NCBI GenBank assembly: GCA_020444265.1
Contig: JAHLLH010000008.1
Coordinates: 122,945 to 183,656, forward strand
Source of the DNA: a bacterium
GTDB taxonomy: Bacteria > Electryoneota > Electryoneia > Electryoneales > Electryoneaceae
Length of the DNA: 60,712 nt
Direction of reading: 5' to 3'
The position numbers and the translations under genes were made by a program. Each line of letters opens with the position of its first letter. Within the stretch, counting starts at the first letter, position 1. The notes below the pieces were generated by a model. That model saw nothing but the letters and a program-made list of their open reading frames with translations, did not search any database and was not told the origin of the DNA. This document shows positions 1 through 60,712 of the stretch, one piece after another.

Positions 1-472
1 TTATATCATTGATAGCTTCTCTTTCGTTGTTATTTAGTATATTTTTTTCATATAGATCATTCGTAAGATCAGTAATATGCCGGTTGTCTGTCGTAATATC
101 CCAACTTGCTGCTAGCATCTGTAATTTAGATCGTAATTCTATAGATAAGCCTAAAATATAACCAGTTGGATCGCTATTAGTTACATGTTCAAATGAGTAT
201 ATATGTCTTTTCTCCTTAGGATTGTTACTTGATGTTTCAATAAGGCCTGAGTCTATAACCTTTTTTTCAACTTCCTTCAGCTGTTGAAATTCAAATTTAA
301 ATCCGCCTGGCAATTCTATTGATTTGAATATTGGGTTCAACCAAGGTAGAATAGCAATTACAACTATAATCAAAACACTTGAGTTGACTTCAATCGTAGG
401 GAAAACTGATAATAGGATGGCTATGGCAAATAGTACAGTGGTAAAAATCACCTTTATTTTTCGCGCGCTCAT
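1..472 (-). CDS. Partial hypothetical membrane protein (C-terminus outside window)
   Basis: An open frame runs from an ATG at 472 leftward to the window edge without a stop (157 codons), so the gene is cut by the edge. The product starts MSARKIKVIF, has two hydrophobic stretches (about residues 8-24 and 31-47), then a short PGGFKFEF segment and a charged helical region with LKEVEKKVI. The layout suggests two N-terminal membrane segments with a cytoplasmic C-terminal domain. I do not recognise a family. An AAGAGAA ribosome-site candidate lies 6 bases upstream. Codon use is AT-rich (many ATA, TTA, AAA), unlike the GC-rich genes to the right, which hints at recent acquisition or a variable region. 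Confidence 0.7.
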   Translation of the reverse strand, partial: MSARKIKVIFTTVLFAIAILLSVFPTIEVNSSVLIIVVIAILPWLNPIFKSIELPGGFKFEFQQLKEVEKKVIDSGLIETSSNNPKEKRHIYSFEHVTNSDPTGYILGLSIELRSKLQMLAASWDITTDNRHITDLTNDLYEKNILNNNEREAINDI

Positions 473-602
473 GTTATTCTCTTGGAATTGAAACTGTTGG
501 AATGCATCTACAGTCCTTCACAGTAAGATATTCACAATTAGAGTGTAACCAAACCCTTTTCCAAATGCTAATTTGATCTCCGTTCCTGTTCGCTCTTCTT
601 CA

Positions 603-631
603 TTGCCCCCGCACTACCGCTCCCCTATATT
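603..631 (+). promoter_or_regulatory. Candidate sigma-70 promoter of valS
   Basis: TTGCCC (603-608), a 17-base spacer and TATATT (626-631) lie 66 bases before the valS start. Similar CCCTATATT boxes occur before lgt (52621) and the PseG-like gene (55554). From 473 to about 600 I see no gene or structure. No T-box leader features were found. Confidence 0.45.
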
Positions 632-696
632 AACCGGGCTATTTCCGGGGCATACGGCCTCCGGCCCTAGAACCAGACAGCACAAGGCGACGAACC

Positions 697-3372
697 GTGA
701 GCGACATCCAGCAGCACGAGATCCCGAAGCAATACGACCCGAAAGCCGTCGAAGAACGGTGGAAATTCTGGTGGCATGAAAAGGGCTTCTTCGCTTCAAA
801 GCCGGAACTGGCGAAAGACCCCTACACGATTATGATGCCGCCGCCGAATGTAACAGGCGTACTGCACATGGGGCATGCGCTTCAGGATACGATTCAGGAC
901 ACCTTGATCCGTTACCACCGTATGCTGGGCTACAATGCCCACTGGCAGGCGGGGAAGGATCATGCCGGGATCGCCACCCAGACCGTCGTCGAACGCCAGA
1001 TGAAGAAAAGTGGCGAAGTAGGCCGAATTGAGATGGGCCGTGACAAGTTCATCGAGCGTGTTTGGGAATTTGTCGAGAAAAATCGCGACACGATCACCCG
1101 TCAGAAGATGGCGCTCGGTGATTCCGCTGATTGGACACGGGAACGGTTCACCCTCGATGAGGGCATGTCCACCGCGGTGCGCGAGGTCTTTGTCCGTTTG
1201 CACAAAGAAGGACTGATCTACCGTGGGCCGTATATCGTCAACTGGTCCCCGCAGCTTCAGTCGGCCATTTCTGACGAGGAAGTGGACCACAAGGAGGTGA
1301 AGGGCCACCTCTGGCATATCCTTTACCCGGCGGCTGACGGCGGCGAGGGAGTGGTGGTCGCGACCACTCGTCCCGAAACCATGCTCGGTGATACGGCGGT
1401 GATGGTGCACCCGGATGACGACCGGTACAAAGATCTTGTTGGCAAGGAAGTTACCCTGCCACTTTCAGGACGCACCATCCCGGTCATTGCCGACGATTAT
1501 GTTGATCGTGAATTCGGAACCGGCGTGGTAAAGGTGACCCCGGCGCACGATCCGAACGACTTCGAGGTGGGCAAACGTCACGATCTCGAGATGCCAGTCA
1601 TCTTGGATGAATCGGCGAAGATCTGTTCGCCGGCACCATTGCAGTACATCGGCATGGACCGTTTCGAAGCCCGCGAAAAAATCGTCGAGGACCTCGAAGC
1701 CGAAGGGCTGATGGTCAAGATCGAGGAGTACACCCACTCTGTGGGGTATTGCTCGAGGACCAAGGTGCCGATCGAACCCTATCTCTCGACCCAGTGGTTC
1801 CTCAAGATGAAGCCCCTCGCCGAACCGGCGATTGAGGCGGTGCGCAGTGGGCAGATCAAATTTGTGCCTCAGCGCTGGGAGAATGTCTACTTCCAATGGA
1901 TGGAGAACATTCGGGACTGGTGCATCAGCCGTCAATTGTGGTGGGGTCATCGTATCCCGGCCTGGTACTGCCAGGATTGCAGCCATGTGATGGTCGAGAC
2001 GGACAAACCGGGCCGTTGCCCGGTCTGCGGATCGGAACGGATGAAGCAGGAAGAGGACGTTCTCGACACCTGGTTCAGCAGCTGGCTTTTCACCTTCTCG
2101 ACGCTTGGCTGGCCGAAGACGACCGCCGACCTGCTGCATTACCACCCGACTGATGTGCTGGTCTCCGGCTACGACATCATCTTCTTCTGGATCGCCCGGA
2201 TGATCATGGCCTCCCTGCATTTCACCGATGAGATACCGTTCAAGACGGTCTACATCACGGGGATGATCAAGGACAAGCAGGGACGCTGGATGTCCAAGTC
2301 GCTTGGCAACGGCATCGATCCGCTCGAGATGATCGAGCAGTATGGTGCCGATGCAGTGCGTTACTGCTTAACGGTACTCAATAGCCCGGGGCAGGATATC
2401 CGTCTCGACCCAAGCCGTTTCGAGATGGGCCGTAACTTCGCCAACAAGCTCTGGAACAGTTTCCGTTTCCTGGCGAATCGTGACTTGGCAGCCGTCCAGA
2501 CAGCCAAGGGGGATGCCCTCGAAGTGGAGGATCGTTGGATCGAGGGTCGTCTGATCGAAACCTCGAAACTGGTGCAGGAAAAGATAGAGCAGTATCGTCT
2601 TGATGATGCGCTGATGGAGTTGTACCGCTTCATCTGGAACGACTTCTGCGACTGGTATATTGAAGCGATCAAGCCGCGCATTGCGGACGATGCCGACCCC
2701 GCAAAGGCCGCCCAGACACTTCGTTTCGCGCTTGAAACCTACAACCAGGCGATCCACATCCTGCATCCCTTCATGCCCTTTATCACGGAAGAGATTTACC
2801 AGACCTTGTTGACTGAAATGGGCGATGCGTGGAAGAAGGATCGTCCCGAATCCATCGCCCTGGGTGCCTACCCGGTTGCTGAGGGACGGACCATCGACAA
2901 GGCCGCGGTGGAAGAGTTCGGTTATGTGCAGGAATTGGTCAGCGCCATCCGGAACGTGCGCGGCGAGCTGCTGGTTTCCCCGGCGAAAGAAGCGAAGCTG
3001 GTGGTGCCTGGAAACGAACCTCGCCTCGAGATCATCAAGCGTGAGTGGAGCACGATCAAACGGCTGGCCCGTATCGAAGGTGATGTGATCGAGGCGGATG
3101 CGAAACCGTCCACCTCAGCGAGTACGCTGGTCGAGGGACGTGAAGTCTACATCCCGCTCGAAGGGCTGATCGATCTCGATTCGGAACGTGACCGGGTCAA
3201 AAAGGAAATTGGCAAGCTGGAAGGCTTGATCAACGGGCAGCAGAAGAAGCTGGCCAACGAGAAATTTGTCGCCAACGCTCCCGAAGAGCTGGTCGCGAAT
3301 GAACGTGAAAAGCTGACCACCTATGAGGCGGACAAAGAGAAATTGACCGCCCACCTGGCGGATCTGGGATAA
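697..3372 (+). CDS. valS: Valyl-tRNA synthetase
   Basis: Charges tRNA-Val with valine in the cytoplasm; a class Ia synthetase with an editing domain. The 891-residue product has the usual bacterial ValRS length. The HIGH-type signature lies in PPPNVTGVLHMGHAL (about residues 48-62), the editing domain follows (about 190-340), and the KMSKS-type loop is GRWMSKSLGNG near residue 530. The C-terminal 70 residues are charged and heptad-like, matching the ValRS tRNA-binding coiled coil. Translation starts at GTG 697 with AAGG about 9 bases upstream. It is a single transcription unit closed by a strong hairpin. Confidence 0.98.
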   Translation: MSDIQQHEIPKQYDPKAVEERWKFWWHEKGFFASKPELAKDPYTIMMPPPNVTGVLHMGHALQDTIQDTLIRYHRMLGYNAHWQAGKDHAGIATQTVVERQMKKSGEVGRIEMGRDKFIERVWEFVEKNRDTITRQKMALGDSADWTRERFTLDEGMSTAVREVFVRLHKEGLIYRGPYIVNWSPQLQSAISDEEVDHKEVKGHLWHILYPAADGGEGVVVATTRPETMLGDTAVMVHPDDDRYKDLVGKEVTLPLSGRTIPVIADDYVDREFGTGVVKVTPAHDPNDFEVGKRHDLEMPVILDESAKICSPAPLQYIGMDRFEAREKIVEDLEAEGLMVKIEEYTHSVGYCSRTKVPIEPYLSTQWFLKMKPLAEPAIEAVRSGQIKFVPQRWENVYFQWMENIRDWCISRQLWWGHRIPAWYCQDCSHVMVETDKPGRCPVCGSERMKQEEDVLDTWFSSWLFTFSTLGWPKTTADLLHYHPTDVLVSGYDIIFFWIARMIMASLHFTDEIPFKTVYITGMIKDKQGRWMSKSLGNGIDPLEMIEQYGADAVRYCLTVLNSPGQDIRLDPSRFEMGRNFANKLWNSFRFLANRDLAAVQTAKGDALEVEDRWIEGRLIETSKLVQEKIEQYRLDDALMELYRFIWNDFCDWYIEAIKPRIADDADPAKAAQTLRFALETYNQAIHILHPFMPFITEEIYQTLLTEMGDAWKKDRPESIALGAYPVAEGRTIDKAAVEEFGYVQELVSAIRNVRGELLVSPAKEAKLVVPGNEPRLEIIKREWSTIKRLARIEGDVIEADAKPSTSASTLVEGREVYIPLEGLIDLDSERDRVKKEIGKLEGLINGQQKKLANEKFVANAPEELVANEREKLTTYEADKEKLTAHLADLG

Positions 3373-3393
3373 GATCATCCAGCTATCTGATAT

Positions 3394-3429
3394 TTAATGT
3401 GGCGTCCCTGGCAAGGGACGCCACATTAA
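3394..3429 (+). terminator. Perfect hairpin after valS
   Basis: A perfect 15-bp stem (3394-3408 with 3415-3429) around loop TGGCAA lies 22 bases after the valS stop, followed by the T-rich TCTTATCTT. It probably ends valS transcription and is symmetric enough to work both ways. Confidence 0.8.
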
Positions 3430-3483
3430 TCTTATCTTGAAAACAGCTAGTACCTGTCTGGTTCACAGGAATTGTGAAAGAAA

Positions 3484-5148
3484 ATGAATAGAATGTTGCT
3501 TCTATGCCTGCTCGTCTCGTCCATATCAAGCAGTTCAATTGCAAACTGGCGTCCGGGTGGGATTCGTTTCGAAATGGGGTTGCGGCAGTCGCCTTCCGTG
3601 GTAGCCGATGAGGAAGGTGGTGCCTGGATGTTTTACACTGGTACCACGGGAGTTGAGGGAGGGTCAGCGGCATTCTTCCAGCATGTGTCGTCAAGTGGCG
3701 AGATACAGTTTCGTGGTGCTGGAGTGCGAATCAGCGATGCTTCAGTTGCGAATGCAGCTCCTGTCGCGATGTTTCCGCGGGAAAATGGAAATATTTTATT
3801 TCTCTACTGGCAATGGAATGATCCTCAAAATAGCAGATTTTTAGCAACCATCTGCAATAGTCAGGGCATTCCTGTGGTGAATAGTCCTACAATATTACAC
3901 CGAAGTTCACTGCCCGCCGTAAACAACTTCAATCAACAACAACTGGTGTGTCTGGATGATTCAGGAGGCGCATGGTGTCTGGTGACGAGCGACAATGGTG
4001 ATTCCCTGTTTGTCGTTGGAGTCAATAGAAATGGTACGCCAAAATCAATTCCCCAACCGTTGGTATCATCCTCAATTAGTGGACGAACTCAATTTGCCAT
4101 CGCGCGGTCTGATGTGGGCGATGCATGGATCACATGGCGAGATTCTACTGCAGGCATGCTCTATTTACAGAACATTGGATTAGATGGAGAGATGGGTGAT
4201 GAGCCGGTAGTAATCGGGCAAGTAGAACAGTGTGAAGATCTTCATATTTCTGTGAGGTGGAGTAATTGGGTCAATATCTGGTTGCTTGATCAACCGGGGC
4301 GTAGATATTACACGAAGGGTTCTCAAGGAAACATTGATTCTTATCTGGATTCAGCCAATATGGCGGAGGGATGGCATGTTCCTCAGATCTCTAATCAACC
4401 CTTTGATTTAATTGGGCGGTCCCTTAATGCAAACACGATTACAACGAGCAGCTATGGTTTTGGCTGGTGGCATGATTCTCTTAACGTAATTAACACACCA
4501 CTGTTTACTTCAAGTGAGTTGACAAGCCAGTCGATAGAGGTTGCTTTCAATTCAGATTCTGCCTATGTCATTCTTGAAAGAACTCGCACCCACTTGCCTG
4601 AACCGGAATACTTGTACACCGCGTATCGATTTGAGTTTGTATATGATGGGTTTGTGGATACCTGGGAGATGAACAACCCCGTATTTGCTATTGAGAATCT
4701 CAGTGTAGATCCTGGTGTCCCGTGGAGTTGGGTACTGAGCGATGGGGGGGTCTTGGTAGCTTTTAATCAAGTCCGCAACGTGGTTGACCGGGACATTCTG
4801 CTTTACCATATCAACTCGAATGGCTACATCTCAGGGCAGACCTCAGTCGAGGAAACATCGATCCAACCGGATCAGTTTCAGTTATACCCCGCCTGGCCGA
4901 ACCCGTTCAACGGGTCAACTCGATTGACATATACTCTTCCAGCCGCCGGCGAGGTTCGTTTCTCGGTTTATGACCTTCTCGGCCGTGAGGTAGCCTTGCT
5001 CGAACAGGGGCAACGAACGGCTGGCCAGCATAGCCTCCTCTGGAACAGCGACTCGCCTCTCGCTGGATCGGTCGCATCGGGCGTATATTTCGTGCAATTG
5101 AAAACGGCGGCCGGTCTGCAAACTCGACGTGTAGTTCTGCTGAAATAG
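3484..5148 (+). CDS. Secreted protein with T9SS type A sorting domain
   Basis: The 554-residue product begins with a signal peptide (MNRMLLLCLLVSSISSSSIA) and ends with a roughly 85-residue T9SS type A sorting domain: YPAWPNPFNGSTRLTY, then VYDLLGREVALL, and a final GVYFVQLKTAAG...VVLLK. The body is rich in beta strands with repeated GGAWMF/GGAWCLV and DAWITWRDS segments, which suggests beta-propeller-like blades; no catalytic motif was found. Expected to cross the outer membrane by T9SS and be anchored or released at the surface. The ligand or function is unknown. It is somewhat less GC-rich than valS, as are the other surface genes here. Confidence 0.85.
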   Translation: MNRMLLLCLLVSSISSSSIANWRPGGIRFEMGLRQSPSVVADEEGGAWMFYTGTTGVEGGSAAFFQHVSSSGEIQFRGAGVRISDASVANAAPVAMFPRENGNILFLYWQWNDPQNSRFLATICNSQGIPVVNSPTILHRSSLPAVNNFNQQQLVCLDDSGGAWCLVTSDNGDSLFVVGVNRNGTPKSIPQPLVSSSISGRTQFAIARSDVGDAWITWRDSTAGMLYLQNIGLDGEMGDEPVVIGQVEQCEDLHISVRWSNWVNIWLLDQPGRRYYTKGSQGNIDSYLDSANMAEGWHVPQISNQPFDLIGRSLNANTITTSSYGFGWWHDSLNVINTPLFTSSELTSQSIEVAFNSDSAYVILERTRTHLPEPEYLYTAYRFEFVYDGFVDTWEMNNPVFAIENLSVDPGVPWSWVLSDGGVLVAFNQVRNVVDRDILLYHINSNGYISGQTSVEETSIQPDQFQLYPAWPNPFNGSTRLTYTLPAAGEVRFSVYDLLGREVALLEQGQRTAGQHSLLWNSDSPLAGSVASGVYFVQLKTAAGLQTRRVVLLK

Positions 5149-5189
5149 AGGCACGTTACAAGCCTGTTGCCGTACACATGCTCTCTTAG

Positions 5190-5216
5190 CCCGGCCCGCT
5201 CTGCAGGTCGGGTTTC
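5190..5216 (+). terminator. Hairpin after the T9SS protein gene
   Basis: CCCGGCC (5190-5196) pairs with GGTCGGG (5206-5212) around a 9-base loop, followed by TTTCC. This is a modest intrinsic terminator. Confidence 0.5.
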
Positions 5217-5249
5217 CTGCTCGGCCCCTGGGAGGGGTGGAGGTGATGG

Positions 5250-5789
5250 ATGAAAGACATTTTCAGAACCAAAAGGATCCGGTTCGCAGCACTCCGGCAA
5301 GAGGATGCCCATAGCCTGCTGGCATGGTTTGAAGATAGCGAGTTTGTCCGTCCCTGGGACAGCAAGCCCGCCTTGCCGCGCACCATCGAGGATCTGGCCG
5401 ACCAGTACATCGGACCGGGGAACTCCTGGCACGAGATCGGATTTGGGATTCGAACGCTTGACCAGGACCGTCTGATCGGAATGATCGGCCTCGAGGATAT
5501 CGAATGGAACAACCGTGTCGCCTTCATGTACATCGGGCTGGGCGACCGGACGGTGTGGGGAAAGGGCTACGCCTCCGAGGCGATGCAGCTCTTTCTCGCC
5601 TACGTTTTCCACGAGTTGAATTTCCGTCGCATCCAGCTCATGGTCATCTCCTACAACACCTCTGCGATCAAGCTCTATGAGCGATGTGGGTTTGTGCGGG
5701 AGGGGGTCTTGCGCGAAGCGGTGGAACGGGATGGGCAGGTCTACAATCTGATCCAGTTTGGTCTGCTGCGCAGGGAATGGGTGGGGTAA
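5250..5789 (+). CDS. GNAT acetyltransferase, RimJ/RimL-like
   Basis: A 179-residue GCN5-related N-acetyltransferase of the RimJ/RimL subgroup, which transfers acetyl from acetyl-CoA to a protein N-terminus or small amine. It starts KDIFRTKRIRFAALRQEDA, and the core has FMYIGLGDRTVWGKGYASEA (acetyl-CoA loop) and LMVISYNTSAIKLYERCGF (the N..A..YE.CGF motif near the end), then FVREGVLREAV. The start ATG 5250 follows GGTGGAGGTG closely. A single-gene unit; the substrate cannot be deduced. Confidence 0.9.
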   Translation: MKDIFRTKRIRFAALRQEDAHSLLAWFEDSEFVRPWDSKPALPRTIEDLADQYIGPGNSWHEIGFGIRTLDQDRLIGMIGLEDIEWNNRVAFMYIGLGDRTVWGKGYASEAMQLFLAYVFHELNFRRIQLMVISYNTSAIKLYERCGFVREGVLREAVERDGQVYNLIQFGLLRREWVG

Positions 5790-5809
5790 GGGTTCTTTGT
5801 GAGTGGCAT

Positions 5810-5860
5810 CTTATTAGTGACAGTTACGAATAAAACTTATTCGTAACTGTCACTAATAAG
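5810..5860. repeat. Perfect 24-bp palindrome containing GTGACAGTTACG
   Basis: Bases 5810-5833 pair perfectly with 5837-5860 around an AAC loop. It is AT-rich, unlike a GC terminator, and has no T-tract. The inner 12-mer GTGACAGTTACG recurs at 38154-38165, and relatives (GTGACAGGTACG) cluster after the tRNA at 37.8-38.1 kb. Probably a short palindromic repeat, and possibly also a terminator for the acetyltransferase gene. Confidence 0.75.
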
Positions 5861-6000
5861 GACTATCACCGAATCGCGGGAACCGCTTCCCGCTCGACAG
5901 AGTGCCCACCAAAAGACGATCCGCCGTTTTGATTTGTGCCTGAGACCGTTACCTTAGCCCTCATTGCATCTCGTTGATCTTATCCCTGCCCGGAGTGACC

Positions 6001-7332
6001 ATGAAACGACTGCTGCTGCCGATCCTGGCTTTGCTCATTGCCATGCCGGTCCTTGCGGAACCGGACGTCTCAATTACCATTTACAACCAGAACCTCGCGC
6101 TGGTCCGTGAGCTGCGTACCCTGCCGCTTGTCAAAGGCGTGCAGGAGTTCAGCTATGATGGCGTTGCAGCGTCGATTGATCCCACCTCGGTCCGTTTCAG
6201 CGCAGAGGATGTCGCGGTGCTCGAGCAGAACTACGAGTTTGACCTGGTGGATCGTAGCGCGCTGATGGAGAAATACCTCGGAGAAGTGGTCGATGTGCAG
6301 ATGGATGATGAAGCTGCGCGAGGTCGTCTGCTGTCGACACGCGGCGGGATCATTCTCGAGGATGGGGATGGCACCGTACGAATGATCGACCTCTCCGCCG
6401 TCAAATCGGTCCGTTTCCCGGAACTGCCCGAAGGGTTGATCATCAAGCCGACCTTGCGCTGGATGCTCAGCTCGAAAAACAAGGGCGATATCGCGTCCGA
6501 GTTGAACTACCTGACACGCGACATCTCCTGGGAAGCGAGTTATGTGGCGGTGGTCAACGAGGAGGATGATGGACTCGAGTTGTCCGGTTGGGTGCAAATC
6601 AGCAATCGCAGCGGCGGCAACTATGTCGACGCCACTCTCAAGCTGATGGCGGGTGATGTACGCATCGAGCAGCAGGCACGGTACAAGGGCGGGATGGAAC
6701 GGATGACGGTGGCGATGGATGCCGTGCAGGAGCAGGGCTTCCAGGAGAAGAGCTTTTTCGAGTACCATCTCTACACCCTGCCAAGGCCTGTCACCATCCA
6801 TGACAACCAGGTGAAACAGATCCGTTTGATCGAACCGGCGACCACCCCCGCGACCAAGCTGTATCGTTACGAGGCATGGCGCGGCGGCAACGATGTGGCC
6901 GTCAGCCTTGAGTTTGTCAACAGTAAGAAGGTGGATCTCGGCATCCCACTTCCTGCTGGCAAGGTCAGGATGTACAAAGCCGACACCGATGGAAGCTTGC
7001 AGTTTATCGGCGAGGACCGGATCGATCACACCCCGCGTGACGAGAAACTGACTCTGAACACCGGCAACGCCTTCGATATTGTCGCGGAACGTGAACGGAC
7101 CGACTACAAACGGCTGGGTGGATCAACCCGTGAGGAAGCCTACAAGGTCGAGCTGCGCAACCGGAAGGATGAAGCTGTTGAAGTGGTGGTGCAGGATCGA
7201 TTCGGCGGGGATTGGGAGATCATCGAACAGAGCCACAAAGGCGAGAAGAGCGGTGCCTGGTTCAACGAGTGGACGATCACCATCCCGGCGAACGACGAAG
7301 TGACCTTGAGCTATCGTGTGCGGGTGAAGTAA
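6001..7332 (+). CDS. DUF4139 domain-containing secreted protein
   Basis: A 443-residue exported protein. The start ATG 6001 is preferred over the longer frame because it begins a clear signal peptide (MKRLLLPILALLIAMPVLA) preceded by CGGAG. The mature part opens VSITIYNQNLALVRELRTL, typical of DUF4139 proteins, and continues with the family's beta-sandwich pattern (YLTRDISWEASYVAVV, then LSGWVQISNRSGGNYVDATLKLMAG). It ends NEVTLSYRVRVK-like. The role is not established; family members occur widely in Bacteroidetes and Proteobacteria as periplasmic or surface proteins. A single-gene unit. Confidence 0.8.
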   Translation: MKRLLLPILALLIAMPVLAEPDVSITIYNQNLALVRELRTLPLVKGVQEFSYDGVAASIDPTSVRFSAEDVAVLEQNYEFDLVDRSALMEKYLGEVVDVQMDDEAARGRLLSTRGGIILEDGDGTVRMIDLSAVKSVRFPELPEGLIIKPTLRWMLSSKNKGDIASELNYLTRDISWEASYVAVVNEEDDGLELSGWVQISNRSGGNYVDATLKLMAGDVRIEQQARYKGGMERMTVAMDAVQEQGFQEKSFFEYHLYTLPRPVTIHDNQVKQIRLIEPATTPATKLYRYEAWRGGNDVAVSLEFVNSKKVDLGIPLPAGKVRMYKADTDGSLQFIGEDRIDHTPRDEKLTLNTGNAFDIVAERERTDYKRLGGSTREEAYKVELRNRKDEAVEVVVQDRFGGDWEIIEQSHKGEKSGAWFNEWTITIPANDEVTLSYRVRVK

Positions 7333-7406
7333 GGCGAGATTCAAGTAGATGATCGGAGTCCCCCGTGAAGACTGGCAACCCGGGTCTCTTTATCGATTTT
7401 GACACA

Positions 7407-7436
7407 CCCGGCTTGGCACGTCAAGCCGGGGCACCC
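7407..7436. repeat. SR-D/F hairpin repeat F1
   Basis: CCCGGCTTG (7407-7415) pairs with CAAGCCGGG (7422-7430) around GCACGT, followed by GCACCC, the conserved tail of the SR-F hairpins. It sits between the DUF4139 gene and recG and may also terminate the former. Confidence 0.65.
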
Positions 7437-7456
7437 TTTTAGGGGCATTTGATCCC

Positions 7457-9577
7457 ATGAGCGAGAAAAAAGTACCCCTCGACCTGTCGATACGATTTGT
7501 CCGTCAGGTTGGTAACCGGTCGGAAGCCTTCGAAAAGGCGGGGGTACTCACCCTGCGTGACCTGCTCTATTATACGCCACGGCGTTATATCGATCGGACG
7601 ACAGCGAGTCCGATCGGGCAGTTGACGGGCAATGAGGATCGGGAAGTGACAGTGATCGGGACCATTGCCGATGCCCGTGAAATCCGTATGAAGAAGGGGA
7701 AGTCTCGCTACGAGGCAATCCTGGACGATCCGACCGGGACGATGAAACTGATCTGGTTTCGCAGAACCAACCAGATTAAAAAATGGATCAAACCCGGCCT
7801 CACCGCCGCCTTTTCCGGGAAGGTGAATGCCTTCCGTTTCCAACTCCAGATGGCCCACCCCGATCTGACCTACCTCTCCAAGGGCGAAGTGGAGGATTTG
7901 CAGGCCGGGAAGGGGAAGATGATTGCCCTCTATCCCGGCGGCGCAGACTTTGAAAAAGTCGGTCTCGACGCCCGAAAGCTGCGCACTCTGATGGACCGTG
8001 TCATCGGCGAATACCTGCCCCAGATCCAAGATTTCTGGCCGCAGGAGTGGCTCGACAAGCTTGGTGTGGTCAACCTTCGGGAAGCGTTCGAAGCGGTGCA
8101 TCGTCCACGCAGCATTGAGCAGTATCGAAAAGGGATGGAGCGCCTCAAAATGGACGAGCTGATGATGCTCCAGCTCCTCTGGGCGTGGACGAGGAAATAC
8201 AACCGACGGAAAGCGAAGGGGATCGCCTACAAGCAGGTTGGAGAAACGACACGCGATTTGATCGAAAAGGAACTCCCTTTCGAATTGACAGCGGCTCAGA
8301 AACGAGTAATGCGGGAAATCTGGACCGACATGCGTCAACAGGAGCCGATGAGCCGTCTCTTGCAAGGCGATGTCGGGTCGGGCAAGACGGTGATCGCATT
8401 GATCGCCATGACCATTGCCGTCGAGAACGGCTACCAGGCCGCCTTGATGGTCCCAACCGAAATCCTCGCCGAACAGCACTACCTCACCAGCCGTCGTTTC
8501 CTTGAGGACCTGGGAGTGCCGGTTGTGCTGCTGACTGGGAGCGCGAAGGCGGCGGAACGACGCGAACGTCTCGCTCAGATTTCCAGCGGACGACCCTCGA
8601 TTATCATCGGTACGCATGCACTGATCCAGGATGCCGTTCAGATGAAGAATCTCGGCATCGCCGTGATCGACGAGCAGCATCGTTTCGGGGTCGCGCAGCG
8701 CCTGAAACTGATGGACCCCGGCACAGACAGGCGTCCCGATGTACTTGTCATGACCGCCACTCCGATCCCGCGCAGCTTAGCGATATCAATGTATGGCGAC
8801 CTCGAAGTGTCCCGTCTCGATGAAATGCCACCTGGACGTGGGACGATCAAAACCATCGCGGTCAACGGCGCGAAGGATCGAGACAACCTCTATCGCGATA
8901 TTCGGAAACGAGTGGAGCAGGGGGGACGAGCGTATGTCGTGTTCCCCCTGGTCGCGGAATCGGAAAAGCTCGATCTGGCTGCGGCGGAAGAGGGGCGCGA
9001 AGAGTTGATGCAGGGAGCTCTCAAGGGACTCAAGGTCGGACTTCTGCATGGACGCATGAAGGTCGAAGAGAAGGCCGCCGCGATGCAGGCCTTTGCGAGT
9101 GGGGAAACTCCGGTATTGGTATCCACCACAGTGATCGAGGTGGGTGTCGATGTGCCGGAAGCGACCGAGATGGTGGTCGAGCACGCGGAACGGTTCGGGT
9201 TGGCGCAGTTGCATCAATTGCGAGGACGAGTGGGTCGTGGGGGACGCGACAGCCGTTGCTATCTCGTCGCCTATCCACCCGTAGGGGAAGTCGCACGCGC
9301 CCGGATCAAATGCCTGGTCCATACGCTCGATGGGTTCCTCGTGGCGGAGGAGGATCTCCGTATACGTGGTGCGGGGGATATGTTCGGGGTTAAGCAGTCC
9401 GGTATGCCACCGATGCGTTTCGCCGACATCGTCGAGGACCAGGGCCTGCTGCTCAAGGCGAAAAAACTGGCCGATGATCTGATCAACACCGATCCCCTTA
9501 TGAAAGCTCTTCCAACGGTGAAAAAGGAATTTGAACGTGTTGCCCTGCGCAAGGTCGAGTGGCTGGAGGTGGGGTAA
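7457..9577 (+). CDS. recG: ATP-dependent DNA helicase RecG
   Basis: Branch-migration helicase acting on stalled forks and Holliday junctions. The 706-residue length is normal. An N-terminal wedge (OB-fold) domain has ITPRRYIDR-like residues at about 35-45 and continues to about 240. Helicase motifs: Walker A GDVGSGKT (about residues 304-311), motif II DEQH near 403, motif III TATPIPRSLAIS, motif V IEVGVDVPEA and motif VI QLRGRVGRGG. The C-terminal part keeps DLRIRGAGDMFGVKQSG, typical of RecG. ATG 7457 gives the conserved N-terminus. It precedes the parA-parB-glnD unit by 150 bases. Confidence 0.97.
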   Translation: MSEKKVPLDLSIRFVRQVGNRSEAFEKAGVLTLRDLLYYTPRRYIDRTTASPIGQLTGNEDREVTVIGTIADAREIRMKKGKSRYEAILDDPTGTMKLIWFRRTNQIKKWIKPGLTAAFSGKVNAFRFQLQMAHPDLTYLSKGEVEDLQAGKGKMIALYPGGADFEKVGLDARKLRTLMDRVIGEYLPQIQDFWPQEWLDKLGVVNLREAFEAVHRPRSIEQYRKGMERLKMDELMMLQLLWAWTRKYNRRKAKGIAYKQVGETTRDLIEKELPFELTAAQKRVMREIWTDMRQQEPMSRLLQGDVGSGKTVIALIAMTIAVENGYQAALMVPTEILAEQHYLTSRRFLEDLGVPVVLLTGSAKAAERRERLAQISSGRPSIIIGTHALIQDAVQMKNLGIAVIDEQHRFGVAQRLKLMDPGTDRRPDVLVMTATPIPRSLAISMYGDLEVSRLDEMPPGRGTIKTIAVNGAKDRDNLYRDIRKRVEQGGRAYVVFPLVAESEKLDLAAAEEGREELMQGALKGLKVGLLHGRMKVEEKAAAMQAFASGETPVLVSTTVIEVGVDVPEATEMVVEHAERFGLAQLHQLRGRVGRGGRDSRCYLVAYPPVGEVARARIKCLVHTLDGFLVAEEDLRIRGAGDMFGVKQSGMPPMRFADIVEDQGLLLKAKKLADDLINTDPLMKALPTVKKEFERVALRKVEWLEVG

Positions 9578-9728
9578 GATTGCGTGGCCAGGGCTTGCAA
9601 ATGGGCCAATCCAACTTCCCAAGCCCCACCCGATTTCGTGCACCGAGAGGGTCGAGGGCTTATATTACCGGGTTGTACAGGGTCTGGACGTGAACCCGGT
9701 CGTACCTCAACGGAGCTCATGGTAGAAC

Positions 9729-10499
9729 ATGGCGAAGATCATCGCGATTGCGAATCAGAAGGGCGGTGTGGGGAAAACCACCACCGCCGTCAATCTTTCC
9801 ACCGGCCTCGCGGTTGCTGAGAAACGTGTGCTGCTGATCGACCTCGATCCGCAGGGCAATGCAACCAGCGGCCTCGGCATCGAGATGAGGCCGGACGATC
9901 CCTCTATTTATGAGGTGATGATCGGCGACATGCCAGCGGAAGAGGTGGTCCGCAATACCGAGGTGCCCTACCTCGACATCCTCCCAGCCAACATCAAACT
10001 GGTCGGCGCGGAGATCGAGCTGGTCAGCATGGTGGCCCGCGAGCATGCGTTGAAAAACGCCATTGCGCAATTTGCTGATCGCTACGAGTACATCCTGATT
10101 GATTCGCCACCGAGCCTGGGCTTGCTGACCCTGAATGGCCTGACCGCCGCGACCAGCGTGCTGATCCCGATCCAGTGCGAATACTACGCGCTCGAGGGGC
10201 TCAGCCAGTTGCTGAATACGATCCGCTTGGTCCAGCGTCACCTCAACCCCGACCTGAAAATCGAGGGCGGTGTGCTGACCATGTACGACCATCGCTTGAA
10301 CCTCTCCCGTCAGGTGGCGGAAGAATTGCGCACCTATTTTGAGGGACGAGTCTTCGAGACGATTATCCATCGGAATGTCCGTTTGAGCGAATCGCCGAGC
10401 TATGGCAAGCCGATCATCCTGTACGATATCACCAGCCGTGGCGCTGAAAATTATCTGGCACTCGCCGAGGAGATACTTACCCATGACAGCGCGGCCTAA
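9729..10499 (+). CDS. parA: Chromosome partitioning ATPase ParA/Soj
   Basis: A 256-residue deviant-Walker ATPase that segregates the chromosome origin together with ParB. The N-terminus carries AIANQKGGVGKTTTAVNLS (Walker A, residues about 5-23), the switch region is DLDPQGNATSGLG, and Walker B lies around ILIDSPPSLGLLTLN near residue 125. The size, with no N-terminal DNA-binding extension, is the chromosomal Soj type. Its stop overlaps parB by 17 bases, so the two are translationally coupled. A TATATT box at 9661 could be the -10 element. Confidence 0.96.
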   Translation: MAKIIAIANQKGGVGKTTTAVNLSTGLAVAEKRVLLIDLDPQGNATSGLGIEMRPDDPSIYEVMIGDMPAEEVVRNTEVPYLDILPANIKLVGAEIELVSMVAREHALKNAIAQFADRYEYILIDSPPSLGLLTLNGLTAATSVLIPIQCEYYALEGLSQLLNTIRLVQRHLNPDLKIEGGVLTMYDHRLNLSRQVAEELRTYFEGRVFETIIHRNVRLSESPSYGKPIILYDITSRGAENYLALAEEILTHDSAA

Positions 10500-11376
10500 A
10501 GGCGGTCTGGGCCGTGGCCTGTCGGCGTTGATCCCTGATGCGGATGAACGTCCCGGCGAGGGCTATGCTCCAACCGAAATTCAAGTGGCGCGGATTCACC
10601 CGCGTCCCGATCAGCCGAGAACCCGTTTCAATCCCGAAGCTTTGCAAGAGCTTGTCGATTCCGTCAAGGTGCAGGGGGTGATTGTTCCGTTGATTGTCAC
10701 CCCGCGTGACAGCAACAACTACATCCTCGTCGCAGGTGAGCGACGGTTGCGTGCCGCCAAAGCGGCAGGACTCGCCGCTGTGCCCTGTAGGATCATCGAG
10801 GGGCTTGACGACAAGGCGATTCTCGAGATATCGCTGGTCGAAAACCTCCAGCGCGAAGATCTTAACCCGATTGAATTGGCGGAAGGGTATCGCCGTTTGA
10901 TCGATGATCTCAGCTACACACAGCAGGAAGTCGCGGAACGTGTCGGGAAAGACCGTGCAACCGTCGCGAATACCCTGCGCTTGCTGGCGTTACCCTCCCC
11001 GGTGCTCGACATGATTGTTGAGGGAAGGCTGAGTGCGGGGCATGCTCGTGCCCTGCTGGCCGTACCGAATGAGGGAGACCGACTTTCCCTCGCTAACCGG
11101 ATTCTGACCAAAGGGATGACGGTTCGTGACATCGAACGGATTGCCAAGGGGCAAAAATCGGCGACTGTCGCAAAGAGGAAAGCCGATTCCGCCGAGCAGC
11201 GACGCAGCCAGCTCGCGGCCAAAGAGGTCGCCCAGGATATCCAGAGTGATCTCGGCCTGCCGGTGGTGATACAGCACAAGGGACCCGGGGGGAAATTGAC
11301 CATCCGGTACCGTTCCCTCGATGATCTCGACCGCCTGGTCGAGCTGTTGAAGCGTGAGGTGGAACGCTCAGGATGA
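10483..11376 (+). CDS. parB: Chromosome partitioning protein ParB
   Basis: A 297-residue CTP-dependent DNA clamp that loads at parS sites. The start is placed at ATG 10483, giving the common N-terminus MTARPKGGLGRGLSALI; the frame is open further upstream but only inside parA. Motifs: GERRLRAAKAAG (about residues 84-95, ParB/Srx CTPase fold), ENLQREDLNPIELAEGY, and the helix-turn-helix TQQEVAERVGKDRATVANTL (about 145-165). The C-terminal dimerisation domain ends LDRLVELLKRE. The stop overlaps the start of glnD by 4 bases (ATGA). I saw no perfect parS palindrome in the window. Confidence 0.95.
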   Translation: MTARPKGGLGRGLSALIPDADERPGEGYAPTEIQVARIHPRPDQPRTRFNPEALQELVDSVKVQGVIVPLIVTPRDSNNYILVAGERRLRAAKAAGLAAVPCRIIEGLDDKAILEISLVENLQREDLNPIELAEGYRRLIDDLSYTQQEVAERVGKDRATVANTLRLLALPSPVLDMIVEGRLSAGHARALLAVPNEGDRLSLANRILTKGMTVRDIERIAKGQKSATVAKRKADSAEQRRSQLAAKEVAQDIQSDLGLPVVIQHKGPGGKLTIRYRSLDDLDRLVELLKREVERSG

Positions 11377-13937
11377 CCCCTCTTTCTGCAGCAGGCGATG
11401 GAATCCGGACGGCGTTGCAACGTACCGCCGATGCGGATCGTCTGCTGCAAGCTCTGCTGGACCCCCTTCCTTCTGAACAGAGTGGCATGGCAATTCTTGC
11501 CACGGGTGGCTACGGGCGCGGTGACCTCTCGCCCTACAGTGACCTCGACCTGATCATCCTGCTCAGCGGCAACCCGAATCATCACGAAGCCGCCATTCGT
11601 GGCCTCGTCCAGGGGCTCTGGGATTCGGGGCTGCATCCGGGGCAGACAGTCCTCCACATTGACGATATCGACAATAATCTCCTCGCCATTCCTGATCGAG
11701 CGGCCACGCTACTTGAAACACGCACGCTTTGGGGAGACGAAGCTCTGATCGGGGAGTTTTCCAGCACCCTGAACAGTCGTTTCGATGAAACTGCCTGGTC
11801 CACTTTTGTCTCTGTCAAACATGAAGAATTCCTGGCTCGCCGCAAAAAATTCGGGGATGTCACTCGTGTGGTTGAACCCCACCTCAAAGCGCAGGCAGGC
11901 GGGTTGCGAGACATGCATCATGTCCTTTGGCTTGAACGTGCTCGGATCGCGTTGGACGGGAATTGGAGCATTAGACGATCGCTCGGCTCGGAAATCCAGA
12001 GTTTTCTCGGACGGTTGCACGATGCCGATCTGCTGAACCGTGATGAGTGGACGCGCCTGGTCGATTCCTACGATCTGCTGCTACGCTTGCGCGAAGCGTT
12101 GCGAAAGTTGAAAAAATCGGACGAGGACAAACTGTTGGTACAGGATCAGCCAGCAGTTGGTCGGTCTCTCGGCTACCGAGGCTCGGATCGTGAAGTGATG
12201 CGAGACCTGATGCGCAGCGTTTACGAGTCCAACGAGCGCATCGCACGTTTTTCCGTCGAGTTTGGAGCGTTGCTGGCAGAATTCGGTGTCAGCAGAGGTC
12301 CGCTGTCGACCCCGATCCCCGCTCTGCCGGGCGCACAGCGGTCTCGAGGAAGACTTGATCTTGACGATGAGGCGCTGGCATCCGCATCCTCCAGCCCGGA
12401 ACACCTTGTAGCGCTTGTTGATGCCACCATTCAGTTCGATTTGCCACTCTCGGGACGCACTCGTCATGCGCTCCGTCGTCGCATCCGAGAGCAGGAAGGA
12501 ACTATCCATAATCCCGCTGCCTGGTCCGAGCCGTTACGTGAATGGCTACACCTGGAAGAGGGGTTTGCGAGACGGTTGCGAGTGCTGGACGAGCTCGATG
12601 CAATGAGTCTTTGGTTGCCGGAGTGGATGGAGATTGTCGGCTTGACCACAGGCAGCTATTACCACAGTTACACGGTGGATGAGCACACCCTGATGGCGCT
12701 CGAGAAACTGGATCAGCTCCCGCCGGATGGACCAGAAGGATTGCCGCTTTCGCTCTGGGATGAGCTGGAAGACCAACCGCTACTTTACCTATCGCTCATC
12801 TTCCATGATATCGCCAAAGGACGTGAAGAGGGGGAGCATCATACCATCGGGGGGGCAAGGCTTGTGGGGCCGGCCCTGAAGCGATTGGGATGGAATGAGT
12901 GGGCGGAACCAGTCGCAAAACTGGTTGAGATTCACCTGAAAATGGAACAGGTGGCGTTCCGTCGCGATATAAAAGACCCCGATGTTATCGCCCAGTTCGC
13001 AGGAATGGTGGGAGACCAGGCACTATTGCGTGTCCTCTACCTGCTGACCGTTTCTGATTTGAGCGCCGTCAGCCCTCGAGTCTGGACTGCGTGGAAAGGG
13101 CGACTGCTGGCCGAACTTTTCCTCGAGACTCGTGACTGGTTCGAACGCGGAGCGAAGCCTGCCGATGCTACGGTGGCGCATGAACTCGAACGAGTTGCAC
13201 CCCTGCTGGACGATAGCGACACCTCCGAAGATATGGCACGTGATTTCCTCGCCCTGATGCGTGAGGAGTATCGTCGTGCGGTGCCACCGGATGAAATCGC
13301 GGTCCATGTACGAGCTGCAGCGGCTCTGCGCGCGGGTCGTCCCTTCCACTGGCAGATTGACCCGCACCGGGGCTATCTCGTGCTGACCCTGGTCACCTGG
13401 GACCGTCCCGGCCTGCTCGCGCAGGTAACCGGGCTGCTGGTAACCCAGGGGATCGGCATTCGCGAAGCACGCATCTTCACTCGCAAGGATGGGATCATTG
13501 TCGACCGTTTCCGTGCCGAGGACATCGAGCCGCACGGTGTACCACTCGAGGAACGGTTGGCCCGGATCAACGACTTGTGGAAGCAGCTTAGCGAGGGGGA
13601 GATCGCGATTGAAGAGCTCTTCGCGCGCTTTCAACGGCGTCGTCGCTTTGAACGAACTCCTCCTGCAGCCCTGATTGATGCGGAGATTTCGGTCACTCCC
13701 GGTCCTACCGGGGTGCTGGTCGATGTCGCCGGCCCGGATTCGGTTGGCCTGCTGCACCGCTTGTGTTCGATTTTTGCCGCCGAAGGACACGATGTCCATG
13801 CTGCGCGTGTGTCGAGGCGACTCGATGGTGTGATGGATAACTTTGTGCTGCACGATTCTGCTGGGAAACTGGAGGATGAACCGGGTCGCAACGACCTGGT
13901 CAAACGCCTTCGGGAGGCAATCGATGTGGCGGTGTAA
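11373..13937 (+). CDS. glnD: [Protein-PII] uridylyltransferase / uridylyl-removing enzyme GlnD
   Basis: An 854-residue bifunctional nitrogen sensor that uridylylates PII when glutamine is low and de-uridylylates it when glutamine is high. Domains in order: nucleotidyltransferase with GGYGRGDLSPYSDLDL (about residues 45-60); GlnD linker (about 150-300); HD hydrolase domain with LIFHDIAKGREEGEHH near 475; and two C-terminal ACT domains (about 665-740 and 770-845) that bind glutamine. It overlaps parB by 4 bases, so it is probably co-translated with parAB, an unusual context. No PII gene is in the window. Confidence 0.94.
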   Translation: MTPLSAAGDGIRTALQRTADADRLLQALLDPLPSEQSGMAILATGGYGRGDLSPYSDLDLIILLSGNPNHHEAAIRGLVQGLWDSGLHPGQTVLHIDDIDNNLLAIPDRAATLLETRTLWGDEALIGEFSSTLNSRFDETAWSTFVSVKHEEFLARRKKFGDVTRVVEPHLKAQAGGLRDMHHVLWLERARIALDGNWSIRRSLGSEIQSFLGRLHDADLLNRDEWTRLVDSYDLLLRLREALRKLKKSDEDKLLVQDQPAVGRSLGYRGSDREVMRDLMRSVYESNERIARFSVEFGALLAEFGVSRGPLSTPIPALPGAQRSRGRLDLDDEALASASSSPEHLVALVDATIQFDLPLSGRTRHALRRRIREQEGTIHNPAAWSEPLREWLHLEEGFARRLRVLDELDAMSLWLPEWMEIVGLTTGSYYHSYTVDEHTLMALEKLDQLPPDGPEGLPLSLWDELEDQPLLYLSLIFHDIAKGREEGEHHTIGGARLVGPALKRLGWNEWAEPVAKLVEIHLKMEQVAFRRDIKDPDVIAQFAGMVGDQALLRVLYLLTVSDLSAVSPRVWTAWKGRLLAELFLETRDWFERGAKPADATVAHELERVAPLLDDSDTSEDMARDFLALMREEYRRAVPPDEIAVHVRAAAALRAGRPFHWQIDPHRGYLVLTLVTWDRPGLLAQVTGLLVTQGIGIREARIFTRKDGIIVDRFRAEDIEPHGVPLEERLARINDLWKQLSEGEIAIEELFARFQRRRRFERTPPAALIDAEISVTPGPTGVLVDVAGPDSVGLLHRLCSIFAAEGHDVHAARVSRRLDGVMDNFVLHDSAGKLEDEPGRNDLVKRLREAIDVAV

Positions 13938-14029
13938 GGCGCTTACCAGTGCTTCCATTCGGCTCGCCCTGCCAGCTCGATGGCGGGGTTTACTGGGGTC
14001 TCGGCGAAGTGATCACTCTGCATCCACCC

Positions 14030-14185
14030 TGTCATCCTCAGCGCCCATGCCCGTGTCAACGGGCACATGCGAAGCATCCGGGCGCGTCGGGGATCCCCTT
14101 CCTCTCGCACCGCCTCGGGGGATGCCCGACGCCCCCAAACGAAAGACCCTGCCGATTGTCATCGGCATGGGGGCTGGGCATGACA
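14030..14185. repeat. SR-C structured repeat, copy C1
   Basis: A 156-bp composite palindrome with ends TGTCATCCTCAGC and GCTGGGCATGACA. Inner arms are GTCGGGGATCCCC and GGGGATGCCCGAC around a CTCTCGCACCGCC centre. Stem 1 pairs GCGCCC with GGGCGC and encloses a GCCCGTG/CGGGC hairpin; stem 2 pairs GCCCCC with GGGGGC and encloses GCCGAT/ATCGGC. It lies between glnD and the NlpC/P60 gene and ends 27 bases before that gene. Confidence 0.9.
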
Positions 14186-14211
14186 CGTTATCAAGGCGCT
14201 CTGTAACAAGT

Positions 14212-14808
14212 GTGGTGAAACCCGGCCAACGCAAGGGCCGGGCCACCCGTTTGCTGCTGATTGTGCTCCTAAGCGCCTTCCTCATTGGCTGTGCGGGGTT
14301 GAAGCCGAACCCGAAGTACAATCGCGACCGTCCGGACGGCAAACCGACTCAATCGAGTGGAAGCCGACGAGGCAAAGCGGCTCCGAAGCAGGAGACGAAA
14401 ACATCCACTCCTCGCACTCAGGCGCCTCGCGGTGCGATTGGTGGCGATGCGCTGGACCGTGAAGTGGCACGATGGTGGGGTACACCCTACGTACTCGGCG
14501 GCGGCAAGCTGCAGGTCGGGGTCGATTGCAGCGCCTATGTGCAGTCGGCGATGCGCGCCGCCTATGGAATCCACCTGCCTCGCACGACCAACGAGCAATA
14601 CCGCATGGGCCGTCAGGTGGACAGACGGTCCCTTCGTCGCGGCGACCTCATTTTCTTCAACACCTCCGGCACAGGTGTCAGCCATGTCGGCATCTACCTT
14701 GGCGCCAACAAATTCACCCACGCCTCCAATTCCGATGGTGTCACCATCAACGATCTCGGCGAGAAGTACTACCGCAAGCGCTACCTCGGGGCGAGGCGGG
14801 TGAAGTAA
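14212..14808 (+). CDS. NlpC/P60-family lipoprotein, probable murein endopeptidase
   Basis: A 198-residue lipoprotein cysteine peptidase, probably cutting peptidoglycan cross-links like Spr/MepS. From GTG 14212 (or GTG 14215) the n-region KPGQRKGRATR precedes LLLIVLLSAFLIGC, a lipobox with Cys near residue 25. A Ser/Thr/Pro-rich linker follows, then NlpC/P60 with the catalytic triad Cys106 (VDCSAYVQ), His158 (SHVGIYLG) and His170 (FTHAS). The longer open frame to 13843 only translates repeat C1 and is rejected. The first dozen codons coincide with a second palindromic repeat (F2). The ribosome site is weak, so the exact start is uncertain. Confidence 0.85.
   Translation: MVKPGQRKGRATRLLLIVLLSAFLIGCAGLKPNPKYNRDRPDGKPTQSSGSRRGKAAPKQETKTSTPRTQAPRGAIGGDALDREVARWWGTPYVLGGGKLQVGVDCSAYVQSAMRAAYGIHLPRTTNEQYRMGRQVDRRSLRRGDLIFFNTSGTGVSHVGIYLGANKFTHASNSDGVTINDLGEKYYRKRYLGARRVK
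14215..14249. repeat. SR-D/F hairpin repeat F2, inside the NlpC/P60 reading frame
   Basis: GAAACCCGGCC, a short loop, GGCCGGG and then CCACCC match intergenic repeat F3 (15072), but here the sequence encodes the basic start of the lipoprotein signal peptide (VKPGQRKGRATR). Confidence 0.65.
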
Positions 14809-14813
14809 GTCTT

Positions 14814-14860
14814 TCCAGTGGCCCGGCTGCCCCGTCAGCCGGGTTTTACATTTCAGCACC
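14814..14860. repeat. SR-D repeat D1
   Basis: The hairpin CCCGGCTG/CAGCCGGG around a CCCCGT loop, bounded by AGTGGC on the left and ACATTTCAGCACC on the right. It follows the NlpC/P60 stop by a few bases and has TTTT after the stem, so it could also terminate that gene. Confidence 0.8.
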
Positions 14861-14876
14861 CTCGCCTTTTACTACC

Positions 14877-15032
14877 TGTCATCCCCAGCGCCCATGCCCG
14901 TGTCAATGGGCACATGCGAAGCATCCGGGCGCGTCGGGGATCCCCGTCCTATCGCAACGCCCCCGGGGATGCCCGACGGCCCCGACTGTGACACCCTGCC
15001 GATTGGCATCGGCATGGGGCCTGGGCATGACA
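14877..15032. repeat. SR-C structured repeat, copy C2
   Basis: Ends TGTCATCCCCAGC and CTGGGCATGACA. Stem 1 is GCGCCC/GGGCGC, as in C1. Stem 2 differs: GGCCCC/GGGGCC, with inner GCCGAT/ATCGGC. The centre is TATCGCAACGCC. Same orientation as C1. Confidence 0.9.
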
Positions 15033-15071
15033 GCTGAGGTCGAGGTTGTAAGGTGTAGGTCGAACGGGGAT

Positions 15072-15110
15072 GAAACCCGGCCAACGGAGTGGTTGGGCCA
15101 CCCTTTCAGG
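15072..15110. repeat. SR-D/F hairpin repeat F3
   Basis: GAAACCCGGCCAAC, a GGAGTG loop, GTTGGGCCACCC and TTTCAGGG: the intergenic relative of the sequence that forms the start of the NlpC/P60 gene. Confidence 0.6.
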
Positions 15111-15128
15111 GCACGACGGGTGAAGTAG

Positions 15129-15235
15129 GTCATTGCGAGGAACAATGTGACGAAGCAACCCCCGTCCACGAGGCACGATTCTGCCTAATGGAGGCGGGAT
15201 TGATTCGTTAGTGCTTCGCACCGCCTCGAAATGAC
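15129..15235. repeat. SR-E repeat E1 (GTCATTGCGAGG type)
   Basis: A 107-bp element bounded by GTCATTGCGAGG and its near-inverse CCTCGAAATGAC, containing the GACGAAGCAA box and internal partial hairpins (CGTGCCTCG-like). Elements of this GCGAGG...GACGAAGCAA type are known from many unrelated bacteria. Confidence 0.75.
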
Positions 15236-15269
15236 TTGTTGTTCACCTCTTACTCGACTCCCTTCTTAA

Positions 15270-15322
15270 CGATATATCGCTTGACTTCCGAATCGTCGTT
15301 TTCTTACTCTAACGATATATCG
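15270..15322 (+). promoter_or_regulatory. padR promoter flanked by two CGATATATCG operators
   Basis: Two perfect CGATATATCG palindromes (15270-15279 and 15313-15322, centres 43 bp apart) bracket a promoter-like TTGACT (15281-15286), an 18-base spacer and TACTCT (15305-15310). The first palindrome abuts the -35 box and the second covers the expected transcription start. This is what autorepression by the PadR protein encoded 90 bases downstream would need. Confidence 0.7.
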
Positions 15323-15409
15323 AAACGATAGTCTGTTTCGACAGGTCGATAGAAAACGAGAGGGACCGGATGTTCGACCATCAATGGTCCCCAGAAGAAG
15401 GAGATAGAG

Positions 15410-15988
15410 ATGCATCATTTTCATCATCATGATCCCTGCGGCCATAGCCGTTTCCGCCAGTACCACGGTCATCATGGACATTTCGGCAAAATGCCGCCTT
15501 GGTTCGGACGTGAGATGTTCGGCGGCCACCGTGCAGAACGCGGCGATGTCCGTTACATGATCCTCGATGCCGTCAAGGATACCCCGGCGCACGGCTACCA
15601 GGTGATTCAGACGATCAAGGAGAAGAGCGGGGGCCGTTACCAGCCCAGCCCCGGAGCGATCTACCCGACCCTCCAGATGCTTACCGAAGAAGGGCTGCTC
15701 GAGGCGAAGCCGGAAGGCTCGAAGACGGTTTATTCGATCACCGATGCGGGCCGTGAAGCGCTCGAAGAAAATGCCGACGAGGTCGAGGATGCGTATGACC
15801 GTCTCGGCTTCGACGCCAACTGGAGCGACCTCGATTTCTCGCGGATCAAGCCACTGGTGAAACGTCTCGGACGTGCTGTGAAATACGCCGCGCGAAATCG
15901 TGTTCTGAACCAGGAGGCGGTCAACAAGGTGACCGACATCCTCGAGGAAGCGGTGGACAGCATCGAGAAGCTGCTGAAGCGGAGGTAA
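15410..15988 (+). CDS. PadR-family regulator with His-rich N-terminus
   Basis: A 192-residue winged-helix repressor. The first 26 residues hold 10 His plus Cys10 (MHHFHHHDPCGHS, then HGHHGHFG), an obvious potential metal-binding tail. The PadR wHTH follows (about 45-120): AERGDVRYMILDAVKDTPAHGYQVIQTI, then PSPGAIYPTLQMLTEEGLLE and VYSITDAGREAL. The C-terminal half forms the dimerisation helices. AAGGAG lies 6 bases before ATG 15410. It sits in a two-gene unit with the methyltransferase 3 bases downstream, behind the palindrome-flanked promoter. The effector is unknown; metal sensing is a guess from the His tail. Confidence 0.93.
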   Translation: MHHFHHHDPCGHSRFRQYHGHHGHFGKMPPWFGREMFGGHRAERGDVRYMILDAVKDTPAHGYQVIQTIKEKSGGRYQPSPGAIYPTLQMLTEEGLLEAKPEGSKTVYSITDAGREALEENADEVEDAYDRLGFDANWSDLDFSRIKPLVKRLGRAVKYAARNRVLNQEAVNKVTDILEEAVDSIEKLLKRR

Positions 15989-15990
15989 GA

Positions 15991-16629
15991 ATGAGTGGTC
16001 TGGGGACACTGACGCTGGTTCATGACGATCCAATGGTCCAGCAGGACAACGACCATGTGATGCCGTGGTGGATGGGCTACCTCTTGATCAACCCGTTGCG
16101 TCGCCTGAGCGATCCACCCGAGCTGATTGTCGGACCCTACATCAAACCAGGGAACACCGTTCTCGATATCGGGTGCGCGATGGGTTATTTCACGCTTCCC
16201 ATGGCGAAGATGGTTGGTCAGGAGGGGCGGGTCATCGCTACTGACATCCAACCGGAGATGCTGGTCCGTCTCCAGAAACGGGTTCAGCGCGCAAAGCTCG
16301 GAAATCGGATTGATCTGCGCCGTTCCTACGACCTCTCCCTCGGCCTTGCTGATCTCCCCGGCCAGGCGGATTTCGCCCTGGCATTTGCCGTTCTGCACGA
16401 AGCAGTCAGCAAGCAGGCGATGCTCGAGCAGATTTATGCGACTCTCCGCCCCGGTGGACGGCTGCTGATCGTCGAACCACCTTCCAAGGTTAACGTCAGC
16501 AACTGGGCGAAGACAGAGGAGACGGCGTTCCGTGCCGGGTTCATCCTGGAAGAGCACCCCTCGATCCACGGACGAATCGACCGTTCAATGCTGTTGTCGA
16601 AACCTGCGCAATCGGGCAAGCGCGCTTAG
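15991..16629 (+). CDS. Class I SAM-dependent methyltransferase
   Basis: A 212-residue methyltransferase. Motif I is VLDIGCAMGYFTLPMAKMVG (about residues 57-76), followed by VIATDIQPEML (motif II acidic residue) and ADFALAFAVLHEA, LRPGGRLLIVEPPSKV (motifs IV-VI). The N-terminal WWMGYLLINPLRRLSDPPELI segment resembles enzymes of the UbiE/ArsM-like group. Only two bases separate it from padR, so expression follows that regulator. The substrate is unknown; a membrane lipid, quinone or small toxic compound are all possible. Confidence 0.88.
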   Translation: MSGLGTLTLVHDDPMVQQDNDHVMPWWMGYLLINPLRRLSDPPELIVGPYIKPGNTVLDIGCAMGYFTLPMAKMVGQEGRVIATDIQPEMLVRLQKRVQRAKLGNRIDLRRSYDLSLGLADLPGQADFALAFAVLHEAVSKQAMLEQIYATLRPGGRLLIVEPPSKVNVSNWAKTEETAFRAGFILEEHPSIHGRIDRSMLLSKPAQSGKRA

Positions 16630-16650
16630 ACTAAGCTAGGAAGGTGCACG

Positions 16651-16698
16651 TTCCAGTGGCCCGGCTGCCTCGTCAGCCGGGCTTTGCATTTCAGCACC
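16651..16698. repeat. SR-D repeat D2
   Basis: CCCGGCTG, CCTCGT, CAGCCGGG hairpin with flanks CCAGTGGC and GCATTTCAGCACC; close to D1. Lies after the methyltransferase gene. Confidence 0.8.
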
Positions 16699-16714
16699 CA
16701 TGCCTACATCTAAT

Positions 16715-16875
16715 TGTCATCCCCAGCACGCAACAGGGTGAGAACCCTGTCGTGCGCATCGCGCACCCGCGTGCGTCGGGGATCCCCTTCCTCTCGCAAC
16801 GCCCCCCGGGGATGCCCGACGGCCCCGACTGCGACACCCTGCCGATTGGCATCGGCATGGGGCCTGGGCATGACA
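16715..16875. repeat. SR-C structured repeat, copy C3
   Basis: Ends TGTCATCCCCAGC and CTGGGCATGACA. Stem 1 is GCACGC/GCGTGC with inner hairpins ACAGGGT/ACCCTGT and GCGC/GCGC; stem 2 is GGCCCC/GGGGCC. The centre is CTCGCAACGCC. Stem 1 is different from C1 and C2 on both sides. Confidence 0.9.
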
Positions 16876-16925
16876 TGTGGTGACTGAGAGGGGTTCGTGT
16901 CCAGGTTCATGGCGATGACATCTCT

Positions 16926-19116
<2,191 letters not shown>

Positions 19117-19119
19117 TGT

Positions 19120-19145
19120 TGTGTCAGATCCTCAGATCTGACACA
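19120..19145. repeat. SR-A hairpin A1 (GTGTCAGATC type)
   Basis: TGTGTCAGATC, CTCA loop, GATCTGACACA: a perfect 11-bp stem 4 bases after the ligA stop. Identical or reversed copies occur at 24016 and 44214. It may serve as the ligA terminator. Confidence 0.85.
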
Positions 19146-19171
19146 TGATTCGTGCCATTGGCTCGATTGTT

Positions 19172-19203
19172 TGTCAGGTCTCCGCTTCGTTAATGGCCTG
19201 ACA
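19172..19203. repeat. SR-A long-loop hairpin A2
   Basis: TGTCAGG and CCTGACA enclose a loop with TCTCCGCTTCGTTAATG. Close loop variants occur at 23935 (reversed), 44164 and 44267. Confidence 0.65.
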
Positions 19204-19270
19204 AAACGTATGCCGTCGGCTAGGTAGTGGACCTCGGATTGGACGGTCGTATTTCTGATAGGCAGCAGAG

Positions 19271-19300
19271 GCTGGATTCCGGGTCAAGCCCGGAATGACA
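19271..19300. repeat. SR-B hairpin B1
   Basis: TTCCGGG, TCAAG, CCCGGAA followed by TGACA. The TCCGGG-TCAAG-CCCGGA-TGACA motif is a widespread bacterial intergenic palindrome. The rest of 19117-19542 holds only repeats A1, A2, B1 and E2 and the efp leader. Confidence 0.7.
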
Positions 19301-19330
19301 AAATTGCTAAAATTTTGCCAACTTGGTGGG

Positions 19331-19361
19331 GTTGCTTTGTCGCTTCGGTCCTCGCAATAAC
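19331..19361. repeat. SR-E partial repeat E2
   Basis: GTTGCTTTGTCGCTTCGG, TCCTCGCAATAAC: the reverse complement of the ATTGCGAGGA...GCGACGAAGCAAC end of SR-E. Confidence 0.65.
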
Positions 19362-19542
19362 TTGTTCATGCAAAAGTCACCCCTCGTAATCCTGTAACTC
19401 TGTAATCCAACCGCTTGATTTTCCCTAACGTATCACAGAGAATCGCCTGTCATCCCCGGTTGCTCTTGGCAGAGTGGGGTCTTATCTTGATGGGCTGAAC
19501 TGATTCTGATTGGAACCAACCAAACCTGCAAGGAATACGGAG

Positions 19543-20109
19543 ATGGCCTCGACGGCTGATTTTCGCAACGGCATGGTGATCAAGTACAACCACAGCTTGG
19601 TGACCATCGTAGAATTTCAACATGTGAAGCCCGGCAAGGGCGGTGCATTTGTGCGTACGAAGCTGAAGGACGTGATCAGCGGCAAGGTGCTGGACAATAC
19701 GTTCCGTGCCGGTGAAAAGGTGGAAGAAATTCGCCTTGAAGCGCGCCAGATGCAGTACCTCTACCAGGAAGGCGATGGTTTTGTCTTCATGGACCACGAG
19801 ACTTATGAACAGATCTCGATGGGTGCCGACCTGGTCAGTCCTGACATCGCCAAGTACATGAAGGAAGGCGTGGACTTCAAGGTCCTGTTTACCGAGGGCA
19901 GCCCCCTCGTGCTCGAACTGCCCTTCTTCCTCGAGCTGGAGATTGTCGAGACGGAACCGGGCGACAAGGGCGACCGTGTCAGTGCCGCGACCAAGCCGGC
20001 CAAGCTCGAAACCGGTGCCGTTGTGCAGGTGCCCCTCTTCGTCAGCCAAGGCGAAGTGGTCAAGGTGGATACCCGCACCGATGAATACATCGAGCGGGTC
20101 AAGGGTTAA
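19543..20109 (+). CDS. efp: Translation elongation factor P
   Basis: Relieves ribosome stalling at polyproline. 188 residues in three beta domains: N-terminal ADFRNGMVIKYNHSLVTIVE, the KPGKGGAFVRTKLK loop with the exposed Lys32 at the tip, the OB domains with the signature FFLELEIVETEPGDKGD, and the C-terminal VKVDTRTDEYIERVKG. Start ATG 19543 is chosen over a TTG 11 codons earlier; AAGGA lies about 8 bases upstream. Lys32 is the position modified by EpmA in some bacteria. The neighbours accB-accC form the common efp-accB-accC order. Confidence 0.97.
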   Translation: MASTADFRNGMVIKYNHSLVTIVEFQHVKPGKGGAFVRTKLKDVISGKVLDNTFRAGEKVEEIRLEARQMQYLYQEGDGFVFMDHETYEQISMGADLVSPDIAKYMKEGVDFKVLFTEGSPLVLELPFFLELEIVETEPGDKGDRVSAATKPAKLETGAVVQVPLFVSQGEVVKVDTRTDEYIERVKG

Positions 20110-20175
20110 GACGTGAACCGGGACTGAGGTCCTGTTACCAAAGCTTACTCTCCATTCTGGGGAGGGGGAGACCGG

Positions 20176-20664
20176 ATGAATTTTACCGAGGTGCGCAAGC
20201 TGGTCAAGTTGCTCGAGTCCAGCGATCTCAACGAACTTGAATTCGAACGGGACGGTTCTCGTCTCCATCTGAAGAAGGCCGAACCGTTGCCCGCACCGGT
20301 GCAGACCGTGCTCGCCGCACCGCCCGCGATGCAGCAGGCGGCCCCGGCAGGTGCGCCATCCGCTCACACTGCAGCGCCAACCGCCGCAGGATCGGATGCC
20401 CCGGCTGCGAGTTCGAAGAAGTTCCACGAATTGAAGTCGCCGATGGTTGGCACCTTCTACCGCGCCCCGGCTCCGGATGCTGATCCCTATGTCCAAGTGG
20501 GCGACAAGGTGAAGCAGGGCCAGACGCTCTGTATCGTGGAAGCGATGAAGCTGATGAACGAGATCGAAGCGGACGCCACCGGGACGGTGGTGGAGATCCT
20601 GGTCGAGAATGGCGAGCCGGTCGAGTTCGGCGCGGCGCTGTTCCTCATCGATCCACAGGGCTGA
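20176..20664 (+). CDS. accB: Biotin carboxyl carrier protein of acetyl-CoA carboxylase
   Basis: Carries CO2 on biotin between biotin carboxylase and carboxyltransferase in the first step of fatty-acid synthesis. 162 residues: N-terminal helix [20 protein letters not shown], a long Ala/Pro-rich linker (about 40-85), and the biotinyl domain with [12 protein letters not shown], where Lys125 is biotinylated. GGGGGAG precedes ATG 20176. accC begins 2 bases after the stop. Confidence 0.97.
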
Positions 20665-20666
20665 TC

Positions 20667-22022
<1,356 letters not shown>

Positions 22023-22036
22023 TTCTGGAGGCCAGG

Positions 22037-22417
22037 ATGGCGAACGTCCCGCAGGAGTTGAAGTACACAGAGGATCATGAGTGGGTGCGTGTGGAGGGTG
22101 ACACCGCCACATTTGGCATCACCGACTACGCGCAGGGGGAACTGGGCGATGTCGTCTTCCTCGAGCTGCCCGATGAGGGCGATGATGTAAAGCAGCACGA
22201 GACATTTGGTTCAATCGAAGCGGTAAAGACCGTGGCTGATCTTTTTGCCCCGCTCAGCGGCGAGGTTCTTGCTGTCAACGGCAGCCTGGAAGATGAGCCG
22301 GAGACGATCAACAAGGATCCGTACAACGCCGGTTGGCTGGTCAAGATCAAGATGTCCAAGACGGATGAGCTGGACGGTTTGATGGACGCTGAAGCTTACA
22401 ACCAGCACATTTCCTAG
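22037..22417 (+). CDS. gcvH: Glycine cleavage system H protein
   Basis: Lipoyl carrier that shuttles the aminomethyl group between P, T and L proteins. 126 residues from ATG 22037 (MANVPQELKYTEDHEW), with GGAGG 5 bases upstream; the longer frame overlaps accC. The lipoylated Lys64 lies in FGSIEAVKTVADLF, and the C-terminal PYNAGWLVKIK is typical. It follows accC by 14 bases, so biotin and lipoyl carrier genes are likely co-transcribed. Confidence 0.97.
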   Translation: MANVPQELKYTEDHEWVRVEGDTATFGITDYAQGELGDVVFLELPDEGDDVKQHETFGSIEAVKTVADLFAPLSGEVLAVNGSLEDEPETINKDPYNAGWLVKIKMSKTDELDGLMDAEAYNQHIS

Positions 22418-22430
22418 GAGTTTCCGTAGC

Positions 22431-23777
22431 ATGGCCTACGTGCCGCATACTGATTCTCAGATTGCCGAGATGCTCAAGGCCATAGGCGTTGAGCATTTTG
22501 ACGATTTGATCGCATCGATCCCGGAAGAGGTTCGTCTTGAAGGCGGCCTGAGGATGGCCGATGGCCTGTCCGAATTCGATGTGACGCGTGCGATGGAATC
22601 CATCGGCGCAGCAAACCGAGACGCTGTCAATGCCGTCAACTTCCTCGGCGGTGGCAGCTACGATCACTTTATCCCGTCCGCCGTCGGCGCGATCTTAAGC
22701 CGTAGCGAATGGTATACCGCCTACACGCCCTATCAGCCGGAAGTGTCGCAGGGGACGTTGCAGGCGATCTACGAGTACCAGTCGGTCATCTGCGACATCA
22801 CCGGGATGGATGTATCGAATGCATCCGTCTATGATGGCCCTACCGGCGCAACGGAAGCGATTCTGCTTGCCCTTCGCAGCCAGAAGAAGCGCGAGAAAGT
22901 GCTTGTTTCCGAAGGTTTGCACCCGCACGCTCTGAAAGTGCTGACCACCTATGGCAAGACGAGCGGGCTGGACATCAGCACGATTCCGCTGGGTGCTGAT
23001 GGACGAACCGACCTCGACGCCCTCAAAGCGGCATTGAGCGATGAGACCGCGGTGGTTTCCTTCGCGCAGCCCAACTTCTATGGTGTCCTCGAGGATGCGG
23101 AAGCGATCACCAACATCGCCCATGAGGCAGGTGCCCTGGCGGCTGTTTCGGTGTACCCGGTCAGCTTGGGGATCGTCGCCCCGCCCGGCCAATATGGTGC
23201 GGATATCGCGACGGGCGAAGGGCAGAGCCTGGGCAACCGAATGTCCTTCGGCGGCCCCTACCTCGGCATCTTTACCGCGACCCAGAAGTTGATCCGTCAG
23301 ATGCCGGGCCGCATCGCGGGCGAGACGGTCGACAAAGAGGGGAAGCGTGGCTACGTGCTCACATTACAGACTCGTGAACAGCACATCCGCCGTGGCAAAG
23401 CAACCTCGAACATCTGTACCAATGAAGGCCTCAACGCACTCGCCGCGCTGGTTCACCTCGCGATGCTGGGTAAGCAGGGCTTCAAGCAGGTGTCGCAGCT
23501 CTGCTACGACAAGGCGCATTACCTCCACGACCGGATTGTGAAGGAGACTTCTTTCAAGTCGTCGTTCGATGCGCCCTTCTTCAATGAGTTCACCCTTGAG
23601 ACCCCGGTTCCAGCGAAGCAGGTGGTCGACACCCTCGCTGACCAAGGTATCCTCGGTGGTATTCGTCTGGATCGTTTCTATCCAGAGATGACCAATCGCA
23701 TGCTGGTCGCGGTGACGGAGAAGCGGACCCGTGAAGAGATGGATGCTTTTGTCGAGGCGTTGAAAAAGATCGGTTAA
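22431..23777 (+). CDS. gcvPA: Glycine dehydrogenase (decarboxylating) subunit 1
   Basis: N-terminal half of the split P protein (448 residues). With GcvPB it forms the PLP-dependent glycine decarboxylase. The start MAYVPHTDSQIAEMLKAIGV and the core NFLGGGSYDHFIPSAV, QPEVSQGTLQAIYEYQ, DGPTGATEAILLA and NICTNEGLNALAA are characteristic. The PLP lysine is in the other subunit. AGGAG precedes ATG 22431, 13 bases after gcvH. gcvPB and gcvT are not adjacent: a terminator and half a kilobase of repeats follow. Confidence 0.96.
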   Translation: MAYVPHTDSQIAEMLKAIGVEHFDDLIASIPEEVRLEGGLRMADGLSEFDVTRAMESIGAANRDAVNAVNFLGGGSYDHFIPSAVGAILSRSEWYTAYTPYQPEVSQGTLQAIYEYQSVICDITGMDVSNASVYDGPTGATEAILLALRSQKKREKVLVSEGLHPHALKVLTTYGKTSGLDISTIPLGADGRTDLDALKAALSDETAVVSFAQPNFYGVLEDAEAITNIAHEAGALAAVSVYPVSLGIVAPPGQYGADIATGEGQSLGNRMSFGGPYLGIFTATQKLIRQMPGRIAGETVDKEGKRGYVLTLQTREQHIRRGKATSNICTNEGLNALAALVHLAMLGKQGFKQVSQLCYDKAHYLHDRIVKETSFKSSFDAPFFNEFTLETPVPAKQVVDTLADQGILGGIRLDRFYPEMTNRMLVAVTEKRTREEMDAFVEALKKIG

Positions 23778-23801
23778 TCTCGATCTACTGGATGACTATT
23801 G

Positions 23802-23832
23802 CTGGGCAGGGAGTGATCCTTGCCCAGTTTTT
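23802..23832 (+). terminator. Intrinsic terminator after gcvPA
   Basis: CTGGGCA (23802-23808) pairs with TGCCCAG (23821-23827), followed by TTTTTG. It ends the efp-accBC-gcvH-gcvPA region. Confidence 0.85.
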
Positions 23833-23840
23833 GTTAGTGT

Positions 23841-23928
23841 GTGTCACCCCGGACTCGATCCGGGGTCAAGCCGAGGAAGCTCTGGCTGACGAAGGATGCT
23901 TGATCCCGGGTCAAGCCCGGGATGACAC
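23841..23928. repeat. SR-B composite repeat B2
   Basis: An 88-bp element beginning GTGTCACCCCGGACTCGATC and ending CAAGCCCGGGATGACAC, so the ends are inverted repeats. Each end holds its own CCGG palindrome (ACTCGATCCGGGG; ATCCCGGG-TCAAG-CCCGGGAT). This starts a solid block of repeats filling 23.84-24.31 kb. Confidence 0.75.
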
Positions 23929-23934
23929 AGCGTT

Positions 23935-23992
23935 CCGTCAGGTCTTTAGCGTAGCGGAGACCTGACGGTGTAGCACGGGCATCCTGCCCGTG
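23935..23992. repeat. SR-A hairpin A3 plus CACGGGC hairpin
   Basis: CCGTCAGGTC...GACCTGACGG (23935-23968) with long loop TTTAGCGTAGCGGA, the reverse of the A2/A16 loop. A second small hairpin, CACGGGC-ATCCT-GCCCGTG, follows at 23974-23992. Confidence 0.75.
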
Positions 23993-24015
23993 CATCGCAC
24001 CTCCGGCGCGAATAG

Positions 24016-24041
24016 TGTGTCAGATCTGAGGATCTGACACA
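24016..24041. repeat. SR-A hairpin A4
   Basis: TGTGTCAGATC, TGAG loop, GATCTGACACA; the exact reverse-orientation copy of A1. Preceded by GGCGCGAATA, a companion motif also found before A14 and A16. Confidence 0.8.
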
Positions 24042-24078
24042 ACGAGGAAAATCTGACACTCCAGGCGATTGGTCGGTT

Positions 24079-24133
24079 CCGTCAGGCCCCCGAACCTGAC
24101 GGATTTTCAGTCAGACGTGGGCGTCTGACTGAA
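24079..24133. repeat. SR-A tandem hairpin pair A5/A6
   Basis: CCGTCAGG, CCCCCGAA, CCTGACGG (24079-24102), then a perfect 12-bp stem TTCAGTCAGACG, TGGG, CGTCTGACTGAA (24106-24133), followed by CGAA. The same pair, partly decayed, lies at 46230. Confidence 0.85.
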
Positions 24134-24144
24134 CGAAACGCCGC

Positions 24145-24306
24145 TGTCATGCCCAGGCCCCATGCCGGTGAGAACCGGCAAGGGTGTTGGTGTTGGGGCC
24201 GTCGGGCATCCCCCTTGATTGCGCAGCCTGGGGGGGGATCCCCGACGCACACCGGTTCGCTGCGCGAACGAGCTGGCTGGCACCAGCTTGTGTGCTGGGG
24301 ATGACA
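24145..24306. repeat. SR-C structured repeat, copy C4 (inverted)
   Basis: Ends TGTCATGCCCAGG and GCTGGGGATGACA, so it is reversed relative to C1-C3. Stems: GGCCCC/GGGGCC with inner GCCGGT/ACCGGC, and GCACAC/GTGTGC with inner AGCTGG/CCAGCT and GTTCGC/GCGAAC. The centre GATTGCGCAGCC replaces the usual CTATCGCAACGCC. From 24307 to 24471 I see no gene or clear structure before slipin. Confidence 0.9.
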
Positions 24307-24471
24307 GGTGCTCAAGTCGGAAAGGATAGTTGTACCCTCGCAACGACAATCCCATCACCCGAGCTTGTTTCCATCACCCTTCTCATTTGGGTAGCCCGGG
24401 TTCTGTGAGCATATTACCCTCATCAGAAAAATGTTCGGTAACGACCATCCTAACGGTGGGGGAGTTGAGCC

Positions 24472-25236
24472 ATGCCTCCTATTTCAGTGCTAGTTGTTGT
24501 CCTTGTCGTGGTGGCGATCCTTGCCTCGGCGATCAAGATTGTCCGCGAGTATGATCGTCTCGTGGTCTTCCGCCTGGGCCGCCTGATTGACTCGAAAGGC
24601 CCGGGTATCGTCTTCATTATCCCGATCATCGACCAGGTGCAGCGGGTCTCGACACGCATCCAGGTGTTCGACGTCATGCCGCAGGACCTGTTGACGAAGG
24701 ATAATGTCAGCGTACAGGTCAACGCGGTTGTCTACTTCCGCGTGCTCGAGCCAAAACGCTCCGTGGTCAACGTCGAGAACTTCTACCAGGCGACGGTCCA
24801 GATCGCGCAGACAACCCTGCGTGCGGTGGTCGGCGAGATCAGCCTGCAGACTCTGCTGGATGATTTGTCGGCGGTCAATGCTCGCTTGCAGGAGATTATC
24901 GACGAGCACACGGATGCCTGGGGTGTGAAGGTTTCCAACGTGGAAATCAAACATGTCGACCTGCCGCAGGATCTGAAGCGCGTGATGGCGTACGAGGCGG
25001 AAGCGGACCGAGTCCGTCGCGGTAAGATTGTCGCCGCCGAGGGTGAGTTCCAGGCCGCCCAGCGTCTGACCGATGCGGCTGCGTTGATGGCGGATCAGCC
25101 CAACGCGATGACCCTGCGTTACCTGCAAACCCTGGTTGAGGTGGCCGCCGAAAACAACTCGACGACCCTCTTCCCGGTCCCAATCGACCTCTTCCACCAG
25201 TTCCTCGGGAAGAAGGGCGAGGAGAAGCAGGGATAG
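24472..25236 (+). CDS. Slipin (SPFH/stomatin/prohibitin-family membrane protein)
   Basis: A 254-residue slipin with one N-terminal membrane segment (about residues 3-22, VLVVVLVVVAILASAI) and an SPFH domain: REYDRLVVFRLGRLIDSKGP, DVMPQDLLTKDNVSVQVNAV, TTLRAVVGEISLQTLLDD and WGVKVSNVEIKHVDLPQDL. The C-terminal part is helical (YEAEADRVRRGKIVAAEGE). Such proteins organise membrane microdomains or regulate proteases. The usual partner NfeD is not adjacent. GGGGGAG precedes ATG 24472; an intrinsic terminator follows. Confidence 0.93.
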   Translation: MPPISVLVVVLVVVAILASAIKIVREYDRLVVFRLGRLIDSKGPGIVFIIPIIDQVQRVSTRIQVFDVMPQDLLTKDNVSVQVNAVVYFRVLEPKRSVVNVENFYQATVQIAQTTLRAVVGEISLQTLLDDLSAVNARLQEIIDEHTDAWGVKVSNVEIKHVDLPQDLKRVMAYEAEADRVRRGKIVAAEGEFQAAQRLTDAAALMADQPNAMTLRYLQTLVEVAAENNSTTLFPVPIDLFHQFLGKKGEEKQG

Positions 25237-25262
25237 GCTAAACTGCGAAACGAGTTTGTTGG

Positions 25263-25295
25263 CCCCGGCAGCTCGATGCCGGGGTTTCCTTTTTG
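25263..25295 (+). terminator. Intrinsic terminator after slipin
   Basis: CCCCGGCA, GCTCGA, TGCCGGGG then TTTCCTTTTT. The same hairpin occurs in reverse at 25539-25560. Confidence 0.9.
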
Positions 25296-25365
25296 TGTTC
25301 CAGACTGTATGAAATCCGGGACACCCTGCGGATTTGGCCGCCAGGTAGAAGGTGAGGGAAGAGGT

Positions 25366-25391
25366 TGCGTCAGGTCTTCAGACCTGACGCA
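25366..25391. repeat. SR-A hairpin A7
   Basis: TGCGTCAGGTC, TTCA, GACCTGACGCA: a perfect 11-bp stem. Its outer base pairs (TGC/GCA) differ from other copies but stay complementary. Confidence 0.8.
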
Positions 25392-25411
25392 TCTTGCTCG
25401 ATGAATAGACC

Positions 25412-25438
25412 CGACTTGACGAGCAAGTCGAGCCACCC
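25412..25438. repeat. SR-D/F hairpin repeat F4
   Basis: CGACTTG, ACGAG, CAAGTCG, then AGCCACCC. Same layout as F1 (GGCTTG/CAAGCC) with a compensated stem. Confidence 0.65.
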
Positions 25439-25450
25439 ACCAGACGAATC

Positions 25451-25491
25451 GTGGCCTGGGTGCCCCGTCACCCAAGCGTGCATATCAGCAC
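25451..25491. repeat. SR-D repeat D4
   Basis: GTGGCCTGGGTG, CCCCGT, CACCCAAGCGTGCATATCAGCAC: reverse orientation of D3 and D5. Confidence 0.75.
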
Positions 25492-25530
25492 TTTCTGCCA
25501 GGGTAGCACGAGACCATCCGCTGTCGTCAA

Positions 25531-25560
25531 AGAGAAAACCCCGGCATCGAGCTGCCGGGG
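25531..25560 (-). terminator. Terminator of the TonB-plug operon
   Basis: On the reverse strand CCCCGGCA, GCTCGA, TGCCGGGG is followed by TTTTCTCT. This is the mirror copy of the slipin terminator 275 bp away, so the repeat cluster between them is insulated from both sides. Confidence 0.85.
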
Positions 25561-25585
25561 CCAACAATCAGCATGATATCTGTCC

Positions 25586-27574
25586 CTAATCCAACCGAAT
25601 CCCGAACCCCAACAGAATTGTCAATCCCTCTTCATCCGAAGCAGCGGGGTGAGTCAAACGGGGCTGGTCGAGCAGGTTGCGGACCGCCAGACTTGCCCGT
25701 ATCCGATCCTTCCACATCAATTGGCTGACGGTCACATTCAGGTTAAGGATGGGGTCTGTGCCAGCCTTGAAAAACCCATTGCTTGAATCCGCAGCTGATT
25801 GGAAGGCCGCCCATTCAGTTTCGCTGCGCCATGTGAGGTCGGTGTGGAGACGGGTGCCGTGTCCGGGTGCCCAGGTGACACGCCAGGCTGCCTGATGTTC
25901 GGGGAGGGCTTTCCATGTTTGCGCGAAGAGCCAGGTGCCATCCCGATGGTTCAGCCATCGGTAGGAAAGGCTTTGACGGATGGTCTTACCCAATCGATTG
26001 CTCAGCTGGACACTCCCGCCAAAGAGGTTGCCGCTCTGGTAGGATACGATCCACGCTTCACGGTTCACGTGCAGAGCACTGTCTGCGTTTACAAAGCTGT
26101 AGCTGTATGAGGGAATGACGGTCGCTGGGACAAACCGGTAAAACGCACCGAGGGTAAGGCGGGTGCTGGAGCCGATTCGCTGCTCAAAGTCGAGAAAACT
26201 GCTGTATTGACGCACGCTCTCTACATCGTAATACCCTGTCCCCTGGAAGGTCACGAGGGTGTCCGGGGCGAAGTTGTAGCCATCGAACCCGTAGGTGACC
26301 CATGTCGCAGGATCGGCGTCGAAAAGACGTTCCGTATAGGATGTCGTGAAACTCAGGCGACGAGTGTCGCTCAATAATAGCTCGCCACGGTAACTTGCTT
26401 TCACCCCACGCATGTCGATTCGCGCATCCAGATCGGCAGCGAGAGTGTGACGTAGAATGGGCGTCTGATCATAAATAATTGATCCGTAGAGGTGACTCTG
26501 TCCAAAGGTCTCGTCCCCCGATTTGTGCGAATCGGACAACTCATACCCACCATGCTGCTGAAAGCCGACCAGCAGGTGTGCCGGGCCCAGCCAGCGTGAT
26601 GCCTCGATACTGCCGCGATAGTCCTGCCGCTGGTAGTCAAATCCGATGGAGTAAGGGTTGTCCTGGTAGTCGAGGGTGTTGATCACAGCTCCCAGACGAT
26701 AATCGACCAGCGCCCATTTTGTCGGGATGGATCCTGACATGGTAGCGGCATCGAGGGTCATCTGGGTTGGGATCTCACGTCCGTAAGGAGGGAGAAAGAG
26801 GAAACCCGGATCGATGCTGCTGCTGCCGACAAGGGCACGATGGCTGCCGCCGAACATGGTCCAGCCAAAGCGGGTGGACCCACCCAGCAGGCCGAGTTTT
26901 GCATCCCCGTTTGGTTGGAAAGTCCTCAGTCGAGGGCGCATCTTAGGGCCGTCAAGTGGTTGCTCTTCACGTTTGAGCGAGTAAGCCACCCATGTCTCGC
27001 CATGTCGCACCGCCCCGTTCAACGAAACATCCGGTCCGACCCGATCAGGATCGTCAGTCGCCAGATCACCCACGCCAGAGAGGGTACCGTTGTCCCGGGT
27101 CACGTAACCGCGACGAACCGACGCGCCCAGCGAGTAACCTGCCTCCGGTTGCTGTGTATGGATGTGGATCAGGCCACGATCGGTGAAGATGCCCTCGTGC
27201 AATCCGGGCTGATTGAAGAACTCGACCGAATCAATCTCGTTGATTGAAATAGGAAGTCGGTTCAGCATCTGGCTGTCGAACAATTGCAGGTCGACAGGGA
27301 CTCCATCAATGAGCACCGTATAGTCTTGCCCCTCGAAAGGTTGCAACACCCCGGGACTGGCGAAGTGAGTGAAACCATCCATGGTCGAGGTGGACCAGCT
27401 GTCCGCCAGCAGGACTACATCACCGAGACGGGTAATGCCGGCATCCAGGATGTCCTGACGGTGGATCACCTCCCGGCCGTGCATGGTGGCCTGGAGGGGA
27501 GCCGCATAGGCACCAAGAATCAGGACAATCCACAGCGGGAGCATCCTAAGGGAGTGGGGGGGAATGTTCTTCAT
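25586..27574 (-). CDS. TonB-dependent-receptor-like outer-membrane protein (plug domain)
   Basis: A 662-residue protein, last of a three-gene reverse operon. From ATG 27574 it has a signal peptide ending about AAPLQA. The plug-like region follows: REVIHRQDILDAGITRLGDV (about 30-55), YTVLIDGVPVDLQ, LNRLPISINEIDSVEFFNQP and DRGLIHIHTQQ. The rest is alternating beta-strand sequence typical of a 22-strand barrel. No carboxypeptidase-like N-terminal domain and no clear TonB box were seen, and the C-terminus LLGFGIRLD lacks the usual final Phe. Paralogous to the next gene. The substrate is unknown; a non-transporting adhesin or porin is possible. Confidence 0.82.
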   Translation of the reverse strand: MKNIPPHSLRMLPLWIVLILGAYAAPLQATMHGREVIHRQDILDAGITRLGDVVLLADSWSTSTMDGFTHFASPGVLQPFEGQDYTVLIDGVPVDLQLFDSQMLNRLPISINEIDSVEFFNQPGLHEGIFTDRGLIHIHTQQPEAGYSLGASVRRGYVTRDNGTLSGVGDLATDDPDRVGPDVSLNGAVRHGETWVAYSLKREEQPLDGPKMRPRLRTFQPNGDAKLGLLGGSTRFGWTMFGGSHRALVGSSSIDPGFLFLPPYGREIPTQMTLDAATMSGSIPTKWALVDYRLGAVINTLDYQDNPYSIGFDYQRQDYRGSIEASRWLGPAHLLVGFQQHGGYELSDSHKSGDETFGQSHLYGSIIYDQTPILRHTLAADLDARIDMRGVKASYRGELLLSDTRRLSFTTSYTERLFDADPATWVTYGFDGYNFAPDTLVTFQGTGYYDVESVRQYSSFLDFEQRIGSSTRLTLGAFYRFVPATVIPSYSYSFVNADSALHVNREAWIVSYQSGNLFGGSVQLSNRLGKTIRQSLSYRWLNHRDGTWLFAQTWKALPEHQAAWRVTWAPGHGTRLHTDLTWRSETEWAAFQSAADSSNGFFKAGTDPILNLNVTVSQLMWKDRIRASLAVRNLLDQPRLTHPAASDEEGLTILLGFGIRLD

Positions 27575-27628
27575 GCAAGACAAGATAACCTGTGAAGCCC
27601 CCTCGGATCACCTATCCTGCTCTTCGCA

Positions 27629-29644
27629 TCAGAAGAACTCGTGCGAAGGTAGCAGCACATCCACTTTCAGCCAGTAGGAACGTGGATAGATCGATCCGCC
27701 CATGTGGGTCCATCGTTGCTGACGGTTTGTCATATTGCGAAAATCGAGGGTGGCACGGACACGATTCTTCCAGAAGCCCTTGGTCAGGGTCAGGTCGAAG
27801 CTGACCAGCTCATCTGTCTTGTCCACCCAGACCAGGGTGTTGGATGGCAGCTCAATACGGGACCGTCTTAATGATCCACGAAGCATCACGGTGAGATGAT
27901 TCGGTGCATCGTAGCGAACCGAACCGGATACCAGCAGAGGCAGAGTTGCTGAACGGAGAGTGTGATAATAGCTGTCCCCGCTTAAGGTCTTCCTCCATCG
28001 TGCCGAAAGACGATAGCTGAAACGATTGGTCAACCGTTGGTTCAGCTTGACTGAAAGCAGGCCAATGCTGCCCTTTGTGTCGGCATAGTAATAGTAGATC
28101 GAGCCAAATTCGCCAGGAAATGGGTAGGGGTCAATTATTCCACCCCGATCATTATAATAGCTGGAATAGGAAGTCAGCGAGACCTGTTCATCATCCTGCA
28201 ACGACCCGTGAATTACCGCGTCGATTCGATAGGGCAGCCGGGCGGAGATTTCCGCATCGAAACGACTGAAGGTTGAGGTGTTTACCTCGCTCGATCCAAC
28301 GAGCATGTTGTAATTCCCGTTGTAGCCTCGTTCGACATAATCCATCGGATTGTCCAGCACCTCAACCTGGCTCATACCGAACGCAGCGCGCCACTTTCGG
28401 TTCAGACGGTACTGGAACCAGCTACCAAATGATATCGCGCTTAATTCGCTGCTGTTGGTTGTATAGACCCCGTGGGCTTCCATGGTGAAATCGTGCAGAT
28501 CCAGGGAACCGTTGAGATAGGTCTGTCGCTCATGCCAGGATTCGTCAATCGGATCAGATTCCAGAACCTGTGGATCATGAAAAGAGGTCGATGTAAGCCG
28601 ATGTCCGAATTCAGCATGGAATGCGCGATATTGCCCGAGCAGCGCACCATTGGTCGATTGACGCTCCAACCTAACGGGATTCTTTGGGTAAGGCCATGGA
28701 GCCGGGGTGCCGAAGTAGCTGGAGTCTGGATAGGTCGCCAGATCACTTTCCGTCTGGAATTGTTGGGCACGAATCACGAGGCCGAGGTTCGTGGTCATCT
28801 GGAACCGGGCGCTCGCACTTCCGCTCTGGATACCGTTCTTGAATCGATCAGAGTAGTGGCCATTCCAAGTGTAGGGCATCTGATCTTCTTGCTCGCGCAA
28901 CCCGATCCCATACACCTCAAGGGCCCCAAGTTCAAAACCTGTATGGACGGAGAATCCTTCAGTGCTGCTGGTCGTTTCATCGCTCAGCATGAAGAACGGA
29001 GACGACCAGTTCAGCAAACTGATCAGCGCAGGATCGAGCAAGGAATGGTTTGTCGTGCGGTAGTCACCTGCGAGGTAAAACTTTTTGAAGGCAACACTTC
29101 CACCGTGAGTCTGGTCATCGGCGACTGACCCCATTCTGGGGACTGCGGGGCCCGGGACATAAATATTTGGGCCACCATCTCCACTAAGTTCACCGTGCAA
29201 CACCGACCCGCGATAGTTCACACCATCATCCGGATCGTCGAGGATGATTTCGAGTGCACCCTGCGGAGCGTGCGTACCGGCCAGGATCACAGGACGGCTG
29301 TACACGTTAATCCGGTCAATCCGTGACAGGGCTATCGGGAGACGGTTGAGGTTACTGCGGTCGTTCATTTCGATGTCAATCGGGTTACCATCAACAACGA
29401 TCAGGATGTCCGACTTGTCAAATGTGCCAAGCCCATTGGCGCTCATCTCCCATGTGTAGCCATCATTCGTTGAGAGGTCCCAATCGTCGATCAGCAACAG
29501 GATGTCGCTCAGGCGCATAGAGCCGCTCTCACGGATCTGATTATCGCTGATGACCTGGTCGGGCTCCGGTTTCGGCCACCAGGTACCGGCATGGAGGGGC
29601 AGCGAAAAGACGAGGAGGAAAAGGAGGATCGTAAGCCGTTTCAT
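27629..29644 (-). CDS. TonB-dependent-receptor-like outer-membrane protein (paralogue)
   Basis: A 671-residue relative of the downstream gene. The signal peptide is MKRLTILLFLLVFSLPLHA. The plug part is DQVISDNQIRESGSMRLSDI, then DWDLSTNDGYTWE (compare SWSTSTMDGFTHF in the paralogue), ILIVVDGNPIDIEM, LNRLPIALSRIDRINVYSRP and GALEIILDDP. A barrel-like C-terminal half ends PSHEFF. It overlaps the small outer-membrane protein gene by 4 bases and lies 54 bases upstream of its paralogue, so all three are probably one transcript. No ligand is evident. Confidence 0.82.
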   Translation of the reverse strand: MKRLTILLFLLVFSLPLHAGTWWPKPEPDQVISDNQIRESGSMRLSDILLLIDDWDLSTNDGYTWEMSANGLGTFDKSDILIVVDGNPIDIEMNDRSNLNRLPIALSRIDRINVYSRPVILAGTHAPQGALEIILDDPDDGVNYRGSVLHGELSGDGGPNIYVPGPAVPRMGSVADDQTHGGSVAFKKFYLAGDYRTTNHSLLDPALISLLNWSSPFFMLSDETTSSTEGFSVHTGFELGALEVYGIGLREQEDQMPYTWNGHYSDRFKNGIQSGSASARFQMTTNLGLVIRAQQFQTESDLATYPDSSYFGTPAPWPYPKNPVRLERQSTNGALLGQYRAFHAEFGHRLTSTSFHDPQVLESDPIDESWHERQTYLNGSLDLHDFTMEAHGVYTTNSSELSAISFGSWFQYRLNRKWRAAFGMSQVEVLDNPMDYVERGYNGNYNMLVGSSEVNTSTFSRFDAEISARLPYRIDAVIHGSLQDDEQVSLTSYSSYYNDRGGIIDPYPFPGEFGSIYYYYADTKGSIGLLSVKLNQRLTNRFSYRLSARWRKTLSGDSYYHTLRSATLPLLVSGSVRYDAPNHLTVMLRGSLRRSRIELPSNTLVWVDKTDELVSFDLTLTKGFWKNRVRATLDFRNMTNRQQRWTHMGGSIYPRSYWLKVDVLLPSHEFF

Positions 29645-30222
29645 CGAAGCACCCCCTCAAGCCAGCGAGGCGTCCGGAAGGTGGAACCGAGGGTAACCAG
29701 GTAACGGATTTGGTCATAGGGATCGCTTGTATAGGTGCGAAGAAATTCAGCACTCGCTTTCAGGTAGATGGGTCGAACGAGGCAGATCTGCATCCCCAAT
29801 CGTCCCCCCGAAACCAAATCATGACGAGTGGTCGCCTCCAATGCGCCCTGCCTGTCAAAGCTCATCGAGGATCGACCGACCATCACACCCGGGACTATCG
29901 CGACACAAGGGTTGATCGAAAAGGGAACATCCCAGGCGAGAGAGAGCAGCAGGTTATCATAGTCGGGACGTGTACTCCTGGACGATGTTACCGTGTGGTA
30001 GCTGACCGCCATCTCCACCCAGCCTAGACCAGCATCGACAGATGCGAATCCGCTGAACCCCGGGTCGGAGGAGTAATATGTGGACAGGTCACCTTGAAGG
30101 GTAGGTTGCATGCCTGAAAGGCCGATACGGACGGCGCCAAGGGCATCTGCATAATAGCGGGCTGAGGCGGAACTCGTGCAGATCATCAGCACGAATCCCA
30201 GCAGCAGGACTCTGGTCTTCAT
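29641..30222 (-). CDS. Small outer-membrane beta-barrel protein, unknown function
   Basis: A 193-residue exported protein heading the operon with the two TonB-plug proteins. Signal peptide MKTRVLLLGFVLMICTSSASA. The mature part is alternating hydrophobic/aromatic beta strands (GLGWVEMAVSYHTV, NLLLSLAWDVPFSINPCVAI, LGMQICLVRPIYLKASAEFL) fitting an 8-stranded barrel with two Cys. It resembles no family I can name. The overlap with the next gene suggests the three products work together at the outer membrane. Confidence 0.75.
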   Translation of the reverse strand: MKTRVLLLGFVLMICTSSASARYYADALGAVRIGLSGMQPTLQGDLSTYYSSDPGFSGFASVDAGLGWVEMAVSYHTVTSSRSTRPDYDNLLLSLAWDVPFSINPCVAIVPGVMVGRSSMSFDRQGALEATTRHDLVSGGRLGMQICLVRPIYLKASAEFLRTYTSDPYDQIRYLVTLGSTFRTPRWLEGVLR

Positions 30223-30376
30223 TGCATCCTCTATGTCGGCTGTCGTCTATTAAAGATGAGAGGGGATTGCTCCCGGTGCAACAGGGGAGAGGTATTCGTC
30301 TGCCAATGGACCATCCCGGTTCTCACCCTGTGTACATTGACAGCTTGAACAGGAAAAAGGTACAGGCAGGCAGGAT

Positions 30377-31072
30377 ATGCGAATCGCGCAGTTGATCGCC
30401 CAGCGTGGGGTGTGCAGCAGACGGGAAGCGGAACGGCGCATTCAGGATGGTCGTGTGATCCTGAATGGAGAACGGCTGCTGGACCCGGCAACCAATGTCG
30501 ACCCTGACAAAGATATTGTCGAGGTGGACGGTGAGGCGCTGCCACGTTCGAAACAGCCGCTCTACATCGCTTTGAACAAACCGCGCGGAGTGCTTTCCAG
30601 CTTCAGCAAGGATCGTGAAAAGGGTTTCACCCTCGGGGATGTCATTCCGCACCAGAGGAGGCTCTTTCCTGCGGGAAGATTGGACCGTGACTCAACCGGT
30701 CTCTTGATCCTGACCACGGATGGCGACTGGGCGAACCGTGTGATGCACCCACGGTACGAGAAGGAGAAGGAGTACCTGGTCAAGGTCTCCGGCCTGCGCC
30801 CCACGCCCGCCGCGAAAAAGATGAAGGAAGCCTACTTCTGGGAAGAGGGCAAGAAGCACGGTGCCGATAGCGTCGAGGCCGATGGTAGCTACCTGCGAAT
30901 TGTGCTGCACGAAGGACGGAACCGTCAGATTCGAAGGCTTGCGCAGGCGGCGGGACTCGAGGTTCGCGAGCTGATTCGAGTTCGAATCGGGGAAATCCAG
31001 CTGGGAAACCTGAAACCCGGCAAGTACCGCAACTTGAGCAGCCAGGAAGTGAAGTCACTTTCGGGAGAATAA
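30377..31072 (+). CDS. rluB: 23S rRNA pseudouridine synthase, RluB/RsuA family
   Basis: A 231-residue pseudouridine synthase. The N-terminal S4 RNA-binding domain is MRIAQLIAQRGVCSRREAER...VILNG (about 1-60), and the catalytic Asp is in AGRLDRDSTGLLILTTDG (near residue 105). Further motifs: EKEYLVKVSG, and HEGRNRQIRRLAQAAGLEV, typical of RluB/RluE. RluB modifies U2605 of 23S rRNA in E. coli; RsuA of 16S rRNA is the alternative. Divergent from the outer-membrane operon, sharing a 154-bp gap with no clear motif. A bidirectional terminator follows. Confidence 0.93.
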   Translation: MRIAQLIAQRGVCSRREAERRIQDGRVILNGERLLDPATNVDPDKDIVEVDGEALPRSKQPLYIALNKPRGVLSSFSKDREKGFTLGDVIPHQRRLFPAGRLDRDSTGLLILTTDGDWANRVMHPRYEKEKEYLVKVSGLRPTPAAKKMKEAYFWEEGKKHGADSVEADGSYLRIVLHEGRNRQIRRLAQAAGLEVRELIRVRIGEIQLGNLKPGKYRNLSSQEVKSLSGE

Positions 31073-31110
31073 GAACAACCACCGCTAATCCGTGTGAGGC
31101 TGGAAATGGA

Positions 31111-31136
31111 AACGCCCCGTTTGAAAACGGGGCGTT
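31111..31136. terminator. Bidirectional terminator between rluB and the Cys-rich gene
   Basis: AACGCCCCGTTT, GA, AAACGGGGCGTT: a 12-bp perfect stem between convergent genes. T-rich sequence is modest on both sides (TTGACTATT forward, TTTCC reverse). Confidence 0.85.
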
Positions 31137-31160
31137 GACTATTCTATCAGATCGAGAACA

Positions 31161-31424
31161 TCAGATGCTACCATCCTGCTTGTCCATCCCTGGACAGCAG
31201 TCCGAGGCATCCTTCTTGGCCGCCTCGTGCATCTTCATGCCGTCGCTGTCGCAACCAGCTTTGACTTCGTCAACACAACTACTGTTGACTTCATCGGCGC
31301 ACATGGTGGCGCAATCCGCCATATTGTCCGCCTGGGTCATGCCTGCATCCACCTGCTGAGCCGTTACAAACAGGCCTGCTGTCAGTATAAGTGCGAGGGC
31401 AAAGATGGCAATCGGTTTCAACAT
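31161..31424 (-). CDS. Small Cys-rich secreted protein
   Basis: 87 residues from ATG 31424, preferred over an upstream ATG because GAGGAA sits 7 bases before it and a signal peptide follows directly (MLKPIAIFALALILTAGLFV, cleavage near QQVDA). The mature 60 residues hold seven Cys in the pattern C-x3-C-x7-C-x7-C, then a CC pair, plus several Met (DCATMCADEVNSSC, AGCDSDGMKMHEA, DCCPGMDKQDG). This suggests metal binding or disulfide bonding. I do not recognise a family. Confidence 0.75.
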   Translation of the reverse strand: MLKPIAIFALALILTAGLFVTAQQVDAGMTQADNMADCATMCADEVNSSCVDEVKAGCDSDGMKMHEAAKKDASDCCPGMDKQDGSI

Positions 31425-31622
31425 GCTGTATTCCTCGTTGGGGGTGTTCAATAGTCCTAATTTATCATTGCAATTTCAGTAGGATCAAGTACTATCTCCA
31501 GAGAGAGCGACTAGGGCCTCATCGAGTTTAAGCCTTGAATTATGACTCTTCTAAAGCTTATACTTCTTATAACTGGGATGACATTGATAACGACCTTCTG
31601 GGGAGAAGGGATTACCCAGCCC

Positions 31623-32186
31623 ATGGAAGCAAAAGGCACGCTGCTGATTTCTGTCCAGGAATTTGTTCTCGCCTATTTTGGTGGTGATGGCTATGTTCGC
31701 TGGCTGACTGCTCTCCCGTCCCAGACCGCTGAAGCCTATCGTTCAAAGATTCCGCCTTCCCAGTGGTTCCCCATGAACCAGTACCTGGCTCATCCACTAC
31801 GTACCATCTGCGATCTTTTTTTTGATGGTGAGGCAAAAGGGGCTTGGGAGTGTGGCCGTTACAGCGCTGACCTCGCCTCAAACCGATTCCTTCGCCTCTT
31901 TGTCAGGATGGCCTCCACGCACTTGTTGCTGAAACGGGCTACCGACATCCTGGAAATGTATTACAAGCCCTGCCGCTCGAAGCTGTTTGATTACGGTACC
32001 GGTCATGCTACCCTGCAAATCACCCAGTTTGAGAGCATAAACCAGGACCTGGAGCACCGTATCGGCGGGTGGATTGAACGTGCCCTTGAAATCAGTACAG
32101 GTGGCAAGGTGGACGTAAAAATCACCAAATCGATGGCTGGCGGCGATGACTATACGGAATATGTTACTAGCTGGTCAGCGAAGTAG
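31623..32186 (+). CDS. Uncharacterised protein resembling DUF2378-type sensors
   Basis: 187 residues from ATG 31623 (MEAKGTLLISVQEFVLAYFG). The frame is open to an ATG at 31542, which would add a hydrophobic 27-residue tail; the shorter start is preferred because the core begins there and GGAGAAGGG lies 12 bases upstream. The pattern of KGTLLIS..EFV, SQWFPMNQYLAHPLRTICDLF, GAWECGRYSADLA, LLKRATDILEMYYKP and a final GDDYTEYVTSW recalls the DUF2378/V4R/heme-NO-binding-like superfamily. This is recognition from memory and not firm. Soluble; a ligand-binding role is a guess. Confidence 0.6.
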   Translation: MEAKGTLLISVQEFVLAYFGGDGYVRWLTALPSQTAEAYRSKIPPSQWFPMNQYLAHPLRTICDLFFDGEAKGAWECGRYSADLASNRFLRLFVRMASTHLLLKRATDILEMYYKPCRSKLFDYGTGHATLQITQFESINQDLEHRIGGWIERALEISTGGKVDVKITKSMAGGDDYTEYVTSWSAK

Positions 32187-32353
32187 CCTGCCTGGTTGCC
32201 CCGATGTTTCCCTGGTCTTGTTCATAGAACGGGATCTCCACCACATAGACTAGAAATTTTTCCAGTTTTTTGCCTGTTTCTGTTGCAAACCTTGTTCTGT
32301 CGCCTACTTTAAGCCGAGCCGTGGGGGGGACACCCACATTGGAGGAGACAGGC

Positions 32354-32755
32354 ATGTTTGATACTCAATTGCATGTATGGGCCGTACTGCTGGGAGTGGT
32401 GGCGCATGCGGTGCTCGGAATGCTCTGGTTTGGACCGTTGTTCGGGAAACGATGGATGGCGCTGGTCGGGAAAACTCCGGACGACCTCGGAAACCCGATG
32501 CAGGCAATGGTGGGTGGCCTGGTCACCTCACTCTTCAAGGCGTACTTCCTCGACCGAATTGTAACCGGCATGGGGGCGGACGGCATCGGATCGGCGATCA
32601 TGATCGCCTTTTGGATCTGGTTCGGCTTCATCCTGATGTACGATTTGCTGAAGTACTTCTACGAGGGCCGTTCGACCGGCCTGGTTTCCATCGATACCGG
32701 TTTTGAACTGGTCTGGTTTGTGGCTGCCGGTGCGATCATCGGGGCGTTTCTGTAA
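32354..32755 (+). CDS. DUF1761 family membrane protein
   Basis: 133 residues from ATG 32354, with GGAGGAGA 5 bases upstream; the longer frame is rejected. Four predicted membrane segments: VWAVLLGVVAHAVLGMLWF, AMVGGLVTSLFKAYFL, IMIAFWIWFGFILMYDLL and ELVWFVAAGAIIGAFL. The WFGPLFGKRWMALVGK and WIWFGF motifs fit DUF1761. The function is unknown. A single-gene unit followed by paired hairpin repeats. Confidence 0.82.
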   Translation: MFDTQLHVWAVLLGVVAHAVLGMLWFGPLFGKRWMALVGKTPDDLGNPMQAMVGGLVTSLFKAYFLDRIVTGMGADGIGSAIMIAFWIWFGFILMYDLLKYFYEGRSTGLVSIDTGFELVWFVAAGAIIGAFL

Positions 32756-32804
32756 GGAATAAGTTGTTGCGAGGAAACACGGCGTTGCGAAGCATCGTTC
32801 AAAC

Positions 32805-32863
32805 GTTCCGGCAGGTCTTCTGACCTGCCGGATCTTGTGTCAGGTCGGGAGACCTGACACAAC
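32805..32863. repeat. SR-A tandem hairpin pair A8/A9 (59-bp direct repeat, copy 1)
   Basis: TCCGGCAGGTC, TTCT, GACCTGCCGGA (32807-32832), then TTGTGTCAGGTC, GGGA, GACCTGACACAA (32835-32862). The 59-bp stretch is repeated with two mismatches at 33173, on the other side of the next gene. Confidence 0.9.
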
Positions 32864-32893
32864 ACATTAGGCGATAGCAGGGGGGAGGTCAGA

Positions 32894-33160
32894 ATGAAAA
32901 ATCTCAGCCTGAAAGCGTTCACTATCTACCTGATGGTCCTCGCTCTTGCGCTAGTTGCGGCGGGATTGACCCTCTACCTGACAAATCAGCCCGATCCCTC
33001 CCTGTCGGACAACCTGGTCAGGGCGGCTCTCAACCTGCCTGCGATCTATGACCGCTCATTCCGTATGGGTATCGGCGAGATGCTGCTGGTGGCAGGTGGG
33101 GTGCTTTTTCTGGCGGGGGGAGTGGGCTGGTTGGTTGCGAGGAGCTCCTCAGTAAGTTAG
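32894..33160 (+). CDS. Small two-helix membrane protein
   Basis: 88 residues with two hydrophobic helices (FTIYLMVLALALVAAGLTLYL near 9-29; MLLVAGGVLFLAGGVGWLVA near 63-82) joined by a polar loop with SDNLVRAALNLPAIYDRS. GGGGAGG lies 7 bases before the ATG, so translation is likely. No family recognised. It is exactly bracketed by two near-identical 59-bp hairpin-pair repeats. Confidence 0.75.
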   Translation: MKNLSLKAFTIYLMVLALALVAAGLTLYLTNQPDPSLSDNLVRAALNLPAIYDRSFRMGIGEMLLVAGGVLFLAGGVGWLVARSSSVS

Positions 33161-33172
33161 CACCAGGAACGA

Positions 33173-33231
33173 GTTCCGGCAGGTCTCCTGACCTGCCGGA
33201 TCATGTGTCAGGTCGGGAGACCTGACACAAC
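33173..33231. repeat. SR-A tandem hairpin pair A10/A11 (59-bp direct repeat, copy 2)
   Basis: TCCGGCAGGTC, TCCT, GACCTGCCGGA (33175-33200) and TGTGTCAGGTC, GGGA, GACCTGACACA (33204-33229). It lies between convergent genes and probably acts as a terminator for both. Confidence 0.9.
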
Positions 33232-33246
33232 GTCTACACAATCTTT

Positions 33247-34701
33247 CTAGACCCTGTACCGCTTGAAATAATCTTCCAGCTCAGGCAGGCCGCCCTGCAT
33301 GACGAGGTAGCCGTCGATCGGCTCACGTTCGGTGATCTCGCCGTTGACCGGGGTCAGCATCAGCTGCTTCACTTCCTCTCGGTCCTGAGTGTGGCCCAGT
33401 GCCCAGCCGAGTTTCACGTAGGCGACTTCCGGTAGCATGTTTCCGAGCGGGGTGACACCGAGCTCCATGATGTCACGGCCCGTATCGTAGACATACATCT
33501 GCACGTAGCCCCACAAGGTCTGGACGGTCATGTAGATGTGGACCCCAGCTTCAACCGCCGCCTTGATCGCGGGGTAGAGGGGCTTGTTGACATGACCCAG
33601 CCCTGTGCCGGCGATAACGATGCCCTTGTAGCCGTTCTCGATCATGCTGTAGATGATGTCCGGCTGCATGTTCGGGTAGTACCAGAGGATCGTCACCTTC
33701 TCCTCGAAAGCGGTGTCCAGCTTCGGTTTCAGGTCGCTGTTGCGCGGCTTGAACTGGCCAGGCCCCTTGATCATCCCGAAGCCGGTGGAATCGACACGGG
33801 CGATCGGAGTGTCGGAGAGTGTCCGGAAGGTGCTGCGGTAACTCGAGTGCATTTTGCGGACACGTGTGCCGCGATGCAGCAGGCCATAGCTGTCGGAGGT
33901 CGGCCCGAACATGCAGACCATCACCTCGCCGAAATCGCCTTCCGCGGCGGTTTTGACCGCACGCAGCAGGTTGTAAGCGGCATCGCTCGAGGGACGGTCA
34001 CTCGAACGCTGGCTGCCGACGACCACCACCGGGCAGGGCAGGTCCTGTAGCATGAAGGACAAGGCGGCCGCGGTGTAGTGCATCGTGTCAGTGCCATGCC
34101 CGATCACAACTCCTGCCACCCCACGTTCAATCTCCTTTACCACTTCCTGCGCGGTGCCGATCCAATGCTTCGGGCCGATGTTCTCGGAAAACTCGCCGTA
34201 AAGTTTGCGCGTCTCAAGGTTGGCGATGTCCGCCAGCTCCGGGACCGCGCCATAGAGCTCGCCTGGGCTGAAGGCGGGGATGACCGCACCGGTACGGTAG
34301 TCCAAGCGGCTGGCAATGGTGCCGCCCGTACCGAGCAGGGTGACGTTTGGCTTTTTCTCGTCGTAGGGGAAGGCCTTTTCCGGGATCTGGTAGTTGGCCT
34401 TTTTATAGCCGATGATCTCGATGTGGGTGATGGTATCAACACGCACGCCGATGTTGTAGCCGTTGTGGGTCAACTTGATGACAAGGTGCTTGTCATCCGC
34501 TGTTTCACTACGCGGCAGCAGGGTACCAACGAAGGAGCCCTGGGTCGTATCAAGGCGTACTGATGCCCAGACACGTGCCCCGGTGGTTTCGAGTAGCGTA
34601 CGCGCCTGTCCACGGTACCCTTTGAGATCCTCTTTCGCATCCGCCGCCGGGAGGGTGACCCCATCCTTCACCGATCCTGTTGCCTGCAGTACATCACTCA
34701 T
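33247..34701 (-). CDS. gatD: GatD-like Glu-tRNA(Gln) amidotransferase subunit D / asparaginase
   Basis: 484 residues from ATG 34701 (ATG 34713 is possible). The N-terminal GatD-type beta-barrel domain (about 30-110, VWASVRLDTTQGSFVGTLLP and HNGYNIGVRVD) precedes an L-asparaginase-like domain with GTGGTIASRLDYRTG (first catalytic Thr), IGHGTDTMHYTAAALSFML (second Thr-Asp) and a downstream Lys region (VVVGSQRSSDRPSSDAAYNL). The combination is that of GatD, which releases ammonia from Gln for GatE to amidate Glu-tRNA(Gln), a mainly archaeal system. No gatE is in the window, so a stand-alone asparaginase role is also possible. Co-transcription with the T9SS gene upstream is possible (gap about 100 bases). 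Confidence 0.85.
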   Translation of the reverse strand: MSDVLQATGSVKDGVTLPAADAKEDLKGYRGQARTLLETTGARVWASVRLDTTQGSFVGTLLPRSETADDKHLVIKLTHNGYNIGVRVDTITHIEIIGYKKANYQIPEKAFPYDEKKPNVTLLGTGGTIASRLDYRTGAVIPAFSPGELYGAVPELADIANLETRKLYGEFSENIGPKHWIGTAQEVVKEIERGVAGVVIGHGTDTMHYTAAALSFMLQDLPCPVVVVGSQRSSDRPSSDAAYNLLRAVKTAAEGDFGEVMVCMFGPTSDSYGLLHRGTRVRKMHSSYRSTFRTLSDTPIARVDSTGFGMIKGPGQFKPRNSDLKPKLDTAFEEKVTILWYYPNMQPDIIYSMIENGYKGIVIAGTGLGHVNKPLYPAIKAAVEAGVHIYMTVQTLWGYVQMYVYDTGRDIMELGVTPLGNMLPEVAYVKLGWALGHTQDREEVKQLMLTPVNGEITEREPIDGYLVMQGGLPELEDYFKRYRV

Positions 34702-34798
34702 CGTCTTCCCCATAATCGCGTTGAACCCGGGCAAAGTACGGCGGCAGGCGTTGACTGGCAAGAGAACGGGAGATGGGGTTAGATAGGAGTTGTCTGTT

Positions 34799-36847
34799 CT
34801 ATTTCAGCAGGGTAACTCGTTGGACTCGAGTTTCCAGTTCTTCAGTTCTCAGGACAACAAAATATTGTCCAGAGGAGAGGCAAGACCCTTCGAGAATGAC
34901 AGAATGGAAGCCCGCCGCATGTACCCCACTTGAGAGGATGGCAACTCGTCGACCTAATACATCATGCAAGGAGATTGTAGTAACCTGATCGCGTGGTAGT
35001 CCATATCGCATGGAAGTGTTTGTATTAAAGGGGTTTGGAGTCGGAGGAAATACAACGAGAGATGTGGGGAGATCATCTTCCCTGCATGAGGCATCGTTCG
35101 GTGGTACACCAGTGCCGCTGAAAGGAATTGAGAGAAAGGGCTGATCCGGATTGTTAGTGGTCAATGTCATCCAGTCAAGAAAGTCGCCAACATGGTTGGG
35201 CCTGAATTCAATGATGATTTGAGTTGAATCCAAGCCGCCGAGAATAATCGGGAATTGCGCTGGAAGCGTGAACACCGGTTCGGGCAAATCGAAAAGGTCA
35301 ACCACAAGTGTGTCGAAACCGAGATTTTGTAATTGCACGACTTGCGAGGCATTGGAGTCAACCGAAACCTGGCCGAATTGTACGTCCGCCGGAGTCAACT
35401 CAGCACGCGGGGCAAAGAAAGAGTGTGTCGCATATGGCTCGAAGGGGATGGGTGGAATTCTTGCCTGAAGAGTATCCCCGGTCCCCTCAGTGTGGTGCAT
35501 CGCCTCGTATGGTCCATTGGGGCTACCCCAATAGTTGTTGATTGCAGCGACATTTCGACCAGAAACCGACATTCCTTCATTACTGATGAAATCGCATTCG
35601 GTTACTGTTAAGCTGGCAGAATCCCCGGCCGCGTTGGTAATGCAACCAAAACGAATGGGCTCTGGGTTTGGTTCTTCAATAAAATGATTGTTCTGGCAAA
35701 TGTTACGTTGAAAATTGACTCTTGGATAGAGGTAGTTCGTTAAATCCCAATTAATCACCAGCGCCATAATAAGTTGGCTTCTAGCTTCATTTTCGGAGAA
35801 TCTATTATCTGATACAATTCCGTGGGATCCCATAGTAATACACCCAACTTGCTGATCGGAACGGTTATGAGTGAACCTGTTCTCAGAAATAACAGCTATA
35901 GGAGAAAAATGGACAGCGATAGCACCAGAAGTAGCAGTATAACCAGGTGTATTATGGCCAATATTTCCAATAAACCTATTATTAATTATGGATATTGGTA
36001 AATAGCAGTCTATTTGCAACGCTGGTGCTTTTTCGAAAGATCCGTGATTGTTGACAAAATCACAATCTTCAACTAGCCAAGGACCAGTTTCCAGCGATTC
36101 ATCGGTTGTACACCTAACCGCACCGCTAGGATGTTCAATAGAGTCAGTGCTGAAATATGATCCAACTATGCTTCCACTAGATGTATTGGCATATAACGAA
36201 TTTCCCCATAATTCACTTCTGTTGTTGATAAAGATTGATTCATGAATTACAATACTTGAACTAGAGGCAGATACTGCCCCACCGCTTCCTGTAGAAGTGT
36301 TATTGTCAAAATAACAATTATATAATGTTAGATTAGAATGATTAATAGCTAATGCACCACCTGTCGAGGCTGAATTATTTGTGAAATTACAAGATGTAAT
36401 AACTAATGTACAGTATGTTGCGAATATCCCAGCTCCATGTTCTAAGGGAGAGGCTCGACTTAAATCGCAATCCTCCACAGTGAGTCCGGCAATACAATAG
36501 ACGCGTTGAGGCTCCTCATAATTGGCAGGAATACGAATGGCACGGCGAATTGGATTCGATGAATCTCCTAAAATTTTAGTCGTTGCGATAGACGCTGTAT
36601 CTCCAGTGACCAGCCATTCACCAGCAAGTGTTAGACCAAAGGTTGGAAAGCTTAAGGATTCATAGTAGTTCCCCTCTACAATTAGAACTGTATCCAGAGC
36701 TGAGGATGCATTGATTGCTGATTGAATTGTGGTGAATTCTTCTGGTACTGTTCGTACTGTAGCATTTGTAATTGCAGTAAATAGTGAAAGATAAGCATAT
36801 AAGGTTATCTTAAATACTAGTAAATGTTGTTTAGTTAGTTTCTTCAT
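34799..36847 (-). CDS. Secreted parallel beta-helix protein with T9SS sorting domain
   Basis: 682 residues. The N-terminal signal region is MKKLTKQHLLVFKITLYAYLS and so on to about 30. A right-handed beta-helix follows, with FTTIQSAINASSALDTVLIV then many Asn-rich turns (TSCNFTNNSASTGGALAINH, NCYFDNNTSTGSGGAVSAS, ENRFTHNRSDQQVGCI) as in pectate-lyase-like/right-handed-helix surface proteins. A HYDIN/ASPM-like Ig domain comes next (VQFGQVSVDSNASQVVQLQN), and then a T9SS type A sorting domain (PTPNPFNTNTSMRYGLP, LHDVLGRRVAIL). No catalytic residues are evident. The gene is markedly AT-richer than its neighbours, suggesting transfer or different selection. Confidence 0.85.
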   Translation of the reverse strand: MKKLTKQHLLVFKITLYAYLSLFTAITNATVRTVPEEFTTIQSAINASSALDTVLIVEGNYYESLSFPTFGLTLAGEWLVTGDTASIATTKILGDSSNPIRRAIRIPANYEEPQRVYCIAGLTVEDCDLSRASPLEHGAGIFATYCTLVITSCNFTNNSASTGGALAINHSNLTLYNCYFDNNTSTGSGGAVSASSSSIVIHESIFINNRSELWGNSLYANTSSGSIVGSYFSTDSIEHPSGAVRCTTDESLETGPWLVEDCDFVNNHGSFEKAPALQIDCYLPISIINNRFIGNIGHNTPGYTATSGAIAVHFSPIAVISENRFTHNRSDQQVGCITMGSHGIVSDNRFSENEARSQLIMALVINWDLTNYLYPRVNFQRNICQNNHFIEEPNPEPIRFGCITNAAGDSASLTVTECDFISNEGMSVSGRNVAAINNYWGSPNGPYEAMHHTEGTGDTLQARIPPIPFEPYATHSFFAPRAELTPADVQFGQVSVDSNASQVVQLQNLGFDTLVVDLFDLPEPVFTLPAQFPIILGGLDSTQIIIEFRPNHVGDFLDWMTLTTNNPDQPFLSIPFSGTGVPPNDASCREDDLPTSLVVFPPTPNPFNTNTSMRYGLPRDQVTTISLHDVLGRRVAILSSGVHAAGFHSVILEGSCLSSGQYFVVLRTEELETRVQRVTLLK

Positions 36848-36864
36848 AGGTCATCACTAAATGA

Positions 36865-36894
36865 ACCGCCCTGATTACAATTCATCAGGGCGGT
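36865..36894 (-). terminator. Terminator after the small secreted protein gene
   Basis: A perfect 11-bp stem ACCGCCCTGAT (36865-36875) with ATCAGGGCGGT (36884-36894). On the reverse strand it follows the stop of the 36902 gene by 7 bases and is followed by TTCATTT. Confidence 0.8.
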
Positions 36895-36901
36895 AAAATT
36901 G

Positions 36902-37342
36902 CTACCAAATTGACTTGAAAGTTAAAGTTCCGTAGCCGCTGGTTCCCTGTACCCTTAATAATGAATGCTGGATACTGAGGTTGTGAATTTCAAGATCATT
37001 GTAAAAATGTGTGTCATCGTAATAGCCAGGATCATCATACTCAGTCAATGTGATTCTAAGGGTAACCGGATCAGACCATTCTTCTCCAACTTCAATAAAA
37101 CTGACTTGATTCAAGGCTACATCAGAGTCTTGACCGTTCCCGCCAATTTTTGCCTCAGGATATTCATAGATAATACTGGCACATGCATAATCCCCGGCAC
37201 TCGCGGTAAACGTTGGCTCGCTCCAAGAATCAGATTCTGTACTCGACAGATATGAGTATACCTGTCCGTTGATTGCCAAAACATTGGAAGTGGCAAGTAA
37301 AGAAAGACAAAGGATCACCAACACTACCGTTGAACGTCTCAT
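36902..37342 (-). CDS. Small secreted protein of unknown function
   Basis: 146 residues from ATG 37342, chosen over an ATG 20 codons upstream because a signal peptide starts here (MRRSTVVLVILCLSLLATSN, cleavage near NVLA) with GGGGGTTGAG just before. The mature part is beta-rich and acidic (ASAGDYACASIIYEYPEAKI, VTLRITLTEYDDPGYYDDTH) and ends YGTLTFKSIW. No family recognised. Like its neighbour it is AT-richer than the core genes. Confidence 0.7.
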   Translation of the reverse strand: MRRSTVVLVILCLSLLATSNVLAINGQVYSYLSSTESDSWSEPTFTASAGDYACASIIYEYPEAKIGGNGQDSDVALNQVSFIEVGEEWSDPVTLRITLTEYDDPGYYDDTHFYNDLEIHNLSIQHSLLRVQGTSGYGTLTFKSIW

Positions 37343-37572
37343 CTCAACCCCCCAAATAGCAAATATACCTGCCGAACGCAGGTACTTCATAATATGACGC
37401 AATTGTATTTTTTTTTAAGTGCCGATTCGAGATTTCCAGTAGTACTCTGAAGAGGGAGCTCTACTCCGCCAAAAGAACTTGCACAAAAAGGAGTTATCTA
37501 GCTCTCATTGCAGTACGATTCGGGTCGAAGGCAATCTCGAATAAAAAGCGCCTCGAAGTGAGAAACCCCTGC

Positions 37573-37602
37573 TTGACACCCTGCCAGCTACGGCGCTACT
37601 TT
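37573..37602 (+). promoter_or_regulatory. tRNA-Gly promoter
   Basis: Consensus TTGACA (37573-37578), 18 bases, TACTTT (37597-37602), ending 9 bases before the tRNA. From 37403 to 37572 I see no gene. Confidence 0.75.
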
Positions 37603-37611
37603 TGGCGTTGT

Positions 37612-37683
37612 GCGGCGATGGCGCAATGGTAGCGCACCAGCTTCCCAAGCTGGTGGTTGCGGGTTCGATCCCCGTTCGCCGCT
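37612..37683 (+). tRNA. tRNA-Gly (anticodon CCC)
   Basis: A 72-base cloverleaf: acceptor GCGGCGA/TCGCCGC, D stem GCGC/GCGC with AATGGTA loop, anticodon stem CCAGC/GCTGG around TTCCCAA (anticodon CCC, reads GGG), variable TGGTT, T stem GCGGG/CCCGT with TTCGATC loop, discriminator T. The CCA end is not encoded. A terminator lies 65 bases downstream. Confidence 0.97.
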
Positions 37684-37748
37684 CTTGGATGGGGAGGCTC
37701 AGCTTGGAGCGCCCCGGGTTCGTGAAGGAGAATGCCTCCACCCCTTGT

Positions 37749-37798
37749 AACGCCGTACCGCAGGCCTGATCTTCGATAGGCCCCGGCACGGCGTTTTT
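37749..37798 (+). terminator. tRNA-Gly terminator
   Basis: AACGCCGT pairs with ACGGCGTT around a nested CCG..AGGCC/GGCC..CGG hairpin, followed by a run of T to 37798. A strong intrinsic terminator. Confidence 0.9.
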
Positions 37799-37816
37799 CG
37801 CGTGGTCGCCGAGTGT

Positions 37817-38166
37817 GACTGGTACACGTTCTTCGAGCAGCAGATAGTCGATGATGTTGGCAGCGAGATCGAGTGTGTGAGTCGCTTGGTACTCAGAGTG
37901 TTCCTGTCACAGGAACTTGGACGATACGCGTGGGATTGGTGACAGGTACGCAATCGCGGATGCGTGTGAGGGTAACGGTCACGAACCGAGGGCGTGGGGG
38001 ACTCGGAAGCACGAGGGGTTGGTGACAGGTACGCTCGAAGTCGATGCCTTGTAGTCGTACCGTAGCGGGTGAGTGTTTGGGGGAGTTTCCCACTAGGGTA
38101 GCGTGCGTACCAGTCACCGTAGGGTTCCGCACTGGCGAGGAAAAAAGGAAAACACGTGACAGTTAC
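37817..38166. repeat. Cluster of GTGACAGGTACG-like motifs
   Basis: GTGACTGGTACACG (37817), TTCCTGTCACAGGAA palindrome (37900), GTGACAGGTACGC (about 37940 and 38022), the inverted GCGTACCAGTCACC (about 38104) and GTGACAGTTACGC (38154) lie in 350 bases with no convincing gene. The last equals the core of the 24-bp palindrome at 5810. The open frames across this region are just translations of the motif. Confidence 0.55.
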
Positions 38167-38176
38167 GCTCGCAGGA

Positions 38177-38222
38177 TCGCGCCTTCGGCGCGAATATCCG
38201 TCAGGTCAGAGGACCTGACGGA
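38177..38222. repeat. SR-A hairpin A14 with GCGCC-TTC-GGCGC companion
   Basis: TCGCGCC, TTC, GGCGCGA (38177-38193), then TCCGTCAGGTC, AGAG, GACCTGACGGA (38197-38222). The companion hairpin also precedes A16 (44242-44258) and, in part, A4. Confidence 0.8.
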
Positions 38223-38287
38223 ACAGGACCGAGAGGGATCAGCAGTCCAGCCGCTAGCCAGAGCGAAACAGTCACTTCGAGAGACCG

Positions 38288-39604
38288 ATGAAAAAACCAA
38301 TGATTGCTGTGGTGGGCAGGCCGAATGTGGGCAAGTCCACCCTCTTCAACCGTCTGTTGCACAAACGTCATGCCATTGTGGAGGACACTCCCGGTGTGAC
38401 ACGGGACCGTTTGTACCGTGACATGGACTGGAACGGCATCCCCTTCACACTCGTCGATACCGGCGGGTTGATGACTCGTGCGCAGGAGCAGATGGATGAG
38501 CTGGTGTCGCAGGCTGCGCAGGTGGCGATTGCGCAGGCGGACAAGGTGATCTTCGTCATCGATGGCCGTGTCGAAGTGACCGATCTCGATGTGGAGATCG
38601 CACGGCTGGTGCAGAAGTATGACCGTCCGGTCAAGCTAGCCGTCACCAAGATCGATGCTCCCCACCTCGAAGCGAATGTCTACGAGTACTACTCACTTGG
38701 GCTCGGTGATCCGTTGGGTGTCAGCGGTGTGAGCGGGATGAATACCGGTGAGCTGCTCGATTGGGTTGTCGAGGGCTACGAGAAGCTGGGGGATGTCGAG
38801 GATGATCCGAATACGATTAACTTCGCGATCCTGGGTCGTCCGAATGTCGGCAAATCCTCGCTTGTGAATCGTCTGCTGGGTGAAGATCGACAGATTGTCA
38901 GCGATATACCCGGCACGACACGTGACGCAGTTGACCATACGATCAGGTACAACGGGAAAAAGGTTGTGCTGGTCGATACAGCCGGCCTGCTGCGTAAGGA
39001 TGTGCTCGGCCGTGGCGAACAGCTCGACTACTACACCTCGCTGCGTACGATGAGTGCGTTGGAACGCTGCGATGTGGCGGCAGTGTTGATCGATGCGGAA
39101 GAGGGGCTTACCCAGTACGAACGCCGTCTGATCGATGAAGTCCGTCAAAAGGGCAAGGGACTGATCGCGGTCTTCAACAAGTGGGACCTGATCGAGAAGG
39201 AGACAATGACCCAGAAGCGGACGGATGATGAGTTTCTCCGTGCGCTGCCGGATTTGTCCTTTGTGCCACGCATGTACATGTCGGCGTTGACCGGTCAAAG
39301 GGCTCGCAAAATCCTCGACATGGCGCTCCAGGTGCATCAGGAACGACTCAGGAGGATCACCACCTCCAAGCTGAACGATTTTATCGAATACATCACTGAG
39401 AAAGTACCGCCGCCCGCGGTCAAGGGGAAGCACCTCAAGATCAAGTACAGCAGCCAGGTGGCGACCGCGCCGCCGATCTTTGCCTTCTTCCTCGGCTTCC
39501 CGGAACTGATGCCTGACAACTACAAGCGCTACCTCGAGAACCGTCTACGCGAAGAGTATGGATTCGAGGGGGTGCCGATGAGGGTGGTGTTCCGGAAGAA
39601 GTAA
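38288..39604 (+). CDS. der: Ribosome biogenesis GTPase Der (EngA)
   Basis: A 438-residue tandem-GTPase protein needed for 50S assembly. G domain 1 has GRPNVGKSTLFNRLL (near residue 9), DTPGVTRDR and TKID; G domain 2 has GRPNVGKSSLVNRLLG (near 184), DIPGTTRDAVD, DTAGL and NKWDLIEK. A KH-like C-terminal domain ends EGVPMRVVFRKK. Complete and typical. Confidence 0.98.
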   Translation: MKKPMIAVVGRPNVGKSTLFNRLLHKRHAIVEDTPGVTRDRLYRDMDWNGIPFTLVDTGGLMTRAQEQMDELVSQAAQVAIAQADKVIFVIDGRVEVTDLDVEIARLVQKYDRPVKLAVTKIDAPHLEANVYEYYSLGLGDPLGVSGVSGMNTGELLDWVVEGYEKLGDVEDDPNTINFAILGRPNVGKSSLVNRLLGEDRQIVSDIPGTTRDAVDHTIRYNGKKVVLVDTAGLLRKDVLGRGEQLDYYTSLRTMSALERCDVAAVLIDAEEGLTQYERRLIDEVRQKGKGLIAVFNKWDLIEKETMTQKRTDDEFLRALPDLSFVPRMYMSALTGQRARKILDMALQVHQERLRRITTSKLNDFIEYITEKVPPPAVKGKHLKIKYSSQVATAPPIFAFFLGFPELMPDNYKRYLENRLREEYGFEGVPMRVVFRKK

Positions 39605-39612
39605 AGGGAGAA

Positions 39613-39777
39613 GTCATCCCCAGCGCGATTGGGTGCTTTAGCACCCTTGTGTCCGCAGGACACCACCAGCGTGTCGGGGATTCCCTTGCTATCGCACCGC
39701 TTCGGGGGATCCCCGACGCCCACGGGTTCCCTGCGGTCACGACACCGTTGGCACGGTGTTGTGGGCTGGGGATGACA
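39613..39777. repeat. SR-C structured repeat, copy C5
   Basis: Ends GTCATCCCCAGC and GCTGGGGATGACA. Stem 1 is weakly paired (CAGCGCG with CAGCGTG flanks) but encloses perfect GGGTGC/GCACCC and GTGTCC/GGACAC hairpins; stem 2 is GCCCAC/GTGGGC with inner ACACCGT/ACGGTGT. The centre is CTATCGCACCGC. It fills the der-priA gap. Confidence 0.9.
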
Positions 39778-39797
39778 GATAATGACGAGAGAACTTC

Positions 39798-42245
39798 ATG
39801 CCCAAACCGATCACATCCCTGCAAGTGGCGGTTCCCGGTCCGAAGGGACGGCTGCTGAGCTATGCACCGCCCGAAGGTGGGGTGCAAGGGGAAGTGATCG
39901 GCTGCCGTGTCCAAGTGCCAATCGGACCGAGGAGATCGGTTGGTGTGGTGGTGGGGATCGACAGCAACCCGCCGACCATGAAATTGCGTCCCATCGAAGA
40001 AATCCTCGATAATCACCCCTCTGTCCCCGCCGATTTGCTCACCCTGACCCGGTGGGTTGCCGAGTACTACTTTTGCGACTGGATTGATGTACTTCGTGCC
40101 GCGCTTCCCGCCGGGCTGATGCGTGCTCCGGATTTATTGATCGAATGGACCGGCCCGCAGCTCGAAGGGCAGTGGCCACACGAAGTGCAGCAGGACAAGA
40201 CGATGGTGCGTATCGCACGGACCATCGCGGGCGCGGGGCGCCTCACCTCGGGGCAGGTCCAAAAACAGGTGAAACGAGCTCCCGGCCTCTACCGTGCCCT
40301 GAACGCCCTGCGTGATCTTGACCTGCTCACGCTTGAGGATCGTCAGGTGCTCAACCGGGAACGAGCGCATTCGGTCGAAATGGTGCAGCTTGCCGAGAAA
40401 GCAGACTGCGGAACCCTCCCCGCCAATGCCAAGGCACGAATCCGTCTCTTCGACTACCTGAAAGCATGTGCCGCACCTGTCGAATGGGGAGTGGCAAAGA
40501 AGGAGGCCAGGGTCGAGCGGAACAGCCTCGATGCACTGGTCGATGCTGGGCTGGTCGCTATTGAACGCAAATCCCGAGACACCTTCACGGCAGGCTTTGA
40601 CCCACGCGCCGCCGCTGAATTGCCCGAGCTGAGTGAGGGGCAGAAGCCGGTCGTTGAAGAGCTTGCCTTGGCAATTGAGAAGGGCAAGTTCAGCCCCTTC
40701 CTGCTGAGTGGTCTTCCGGGAGCGGGGAAGACCCGTGTTTATGTCGAAGCGATTCAACGGACCCTCGCAAAGGGACGAGGTGTACTGATCCTCGTCCCAG
40801 AAATCGGCCTGACTCCACAGGTGGTCGCACGAATTCGTGCTTCCTTGCCGGAAAAGGTCGCAGTGTTGCATTCGGGGCTTTCTGCTGCGCAACGTGTTGC
40901 GGCCTGGCGTGAGGTGCTCGAAGGGAAAACGAAGGTTGTAGTCGGGCCACGTTCCGCCATCTTTGCACCCATCGCCAACCTCGGGCTGATCGTGGTGGAC
41001 GAGGAACACGAAGAATCCTACAAGCAGCACGATCCGGCCCCACGCTACCATGCACGAGATGTTGCGCTGGTACGTGGCAAACAATCGAATGCCACGGTGA
41101 TGCTGGTATCCGCAACCCCCAGCCTTGAAACACTTCGTCTGGTTGAAGAAGGTCAACTGAAGCAGTTGACCTTGCCCAGCCGTTTCGGGGCAGGTTGGCC
41201 GGTGGTGACTATTGTCGACCGTCGCCGTGAGGGTCCGGATGCGCCCTATGTGGGGCCGCATTTGGCACGCGAAATCGAGGAACGTGGGAAACGAGGCGAA
41301 GGAATTGTTCTATTAATTACCCGCCGTGGATTTGCGCCGGTGTTGACCTGTACCGATTGCGGTCACCGTATCTCCTGCCCCAACTGCGAAGTGAGCCTGA
41401 CCTATCATCGTGGCGAACGACCTTTCCTGCGCTGCCACCTTTGTGGATACAACAAACCGGCGCCCGGAATATGCCCGGAATGCCGAGGTGAGACAATGAC
41501 CCCACTCGGGGCGGGCACCCAGCGAATCGAAGAAGAGATTCAGGAACGATTCCCCACCCTTGCTCCGATCCGTATGGATAGTGATACCACCAGACGCAGC
41601 GGCGCGCACGAGCGCATCCTGCGTGAGTTTGGTGAGGGGGATGCTCAGCTACTGCTCGGCACCCAGGTGGTTGCGAAGGGACATGACTTCGCCCATGTAA
41701 CTCTGGTCGGTGTGGTCAATGCCGATCCTGCGCTGTCGCAACCTGATTTTCGCAGTTCGGAACGGACATTCCGTTTGCTGGTGCAGGCGGCGGGACGCGC
41801 AGGTCGTGGCGAACAGGCGGGCGAAATGATCGTCCAGACCCTCGCCCCGGAGGAAGGTGTTTTTACCTCTCTATCTAAGCCGGATATTGATGGCTTCCTG
41901 CACACCCTGATGACCCAGCGCAAGGCCCTTTCCTACGCTCCTTATTCACGGATGGCGATGGTCACTTTCATAGCGCCGCAGGATGACCGTGCGCGACGAG
42001 ATGCTGAGAGTTTTGCCGCCGAGATGAGAAAAGCGGGAGAAGGGTTGATGGTCCGCGGACCAGTGCAGGCCTATGTCCCACGCGTGAAACGGCAATGGCG
42101 CTGGAGGATCCTCCTCTCAACGGACCGTGAAAGGGATCCATCCGGCAGTCGAATGCGTGCAATCCTGAAGCAAACCCTCGGGAGTCAGCTTCTGGAAGCC
42201 GGAGTGGCAGTGATTGTGGACATCGATCCCCTGGAGGTGGCGTGA
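39798..42245 (+). CDS. priA: Primosomal protein N' (replication restart helicase PriA)
   Basis: An 815-residue restart helicase. The N-terminal 3'-DNA-binding domain has SVGVVVGIDSNPP; the winged-helix region follows. Walker A is GLPGAGKTRVYVEA (near residue 306; the usual form is GVTGSGKT), and motif II is VVDEEHEESYKQ. Paired zinc sites: CTDCGHRISCPNC and CHLCGYNKPAPGICPEC (near 517-570). Motif VI region QAAGRAGRGEQAGEM. The C-terminal domain is complete. The last 4 bases overlap the next gene. Confidence 0.97.
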   Translation: MPKPITSLQVAVPGPKGRLLSYAPPEGGVQGEVIGCRVQVPIGPRRSVGVVVGIDSNPPTMKLRPIEEILDNHPSVPADLLTLTRWVAEYYFCDWIDVLRAALPAGLMRAPDLLIEWTGPQLEGQWPHEVQQDKTMVRIARTIAGAGRLTSGQVQKQVKRAPGLYRALNALRDLDLLTLEDRQVLNRERAHSVEMVQLAEKADCGTLPANAKARIRLFDYLKACAAPVEWGVAKKEARVERNSLDALVDAGLVAIERKSRDTFTAGFDPRAAAELPELSEGQKPVVEELALAIEKGKFSPFLLSGLPGAGKTRVYVEAIQRTLAKGRGVLILVPEIGLTPQVVARIRASLPEKVAVLHSGLSAAQRVAAWREVLEGKTKVVVGPRSAIFAPIANLGLIVVDEEHEESYKQHDPAPRYHARDVALVRGKQSNATVMLVSATPSLETLRLVEEGQLKQLTLPSRFGAGWPVVTIVDRRREGPDAPYVGPHLAREIEERGKRGEGIVLLITRRGFAPVLTCTDCGHRISCPNCEVSLTYHRGERPFLRCHLCGYNKPAPGICPECRGETMTPLGAGTQRIEEEIQERFPTLAPIRMDSDTTRRSGAHERILREFGEGDAQLLLGTQVVAKGHDFAHVTLVGVVNADPALSQPDFRSSERTFRLLVQAAGRAGRGEQAGEMIVQTLAPEEGVFTSLSKPDIDGFLHTLMTQRKALSYAPYSRMAMVTFIAPQDDRARRDAESFAAEMRKAGEGLMVRGPVQAYVPRVKRQWRWRILLSTDRERDPSGSRMRAILKQTLGSQLLEAGVAVIVDIDPLEVA

Positions 42246-43228
42246 GACGATTCTTCTTCGTCCTGATGGCCACCCTCCTGCTGTTCCAGGTCGTTCCAAC
42301 CTGGGCGCAACAGGGGAATCTGCCCCCAGGTGAGTGGATCGAAAAGCAATCAGGTGGGATAGTTGTGATTCACGAGCCGGGTGAACGTCAGGCGGCGGAT
42401 GCCCTGCTGAAGCTCTATGATGAACGATTGCCTGAGATTTCCGCGAATCTCGGATTGGACGTTCCTGCAGGGATTAGGGTCTTTATTGCACCGAGTCATG
42501 CCCGTTTCCGTTACATGACTCGCGGTTTGCCGGAGTGGACGGGTGGGGTGGCATATCCCCGGCAGAAGGTGATCATCCTGCAAGCTCCTCGCCTGTACCA
42601 GCAGCAGGGGCAATTTGCGGTGACAGCCTTGCACGAGGCGATCCACATCATGACGGATCACGATGGGGCTTCGCATTTACCGCGTTGGCTGTCGGAGGGA
42701 TTGGCGATGTACCTCTCCGGCGAGACGATGTACAAGCAGCGCACTCCGCTGGGCCGTGCGGTGGTCTTCGGCAAGACCTACACGCTCGAAGGGATCGAGG
42801 AGATGTTGCGTCTCGGGCCGGAACAGGCACGGGTCGCCTATTTGCAATCGATTAACTTTGTTGAGTTTATCGTCGAACGTTACGGTTGGCCGGCGATTGC
42901 ACAGCTCGTTCAGGGCTACAAGGCAGGTGAGAACGACGATGAGATGTTCATCGCGATTACGGGACGGGACCTGTTTGATGTTGAATCAGCCTGGCACCGT
43001 GACCTGCGGCATCACTACAGGTGGTATGGTTTGTTGAACTGGATCAATTTTGATACCATTTTGTGGAGTAGTGCGGCATTGCTGGTAATCATTTCGGGTG
43101 GCCTGGCCATCTACAGGAGGCGCAGCTATTACAAGGATAAGGGTGATGAAGAACCCCCGATCGATGGGGGGGAGAAGCAGGACCCAATTACGGGAGAATG
43201 GTATGTTGACGATGATTACTGGCAGTAA
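42242..43228 (+). CDS. Membrane-anchored zinc metallopeptidase (peptidase MA-like)
   Basis: 328 residues from GTG 42242, coupled to priA by a GTGA overlap. Signal peptide to about WAQQ. The gluzincin core has HEAIH (ALHEAIHIMTDHD, near residue 130) and the downstream Glu in RWLSEGLAMYLSGE, as in peptidase MA/M61-like proteins. A single membrane helix near the C-terminus (TILWSSAALLVIISGGLAIY, about 274-293) is followed by a short acidic tail (EEPPIDGGEKQDPITG). Probably periplasmic with a membrane anchor. It overlaps the following PorV/Q-like gene by 26 bases. Confidence 0.82.
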   Translation: MRRFFFVLMATLLLFQVVPTWAQQGNLPPGEWIEKQSGGIVVIHEPGERQAADALLKLYDERLPEISANLGLDVPAGIRVFIAPSHARFRYMTRGLPEWTGGVAYPRQKVIILQAPRLYQQQGQFAVTALHEAIHIMTDHDGASHLPRWLSEGLAMYLSGETMYKQRTPLGRAVVFGKTYTLEGIEEMLRLGPEQARVAYLQSINFVEFIVERYGWPAIAQLVQGYKAGENDDEMFIAITGRDLFDVESAWHRDLRHHYRWYGLLNWINFDTILWSSAALLVIISGGLAIYRRRSYYKDKGDEEPPIDGGEKQDPITGEWYVDDDYWQ

Positions 43229-44135
43229 ACGGCTCGCCGTGTTGCTGCTCGTGGCGCTGCTTGCCTCGGCAGCCCATGCATCGAATGGCTTCGATATCCT
43301 GCGTCAGGACCCGACTCCGCGTGGTGCCGCGCTGGCAAGCCACCCTATTGCCCTGTCCTATGGTGATCCAGGCGCGATTGCTTACAATCCAGCTGGATTG
43401 TCTGGTGTGGATCGACGGTCCGCCCTGGTGTCGTATACGGACCACCATCTCGATCTTTCCGGCGGGCAGGTGGCCTACGCGATGCCCTACAAAAAGGGTG
43501 TCGGAGCGGTAGGGGTCAATTGGTTCAGCTACGGAGAATTCCAACGACGGGAATCCTTCGAGACACCGGCAAATGGCAGTTTTACACCGTCCGACTTCGT
43601 GCTCTCTGCGGCCTACGCTCAACCCCTCTTTTACGGAATCTCCGCAGGGGCGACAGCCAAGATGCTACGGATGGAGATCGACCAGTATACCTCGACAGCG
43701 TTCGCGGCAGACCTCGGCGCGATGTGGCGTGAGGATGTGAACGGGGTGACCCTCGCCGCGACCCTCTCCAACCTGGGCTACCAGTTGTCCACCTTCGATG
43801 GCTTTCGTGAGGAGCTGCCGTTGACAGCTCGCCTCGCCTTTGCCAAGCAACTCGCCCATCTACCCCTCGAGTTGAACGCGACCGCTCATTATGAATTGGA
43901 TGGCAGCTTCTACGCTACGGGCGGAGGTGAGTTTACCATCTCGCCGCAGTTGAAACTGCGTGCCGGGTACACGACCCTTGCATCCGATTATGCTGTAGGG
44001 GGAGCGGAAGATGGCACCGCCGGGATTTCGGCTGGTCTGGGGCTCTTCGTCGACCGATTCCGACTTGATTACGCGTTCCTTTCCCAGGGAGCGCTCGGGT
44101 CGATTCACCGCTTTGGGTTCGGGCTGATGCTGTAG
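43203..44135 (+). CDS. PorV/PorQ-family outer-membrane protein
   Basis: 310 residues from ATG 43203 (a second ATG is at 43212); GGGAG lies about 8 bases upstream, and the start overlaps the peptidase gene by 26 bases. Signal peptide MLTMITGSKRLAVLLLVALL to HAS. The mature start RGAALASHPIALSYGDPGAI then AYNPAGLSG is the UPF0164/PorV-PorQ signature, followed by repeated beta strands of a FadL-like barrel. In T9SS bacteria PorV or PorQ members take part in cargo release; other members are of unknown role. It fits the T9SS cargo genes elsewhere in the window. Confidence 0.83.
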   Translation: MLTMITGSKRLAVLLLVALLASAAHASNGFDILRQDPTPRGAALASHPIALSYGDPGAIAYNPAGLSGVDRRSALVSYTDHHLDLSGGQVAYAMPYKKGVGAVGVNWFSYGEFQRRESFETPANGSFTPSDFVLSAAYAQPLFYGISAGATAKMLRMEIDQYTSTAFAADLGAMWREDVNGVTLAATLSNLGYQLSTFDGFREELPLTARLAFAKQLAHLPLELNATAHYELDGSFYATGGGEFTISPQLKLRAGYTTLASDYAVGGAEDGTAGISAGLGLFVDRFRLDYAFLSQGALGSIHRFGFGLML

Positions 44136-44162
44136 GGTGATAAGGGAGCCAGGGCGATTCCT

Positions 44163-44358
44163 TCAGGTCTCCGCTTCGCTATTCAAGGTTGTGTCAGATC
44201 CATGTAAGATGTTGTGTCAGATCCTCAGATCTGACACTTGGTTCGCGCCGAAGGCGCGATAGTCCTTCAGGTCTCCGCTACGCTAATGACCTGACGGAAC
44301 AGCATGTGGCCCCCGAGCCTGACGCATGATCCACCAGACGTGGGCGACTGACGGAACG
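44163..44358. repeat. SR-A repeat cluster A15-A17
   Basis: TTCAGGTCTCCGCTTCGC (44163, half hairpin), A15 GTGTCAGATC, CTCA, GATCTGACAC (44214-44237), companion CGCGCC, GAA, GGCGCG (44243-44257), A16 TCAGGTC...GACCTGA with loop TCCGCTACGCTAAT (44267-44294), and a decayed GCCTGACGC...CAGACGTGGGCGACTGACGG (44317-44353). Nothing else is seen between the PorV/Q and sigma genes. Confidence 0.8.
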
Positions 44359-44421
44359 GAGGTCGTTGTGGCTCCCACTGTCTCCCTCGTATCCTGTCGC
44401 TATTAAACCGTTCGTCCCTGC

Positions 44422-44446
44422 GGAACGTCCTACCTGTGACGGTACC
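44422..44446 (+). promoter_or_regulatory. Possible ECF-type promoter of the sigma operon
   Basis: GGAAC (44422-44426), 15-16 bases, GGTACC (44441-44446) resembles an extracytoplasmic-function sigma promoter. It would start the transcript just upstream of the strong ribosome site at 44485. Spacing and the -10 box are only approximate. Confidence 0.3.
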
Positions 44447-44499
44447 GCAGAATGACCGGAGGCAAGGTGATCGAGGTGGCGCTGAAAGGAGGGAACATC

Positions 44500-45147
44500 G
44501 TGCTTCGAGTGGATCCACAAGCTGGACCCGCGAAGGAGCATGCTGTGCACCCTCCGGACGACCCCGCTCCCCGTCCCGCGCAAGCCCCTTCCGATCCCTT
44601 CACCGCGCGTGATTTGCTCGCCCTGGTCGAAGTCGACCGTGAGCAAGCATTAAACGACCTCGTTCAGCGGTATCGTCAAGAGATCTTTGACCTGTGTGCC
44701 CGAGTCAGCGGCAGCCGCAGTGAAGCGGAGGACCTGGCGCAGGAGACCTTTATCCGCGCCTATGAGAACCTCGGTGGGTACCGTGGCGATGCCGCTCCGC
44801 GATCCTGGCTCTACCGGATTGCGATCAACCGATCCATTACGTTTACCCGTCGTCTGAAACGGTGGCGGATGAAACGTGGCGGGGAGGATGAACTATTCCC
44901 CGAGTTGCCGGAGCTGGCCTCGGAATCGGCGGAAAGGGTGACAGAAAACCGTGACCTCGCCAAACGAGCGCATCGGGTGTTGCAGGATGTGTCTGATCGT
45001 CAACGAACCGCGGTGATTCTACGAGTGGTCCGTGACCTGCCCTATGAAGAGGTAGCGCAGATCATGGGGATTTCGGTAGGTGCCGCAAAAGCCAACGTCC
45101 ATCACGGACTGAAAAAGGTACGCGAAGCGTTGGGGGAGGATGTATGA
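44500..45147 (+). CDS. ECF RNA polymerase sigma factor (RpoE-like)
   Basis: 215 residues from GTG 44500. This start is chosen because AAAGGAGG ends 7 bases upstream; the in-frame ATG 44452 lacks one and adds residues not expected in the family. After a Pro-rich leader, sigma region 2 is VQRYRQEIFDLCARVSGS, then SEAEDLAQETFIRAYENLGG and SWLYRIAINRSI; region 4 is SDRQRTAVILRVVRDLPYEE then VAQIMGISVGAAKANVHHGL. The stop overlaps the next gene by 4 bases. Probably controlled by the membrane protein encoded next and responsive to envelope stress. Confidence 0.94.
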   Translation: MLRVDPQAGPAKEHAVHPPDDPAPRPAQAPSDPFTARDLLALVEVDREQALNDLVQRYRQEIFDLCARVSGSRSEAEDLAQETFIRAYENLGGYRGDAAPRSWLYRIAINRSITFTRRLKRWRMKRGGEDELFPELPELASESAERVTENRDLAKRAHRVLQDVSDRQRTAVILRVVRDLPYEEVAQIMGISVGAAKANVHHGLKKVREALGEDV

Positions 45148-45659
45148 TTCGCCAGAACAACAATCCTGTGGGCGATCCCCTCGACCGGTACAGTGAGCTT
45201 GAGATTCGCCCCACAAGGATGAATGACAACGCCTTCGCCAGCGAGGTGCTGGCGGGAGTACATCAACGGAAACGTCACCGTGAGACGCGCAGGCACTCCC
45301 TCGCGGTGCTCACTTCGGTCTTGCTGCTGGTGTTGACTCTCCAGGGGCAGGATAGTCTGCGCCTGCTCGGAGTGAACAGGACCGATTCTACCAACAGCGA
45401 ATCCATCGCATTGGCGAAAGCCGACAGCATGCTCGATGACCTCGCCTCCTCGACCCTGGAGGAGGATGTTTCCAGCTTCATCGATTACCTGAACAGCGAC
45501 TTGCCGGCTGATCCCGTCGCCGGATTAGCACTGTATGACGATGATGCGGTGGACGAAGCGTTGAAACAGCTGGCAAACGGCTCCATTTTTGACATGAGCT
45601 CGAACCAGACCGACAACCAGACCTCCGGCAAGCACGCCGGGTTGAAAGAGGGGGTGTAG
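45144..45659 (+). CDS. Putative anti-sigma factor (single-pass membrane protein)
   Basis: 171 residues. The N-terminal 45 residues are cytoplasmic in character (LDRYSELEIRPTRMNDNAFA); a membrane helix lies near 52-67 (SLAVLTSVLLLVLTLQ); and a periplasmic acidic domain follows (ADSMLDDLASSTLEEDVSSF, YDDDAVDEALKQLANGS). No zinc-binding anti-sigma motif HxxxCxxC is present. The anti-sigma role is inferred from the ATGA overlap with the sigma gene and the topology, not from sequence family. Confidence 0.6.
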   Translation: MIRQNNNPVGDPLDRYSELEIRPTRMNDNAFASEVLAGVHQRKRHRETRRHSLAVLTSVLLLVLTLQGQDSLRLLGVNRTDSTNSESIALAKADSMLDDLASSTLEEDVSSFIDYLNSDLPADPVAGLALYDDDAVDEALKQLANGSIFDMSSNQTDNQTSGKHAGLKEGV

Positions 45660-45660
45660 G

Positions 45661-46203
45661 ATGAGACGGATGCTGATGCTTTTCTGTGCCGTCCTGATGA
45701 GTGCAACACTCTTCGCACAGCCGCCAACTCCGAACCCGGATGTGCCAGATCCGCAATGGATGCGACGGGAACGGATCAACGAGCGCATTGAGGCGATGCG
45801 TATCTGGAAATTGACCGAGGCGCTATCACTCGATGCAGATCGTGCCGTGGTCTTTTTCCCGCGGTACAAGGTGTACCTCGCGACGATGGATTCTCTCGAG
45901 ATGAAGCGGATGGATATCCTGCAGGCGATATCGGTCGGTGTTGAAGCGGACTCATCGATGGACTACAAGGCGAAGGTGAGCGAGATTCAGCGGACAAGCC
46001 GTGCCATCCTCGACCAGCAGGAAGCGTTCCTCAAGCAGAACAGCGATGTGCTGAGCGAGAAGGAACAGGCGGCCTTCATCATGTTCGAGCACCGCTTCCA
46101 CCAACGGTTGCGTGATATTGTCCGCGACCTGCGAAGGGACCACGCGCCACCGGCGACGCCACCGCCTCCTTTCCCAGAGAAGGATCACCGACGTCGTCGC
46201 TGA
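45661..46203 (+). CDS. CpxP/Spy-like periplasmic protein
   Basis: 180 residues starting one base after the putative anti-sigma gene. Signal peptide MRRMLMLFCAVLMSATLFA. The mature part is all-helical: RIWKLTEALSLDADRAVVFF (an LT..LSL..D motif like the LTxxQ repeat) and SDVLSEKEQAAFIMFEHRFH. The C-terminus is Pro- and Arg-rich (PPATPPPPFPEKDHRRRR). The pattern resembles periplasmic heavy-metal-sensor/CpxP/Spy chaperones that restrain or report to sigma systems. Translationally coupled; a perfect terminator follows. Confidence 0.7.
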   Translation: MRRMLMLFCAVLMSATLFAQPPTPNPDVPDPQWMRRERINERIEAMRIWKLTEALSLDADRAVVFFPRYKVYLATMDSLEMKRMDILQAISVGVEADSSMDYKAKVSEIQRTSRAILDQQEAFLKQNSDVLSEKEQAAFIMFEHRFHQRLRDIVRDLRRDHAPPATPPPPFPEKDHRRRR

Positions 46204-46229
46204 TTCTGGAAAAATGCAGCACCCATATT

Positions 46230-46287
46230 CCGTCAGGCCCCAGAGCCTGACGGTTTTTTTGTCAGACGTGGGCATTTGATAGAACGG
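46230..46287 (+). terminator. Terminator of the sigma operon built from an SR-A pair (A18)
   Basis: CCGTCAGGC, CCCAGA, GCCTGACGG (46230-46253) followed by seven T gives a textbook terminator. The next stretch GTCAGACGTGGGCATTTGAT (46261-46280) then AGAACGG is the second hairpin of pair A5/A6 in decayed form. A mobile hairpin pair thus seems to act as the operon terminator. Confidence 0.85.
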
Positions 46288-46298
46288 AACAGAGGAAA

Positions 46299-46320
46299 CC
46301 CCGGAGTCAAGCTGCCGGGG
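46299..46320 (-). terminator. Terminator of the 218-residue protein gene
   Basis: On the reverse strand CCCCGG(CAG)...CCGGGG is followed by TTTCCTCT, 30 bases after the stop of the 46352 gene. Confidence 0.7.
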
Positions 46321-46351
46321 TCGGTATTAACCATCACGTTTTGTCAGTGGG

Positions 46352-47008
46352 CTAGGCTGGTGGACTGCCTGCCAGTTCTGCGGAGGGGTCCACATCTTCT
46401 TCTTGCGGGTGGCTGAATCGTTCGGCAGCTTTCTGGTTCGCGTCGCTCTTGGTGCGCGTGGGAACACGGTTCCCGGCAAAGGTGCTCAACGCATCCAGCA
46501 GGAACTGGACATTGCGGACATGGGTATCTGCTTTGCGAGGCTGGACCAGCAGATCGGTGTAGCTGTCCCGTGCCGGGTGAAACAGTGCGCATTTGAAACG
46601 AGAGGGTGCAATCGCGTAGAGGGATTCGGTAAATGGCTCGTACCCGGTTTCGATCAGCAGTGTAACAGAGGATCGTGACTGCGCGAGGTGACGGCGCAGG
46701 TCCCGGGATGGCATGTAGCTGCGTGTGATGTCATCCTCGGTGATCACGATGGTTTTTACGGACGTATGCAAGGTGCGTGCTTCCAATTCACTCCCCTCGG
46801 GTACCACTGCGAGGATGGACTTTTCTTCCCGTTCATTGAGCCAGTCACGGACCGGCTGAAACAGGGGTAGCGCTGTCTCCTTGTCACGAGGAAACAGCAA
46901 GAGGATCCCGCTCGCTTCGGCGGTCGCCTGCGACTTCGAGCTCTTCCTGCCTTGTTTGATGGCGGACTTGAGAATCCACCGCTGGACAAATTCACGCCAA
47001 CTGTTCAT
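46352..47008 (-). CDS. Uncharacterised protein, DUF6913-like
   Basis: 218 residues from ATG 47008, preferred over longer starts because GATGGAG lies 5 bases upstream and the longer frame overlaps the divergent protease promoter. The N-terminal part is basic (MNSWREFVQRWILKSAIKQG). The core reads SGILLLFPRDKETALPLFQP, SILAVVPEGSE, IVITEDDITRSYMPSRDL, SSVTLLIETGYEPFTESLYA and IAPSRFKCALFHPARD, a Rossmann-like alternation that resembles the Bacteroidetes DUF6913 family in outline. The C-terminus is polar. I am not sure of the family; the function is unknown. Confidence 0.65.
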   Translation of the reverse strand: MNSWREFVQRWILKSAIKQGRKSSKSQATAEASGILLLFPRDKETALPLFQPVRDWLNEREEKSILAVVPEGSELEARTLHTSVKTIVITEDDITRSYMPSRDLRRHLAQSRSSVTLLIETGYEPFTESLYAIAPSRFKCALFHPARDSYTDLLVQPRKADTHVRNVQFLLDALSTFAGNRVPTRTKSDANQKAAERFSHPQEEDVDPSAELAGSPPA

Positions 47009-47184
47009 GCAACTCCATCCGAGGTTCTGCATCAAAGGTAGAAACGGGGGTGAAGTCGAAGCAAACCCTTTGCGACCGATGAGCATCGGTGAACCGCTCG
47101 CTGGAAGACGAACTGTCTCGTTGCTTGAACCCTGCGCAGCGTCTATTTTAACATGACCCCGCCAGTCCCACGAAGGAGAGAAGA

Positions 47185-50151
47185 GTGAGCAAGTCAGAAC
47201 GATTTCCAGCACGGTTGACTCCGTTTCTAGCAGGAGCTCTGCTTCTCCTGCTCGCACTGCCCCTGTACGCTGCGCCAGATGGGTTCTGGCCGCTCACGAG
47301 GACATCCCTCCAGCCCATCTCCAATCAGAATCAAACCAGTCAGACGGCACGTATGACCGGTCTGGTCAATGAGGAGAACGGTGCCCCGGTGCGGATGCTC
47401 ACTACCGGTTCCTTCGCACATGTGAAGGGAACAGTCAACGAAGCTTCCCTACTCAATTTTATCGACCGGGAACAAGATTTCTTCGGGATCAGCAGCAATC
47501 AGCTCGATATCCTCCATTCAGGTCGTGTCATGGGCAAGCAGTACCTGACCGCTCGTCAGGCGGTGGATGGACGGCCTGTGCTCGGTACAACTGTCCTGCT
47601 TCGTGTCCATGCCAATGGCCAGGTTGGCATGGTTGGTGCAGATGTGGAACGTGACCAGGCGGACCGGATCTGGAGTGGTATGGTTTCGCAGGATCAGGCT
47701 GCGGAAGCCCTGGCGGCCTTCGCTGAGACCGAACTGGTTTCGATTCTCACCGCCGAGCAGGTCTGGATGCGTGATAACGGCGTCATCTACCCTGCCTGGA
47801 TGCTCGAGCTCGAAGGCGGAAGCTCACTGGAACGTCCCTTCGGTCTGGTCTCCGCGCAGTCCGGCGAGATCATGGGTTACTACAACAATGTCCAGCATGC
47901 CGATGTCAACGGGACTGTTACCGGCCCGATGTACCCGATCCAGATGCAGGAAACGTTGGAGTATCCAGCATTTGGGTTCCAGAATGTGACTGTTGGTGGG
48001 CAGACGGTTACGACTGATTCAGACGGCGCATTCAGTGTCCCCGGATTTGACGATGAAGCGGATGTCGCGGTCAACATGACCTTGTCCGGCCCGTGGGTCA
48101 CCGTCCAGAACGATGACCAGCCTTCTGCGGCTTTCGACACAACAGTTGTTGCGCCGTGGGACGATGTTCTTGGCTGGAGGCATCAGGATCATGGCCGGAT
48201 TGATGAATTTAACATGTTCTACCACACGAACTTCATCAACCAGTACTACGATGTCCTTGATCCCGGTTTTACAGGCATGGACTGGTCCGTGCCCGCTGTT
48301 GTCGGAGTGGGTGACAACTACGACAACGCCTACTGGAACGGTAGCGGGATGTTCTTCGGCACCGGCACCCAATTCAACAACCTCGCATTGTTCTCCGATG
48401 TGATTTACCATGAATACACGCATGGTGTGACCGGCTTCCAGTATCCCGGTGGGGTTCTGCCCTACATCGATCAGCCGGGTGCGATGAATGAAGCCTGGTC
48501 AGATTATTTCCCCTGTTCCATCCACAACCATTCGACCCTGTCGCCAGGGATCAATATCGGGTCTCCAACGGCGCCGTTGCGCGACCTCAACAACAATCGC
48601 CGTTTCGACACCAACTGGGTTGGGGAAGTCCATGCGGACGGTCTCATTATCGGTGGCGCGTTGTGGCGTCTGCGTGGCCTGTTGAACGACACCGAGTATT
48701 CCGACAGTCTGATTCATTATGCCAAGTATGGCTTCGCGAATACCTTCGAGGGGTTCCTGCTCGAATTGCTCGAAGCGGATGATGATAACGGAAACATCGA
48801 GGATGGTACCCCGCACTCCGACGAGATTTACCAGGCCTTTGGCCACCACGGCATCGGTCCTGGCAATGAACCGAACCTGATTGTGACCGCTGTAGATATC
48901 CTCGAAGCGACAGGCGATGGCATGCTGGTCGCCGGTGAGATGGCGGACATCAACCTGACCCTGCTGAATGATGTTTATCTTTACCCGCCGCCTGCGGAAA
49001 ACATAACCATCACTCTTTCTGCCGGGGAATACATCCAGTGGACATCGAGCGAAGCTGTGCTCGAATCAATTGGCGCCGGGGAAGAGGTGCAGGTGCCAAC
49101 CACCTTTACCCTCCAGGTGCTGGAGGATGCCCCTCCACACTACGACTGGATCACGTTCACCGTCATCGCGAATAATGGTGAGTATGTGATCACCGATTCT
49201 GTCCGGGTAACGGTCGGCACTCCCGACTTGCTGCTGGTGGATGATGGTGGGGAGACGAGCTACCTGGACCGTTTCGCTGGCGCCCTGCACTCGATGGGGA
49301 AGACGGCGCTGGAACGTGCCACGATCACCGATCAACCGACAACGGAACTGCTCAACGCCTACCCCTATGTGATCTGGTTTACCGGCGATCAGCAAAATCC
49401 GATCAGCCAGGCGGAAGAGGTGCAGCTTGTCGAGTATGTCGAGGCGGGTGGCAACCTGATCCTGAGCGGGCAATACATCGGCGAGCAGCTGACCTCTCGT
49501 TTTTCATTGATTAACCTGCTCGGAGTCGAATTCTACCTGCCTGACCTGGATGAGTACGGCGGCCAGGGAATCGAGGGAGAACCGGCCAGCGAGGGGAATC
49601 TCTTCGTAATCGTTGGAGGACAGGGCGCCAACAACCAGAACGCCATCGGTGGCATCACCGTGACCGACGGCACACGGCCCCTCTACCAGTATTTCCGCAC
49701 CCAGGCCTACGCCGCAAGTATGCGTGAGCATGAAAATGGTGGGGCAGCGGCCTACTTTACCTTTGGTCTCGAGGCGGTTTCGGGTGTTTCGACTACCAAT
49801 ACTGCAGGGGATCTTCTCGAGTCCCTGCTGACGGCGATGGGGTATCATGTGGATGCACCGGAGGTCGAGACTGGTAGCGTTACCCCACTCACCTATGACC
49901 TCGCTGCACCGTGGCCCAACCCCTTCAACCCGGAAACACGCGTTGCCTTCACCCTGCCCAACAACGGCAAGGTGAAACTCGCGGTGTACAACTCACTGGG
50001 TCGTGAAGTGATGCGTGCGGTGGATGGCACTCGCAGCGCGGGACGATACGAAGTCAGCCTGAACCTCTCCTCCTTCGGTTCAGGTACCTACTTTATCCGT
50101 CTCGAAAGCAGTGAGGGTGTCCGGACGGTCAAAGCGGTCCTGATGAAGTAG
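47185..50151 (+). CDS. Secreted M36/M4-like metalloprotease with T9SS sorting domain
   Basis: A 988-residue exported protease from GTG 47185 (AAGGAG 6 bases upstream). Order: signal peptide (to about YAAPDG); FTP-type inhibitory propeptide (about 55-225); a small beta insert; catalytic domain with VIYHEYTHGVTGF (HEXXH, near residue 410) and third ligand Glu in GAMNEAWSDYFPCS. Then a CARDB-like Ig domain, a class I glutamine-amidotransferase-like domain (LLLVDDGGETSYLDRF, YPYVIWFTGDQQN, GGNLILSGQYIGEQL), and a C-terminal T9SS sorting domain (PWPNPFNPETRVAF, YNSLGREVMRAV). Probably a surface or secreted endopeptidase for protein nutrients. Confidence 0.9.
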   Translation: MSKSERFPARLTPFLAGALLLLLALPLYAAPDGFWPLTRTSLQPISNQNQTSQTARMTGLVNEENGAPVRMLTTGSFAHVKGTVNEASLLNFIDREQDFFGISSNQLDILHSGRVMGKQYLTARQAVDGRPVLGTTVLLRVHANGQVGMVGADVERDQADRIWSGMVSQDQAAEALAAFAETELVSILTAEQVWMRDNGVIYPAWMLELEGGSSLERPFGLVSAQSGEIMGYYNNVQHADVNGTVTGPMYPIQMQETLEYPAFGFQNVTVGGQTVTTDSDGAFSVPGFDDEADVAVNMTLSGPWVTVQNDDQPSAAFDTTVVAPWDDVLGWRHQDHGRIDEFNMFYHTNFINQYYDVLDPGFTGMDWSVPAVVGVGDNYDNAYWNGSGMFFGTGTQFNNLALFSDVIYHEYTHGVTGFQYPGGVLPYIDQPGAMNEAWSDYFPCSIHNHSTLSPGINIGSPTAPLRDLNNNRRFDTNWVGEVHADGLIIGGALWRLRGLLNDTEYSDSLIHYAKYGFANTFEGFLLELLEADDDNGNIEDGTPHSDEIYQAFGHHGIGPGNEPNLIVTAVDILEATGDGMLVAGEMADINLTLLNDVYLYPPPAENITITLSAGEYIQWTSSEAVLESIGAGEEVQVPTTFTLQVLEDAPPHYDWITFTVIANNGEYVITDSVRVTVGTPDLLLVDDGGETSYLDRFAGALHSMGKTALERATITDQPTTELLNAYPYVIWFTGDQQNPISQAEEVQLVEYVEAGGNLILSGQYIGEQLTSRFSLINLLGVEFYLPDLDEYGGQGIEGEPASEGNLFVIVGGQGANNQNAIGGITVTDGTRPLYQYFRTQAYAASMREHENGGAAAYFTFGLEAVSGVSTTNTAGDLLESLLTAMGYHVDAPEVETGSVTPLTYDLAAPWPNPFNPETRVAFTLPNNGKVKLAVYNSLGREVMRAVDGTRSAGRYEVSLNLSSFGSGTYFIRLESSEGVRTVKAVLMK

Positions 50152-50191
50152 ACGGACTGGACCGACACGTCAGTCTCTGCTTTAAAACATA

Positions 50192-50215
50192 CAGGGCGCC
50201 CGACGGGGCGCCCTG
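50192..50215 (+). terminator. Hairpin after the metalloprotease gene
   Basis: CAGGGCGCCC, GACG, GGGCGCCCTG: a 10-bp perfect stem 40 bases after the stop. The T-run is poor (ATTTG); it may serve the convergent gene as well. Confidence 0.75.
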
Positions 50216-50245
50216 ATTTGTCTCATTCCCGGCTGTCATCGCGCA

Positions 50246-50455
50246 TCAGTGATTATACCGGTGAATCTTCTCGACGCTGCCGTCATGACGCAGCAGCACG
50301 AGACGGCTGGGGGCGTATCGACGTGCAATGGCACGTGCGATGGAGGTGAGGGTCTGTTTGTCCGGGTGACGGCTGAGGGGTTTCCGTCGCTCATGCAACA
50401 GGCAAATCCAATCGTCCGCGTTGCCCGGCTGGAGGAAGAGGGTGGTGATGGGCAT
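50246..50455 (-). CDS. Small DUF2188-like protein
   Basis: 69 residues from ATG 50455 with GGGAG 10 bases upstream. The sequence runs DDWICLLHERRKPLSRHPDK, LTSIARAIARRYAPSRLVLL and RHDGSVEKIHRYNH, echoing DUF2188 (Ala/Arg helix followed by a strand with HDG.I..). A longer frame to 50590 is open. Very short, and the family match is from memory. It could be the tail of the CBS gene's unit, 146 bases downstream of it; that gap holds a TGTGGATCGATCCACA palindrome. Confidence 0.5.
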   Translation of the reverse strand: MPITTLFLQPGNADDWICLLHERRKPLSRHPDKQTLTSIARAIARRYAPSRLVLLRHDGSVEKIHRYNH

Positions 50456-50601
50456 ATCTGTCCGGCTCCCTTGTTGCTGTCCCAAAGGAAGCCTACGAAA
50501 GAAGTTTCGCCACTTCTCGCCAGATATCGCTATCGCTAGAAAAAGCCGCACCCTAAATGGCACGGCCTGACTTCGTGTGGATCGATCCACATGGCCACAT
50601 C

Positions 50602-51036
50602 TTACGTCATTTCACCCGCGATGTAGTTCTTCAGGAAGTGGATCTCGTGCTCCTGCTGGTCGGCGAGTGCTTTGACGACATCGCCGATGGAGACGATTCC
50701 GACCAAGAGGCCATCCGACATGATGGGCAGGTGACGGATTCGTTTCTCGGTCATGGTCGCCATCGTCGATTCGACCGTATCGCCCGGGAGACCAATCACA
50801 ATGTCGCTGGTCATGTGGGGGCCGACGGTGGCGGTATTGAGGTCCACGCCACGGTCTGCGGTCAGCCTCAGGTTGTCGCGCTCGGTGAACATGCCGAGCA
50901 CCTTGGACCCGTCGGCGATGATGACGGCACCGACTTTATTTGTCAGCATGGTATCGACAACTTCACGGAGGCCGGTCTCGGGTGGTACAGTGATGACCTT
51001 GGTCCCTTTGCGGGAAAGTATGTCTCGGATCAACAT
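50602..51036 (-). CDS. Tandem CBS domain protein
   Basis: 144 residues from ATG 51036, with AAAGGAGG 7 bases upstream; the longer frame is rejected. Two CBS domains: VITVPPETGLREVVDTMLTN with VGAVIIADGSKVLGMFTERD, and DIVIGLPGDTVESTMATMTE with IRHLPIMSDGLLVGIVSIGD. Such stand-alone pairs bind adenine nucleotides (AMP, ATP, SAM) and act as energy sensors for partner enzymes. Divergent from fabL across a 269-bp gap with two AATTCG palindromes. Confidence 0.93.
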   Translation of the reverse strand: MLIRDILSRKGTKVITVPPETGLREVVDTMLTNKVGAVIIADGSKVLGMFTERDNLRLTADRGVDLNTATVGPHMTSDIVIGLPGDTVESTMATMTEKRIRHLPIMSDGLLVGIVSIGDVVKALADQQEHEIHFLKNYIAGEMT

Positions 51037-51062
51037 GGGCCAGCCCTCCTTTGGTAGGTAAT

Positions 51063-51099
51063 AATTCGTTCGAATTGTTCTTCCACAATAATTCGAATT
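51063..51099. promoter_or_regulatory. Palindrome pair upstream of the CBS gene
   Basis: AATTCGTTCGAATT (51063-51076) and AATTCGAATT (51090-51099), each preceded by ATA, centres 25 bp apart, in an AT-rich stretch 27-63 bases before the CBS start. Candidate operator sites in the CBS/fabL divergent region. Confidence 0.45.
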
Positions 51100-51305
51100 T
51101 CGCAACAACTCAAGAGGAACTTTCCCATTTCCAATAGTTTTGCTTTTCACAATCTTTCGTAATTTTGGTCTCGTAAGGTTAGGAGGGACGAAGTTTTCTC
51201 TTGCCAAACGCTGAGGTCCGCCTCTACTTTTCGCGATGCGACGGCGAGGGGAGAGTCAGCAGCGTCGTACGCTTGAGACTACATATGATGCGGAACGGAG
51301 TGATC

Positions 51306-52058
51306 ATGTCGGACTTGAAGGGAAAAGTTGCGCTGGTGACGGGTGGGTCCCGTGGGATCGGACGCGCGATCGCGTTGAAGCTTGCCGATCAAGGGGTCAA
51401 CATCGCCATCAATTTCATGCGCAACCGTAAGGCGGCCCAGGCTACGGTTGAAGAGCTCGAGGCAAAGGGGATCAAAGCGAAGGCCTACCGAGCCAACGTT
51501 GGCAAGGAAGATGAGCTGCACGAGATGTTCGAGCAGTTCGAGGCCGATTTTGGCAAGATCGACATCCTTATCTCCAACGCTGCCTCCGGTGTCCTCAAGC
51601 CGGCGATGGAACTGACCAGACGTCACTGGGCGTGGACGATGGACATCAACGCCGCCACCCTGCTTCACCTTGTCCAGCATAGCGTGCCGCTTATGAACGG
51701 CAATGGCAAAGTGGTTGCGATTTCGTCGCTTGGCTCGGTTCGTGCGATCCCCGACTACACGGCAGTCGGCGCGTCCAAAGCCGCACTCGAATCGCTCGTC
51801 CGACACCTTTCCGTCGAACTCGCCCCGAAGGGGATCAATGTCAACACGCTCTCCGCAGGCGTGGTCGACACCGAAGCGCTGAAGCATTTCCCGGAACGGG
51901 ACCAGATCCTCGAGAACAGCCGTGTCCGTACCCCGGCAGGACGTCTTGTCACCCCCGACGATGTCGCCGATGTCGCCCTTTTCATGGTGACCGATGCCGC
52001 GAAGATGATCCACGGAGCAACGATTGTGGTTGATGGCGGCTATTCGGTGGTCGCCTGA
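51306..52058 (+). CDS. fabL: Enoyl-ACP reductase III (FabL-type SDR)
   Basis: A 250-residue short-chain dehydrogenase from ATG 51306 (GGAG upstream). The NADPH loop is VTGGSRGIGRAIALKLADQG. The segment NAASGVLKPAMELTRRHWAW then TMDIN, the active site ISSLGSVRAIPDYTAVGASK (Ser and Tyr-x3-Lys) and the tail VDTEALKHFPERDQILENSR, TPAGRLVTPDDVADV closely match Bacillus FabL as I recall it. It reduces enoyl-ACP in fatty-acid elongation with NADPH. It complements accB-accC elsewhere in the window. A 3-oxoacyl-ACP reductase is the less likely alternative. Confidence 0.85.
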   Translation: MSDLKGKVALVTGGSRGIGRAIALKLADQGVNIAINFMRNRKAAQATVEELEAKGIKAKAYRANVGKEDELHEMFEQFEADFGKIDILISNAASGVLKPAMELTRRHWAWTMDINAATLLHLVQHSVPLMNGNGKVVAISSLGSVRAIPDYTAVGASKAALESLVRHLSVELAPKGINVNTLSAGVVDTEALKHFPERDQILENSRVRTPAGRLVTPDDVADVALFMVTDAAKMIHGATIVVDGGYSVVA

Positions 52059-52085
52059 TCCATTTGTGAATTCGCTATAGACTGG

Positions 52086-52110
52086 CCCCGGCAGCTTGCT
52101 GTCGGGGTTT
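52086..52110 (+). terminator. Intrinsic terminator after fabL
   Basis: CCCCGGCA, GCTTGC, TGTCGGGG then TTTACTG. From here to 52630 there is no gene, only repeats. Confidence 0.75.
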
Positions 52111-52143
52111 ACTGTTGTTGGAGTGCACCCTGGTGCGCCCGAG

Positions 52144-52216
52144 GTGTCACCCCGGACTTGATCCGGGGTCCAGCCTCAACTGTTCAAGATGGAAACGTAA
52201 GCTGGATTCGGGGCAA
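52144..52216. repeat. SR-B composite repeat B3
   Basis: GTGTCACCCCGGACTTGATC then CGGGGTC at the left, and a mutated GCTGGATTCGGGGCAAGACC at the right end; same plan as B2. Confidence 0.65.
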
Positions 52217-52229
52217 GACCGCTTCCCGT

Positions 52230-52286
52230 TTCGGCAGGTCTCCCGACCTGCCGAATTTTTCAGTCAGGTCGGGAGACCTGACTGAA
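52230..52286. repeat. SR-A tandem hairpin pair A12/A13
   Basis: TTCGGCAGGTC, TCCC, GACCTGCCGAA (52230-52255) and TTCAGTCAGGTC, GGGA, GACCTGACTGAA (52259-52286), then CGG. Third copy of the pair around the 32894 gene, with compensated outer pairs. Confidence 0.9.
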
Positions 52287-52313
52287 CGGGTTGAACGTAC
52301 CAGGTGGGGTTAC

Positions 52314-52357
52314 GTCATTGCGAGGACCGTAGCGAAGTGAAGGGACGTGGCAATCTG
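52314..52357. repeat. SR-E partial repeat E3
   Basis: GTCATTGCGAGGACCGTAGC, GAAGTGAAGG...GCAATCTG: an SR-E end with an altered GACGAAGCAATC box. Confidence 0.6.
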
Positions 52358-52470
52358 CCCTTGATACGGTGTCGCAGATACCGTTCCGCCTCCTCGCGTA
52401 CCTGACTGAGCGGGTGTTCTTCATGGTGCGGACAAGGATTTAACAGGGGTACTGTCCGGGACTTCTTCGA

Positions 52471-52500
52471 CTGGATCCCGGGTCAAGCCCGGGATGACAC
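52471..52500. repeat. SR-B hairpin B4
   Basis: ATCCCGGG, TCAAG, CCCGGGAT then GACAC, as at the right end of B2. Confidence 0.75.
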
Positions 52501-52515
52501 ATGCATGAACTGGGA

Positions 52516-52555
52516 GTGCTGATATGCACGCTTGGGTGGCGGGGCACCCAAGCCA
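52516..52555. repeat. SR-D repeat D5
   Basis: GTGCTGATATGCA, CTTGGGTG, GCGGGG, CACCCAAG, CCA: almost identical to D3. Confidence 0.8.
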
Positions 52556-52698
52556 TGTAAATGCCCTCCCTCGTCTCGGGGGGGGAGGGATTCGGGGCCG
52601 GTTCGTGAAACTCGACGGCCCTATATTGAGTGCAATCGACGCCCGGTGGGTGCAGGGGTTCCTGCACAGTCCCCGGCAAACCTGACAATGAGGCCTTC

Positions 52699-53529
52699 GT
52701 GTTTCCGGTTTTGATTGATCTCGGCCGTTTCAAACTGCACAGCTACGGCCTGATGATGTTTATCGCCTTCCTGCTGGGTATCTGGATCGCGCATCGTCGC
52801 GGGAAAAAAGCGGGACTCGGTGAATCCACCGTCCTCGACCTCTCCACCCTGATCATCCTCTTTGGTCTGCTCGGCGGACGGTTGCTGTATGTCCTGACCC
52901 ACCTGTCCGAGTTCAAGGGACGGTGGCTGGATGTCATCAGCCCGATTCAGTCGAACGGTCAGATCGGGTTTGCGGGGCTGGTGCTTCTGGGCGGGGTAAT
53001 CCTCAGCTTTGTTGCGGTGGCCGTTTATGTCTACCGGAAAAAGCTGAACATCCTGACCATCCTCGATGTTTTCGCGCCCTCGACTGCGCTTGGTATTGCG
53101 ATCGGTCGATTGGGCTGTTACCTCAATGGCTGCTGTTTCGGGTTGCCGACCGAGTTACCCTGGGGAGTCGTCTTCCCGCATGGCAGCCCGGCGGGATACA
53201 TCTTCCCGGGAGTGCATGTCCACCCGACCCAGATCTACGCATTTCTCTATGGAGTTTCACTTTTCCTGTTGCTTCTCTGGGCGGAAAAGAAGTTTACTCT
53301 GTTTCCGGGGTTTACCTGGTCGCTCTTCCTGACCGGCTATGGTACCCTCCGTTTTCTCAACGAATTGATCCGTTGGCATGAAGAAAGTTTGCACTTCATC
53401 AATTTCGCCAACGGCGGCTTTGTAACGGTCAGCCAGACCATCTCTCTCCTGATGATCCTCACGGGAGTGGTTCTTTTCCTGCGTTCGAGACGAGTTCATC
53501 TCGCTGCCGGTGCGGACGCGGGCAAGTAA
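52699..53529 (+). CDS. lgt: Prolipoprotein diacylglyceryl transferase
   Basis: Inner-membrane enzyme adding diacylglycerol to lipobox Cys, here probably of the NlpC/P60 protein and others. 276 residues from GTG 52699 (GAGG 5 bases upstream; MFPVLIDLGRFKLHSYGLMM). Seven hydrophobic segments. Family motifs: GRLLYVLTHL, GLVLLGGVI, the Lgt signature ALGIAIGRLGCYLNGCCFGL and HPTQIYAFLYG. A CTATATT box lies at 52621. ctpA follows after 14 bases. Confidence 0.95.
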   Translation: MFPVLIDLGRFKLHSYGLMMFIAFLLGIWIAHRRGKKAGLGESTVLDLSTLIILFGLLGGRLLYVLTHLSEFKGRWLDVISPIQSNGQIGFAGLVLLGGVILSFVAVAVYVYRKKLNILTILDVFAPSTALGIAIGRLGCYLNGCCFGLPTELPWGVVFPHGSPAGYIFPGVHVHPTQIYAFLYGVSLFLLLLWAEKKFTLFPGFTWSLFLTGYGTLRFLNELIRWHEESLHFINFANGGFVTVSQTISLLMILTGVVLFLRSRRVHLAAGADAGK

Positions 53530-53543
53530 GCACGGAGTACACC

Positions 53544-55286
53544 ATGACGTTTCGTTCCCTTCGCCCCCTCATTCTGGCCGGGCTTCTTCTGCTACCGGTT
53601 CTGCCACTCCAGGCCCAGTCTGGAGGTTCTGAACCGCAAGACCTGCGTCAGCAGCAGCTCACCCAGGATGAGATGCGTGCCCAGGCGGAGATGATTCGCG
53701 CCATCCGCGAAAATGTCGGCCTGTTTGGCAACATCTACCGGCAGATCAGCATGCGCTATGTCGATCCGATCAACCCCGAAACCTTCATGAAGGCCGGGAT
53801 TGAAGGGATGCTGGCGACACTCGATCCCTATACCGAGTACATGGAACCGGAGAACGCGGATGATTTGCAGATCATGTCGCGTGGTCGCTACGGCGGCGTT
53901 GGGCTGCAGATCGGTACACGTGGTGCGGACCGTGTTCTGACTGTCATCAGCCCGATCGAGGGTACCCCTGCCTGGCGCTTGGGCATTCGTGCCGGGGACC
54001 AGATTGTCAAAATCGCGGGCGAATCGACCAAGGGTTTCACCACCTCGGATGCGGCGGAACGTCTCCGCGGCGTGCCGAACACCCCTGTTGAAGTGACAAT
54101 TCATCGTCACGGGGTTGACGATCCGCTGAAGTACACGATTATTCGTGAAGAAATTGCGGTGAAAGATGTAAGCTATGCCGGGTTTGTCGAACCGGGCATC
54201 GCCTATGTTCGTTTGACACGATTCAGCCGTGCTGCGGGCGAGGAAGTACGTGCCGCCATTCTCGACCTGGCCAGCCAGGAGGAGTTGAAAGGCTTGATCT
54301 TCGACCTTCGTTCCAACCCGGGCGGCCTGCTGCCCGAGGCGATTGCGGTGGCGGAGAATTTCCTGCAAAATGGTGACCCAATTGTCTCGACCAAGGGGCG
54401 TAGCGACGAAATGTTCGCTCAGTACTTCTCGCAAAATGAACCATCATTGGCGCCGAATGTGCCGCTGGTCGTGCTGATTAACCAGGGTAGTGCTTCGGCG
54501 AGTGAGATTGTATCGGGTGCGGTACAGGACCTGGATCGTGGGCTGGTCGTCGGCATGCCCTCCTTCGGCAAGGGGCTGGTGCAGTCTGTGGTGCCCTTCA
54601 ATGATGGTACCGCGCTCCGGATGACCACTGCCAAGTACTACACCCCTTCAGGCCGTCTGATCCAGAAGGTGGATTACTTCTCGGACAACGAGTCCCTGCT
54701 ATCGGTCCAGCCGGAAGAGGAGGATAGCCTCTTCCACACCAAGAAGGGCCGTGAGGTGACAGCGCATGGCGGAATCCATCCGGATGTGGAAGTCGAGATG
54801 GACGAGGTCGGTGAGTTGACCCTCTCGCTCTGGCGTCAGGATCACTTCTTTGATTTCGCCAATGCCTACCGAAGTGAGCATCCCGAGGTGGACTCCTGGG
54901 AAGTGGATGACGATGTCTACGACCAATTCCTCACCTACCTCGATTCAACGGGCTACGAATACGAGAGCGACATGGATTCTCGCCTGGCCAAACTGCGTGA
55001 AGAGGCGGAGGAGATGGGCTACAGCGAGGAGTTCCTGAAGGAGATTGAGGACCTCGAGGTGATTGCGGACAAGCGGAAAGAGGAGGAGTACATTTCCGAG
55101 CGCGAGGAGCTCAAGCAGCGGATAAAACTCGAGCTTGCCTCCGTTATGGCAGGCAATGCGGGTCGAGTGCAGGCCTCCATCAGCTTCGATCCTCAAATCC
55201 AAAAAGCAGTGGAAGTGTTAAGCAGTGACGAGGAATATGCCTCCGTACTCAACAGCACGACCACCGCGCAGGCTGATATTGAATAG
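53544..55286 (+). CDS. C-terminal processing peptidase (S41 family, CtpA-like)
   Basis: A 580-residue periplasmic serine protease. Signal peptide MTFRSLRPLILAGLLLLPVL to LQAQ. N-terminal helical segment with NIYRQISMRYVDPINPETF; PDZ domain (about 115-195: GVGLQIGTRGADRVLTVISP, WRLGIRAGDQIVKIAGE). S41 core with FDLRSNPGGLLPEAI, catalytic Ser near 318 in NQGSASASEIVSGAV and Lys near 343 in MPSFGKGLVQS. A long charged helical C-terminal extension (about 430-580, LRQEAEEMG-like, EEEYISEREELKQRI) is longer than in minimal CtpA. Probably in one unit with lgt; acts in envelope protein quality control. Confidence 0.93.
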   Translation: MTFRSLRPLILAGLLLLPVLPLQAQSGGSEPQDLRQQQLTQDEMRAQAEMIRAIRENVGLFGNIYRQISMRYVDPINPETFMKAGIEGMLATLDPYTEYMEPENADDLQIMSRGRYGGVGLQIGTRGADRVLTVISPIEGTPAWRLGIRAGDQIVKIAGESTKGFTTSDAAERLRGVPNTPVEVTIHRHGVDDPLKYTIIREEIAVKDVSYAGFVEPGIAYVRLTRFSRAAGEEVRAAILDLASQEELKGLIFDLRSNPGGLLPEAIAVAENFLQNGDPIVSTKGRSDEMFAQYFSQNEPSLAPNVPLVVLINQGSASASEIVSGAVQDLDRGLVVGMPSFGKGLVQSVVPFNDGTALRMTTAKYYTPSGRLIQKVDYFSDNESLLSVQPEEEDSLFHTKKGREVTAHGGIHPDVEVEMDEVGELTLSLWRQDHFFDFANAYRSEHPEVDSWEVDDDVYDQFLTYLDSTGYEYESDMDSRLAKLREEAEEMGYSEEFLKEIEDLEVIADKRKEEEYISEREELKQRIKLELASVMAGNAGRVQASISFDPQIQKAVEVLSSDEEYASVLNSTTTAQADIE

Positions 55287-55316
55287 CGAAAATTCCAAGA
55301 AACGATAGTTGCATCC

Positions 55317-55365
55317 AACCCCGGCGCCGGATCACGGTAGCCGGGGTTGTCGCTCCCTGTTTTTT
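55317..55365 (+). terminator. Terminator after ctpA
   Basis: AACCCCGGC (55317-55325) with GCCGGGGTT (55340-55348), then six T at 55360-55365 a dozen bases later. Confidence 0.7.
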
Positions 55366-55458
55366 CAAGTGTGCGTAAGGTCACAGCGGATTCAACGATC
55401 ACGATCTACTTTATCATCAACAACTCTTCTGTCGGCCGGCCCCGGTGGAAGGTGTTGG

Positions 55459-55501
55459 CCCGTCGCAGGCGTAACCTCCTCCACGTCGCGACGGGTTTTT
55501 T
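55459..55501 (+). terminator. Second strong terminator; possible small-RNA 3' end
   Basis: CCCGTCGC (55459-55466) with GCGACGGG (55488-55495) followed by six T. It lies 110 bases past the ctpA terminator with no gene between, so it may end a short untranslated RNA starting near 55.37-55.42 kb, or be a leader structure for the next gene. Confidence 0.6.
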
Positions 55502-55531
55502 CATGTCCTTAAATCTCACCCGCGAGCCCGC

Positions 55532-55561
55532 TTGCAGGCTCAAGAGGACGCGCCCTATATT
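55532..55561 (+). promoter_or_regulatory. Candidate promoter of the PseG-like gene
   Basis: TTGCAG (55532-55537), 18 bases, TATATT (55556-55561), then AGGAGG at 55579 before ATG 55591. Confidence 0.5.
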
Positions 55562-55590
55562 GGCCCCGGATCATACGCAGGAGGTAAGGG

Positions 55591-56745
55591 ATGGGGGAGT
55601 ACAACGCCTGGATCAAAGCCACTCGTGAAGAGGGCTATGGCACATTGCACCTGGCCCGTGCAGTTGCACTGGCTGAAGCGGCTGTGCGTGAAGGGCTCGA
55701 CAGTGTTACAGTCATTACCGATCAGGCCGGTGCCGAATTGATTGAGGCCCACTTGCCGAAGAAGGCGAGTGTCCTGATCTGGAACGAGAGCCTGACCCCG
55801 CCGCAGGAAGCGGCTCAGTTGGTTGAACTGCTGAAGCCGATGGTGCCGAAGCGGGTCGATGAACGTTACCCGCGTCCCCTGCTCTATCTCGTGGGCAACA
55901 GCTATGTCGCCGAGTACCAGAAGATGCTCTGGAAGTCCGGGGTGGAAGTGGTGCTGGTATGTGATGAGGCAGATCGTTCCAGCGCGGATTGGTTTGTCAT
56001 CGGAAAGCCTTATGGCGGTGGATTGGGAGTCACGTCGGACACCGGGTATACCCGTTTTCTTCGTGGGTCACAGTATGCTCCCCTTCGTTTCGAGGCGGTG
56101 CGTGGCATTTTGAAGCAGCATGCGCACAAGACGGTTGCTTCTGATTTCTGCATTGCGACGGAGAATCTGGATACGAAGAGCTGGCTGCCGCTGATCGCCA
56201 AGGCAATCAAGTCGGTCGATCTGCCGGAGCATGTTGAAGCATGGACTCCGACCCTGACTATCCTTCCCGGGCCGGATTGTGCGTCGGACGAGGAGTTGAA
56301 AGGTCTGGCTGCCGAAAACGGCTTGAAGGTCACCGTCTCGAAGGATCGGTTCAGCCATGTTGCGTCGCTGCTGAACACGGATGTGCTTTTCTCCGCCGAC
56401 AATATGACACTTCATGAAGCGCTCGGATTGGGTGTGGTACGGATGGCGCTGCCACGAGCCGGAGCAGAGCAGGACCTGATGCTCGAGCATATGGTCGAGC
56501 GTGAAGTCTCCCAACCGGTCCCTGATCCCAACGCCTCGGATGCGCTCGAGCAGCTGACCACCAAGCTGACCCGTCTCTGCTTCGACCCAGCGTACCGTCG
56601 CGGCAACGGCCGCATTGGCCAGTACCTCTGCGATGGTATGGGTGCGGTGCGTGTGATCCGTCAGACGGCGCTCAAGGTCTACGCGGTTCCACAGAACCTG
56701 GTCCGTTTCTTTGAAGCTGCTGATCCGATGATTGAGAAACTCTGA
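55591..56745 (+). CDS. PseG/GT-B-fold-like protein
   Basis: A 384-residue soluble protein with an AGGAGG ribosome site 6 bases upstream. The start EEGYGTLHLARAVALAEAAV resembles the GxGHxxR.LALA loop of PseG (nucleotide-sugar hydrolase in pseudaminic acid synthesis) and MurG-like enzymes, but Thr replaces the usual His. The C-terminal domain has LNTDVLFSADNMTLHEALGL, reminiscent of the PseG ADLVISAGGxTxxEAL motif. The middle (RPLLYLVGNSYVAEYQKMLW) is a Rossmann-type domain. It could bind nucleotide-sugars or have lost activity; no other sugar genes are nearby. Confidence 0.6.
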   Translation: MGEYNAWIKATREEGYGTLHLARAVALAEAAVREGLDSVTVITDQAGAELIEAHLPKKASVLIWNESLTPPQEAAQLVELLKPMVPKRVDERYPRPLLYLVGNSYVAEYQKMLWKSGVEVVLVCDEADRSSADWFVIGKPYGGGLGVTSDTGYTRFLRGSQYAPLRFEAVRGILKQHAHKTVASDFCIATENLDTKSWLPLIAKAIKSVDLPEHVEAWTPTLTILPGPDCASDEELKGLAAENGLKVTVSKDRFSHVASLLNTDVLFSADNMTLHEALGLGVVRMALPRAGAEQDLMLEHMVEREVSQPVPDPNASDALEQLTTKLTRLCFDPAYRRGNGRIGQYLCDGMGAVRVIRQTALKVYAVPQNLVRFFEAADPMIEKL

Positions 56746-56770
56746 TCGATTGTGGTTATTGTGAACCTGG

Positions 56771-56803
56771 CCCGGGCAATCTTGTTGCCCGGGTTTCTTT
56801 TGT
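56771..56803 (+). terminator. Intrinsic terminator after the PseG-like gene
   Basis: CCCGGGCAA, TCTTG, TTGCCCGGG then TTTCTTTTGTTT. The following 56.8-57.4 kb holds only repeats E4 and C6 and fragments. Confidence 0.9.
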
Positions 56804-56855
56804 TTGGCAGGCAGGTGTGGGCTTCTAGCAGAAGGCAGCGGTGGAGTTGAACTGG

Positions 56856-56996
56856 TGTCGTTGCGAGGAGCGAAGCGACGAAGCAATCTCTCCGCACGTA
56901 TTTGGTTTCCCTGCGCGCTTTGCGCGCACCTATGAGCTGGTGAGAGATTCGAGACTGCTTCGTTGTCCGGCAGTTGCCGGACGCCTCGCAGCGACA
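56856..56996. repeat. SR-E composite repeat E4
   Basis: A 141-bp element with ends TGTCGTTGCGAGG and CCTCGCAGCGACA. Inside: GCGACGAAGCAATCTCTC matched by GAGAGATTCGAGACTGCTTC then GTTGTC; hairpins GCGCGC/GCGCGC and CCGGCA/TGCCGG. The layout parallels SR-C: conserved ends, swappable inner hairpins. Confidence 0.75.
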
Positions 56997-57040
56997 CCGG
57001 GTTGCATCACCACTCGTGGGCACCTCGCAGCGACACGACC

Positions 57041-57203
57041 TGTCATCCCCAGCCCACATGTCCGGCCACTGCCGGACCGGGTGCTGGTGTTGTGGGTGTC
57101 GGAGATCCCCGTGGGGGAGCGACGCCTTGGGGGATTCCCGACGCGCTTGTGGCAGCCTTTGGCTGCAAGCCTACTGATGCAGGCTATCGCGTTGAGAATG
57201 ACA
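57041..57203. repeat. SR-C structured repeat, copy C6
   Basis: Ends TGTCATCCCCAGC and TTGAGAATGACA. Stem 1 is CCCACA/TGTGGG with inner TCCGGCC..CTGCCGGA; stem 2 is ACGCG/CGCGT with inner GGCAGCC/GGCTGC and AGCCT/AGGCT. Inner arms are GTCGGAGATCCCC and GGGGGATTCCCGAC. A partial C-like piece follows at 57226-57275. Confidence 0.85.
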
Positions 57204-57418
57204 GAATGGACGGGTAGGAGCATCTCCGACGGGGCCCCCCGACGCGACAGGGTTCCCTTCGGTCACAATCCGGCAACGGCCGGAGGGGGAGACAGAGGCA
57301 GGAAGCCGACAGCCGCGCCCCCTCCTTTGTTTGAAACGGAGGGCTGTGTGATTGCTGTTTGGGATTGCTTCGCCTATTTTTCCTTCGAAACCACGACCAC
57401 ATCCCACGTCTGGAGCGC

Positions 57419-58642
57419 ATGACCCTTCCACTGAACGAACTGCTCGGCCTCGGTCTTGCTATTCTTTTCGGCCTGCTCGGCGGAAAGCTGGTGAAACGGT
57501 TTGGCATCCCGAGTGTCACCGGCTACATCCTCGCCGGTTTGATCATCGGCCCGCATGTCCTCGGTATGTTGACCCAGGAGGTGACTGGAAACCTTGGGGT
57601 CATCAATGAGATCGCCCTCGGTTTGATCCTCTTTGCCATTGGCAACGAGTTCGAATGGAGCCACCTGAAACATGTTGGGGTCAAATCCCTGTTGAAGCTT
57701 GCCTTCTTCGAAGCGGGCGGGGTGTTGATCCTGGTGACTGGTGTCTTCCTGTTGTTGGGAAATCCCCTTGAGTTCTCGTTGCTCGCTGGAACTGTAGCAG
57801 TCGCCACTGCTCCCGCGGTCACGCTGCTTGTAGTTCGCGAATATCGTGCCCAGGGACCCGTGACAGAACGTCTCCTCGCCCTGCTGGCCGTCAACAACGT
57901 TATTGCCCTCGGGCTCATGCGAGGCGTTCGTGCCTTGGTCGCTCTCGAGCATGGGGGAGATCTTTTTACTGTGATGATCACACCTTTCTACGAACTGATC
58001 GTCTCGCTCGCCCTCGGTTTTATCCTCGGCAAGCTGCTGTCCATCTGGGAAGACCACCTCGACGAGTTGTCCGAGCTTCTGCTGGTGATTATCGGGATCA
58101 TTTTGGTCGGTTATGGGCTGTCTAAAATCCTGATGTTATCCCCAATGCTGGTTGCGCTTGCCGCAGGGGCAACTGTATCCAACAGTAGCCACTTACACCG
58201 TCTGATCTATGTCGAGCAGCGACAACTGGAAAAACCGATCTACATTGCTTTTTTTGTGCTGGCAGGGAGTAAACTGCATCTCGATGCACTGCCCCAAATG
58301 GGGTTGGCGGGCGTCGCCTTTGTGATCGCACGTGTAACAGGCAAAATCGGTGGGATCTGGTTGGCAGGCCGTTCGATGCCAAACCTTCCCCAGGTCGGTA
58401 AATACATGGGGATGACCCTGCTTTGCCAAGGGGCCGTGGCAATTGGTATGGCGTATGAAATTGCCCGCGACTTCCCCGCACTTGGGGAGACTCTGTTGAC
58501 GATTATCCTTGCCAGTGTTGTGCTTCATGAGTCGGTCGGTCCCTTAATCGTACGGTTCGCACTCGGCAAGGCGGGTGAAATTCCCAAGAAAGGGGCGCCC
58601 CAGATCGAGACTGATCTGCCGAGACTCGATAGTTCTAGCTGA
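57419..58642 (+). CDS. Kef/CPA2-type cation:proton exchanger, copy 1
   Basis: 407 residues from ATG 57419 (MTLPLNELLGLGLAILFGLL); the longer TTG start is in repeat sequence. About 12 hydrophobic segments of a Na+/H+ exchanger fold: GIPSVTGYILAGLIIGPHVL, LILFAIGNEFEW (RxxxG-like core of Kef) and VATAPAVTLLVVREYRAQGP. There is no C-terminal TrkA-N/RCK domain, so it is the membrane unit only. The tail is short and polar (IPKKGAPQIETDLPRL). A paralogue starts 23 bases downstream and an EIIA-like gene follows, suggesting one operon. Confidence 0.9.
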   Translation: MTLPLNELLGLGLAILFGLLGGKLVKRFGIPSVTGYILAGLIIGPHVLGMLTQEVTGNLGVINEIALGLILFAIGNEFEWSHLKHVGVKSLLKLAFFEAGGVLILVTGVFLLLGNPLEFSLLAGTVAVATAPAVTLLVVREYRAQGPVTERLLALLAVNNVIALGLMRGVRALVALEHGGDLFTVMITPFYELIVSLALGFILGKLLSIWEDHLDELSELLLVIIGIILVGYGLSKILMLSPMLVALAAGATVSNSSHLHRLIYVEQRQLEKPIYIAFFVLAGSKLHLDALPQMGLAGVAFVIARVTGKIGGIWLAGRSMPNLPQVGKYMGMTLLCQGAVAIGMAYEIARDFPALGETLLTIILASVVLHESVGPLIVRFALGKAGEIPKKGAPQIETDLPRLDSSS

Positions 58643-58665
58643 ACAGAGTAGCGAAAGCTGAATCG

Positions 58666-59907
58666 TTGATACCCATTGAACTGCATGAACTTTTCGGCCT
58701 CGGGGTCGCCATTCTGGTTGGCCTGTTCGGGGGGAAGCTCGCGAGACGTGTAAAAGTCCCGCGAGTGACGGGGTACCTGCTGATCGGGTTGCTGATCGGG
58801 CCGTATGTGATGGGCTTGATCTCGCAGGATGTAGTCGGTGAACTGGGTGTGATCAATGATATCGCACTCGGGTTGATTCTCTTTGCGATCGGCAACGAGT
58901 TTGAGTGGTCCCATCTGAAGGAAGTTGGCCTGCGTGAACTGCTTCGCCTTGCCCTTTTTGAGACGATCGGTGTTTTTATCCTGGTCACCTTCGCGTTTGG
59001 ATTATTGGGATTCGACTGGATTTTCAGCATGCTGGCGGGTACGGTTGCAATTGCAACGGCTCCGGCGGCAACGCTTTTGGTTGTCCGTGAATACAACACA
59101 CGGGGGCCGTTGACCAATCGCCTGCTGGCTCTGGTCGCGGTGAACAATGTCATCTCGCTGCTGCTCTTCCGTGTCATTCACTCCTTGATGGCCTGGCAGC
59201 ATGGTGGCCCGATCCTTGGCAGTATTCTCGCGCCGTTCTATGAGATCATTGTTTCGCTTGCCTTGGGCTATCTGTTGGGCAAAGGGCTGGCGATATGGGA
59301 AGACCATCTTGATGAGTTACCGGAGTTGCTGCTGGTGATTATTGGGGTGGTCCTGCTTGGCACCGGTGCGGCGCACATGTTGAAACTTTCCCCGATGCTG
59401 GTGGCCATGGCAGCTGGTGCGACAGTCGCAAACAGCAGCCACCTGCACCGATTGATTTATGTCGAACAGCGTCAATTGGAACAGCCTGTTTACATCGCTT
59501 TCTTCGTGTTAGCGGGAACCTCCCTGCACCTCGATGTCCTGCCCCAGATGGGATTGGCCGGCGTGCTCTACATCGTGGCGAGGACCATTGGGAAAGTCGG
59601 GGGCATCTGGCTGGCGGGCAGGAAAATGGACCATTTGCCGCAGATCGGCAAGTACCTCGGGATAACGATGCTGTGCCAGGCGGGTGTCGCCATTGGCGAG
59701 GCATACGAGATCCTCGATCACTTCCCGGCTGAGGGGGAATTGTTGACGACCATTGTACTGTCGACCGTGATTGTGAATGAGACATTTGGCCCCTACCTGG
59801 TTCGTCTCGGCCTCTCCCTCTCACGAGAGTTGCCGGACGACTCATCTGGTGGGAACCCCTTGGAGGAGCTGGAGGAGTTGACTCCGCTTGAGCAGGAGAG
59901 GTCGTGA
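58666..59907 (+). CDS. Kef/CPA2-type cation:proton exchanger, copy 2
   Basis: 413 residues, apparently from TTG 58666 (MIPIELHELFGLGVAILVGL); no good ATG is near and the ribosome site is poor, so translation may depend on the upstream copy. It matches copy 1 closely in order and sequence: VPRVTGYLLIGLLIGPYVMG, LILFAIGNEFEWSHLKEVG, IATAPAATLLVVREYNTRGP, NSSHLHRLIYVEQRQLE and QIGKYLGITMLCQAGVAIGE. It also lacks RCK domains. Evidently a tandem duplication, and the two may form a heterodimer. It is followed by the EIIA-like gene 52 bases on. Confidence 0.9.
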   Translation: MIPIELHELFGLGVAILVGLFGGKLARRVKVPRVTGYLLIGLLIGPYVMGLISQDVVGELGVINDIALGLILFAIGNEFEWSHLKEVGLRELLRLALFETIGVFILVTFAFGLLGFDWIFSMLAGTVAIATAPAATLLVVREYNTRGPLTNRLLALVAVNNVISLLLFRVIHSLMAWQHGGPILGSILAPFYEIIVSLALGYLLGKGLAIWEDHLDELPELLLVIIGVVLLGTGAAHMLKLSPMLVAMAAGATVANSSHLHRLIYVEQRQLEQPVYIAFFVLAGTSLHLDVLPQMGLAGVLYIVARTIGKVGGIWLAGRKMDHLPQIGKYLGITMLCQAGVAIGEAYEILDHFPAEGELLTTIVLSTVIVNETFGPYLVRLGLSLSRELPDDSSGGNPLEELEELTPLEQERS

Positions 59908-59959
59908 CCATGCGTCCGAAGAGGATGTACCTTTTTTATCGCCATGCATTGAGGAGCCT

Positions 59960-60574
59960 GTGACCCCATTTGCCCAGACACCGACCGAGAGTTCGCTGCA
60001 AACACTCGATCCCGTCACCATGTTGATCGGGATCGCGGTTGCGCTCCTTCTCGTGCTGGTGACAAACCTGTTGCTGAAGCAGCGGGGACGGCATAACCGT
60101 TCTTCCTATCTCGCACGAGCGATGGTGGGTGTCCCGGAAATCATGCAAATCCAGTCCGCAGATCGTGAGGGTGCAATCGGCGAAATGGTTCGTTTTGCTG
60201 CACGTCTGATCCGTACGGTGGATGAAGAAACCCTGATGAAAGCGGTCCTGAGACGTGAAGCGGACATGTCAACCGGTCTTGTTCACGGAATCGCTGCACC
60301 GCACGCTCGCCTTCACCAGTTGAACCGCTCCATCGTCCTGTTTGGGCGATCTGCACGCGGAATCGAGTGGGAATGCCTGGATGATCAGCCCGCCATACTT
60401 ATTTTCCTGATCCTCTCGCCGGAAGACGATGCACAGGAGCAGCTTCATATGCTGGCGGAAATCGGACACTGTGCGGACGATGACGATTGTCTGGACCTGC
60501 TGCGATCGGCAAAAGACTGCCGAACAATCACCCGAGCTATCGAGCATAAAACGAGCAGGCGGAAGAAGAGTTGA
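59960..60574 (+). CDS. Membrane-anchored PTS EIIA-like (fructose/mannitol type) protein
   Basis: 204 residues from GTG 59960 (GAGGAG 3 bases upstream; earlier in-frame TTG 59888 is possible). One N-terminal membrane helix (VTMLIGIAVALLLVLVTNLL, about 15-34), a basic linker, then an EIIA type 2 domain: REGAIGEMVRFAARLIRT, LMKAVLRREADMSTGLVHGI and AAPHARLHQLNRSIVLFGRS, where His115 matches the phosphorylated His. The end is Lys/Arg-rich. EIIA domains also occur fused to or next to Na+/H+ exchangers; here it probably regulates the two exchangers in response to phosphoryl state or energy. No EI or HPr genes are in the window. Confidence 0.83.
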   Translation: MTPFAQTPTESSLQTLDPVTMLIGIAVALLLVLVTNLLLKQRGRHNRSSYLARAMVGVPEIMQIQSADREGAIGEMVRFAARLIRTVDEETLMKAVLRREADMSTGLVHGIAAPHARLHQLNRSIVLFGRSARGIEWECLDDQPAILIFLILSPEDDAQEQLHMLAEIGHCADDDDCLDLLRSAKDCRTITRAIEHKTSRRKKS

Positions 60575-60584
60575 TCTATTTAGT

Positions 60585-60608
60585 CCGACAACTCAGTGTC
60601 GGGTTTTA
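60585..60608 (+). terminator. Terminator of the exchanger-EIIA operon
   Basis: CCGACA, ACTCAG, TGTCGG then GTTTTA. The last 100 bases of the window show no gene. Confidence 0.75.
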
Positions 60609-60712
60609 TCGGTAGTAATCTTTCTTTCCCACAAGAAGCAACACCTCTCGTATGGGTTTGATCTTCCCCCGTTTTGGTGGACAGGGAGTTAAGCAACGTT
60701 TTTGTGTTTCAA

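Follow-up and report, generated by a model that had tools for sequence, protein, structure and literature searches.

Results

Features of the window

The window (the whole 60,712-nucleotide stretch of DNA that was analysed) contains six copies of SR-C, a repeat of ~ 160 bp in which two ~ 70-nt half-elements form an inverted pair. All six copies claimed in the original prediction are present, and their boundaries were refined with a covariance model (cmsearch R1) to positions 14030–14185 (copy 1), 14877–15032 (copy 2), 16715–16875 (copy 3), 24145–24306 (copy 4), 39612–39777 (copy 5), and 57041–57203 (copy 6). All 12 halves match the model, with E-values from 6e-21 to 5e-7.

Copy 1 comprises a left half of A type with a short hairpin 3 (14030..14098, + strand; cmsearch R1 74.6 bits; DNA fold z −3.4) and a right half of B type, a type in which a G/T-rich strand replaces hairpin 3 (14118..14185, − strand; 59.3 bits; DNA fold z −4.1). 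In copy 2, the A-type left half (14877..14945, +; 75.2 bits) has 2 differences from the left half of copy 1, and the B-type right half (14965..15032, −; 58.0 bits) has 1 difference from the B-type right half of copy 3 (16808..16875, −; 58.8 bits). The left half of copy 3, an A type with a full three-way junction (16715..16787, +; 91.5 bits; fold z −5.5), is unrelated to that of copy 2, though the two copies have the left flank, spacer, and right half in common. Copy 4, first described as inverted, was found to carry the two end types in opposite order, with a B-type left half (24145..24213, +; 56.8 bits) and an A-type right half (24234..24306, −; 92.9 bits). Copy 5 joins a left half of the G subfamily, GCGCGA...CCAGCGY (39612..39685, +; 59.8 bits), to an A-type right half (39705..39777, −; 94.8 bits), and its stem 1, which had been called weak, is not an accident of this copy, being common to the whole subfamily GCGCGA...CCAGCGC. 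Copy 6 consists of a decayed B-type left half (57041..57110, +; 40.0 bits; DNA fold z only −1.0) and a right half of a GCGATAG... variant (57130..57203, −; 54.6 bits). Beside it lies a degenerate seventh half that had previously been missed (57231..57294, −; 36.7 bits, E 3.8e-6).

A related repeat is also found within the window. Canonical short CGTC-type REPs were located by pattern search and sequence reading at 19274..19300 (TGTCATTCCGGGCTTGACCCGGAATCC), 23901..23927 (TGTCATCCCGGGCTTGACCCGGGATCA), and 52473..52499 (TGTCATCCCGGGCTTGACCCGGGATCC), each on the − strand.

Anatomy of the half-element

The layout of a half is TGTC-ATCCCC-A-stem1-[hairpin 2, hairpin 3]-stem1'-GTC-GGGGAT-CCCC, and its own TGTC strand folds alone, either into a three-way junction or into a form without hairpin 3. 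The foot is constant and is made up of the TGTC tag, which is nearly invariant among halves, a 6-bp ATCCCC/GGGGAT stem, an A/GTC internal loop, and a CCCC tail that is present in nearly all halves. The first stem pairs are AT (A5-T69 in 47/47 and T6-A68 in 41/47 aligned halves). Beyond the internal loop lies a branched apical module. Its hairpin 2 is variable, 7 bp long, and mostly capped by a GNNA loop; most non-B halves also have a hairpin 3, likewise variable, with a loop that is mostly GNA. Within a pair, 18–90 bp lie between the halves. Two distinct paired stems had been described in the original prediction; the pairing itself stands, but the two are the same stem seen in the two halves of the inverted pair, and the description was too small, since hairpins 2 and 3 also exist.

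Copy number, placement, and pairing

Collection of genomic copies by a covariance-model search, as had been proposed, recovered at least 165 halves (69 inverted pairs and 27 unpaired). The observation is stronger than first stated. The 13-mer TGTCATCCCCAGC occurs 138 times in the genome with up to 1 mismatch, compared with 2 occurrences of the reversed control, and a chance origin of SR-C was ruled out by reversed-pattern, shuffle, and slide controls. The genomic surroundings were read in 62 stretches around copies. The likewise proposed mapping relative to genes placed 93 of 96 elements in intergenic DNA, with 66 of the 96 between co-directional genes.

The pairs are predominantly heterodimers: 56 of 64 classified pairs are heterotypic, and the 8/64 homotypic pairs compare with 24.2 expected (0/5000 shuffles). 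The two halves of one pair are no more alike than random unlike halves (0.42 vs 0.42), indicating that each half's stems evolve independently of its partner's. The base just outside the tag is C in 44/64, so that most copies read CTGTC, and on the other side it is G in 43/64. Flank matches of 2–3 bp were at about chance level among 64 pairs and matches of 4 bp or more were absent; with no direct repeats flanking the copies, an insertion sequence or MITE with target duplication was rejected. No empty sites or recent SR-C transposition were seen.

Covariation of stems and exchange of halves

Covariation was scored on 47 aligned halves from one genome over 25 base pairs, 18 of which change on both sides. 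Cells with both-sided change numbered 221, compared with 60.9 after shuffling and 14–35 after sliding. Among independent nearest-copy pairs, 25 compensated double changes were counted against 0–2 in slid controls, and the covariation is therefore not explained by shared ancestry; a phylogenetic artefact was ruled out in this way. The claim that both sides of the stems change together was thus borne out by the shuffle and slide controls. A lack of correlation between the stem changes on the two sides would have spoken against it; this test, run within this one genome and without R-scape, did not refute the claim. The compensated changes also support the claim that selection acts on a folded form, of DNA or RNA. 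Double transversions are among the changes, G.U intermediates are few, and double changes are frequent among near-identical copies, where G.T intermediates are not needed.

Whole halves are swapped between SR-C copies, as many dimer pairs have one half nearly identical and the other half and flanks unrelated. The original prediction had offered strand switching or gene conversion as the source of replaced hairpins. The swapping of whole halves agrees with it, but the origin of the compensated changes does not, since base-by-base compensation does not come from half-swapping alone and gene conversion leaves it without explanation.

It could still be that the structure is not selected and that complementarity comes from mutation alone, by template switching in imperfect palindromes (quasi-palindrome correction) together with gene conversion. 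The double changes between near-identical copies and the exchange of whole halves would be expected on such a model. However, template switching should erase the conserved A/GTC loop and the tandem G.A mismatches of hairpin 3 (GTGACC..GGGAAC in 33/99 non-B halves), and the loop G and A are kept against inner bases that change 3.3 times faster (0.50 vs 0.15). The model also predicts that G.T equals A.C, whereas G.T mismatches outnumber A.C by 40 to 21 collapsed events (p 0.01). Strand switching by itself leaves these conserved unpaired bases unaccounted for, and a purely mutational origin of the pairing is considered unlikely.

Loop motifs and the nature of the folded strand

The selected fold might instead be that of an RNA, a transcribed 3' or intergenic structure that stabilises, processes, or attenuates mRNA. 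Stem covariation of this kind is what structured RNAs show, the stems form good folds when treated as RNA, most of the elements lie between co-directional genes, and a role of REPs within mRNA is known (PMC3733652). The loops, however, point elsewhere. Four-base loops of hairpin 2 read G..A in 90/134 and the complement motif T..C in 1/134; of these 90, no more than 15 conform to GNRA, and about one-third of all hairpin 2 loops depart from GNNA. In hairpin 3, C-GNA-G is seen in 65/98. Both motifs are conserved on the TGTC strand of the half concerned, irrespective of how the neighbouring genes are oriented, and are about equally frequent in halves sense and antisense to those genes. The excess of G.T is likewise similar in sense and antisense halves; it is significant overall and in hairpin 2 (15 vs 5), and not in stems 0, 1, and 3 separately. 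As the halves are inverted, any transcript would contain one half on the wrong strand, and neither this sense-independence nor the rarity of GNRA tetraloops nor the double transversions with few G.U intermediates would be expected of a selected RNA. SR-C also matches no Rfam family (a gathering-score search of the window returned only a tRNA), and a known RNA family was rejected. Selection on an RNA fold is thus regarded as rather improbable.

Together, the own-strand GNNA and C-GNA-G loops and the excess of G.T over A.C favour single-stranded DNA over RNA, and the initial ambiguity between the two appears to tilt toward DNA as the relevant folded form. GNA and GNNA loops form ultra-stable DNA mini-hairpins of the d(GCGAAGC) type (PMC4686876), and these are the two commonest loop classes of SR-C; the mini-hairpins are synthetic oligonucleotides, whereas the SR-C loops recur in a natural genomic repeat.

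The same strand specificity bears on whether SR-C works as double-stranded DNA, either as a landmark or as an extruded cruciform bound by a nucleoid protein, gyrase, or repair factor. REP/BIME elements are known binding platforms, and the high copy number, intergenic placement, and inverted pairs of SR-C resemble them. A cruciform folds both strands, though, so that loop motifs and mismatches should be strand-neutral, which they are not, and stems this variable would leave a sequence-specific binder little to read. A double-stranded role is accordingly judged very unlikely.

Relationship to known repeats

SR-C resembles the CGTC-tagged REPs (PMC3733652) in its CGTC/TGTC end tag, AT first two stem pairs, C-rich tail, inverted dimers often of unlike units, intergenic placement, and lack of a flanked transposase gene. 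The canonical CGTC-tagged REPs have an 8–9-bp stem, a 4–5-nt loop, and mostly a CCA tail, in contrast to the 6-bp foot, A/GTC internal loop, branched covarying module, and CCCC tail of SR-C. Because it departs from the simple stem and 4–5-nt loop, SR-C is a variant of these REPs and not a member of families 1–4 as defined. The 2013 survey of CGTC REPs by Di Nocera et al. discarded repeats with unusual loops (PMC3733652), and SR-C extends the group to branched forms that the loop-length limits of earlier searches left out. Canonical TGTC REPs coexist with SR-C in this genome, where a pattern search found at least 42, of the form TGTC-ATCCCGGG-CTTGA-CCCGGGAT-CCAG.

GTAG REPs/REPINs with their RAYT (TnpA-REP) enzymes (PMC3116915, PMC8266576) share with SR-C inverted structured palindromes, a tetranucleotide tag, stem irregularities, high copy number, a non-autonomous nature, and strand-specific recognition, which is putative for SR-C. 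Unlike them, SR-C has a TGTC tag, is much larger and branched, and was found to flank no RAYT gene. Similarly, the ends of IS200/IS605 elements and their non-autonomous derivatives are subterminal single-stranded hairpins with unpaired bases, unlike ends, and no target duplication, whereas SR-C has no internal gene, two full branched hairpins 18–90 bp apart, and unconserved stem sequences.

Proposed explanation

Arms that change freely while staying paired suggest a mobile DNA repeat selected for its single-strand fold and not for its letters. SR-C is probably a set of non-autonomous, mobile, REP-like branched-hairpin pairs, selected for folding of the TGTC strand in single-stranded DNA. The pairs would be enlarged kin of the CGTC-tagged REPs, in which the letters of the apical-module stems are nearly free and pairing is obligatory, with selection acting on each half when the DNA is single-stranded. 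A strand-specific transposase of the HUH/Y1 type, supplied in trans, would presumably bind the foot, cut, and thereby move SR-C, and the pair may be the unit that moves. Such a scheme is in keeping with TnpA-REP enzymes, which bind the single-stranded REP but leave its complement unbound, require irregularities in the stem (group 2), and cleave at CT (PMC8266576).

No mobilising-enzyme gene flanked by SR-C was found; the three Y1 transposase genes detected, at C10:120964, C1:212, and C2:142696, each end in palindromes of their own that differ from SR-C. Most relatives without SR-C have as many or more Y1 genes. A RAYT acting in cis was rejected, as 0/3 Y1 genes are flanked by SR-C and the number of Y1 genes in relatives does not follow the presence of the repeat. 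To our knowledge, no enzyme has been assigned to the mobility of CGTC REPs.

Covariation, the usual proof of RNA structure, here appears to mark a folded DNA strand as the target of selection. The pattern would be direct evidence from evolution that what a REP-type repeat preserves is its single-stranded fold, and the genome supplies well over a hundred natural variants for testing what a REP-processing enzyme reads.

Occurrence in other genomes

SR-C was found in 0/38 other genomes of the phylum, in no plasmids and, by a stem-core pattern, in no viral contigs. A patterned scan of 85,000 genomes gave mostly chance matches, together with two kinds of true branched CGTC REPs, present in Anaerolineae and Ignavibacteria MAGs. 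It is conceivable, if somewhat doubtful, that these belong with SR-C to a widespread, as yet undescribed class of mobile repeats recognised by shape in at least three bacterial phyla, comprising branched single-stranded DNA folds (GNA/GNNA-capped in the present genome) in which letters drift and the fold is kept. In one Anaerolineae MAG, a branched CGTC REP and a canonical 33-nt CGTC REP are partnered in a single dimer.

Anatomy and distribution of the SR-C repeat

The six copies of SR-C, a ~160-bp intergenic repeat, were confirmed at the predicted positions in the window (14030, 14877, 16715, 24145 inverted, 39613 and 57041; copies 1–6). Every copy consists of two half-elements in an inverted pair. 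Read 5′ to 3′ on its own strand, a half-element opens with TGTC, the foot ATCCCC (six bases) and an A; then come stem 1 (6 bp), another A, hairpin 2 (7 bp with a loop of four bases), a single base, hairpin 3 (6 bp with a loop of three bases) and two more bases, before the returning strand of stem 1, GTC, GGGGAT and CCCC complete it. The original prediction described two covarying stems; the covariation was upheld, while the two stems proved to be the same stem 1, one per half. Hairpins 2 and 3, not detailed there, likewise covary. Folding of the 12 window halves with DNA parameters gave z-scores of −1.0 to −5.5. Three types of half were found in the genome: A, with hairpin 3; B, in which a G/T-rich strand replaces it; and G, a GCGCGA subfamily.

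With a covariance model trained on 23 halves, at least 143 halves were detected in the 4.33-Mb genome among 150 scored candidates, and at least 165 in 62 stretches fetched around copies. The latter make up 69 inverted pairs, with 27 halves left without a partner. The two halves of a pair are mostly 18–23 or 34–38 bases apart, and 93 of the 96 elements were intergenic by a simple, approximate codon-usage gene call. Among the halves listed for the whole genome the spread is uneven, with 53 on contig C11 and 23 on C6 but 2 on the 782-kb C9. The element was absent from 38 other genomes of the phylum, six of them from the same family, and most of the evidence derives from one genome. A local array (L138, C11:734933-737435) has spacers of 88–89 bp and is partly of tandem duplication origin. 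A second short repeat, GGGGCACCCAAGCCAC / TGGCTTGGGTGCCCCGCCACCC, lies directly outside several elements (window 16951; flanks in L128, L133, L134, L140 and L148).

Compensatory change in the stems

In an alignment of 47 halves of equal length (23 in an earlier round), 93.9% of paired cells held standard pairs and both sides had changed in 18 of 25 base pairs. Compensated cells numbered 221, compared with 60.9 in shuffles and 14–35 when the partner was slid by 1–3 bases. To allow for the relatedness of copies, each was also set against its nearest neighbour, which gave 19 independent pairs with no more than 12 differences each. These held 25 compensated double changes (0–2 in slid controls); of the one-sided changes, 6 kept pairing and 16 broke it. 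Among the stem changes are replacements of C-G by G-C and of A-T by C-G, beyond those possible via G.T.

Unlike types join in pairs (8 of 64 alike, 24.2 expected; 0 of 5000 shuffles). When elements are compared with one another, many pairs of them are almost identical in one half, with no relation in the other half or in the flanks. In the window, copies 2 and 3 have the same left flank, spacer and right half, but 22 positions separate their left halves, a pattern that gene conversion of a single half would leave.

The folded molecule

Three facts point to a single strand starting TGTC: the loop motifs, their sense/antisense equality and the excess of G.T over A.C. The four-base loop of hairpin 2 was G..A in 90 of 134 cases and T..C, the motif expected if the other strand folded, in one. 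GNRA, the loop favoured in RNA, accounted for only 15 of the 90. Across the independent pairs, change per site was 0.50 for inner bases of the loop, compared with 0.15 for its outer G and A. Hairpin 3 carried C-GNA-G in 65 of 98 cases; GNA and GNNA loops are reported to form extraordinarily stable DNA mini-hairpins (PMC4686876). Halves sense and antisense to neighbouring genes were about equal for GNNA (31/49 and 31/51) and for C-GNA-G (23/32 and 23/36), and any transcript of an inverted pair always holds one half antisense. Mismatches in hairpin 2, in a fixed frame, were G.T in 32 cases and A.C in 5. Over all stems, with related copies collapsed and an unbiased parse, the values were 40 and 21 (p 0.01), an excess not significant alone in stem 0, 1 or 3 and only moderate support for the single strand.

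Proposed mobilization

By analogy with TnpA-REP, the element is most likely non-autonomous and moved in trans by an HUH/Y1 enzyme that would read the foot and overall fold. TnpA-REP recognizes its repeat solely as single-stranded DNA of the right strand, relies on the tag and on irregularities of the stem, and cleaves at CT (PMC8266576). Just outside the SR-C tag, 44 of 64 pairs have a C (G on the other side in 43 of 64), and this consensus C before TGTC creates a CT at the left edge, speculatively the cleavage site. No target duplication was seen at the element in 64 pairs. The genome has three Y1 genes: a RAYT-like one at C10:120964-121251 (L031 1426-2082), ~2 kb left of the window start, with the palindrome TTATTAGTGACAGTTACTAATT..AATTAGTAACTGTCACTA on both sides, unrelated to SR-C, and others at C1:212 and C2:142696. 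The element is not at their ends; each of the three carries other terminal palindromes of its own.

Relation to CGTC-tagged REPs

SR-C resembles the CGTC-tagged REPs (PMC3733652) in its tag, the AT at the start of its stem, its C-rich tail, its inverted heterodimers and the absence of a transposase beside it. Membership of REP families 1–4 as defined is ruled out, since those have stems of 8–9 bp and loops of 4–5 nt (PMC3733652). The link is strengthened by three observations. Canonical CGTC-type REPs coexist with SR-C, numbering at least 42 in its genome; the fetched stretches gave 28, against 0 for the reversed control. Of 39 genomes from the phylum, 28 carry CGTC-like repeats, some with enlarged loops, at up to 419 copies with controls near zero. 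Branched forms of ~70–116 nt with variable arms were found in one Anaerolineae and three Ignavibacteria MAGs, several of them forming a dimer with a canonical 33-nt CGTC REP. Such forms would be missed by a recent REP finder with a default loop limit of 11 nt (PMC12306157). In the Anaerolineae MAG fen_1063 (L229-L258), branched repeats of 70–116 nt are partnered by 33-nt canonical ones, and these pairs are a good system for tracing loop enlargement. G012, from a different family of the SR-C phylum, has CGTC-type repeats with a nested loop hairpin whose stem varies by copy (CCCCAGCGAAAGCCGGGG, CCCCTGCGAAAGCAGGGG).

Follow-up and report, generated by a model that had tools for sequence, protein, structure and literature searches.

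Two CPA-fold membrane proteins lacking the TM5 aspartate are encoded beside a membrane-anchored EIIA protein

Two similar exchanger-like genes followed by a gene for a membrane-bound EIIA protein raise the question of whether the three act together under the control of the phosphotransferase system (PTS), and of what kind of transport, if any, the membrane proteins perform. The window, by which we mean the whole 60,712-nucleotide stretch of DNA analysed here, ends where its contig ends. The three genes lie in a row at this end, all on the forward strand and separated by 23 and 52 bases. The first, ex1 (57419–58642, ATG start), is an open reading frame matching PF00999 and encodes a CPA-fold membrane protein of 407 aa; the second, ex2 (58666–59907, TTG start), encodes a further PF00999 protein of 413 aa; the third (59960–60574, GTG start) encodes a membrane-anchored EIIA-2 protein of 204 aa. 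A dispersed 25-base repeat, GCGAGGAGCGAAGCGACGAAGCAAT, was observed at 56863–56887 on the forward strand, within the stretch upstream of ex1, and at 19331–19355 on the reverse strand (exact and with 3 mismatches, respectively); shuffled sequences yielded zero.

Both membrane proteins belong to the CPA superfamily, with PF00999 scores of 115.5 bits for ex1 and 117.6 bits for ex2 (cut-off 26.2) and a fold of the NhaA/NapA type. The AlphaFold model of ex2 (mean pLDDT 90.8, pTM 0.89) was superimposed on SOS1, MjNhaP1 and NapA over 371 to 386 residues (Z 38.7–40.2, rmsd 3.1–3.6), and the chain ends approximately 28 residues past the last long helix of the model. The two proteins are 66% identical over their aligned part and 64% identical in full alignment, and were placed as sisters in three trees (support 98/96, 99/95 and 93/66). 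A scan with Pfam profiles found no second domain in either, RCK/TrkA included, and neither has the C-terminal RCK domain of KefB/KefC. Thus, the preliminary description of two closely similar exchanger-fold genes without nucleotide-sensing domains was accurate. Its label of Kef-type is loose; the CPA2 model TIGR00932 scored 51 bits, far under its cut-off of 238.3, and the KefC model gave ex1 21 bits (cut-off 752).

Whether the term exchanger applies is itself doubtful, the TM5 aspartate being absent from both copies. CPA antiporters are expected to carry X-Asp on TM5 at motif positions 6 and 7. According to sections of PMC6181914, 94% of CPAs conserve the Asp at position 7, whose essentiality has been shown repeatedly. 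At these positions ex1 has Asn-Asn (57893–57898), as does ex2 (Asn160-Asn161; 59143–59148), where family-profile alignment places the pair on the Asp pair of NapA. The Arg or Lys expected at motif position 8 on TM10 is kept, with K310 of ex2 (59593–59595) aligning to the Lys of the NapA LGK stretch. The missing TM5 Asp, overlooked in the preliminary description, is the real surprise of this locus. An alignment slip was rejected as its source, given that the stretch is gap-free in homologues and that the 'dd' of the family profile falls on the NapA Asp pair. Decay of the genes was also rejected. Among four proteins of the window's bacterial family, dN was 0.28–0.37 and dS above 2.4 or saturated, and Asn-Asn is kept in 4/4; dN so far below dS with the Asn pair in place points to purifying selection. 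A compensating acid in the protein core was discarded as well, since the clade-specific acids fall in predicted loops.

We placed these proteins among their relatives. A ten-row clade containing the window's proteins (support 100/99) has the position-7 Asp in 0/10 rows (nine Asn, one Thr), keeps the TM10 Lys in 10/10 and has invariant E142 and E372. Outside this clade the Asp was kept in 79/79 rows, a count that leaves out 11 of 100 rows (seven named divergent, four short), including two Asp-less distant paralogues (RS and SC) and one protein of a second clade (L156, NN). With more genomes included, the window's clade grew to 18 rows, and the Asp is missing from 17 (13 NN, 1 NT, 1 SN and 2 GT); in the two GT proteins the TM10 Lys has gone too. 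The sole Asp-bearing member, L192, has Asn-Asp and a long branch. A wholly Asp-less clade was therefore abandoned: the count stood at 17/17 in one tree, which held a random 45 of 89 Asp rows, and became 17/18 once L192 and four others had been added. A second Asp-less clade of nine rows (support 100/99; 8 NN and 1 DN) carries fused EIIA in 9/9. Since the second clade is placed apart from the first, the TM5 Asp has, judging from the trees, probably been lost independently at least twice. A single further row, L212, has Asp-Ala. The 116-row set excludes three duplicate loci along with seven divergent paralogues. The phylum of G310 was searched with a profile of Asn-Asn proteins across 149 genomes taken from a bigger set, and this search consequently favours Asn-Asn proteins. 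In the literature, covered mostly outside subscription journals, we found no paper on an Asn-Asn CPA clade, and the text of the phylogenetic-tree section of PMC6181914 names no such clade. What most merits the attention of specialists is that two clades with links to PTS and CBS signalling show a conserved absence of the TM5 Asp.

The C-terminal part of the third protein matches PF00359 with 84.5 bits (cut-off 27) and contains a phospho-acceptor histidine, His115 (60302–60304), within the motif IAAPHAR, which places it in the EIIA fructose/mannitol/Ntr class of the PTS. This histidine is invariant in 13/13 aligned EIIA domains. The protein falls outside the PtsN equivalog TIGR01419 (60.7 bits against an NCBIfam cut-off of 138.7). 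A TTG at 59888 was rejected as the start because it overlaps the exchanger gene, whereas the GTG at 59960 is conserved in two orthologues; these share M-x-P and GTG starts, in support of the GTG. The N-terminal segment is single and strongly hydrophobic (mean Kyte-Doolittle 2.78 over 19 residues) and, by hydrophobicity and model, forms a membrane-anchoring helix of residues 18–47 (60011–60100). The stretch KQRGRHNR follows this helix, and by the positive-inside rule the EIIA domain is probably cytoplasmic. One membrane helix joined to an EIIA domain with its APHAR histidine had been proposed at the outset, and this architecture was confirmed. The AlphaFold model of the protein (pLDDT 90.3, pTM 0.74) is nearest to PtsN structures and more weakly matches the cytoplasmic domains of SLC4 anion exchangers, a known resemblance. 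Among the 39 EIIA-matching ORFs of the loci examined, a helix precedes a stand-alone EIIA domain only in the window's protein and in the orthologues L048 and L049; L156, the fourth helix-bearing ORF, encodes an exchanger with EIIA fused to it. Three cysteines (C139, C171 and C177) are invariant in the three anchored proteins and are not found at those places in ten soluble EIIA domains; they may possibly serve a redox or metal-related function.

Of the 386 genomes searched, three encode the anchored EIIA (G000, G003 and G005), each with at least 340 bits, and the next-best match scored 112 bits and lacked the N-terminal part. In the window's bacterial family, the exchanger is present in the same three of seven genomes and absent from the other four, so that the two co-occur in 3/3 genomes having either. 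By simple arithmetic the chance of such agreement is 1 in 35, two of the lacking genomes being only 80 and 86% complete. In G005 the anchored EIIA gene begins 24 bases after a single exchanger gene. In G003 the single exchanger is on a different contig, and the anchored EIIA gene instead lies approximately 210 bases after a gene for an MscS-type channel. Of the three-gene order in the preliminary description, the adjacency of exchanger and EIIA thus recurs (2/3 genomes), but the tandem exchanger pair belongs to the window's genome only. As the full order is not conserved, the ideas of a regulator serving a duplicated pair and of a heterodimeric exchanger draw on one genome, beyond which the heterodimer has no backing.

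A supply of phosphoryl groups is encoded in the same genome. A single HPr gene, whose product carries GLHARP and GKSILG, is closely followed by a single EI gene, with GGATSHT in its product, and HPr kinase is represented by a match of 201 bits; a second PEP-utilizer match lies in a 962-aa frame that is presumably pyruvate phosphate dikinase. A search for EIIC of class PF02378 found none, and with EI, HPr and HPr kinase present this PTS looks regulatory from its gene content. The absence of donor proteins, or loss of the histidine in orthologues, had been named as evidence against phosphoryl control; the donor genes are all present, and the histidine is kept in both orthologues. Coupling of exchanger and EIIA by PTS phosphorylation is thus plausible, and on this genomic evidence better supported than before. 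The genome encodes three EIIA-2 proteins in all, the anchored one included. The second adjoins a sodium:solute symporter gene (PF00474; L013, contig C1, 4323–6512), and the third follows an ORF that by eye resembles an S4-type protein. The pairing of a soluble EIIA gene with a sodium:solute symporter gene also appears, by ORF likeness, in three other genomes of the family (L050, L051 and L053), making it a candidate second PTS-controlled transporter pair. A scan of genome contigs gave three ordinary EIIA loci.

Small signalling proteins are common companions of this exchanger family. With ex2 as query at 1e-35, matches were obtained in 74/386 genomes, and their surroundings were scanned with profiles built in this analysis. 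Contig ends make every neighbour count in the 90 exchanger rows a lower bound: EIIA is fused to the exchanger or encoded on its strand no more than 300 bp away in 34, a PII-like protein occurs in 24, CBS domains in 27 (16 of them fused), one or more of these three in 59, and an adjacent exchanger in 19. The membrane domains of this family are routinely paired with small cytoplasmic signalling modules, of which EIIA is a usual choice. A separate EIIA regulator, earlier considered a special feature, is therefore ordinary; the coupling is not new and the membrane tether is the unusual part. The accompanying statement that EIIA domains fused to exchangers are known agrees with the fusions seen in genomes, though printed confirmation was not found. 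The literature, again mostly outside subscription journals, yielded no description of CPA exchangers with a membrane-anchored EIIA next to them, and a plasmid search returned four weak relatives. Apparent EIIA-PII fusions of approximately 270–276 aa, matching both profiles, stand by exchangers at ten loci (L112, L114, L117, L121, L127, L134, L136, L158, L166 and L173). MscS-type channel genes were seen next to CBS-exchanger pairs (L113 and L123) and next to the anchored EIIA (L049), a pattern suggestive of a common osmotic or K+ theme. Asp loss as an outcome of EIIA linkage was considered and dropped, the proportions in the 90-row sample (6/11 against 28/79) not differing significantly (p = 0.32).

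From sequence and by analogy with known systems, we propose a regulated transport module, with belief and doubt evenly balanced, in which the tethered EIIA would switch an Asp-less CPA-fold transporter through phosphorylation of His115, with non-standard proton exchange. The helix would keep the EIIA domain at the inner face of the membrane, where it may dock onto the neighbouring transporter. Phosphorylation of His115 by EI and HPr would then alter this contact and switch the transporter. The tether would take the place of the C-terminal cytoplasmic domain of relatives, which is a CBS pair or a fused EIIA. In a clade with Asn in place of the Asp that carries the proton or cation on TM5, an ion would probably be moved without standard proton exchange. 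The want of a carboxylate at position 7 makes ordinary cation/proton exchange unlikely and leads us to favour an uncoupled ion pathway over antiport by another group and over a sensor role; most likely, the module contains a PTS-switched transporter without canonical cation/proton antiport. We infer that the proteins dock and that the transporter is switched, as well as the direction of control, the substrate and the mode of transport. In favour of the module are the donor genes together with the lack of a PF02378 EIIC, the histidine kept in orthologues, the co-occurrence of anchored EIIA and exchanger, their adjacency in G005, the EIIA partners of 34/90 related rows and of the whole second Asp-less clade, the Asn pair under purifying selection, and the precedent of PtsN and YcgO. 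Several observations count against the module, namely the MscS neighbour of the anchored EIIA in G003, the C-terminal region through which YcgO is bound and which ex1 and ex2 lack, the non-significant association of Asp loss with EIIA linkage in the 90-row sample, and the Asn-Asp of L192. A wider and more tentative idea, which we hold with less than even confidence, is that the two Asp-less clades, wired to PTS or CBS signals, may constitute a class of pseudo-antiporters or of ion pathways that are gated by signals and uncoupled from protons. In one lineage the tethered EIIA would be the dedicated gating subunit, through which the energy state sensed by the PTS would act on ion flux.

Other readings were weighed against the module. 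Ordinary cation/proton antiporters under EIIA control, with K310 or a Glu carrying the proton and the Asn pair altering selectivity or stoichiometry, would accord with the conserved fold and TM10 Lys, the purifying selection and the invariance of E142 and E372. This reading is nevertheless rather unlikely in view of the 94% conservation and essentiality of the position-7 Asp described in parts of PMC6181914, the additional loss of the Lys from the two GT members of the clade, and the position of the clade-specific acids in predicted loops. A pseudo-antiporter membrane domain might alternatively sense an ion or voltage and signal to the anchored EIIA, or to the fused CBS or EIIA of relatives. 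The carrier Asp has indeed been lost in two clades, and Asp and Lys together in two rows, and all or almost all of the proteins concerned are linked to signalling domains; yet the pathway shows no sign of degradation, with Lys kept in 10/10 and the whole fold intact, one member of the clade bears the Asp, and we regard a sensor as improbable. Least credence goes to an anchored EIIA whose main target is an MscS-type channel or another protein of K+ transport, its proximity to exchangers reflecting shared regulation only. The MscS genes beside the anchored EIIA in G003 and beside related exchangers (L113 and L123) speak for such a target, as do the several K+ transport targets of E. coli PtsN reported in sections of PMC13104625, but co-occurrence with the exchanger in 3/3 genomes and adjacency in 2/3 make it very unlikely.

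The module would be of use whichever way the membrane proteins behave. Transport by the Asn-Asn proteins in spite of the missing carboxylate would make them a direct test of the role of the TM5 Asp in the most thoroughly studied antiporter fold, and an inability to transport would make them a new set of pseudo-transporter sensors. The tethered EIIA would in addition give a compact system for reconstituting PTS control of an ion pathway, with a regulator unable to diffuse off.

Among known systems, the relatives with adjacent or fused EIIA, PII-like proteins or CBS domains share the membrane domain family and the kinds of regulator with the window, but most keep Asp-Asp, and their EIIA lacks a membrane helix. 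KefB/KefC and TtNapA share the CPA2 fold, NapA being among the solved proteins closest to ex2 in both sequence and structure. KefC differs in having RCK domains and Gln-Asp (as observed in the Kef-like protein that this genome also encodes), both absent from ex1 and ex2, and NapA in having Asp-Asp where these have Asn-Asn. YcgO of E. coli keeps the conserved Asp. Sections of PMC11808508 describe how unphosphorylated PtsN binds YcgO and inhibits its K+/H+ antiport, so that there, as we would expect here, an EIIA-2 class protein controls a CPA antiporter through its phosphorylation state. PtsN, however, is soluble and general, whereas the window's EIIA is membrane-anchored and gene-linked; and YcgO is a CPA1 protein bound through a C-terminal RCK/CorC region (PMC11808508, same sections), while ex1 and ex2 have neither such a docking region nor the TM5 Asp. 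In LacS, according to parts of PMC10710835, an EIIA-type domain (EIIA-Glc-like) regulates a secondary transporter by phosphorylation, as the anchored EIIA may do here, although the transporter and the class of EIIA are unrelated and the EIIA domain of LacS is fused.
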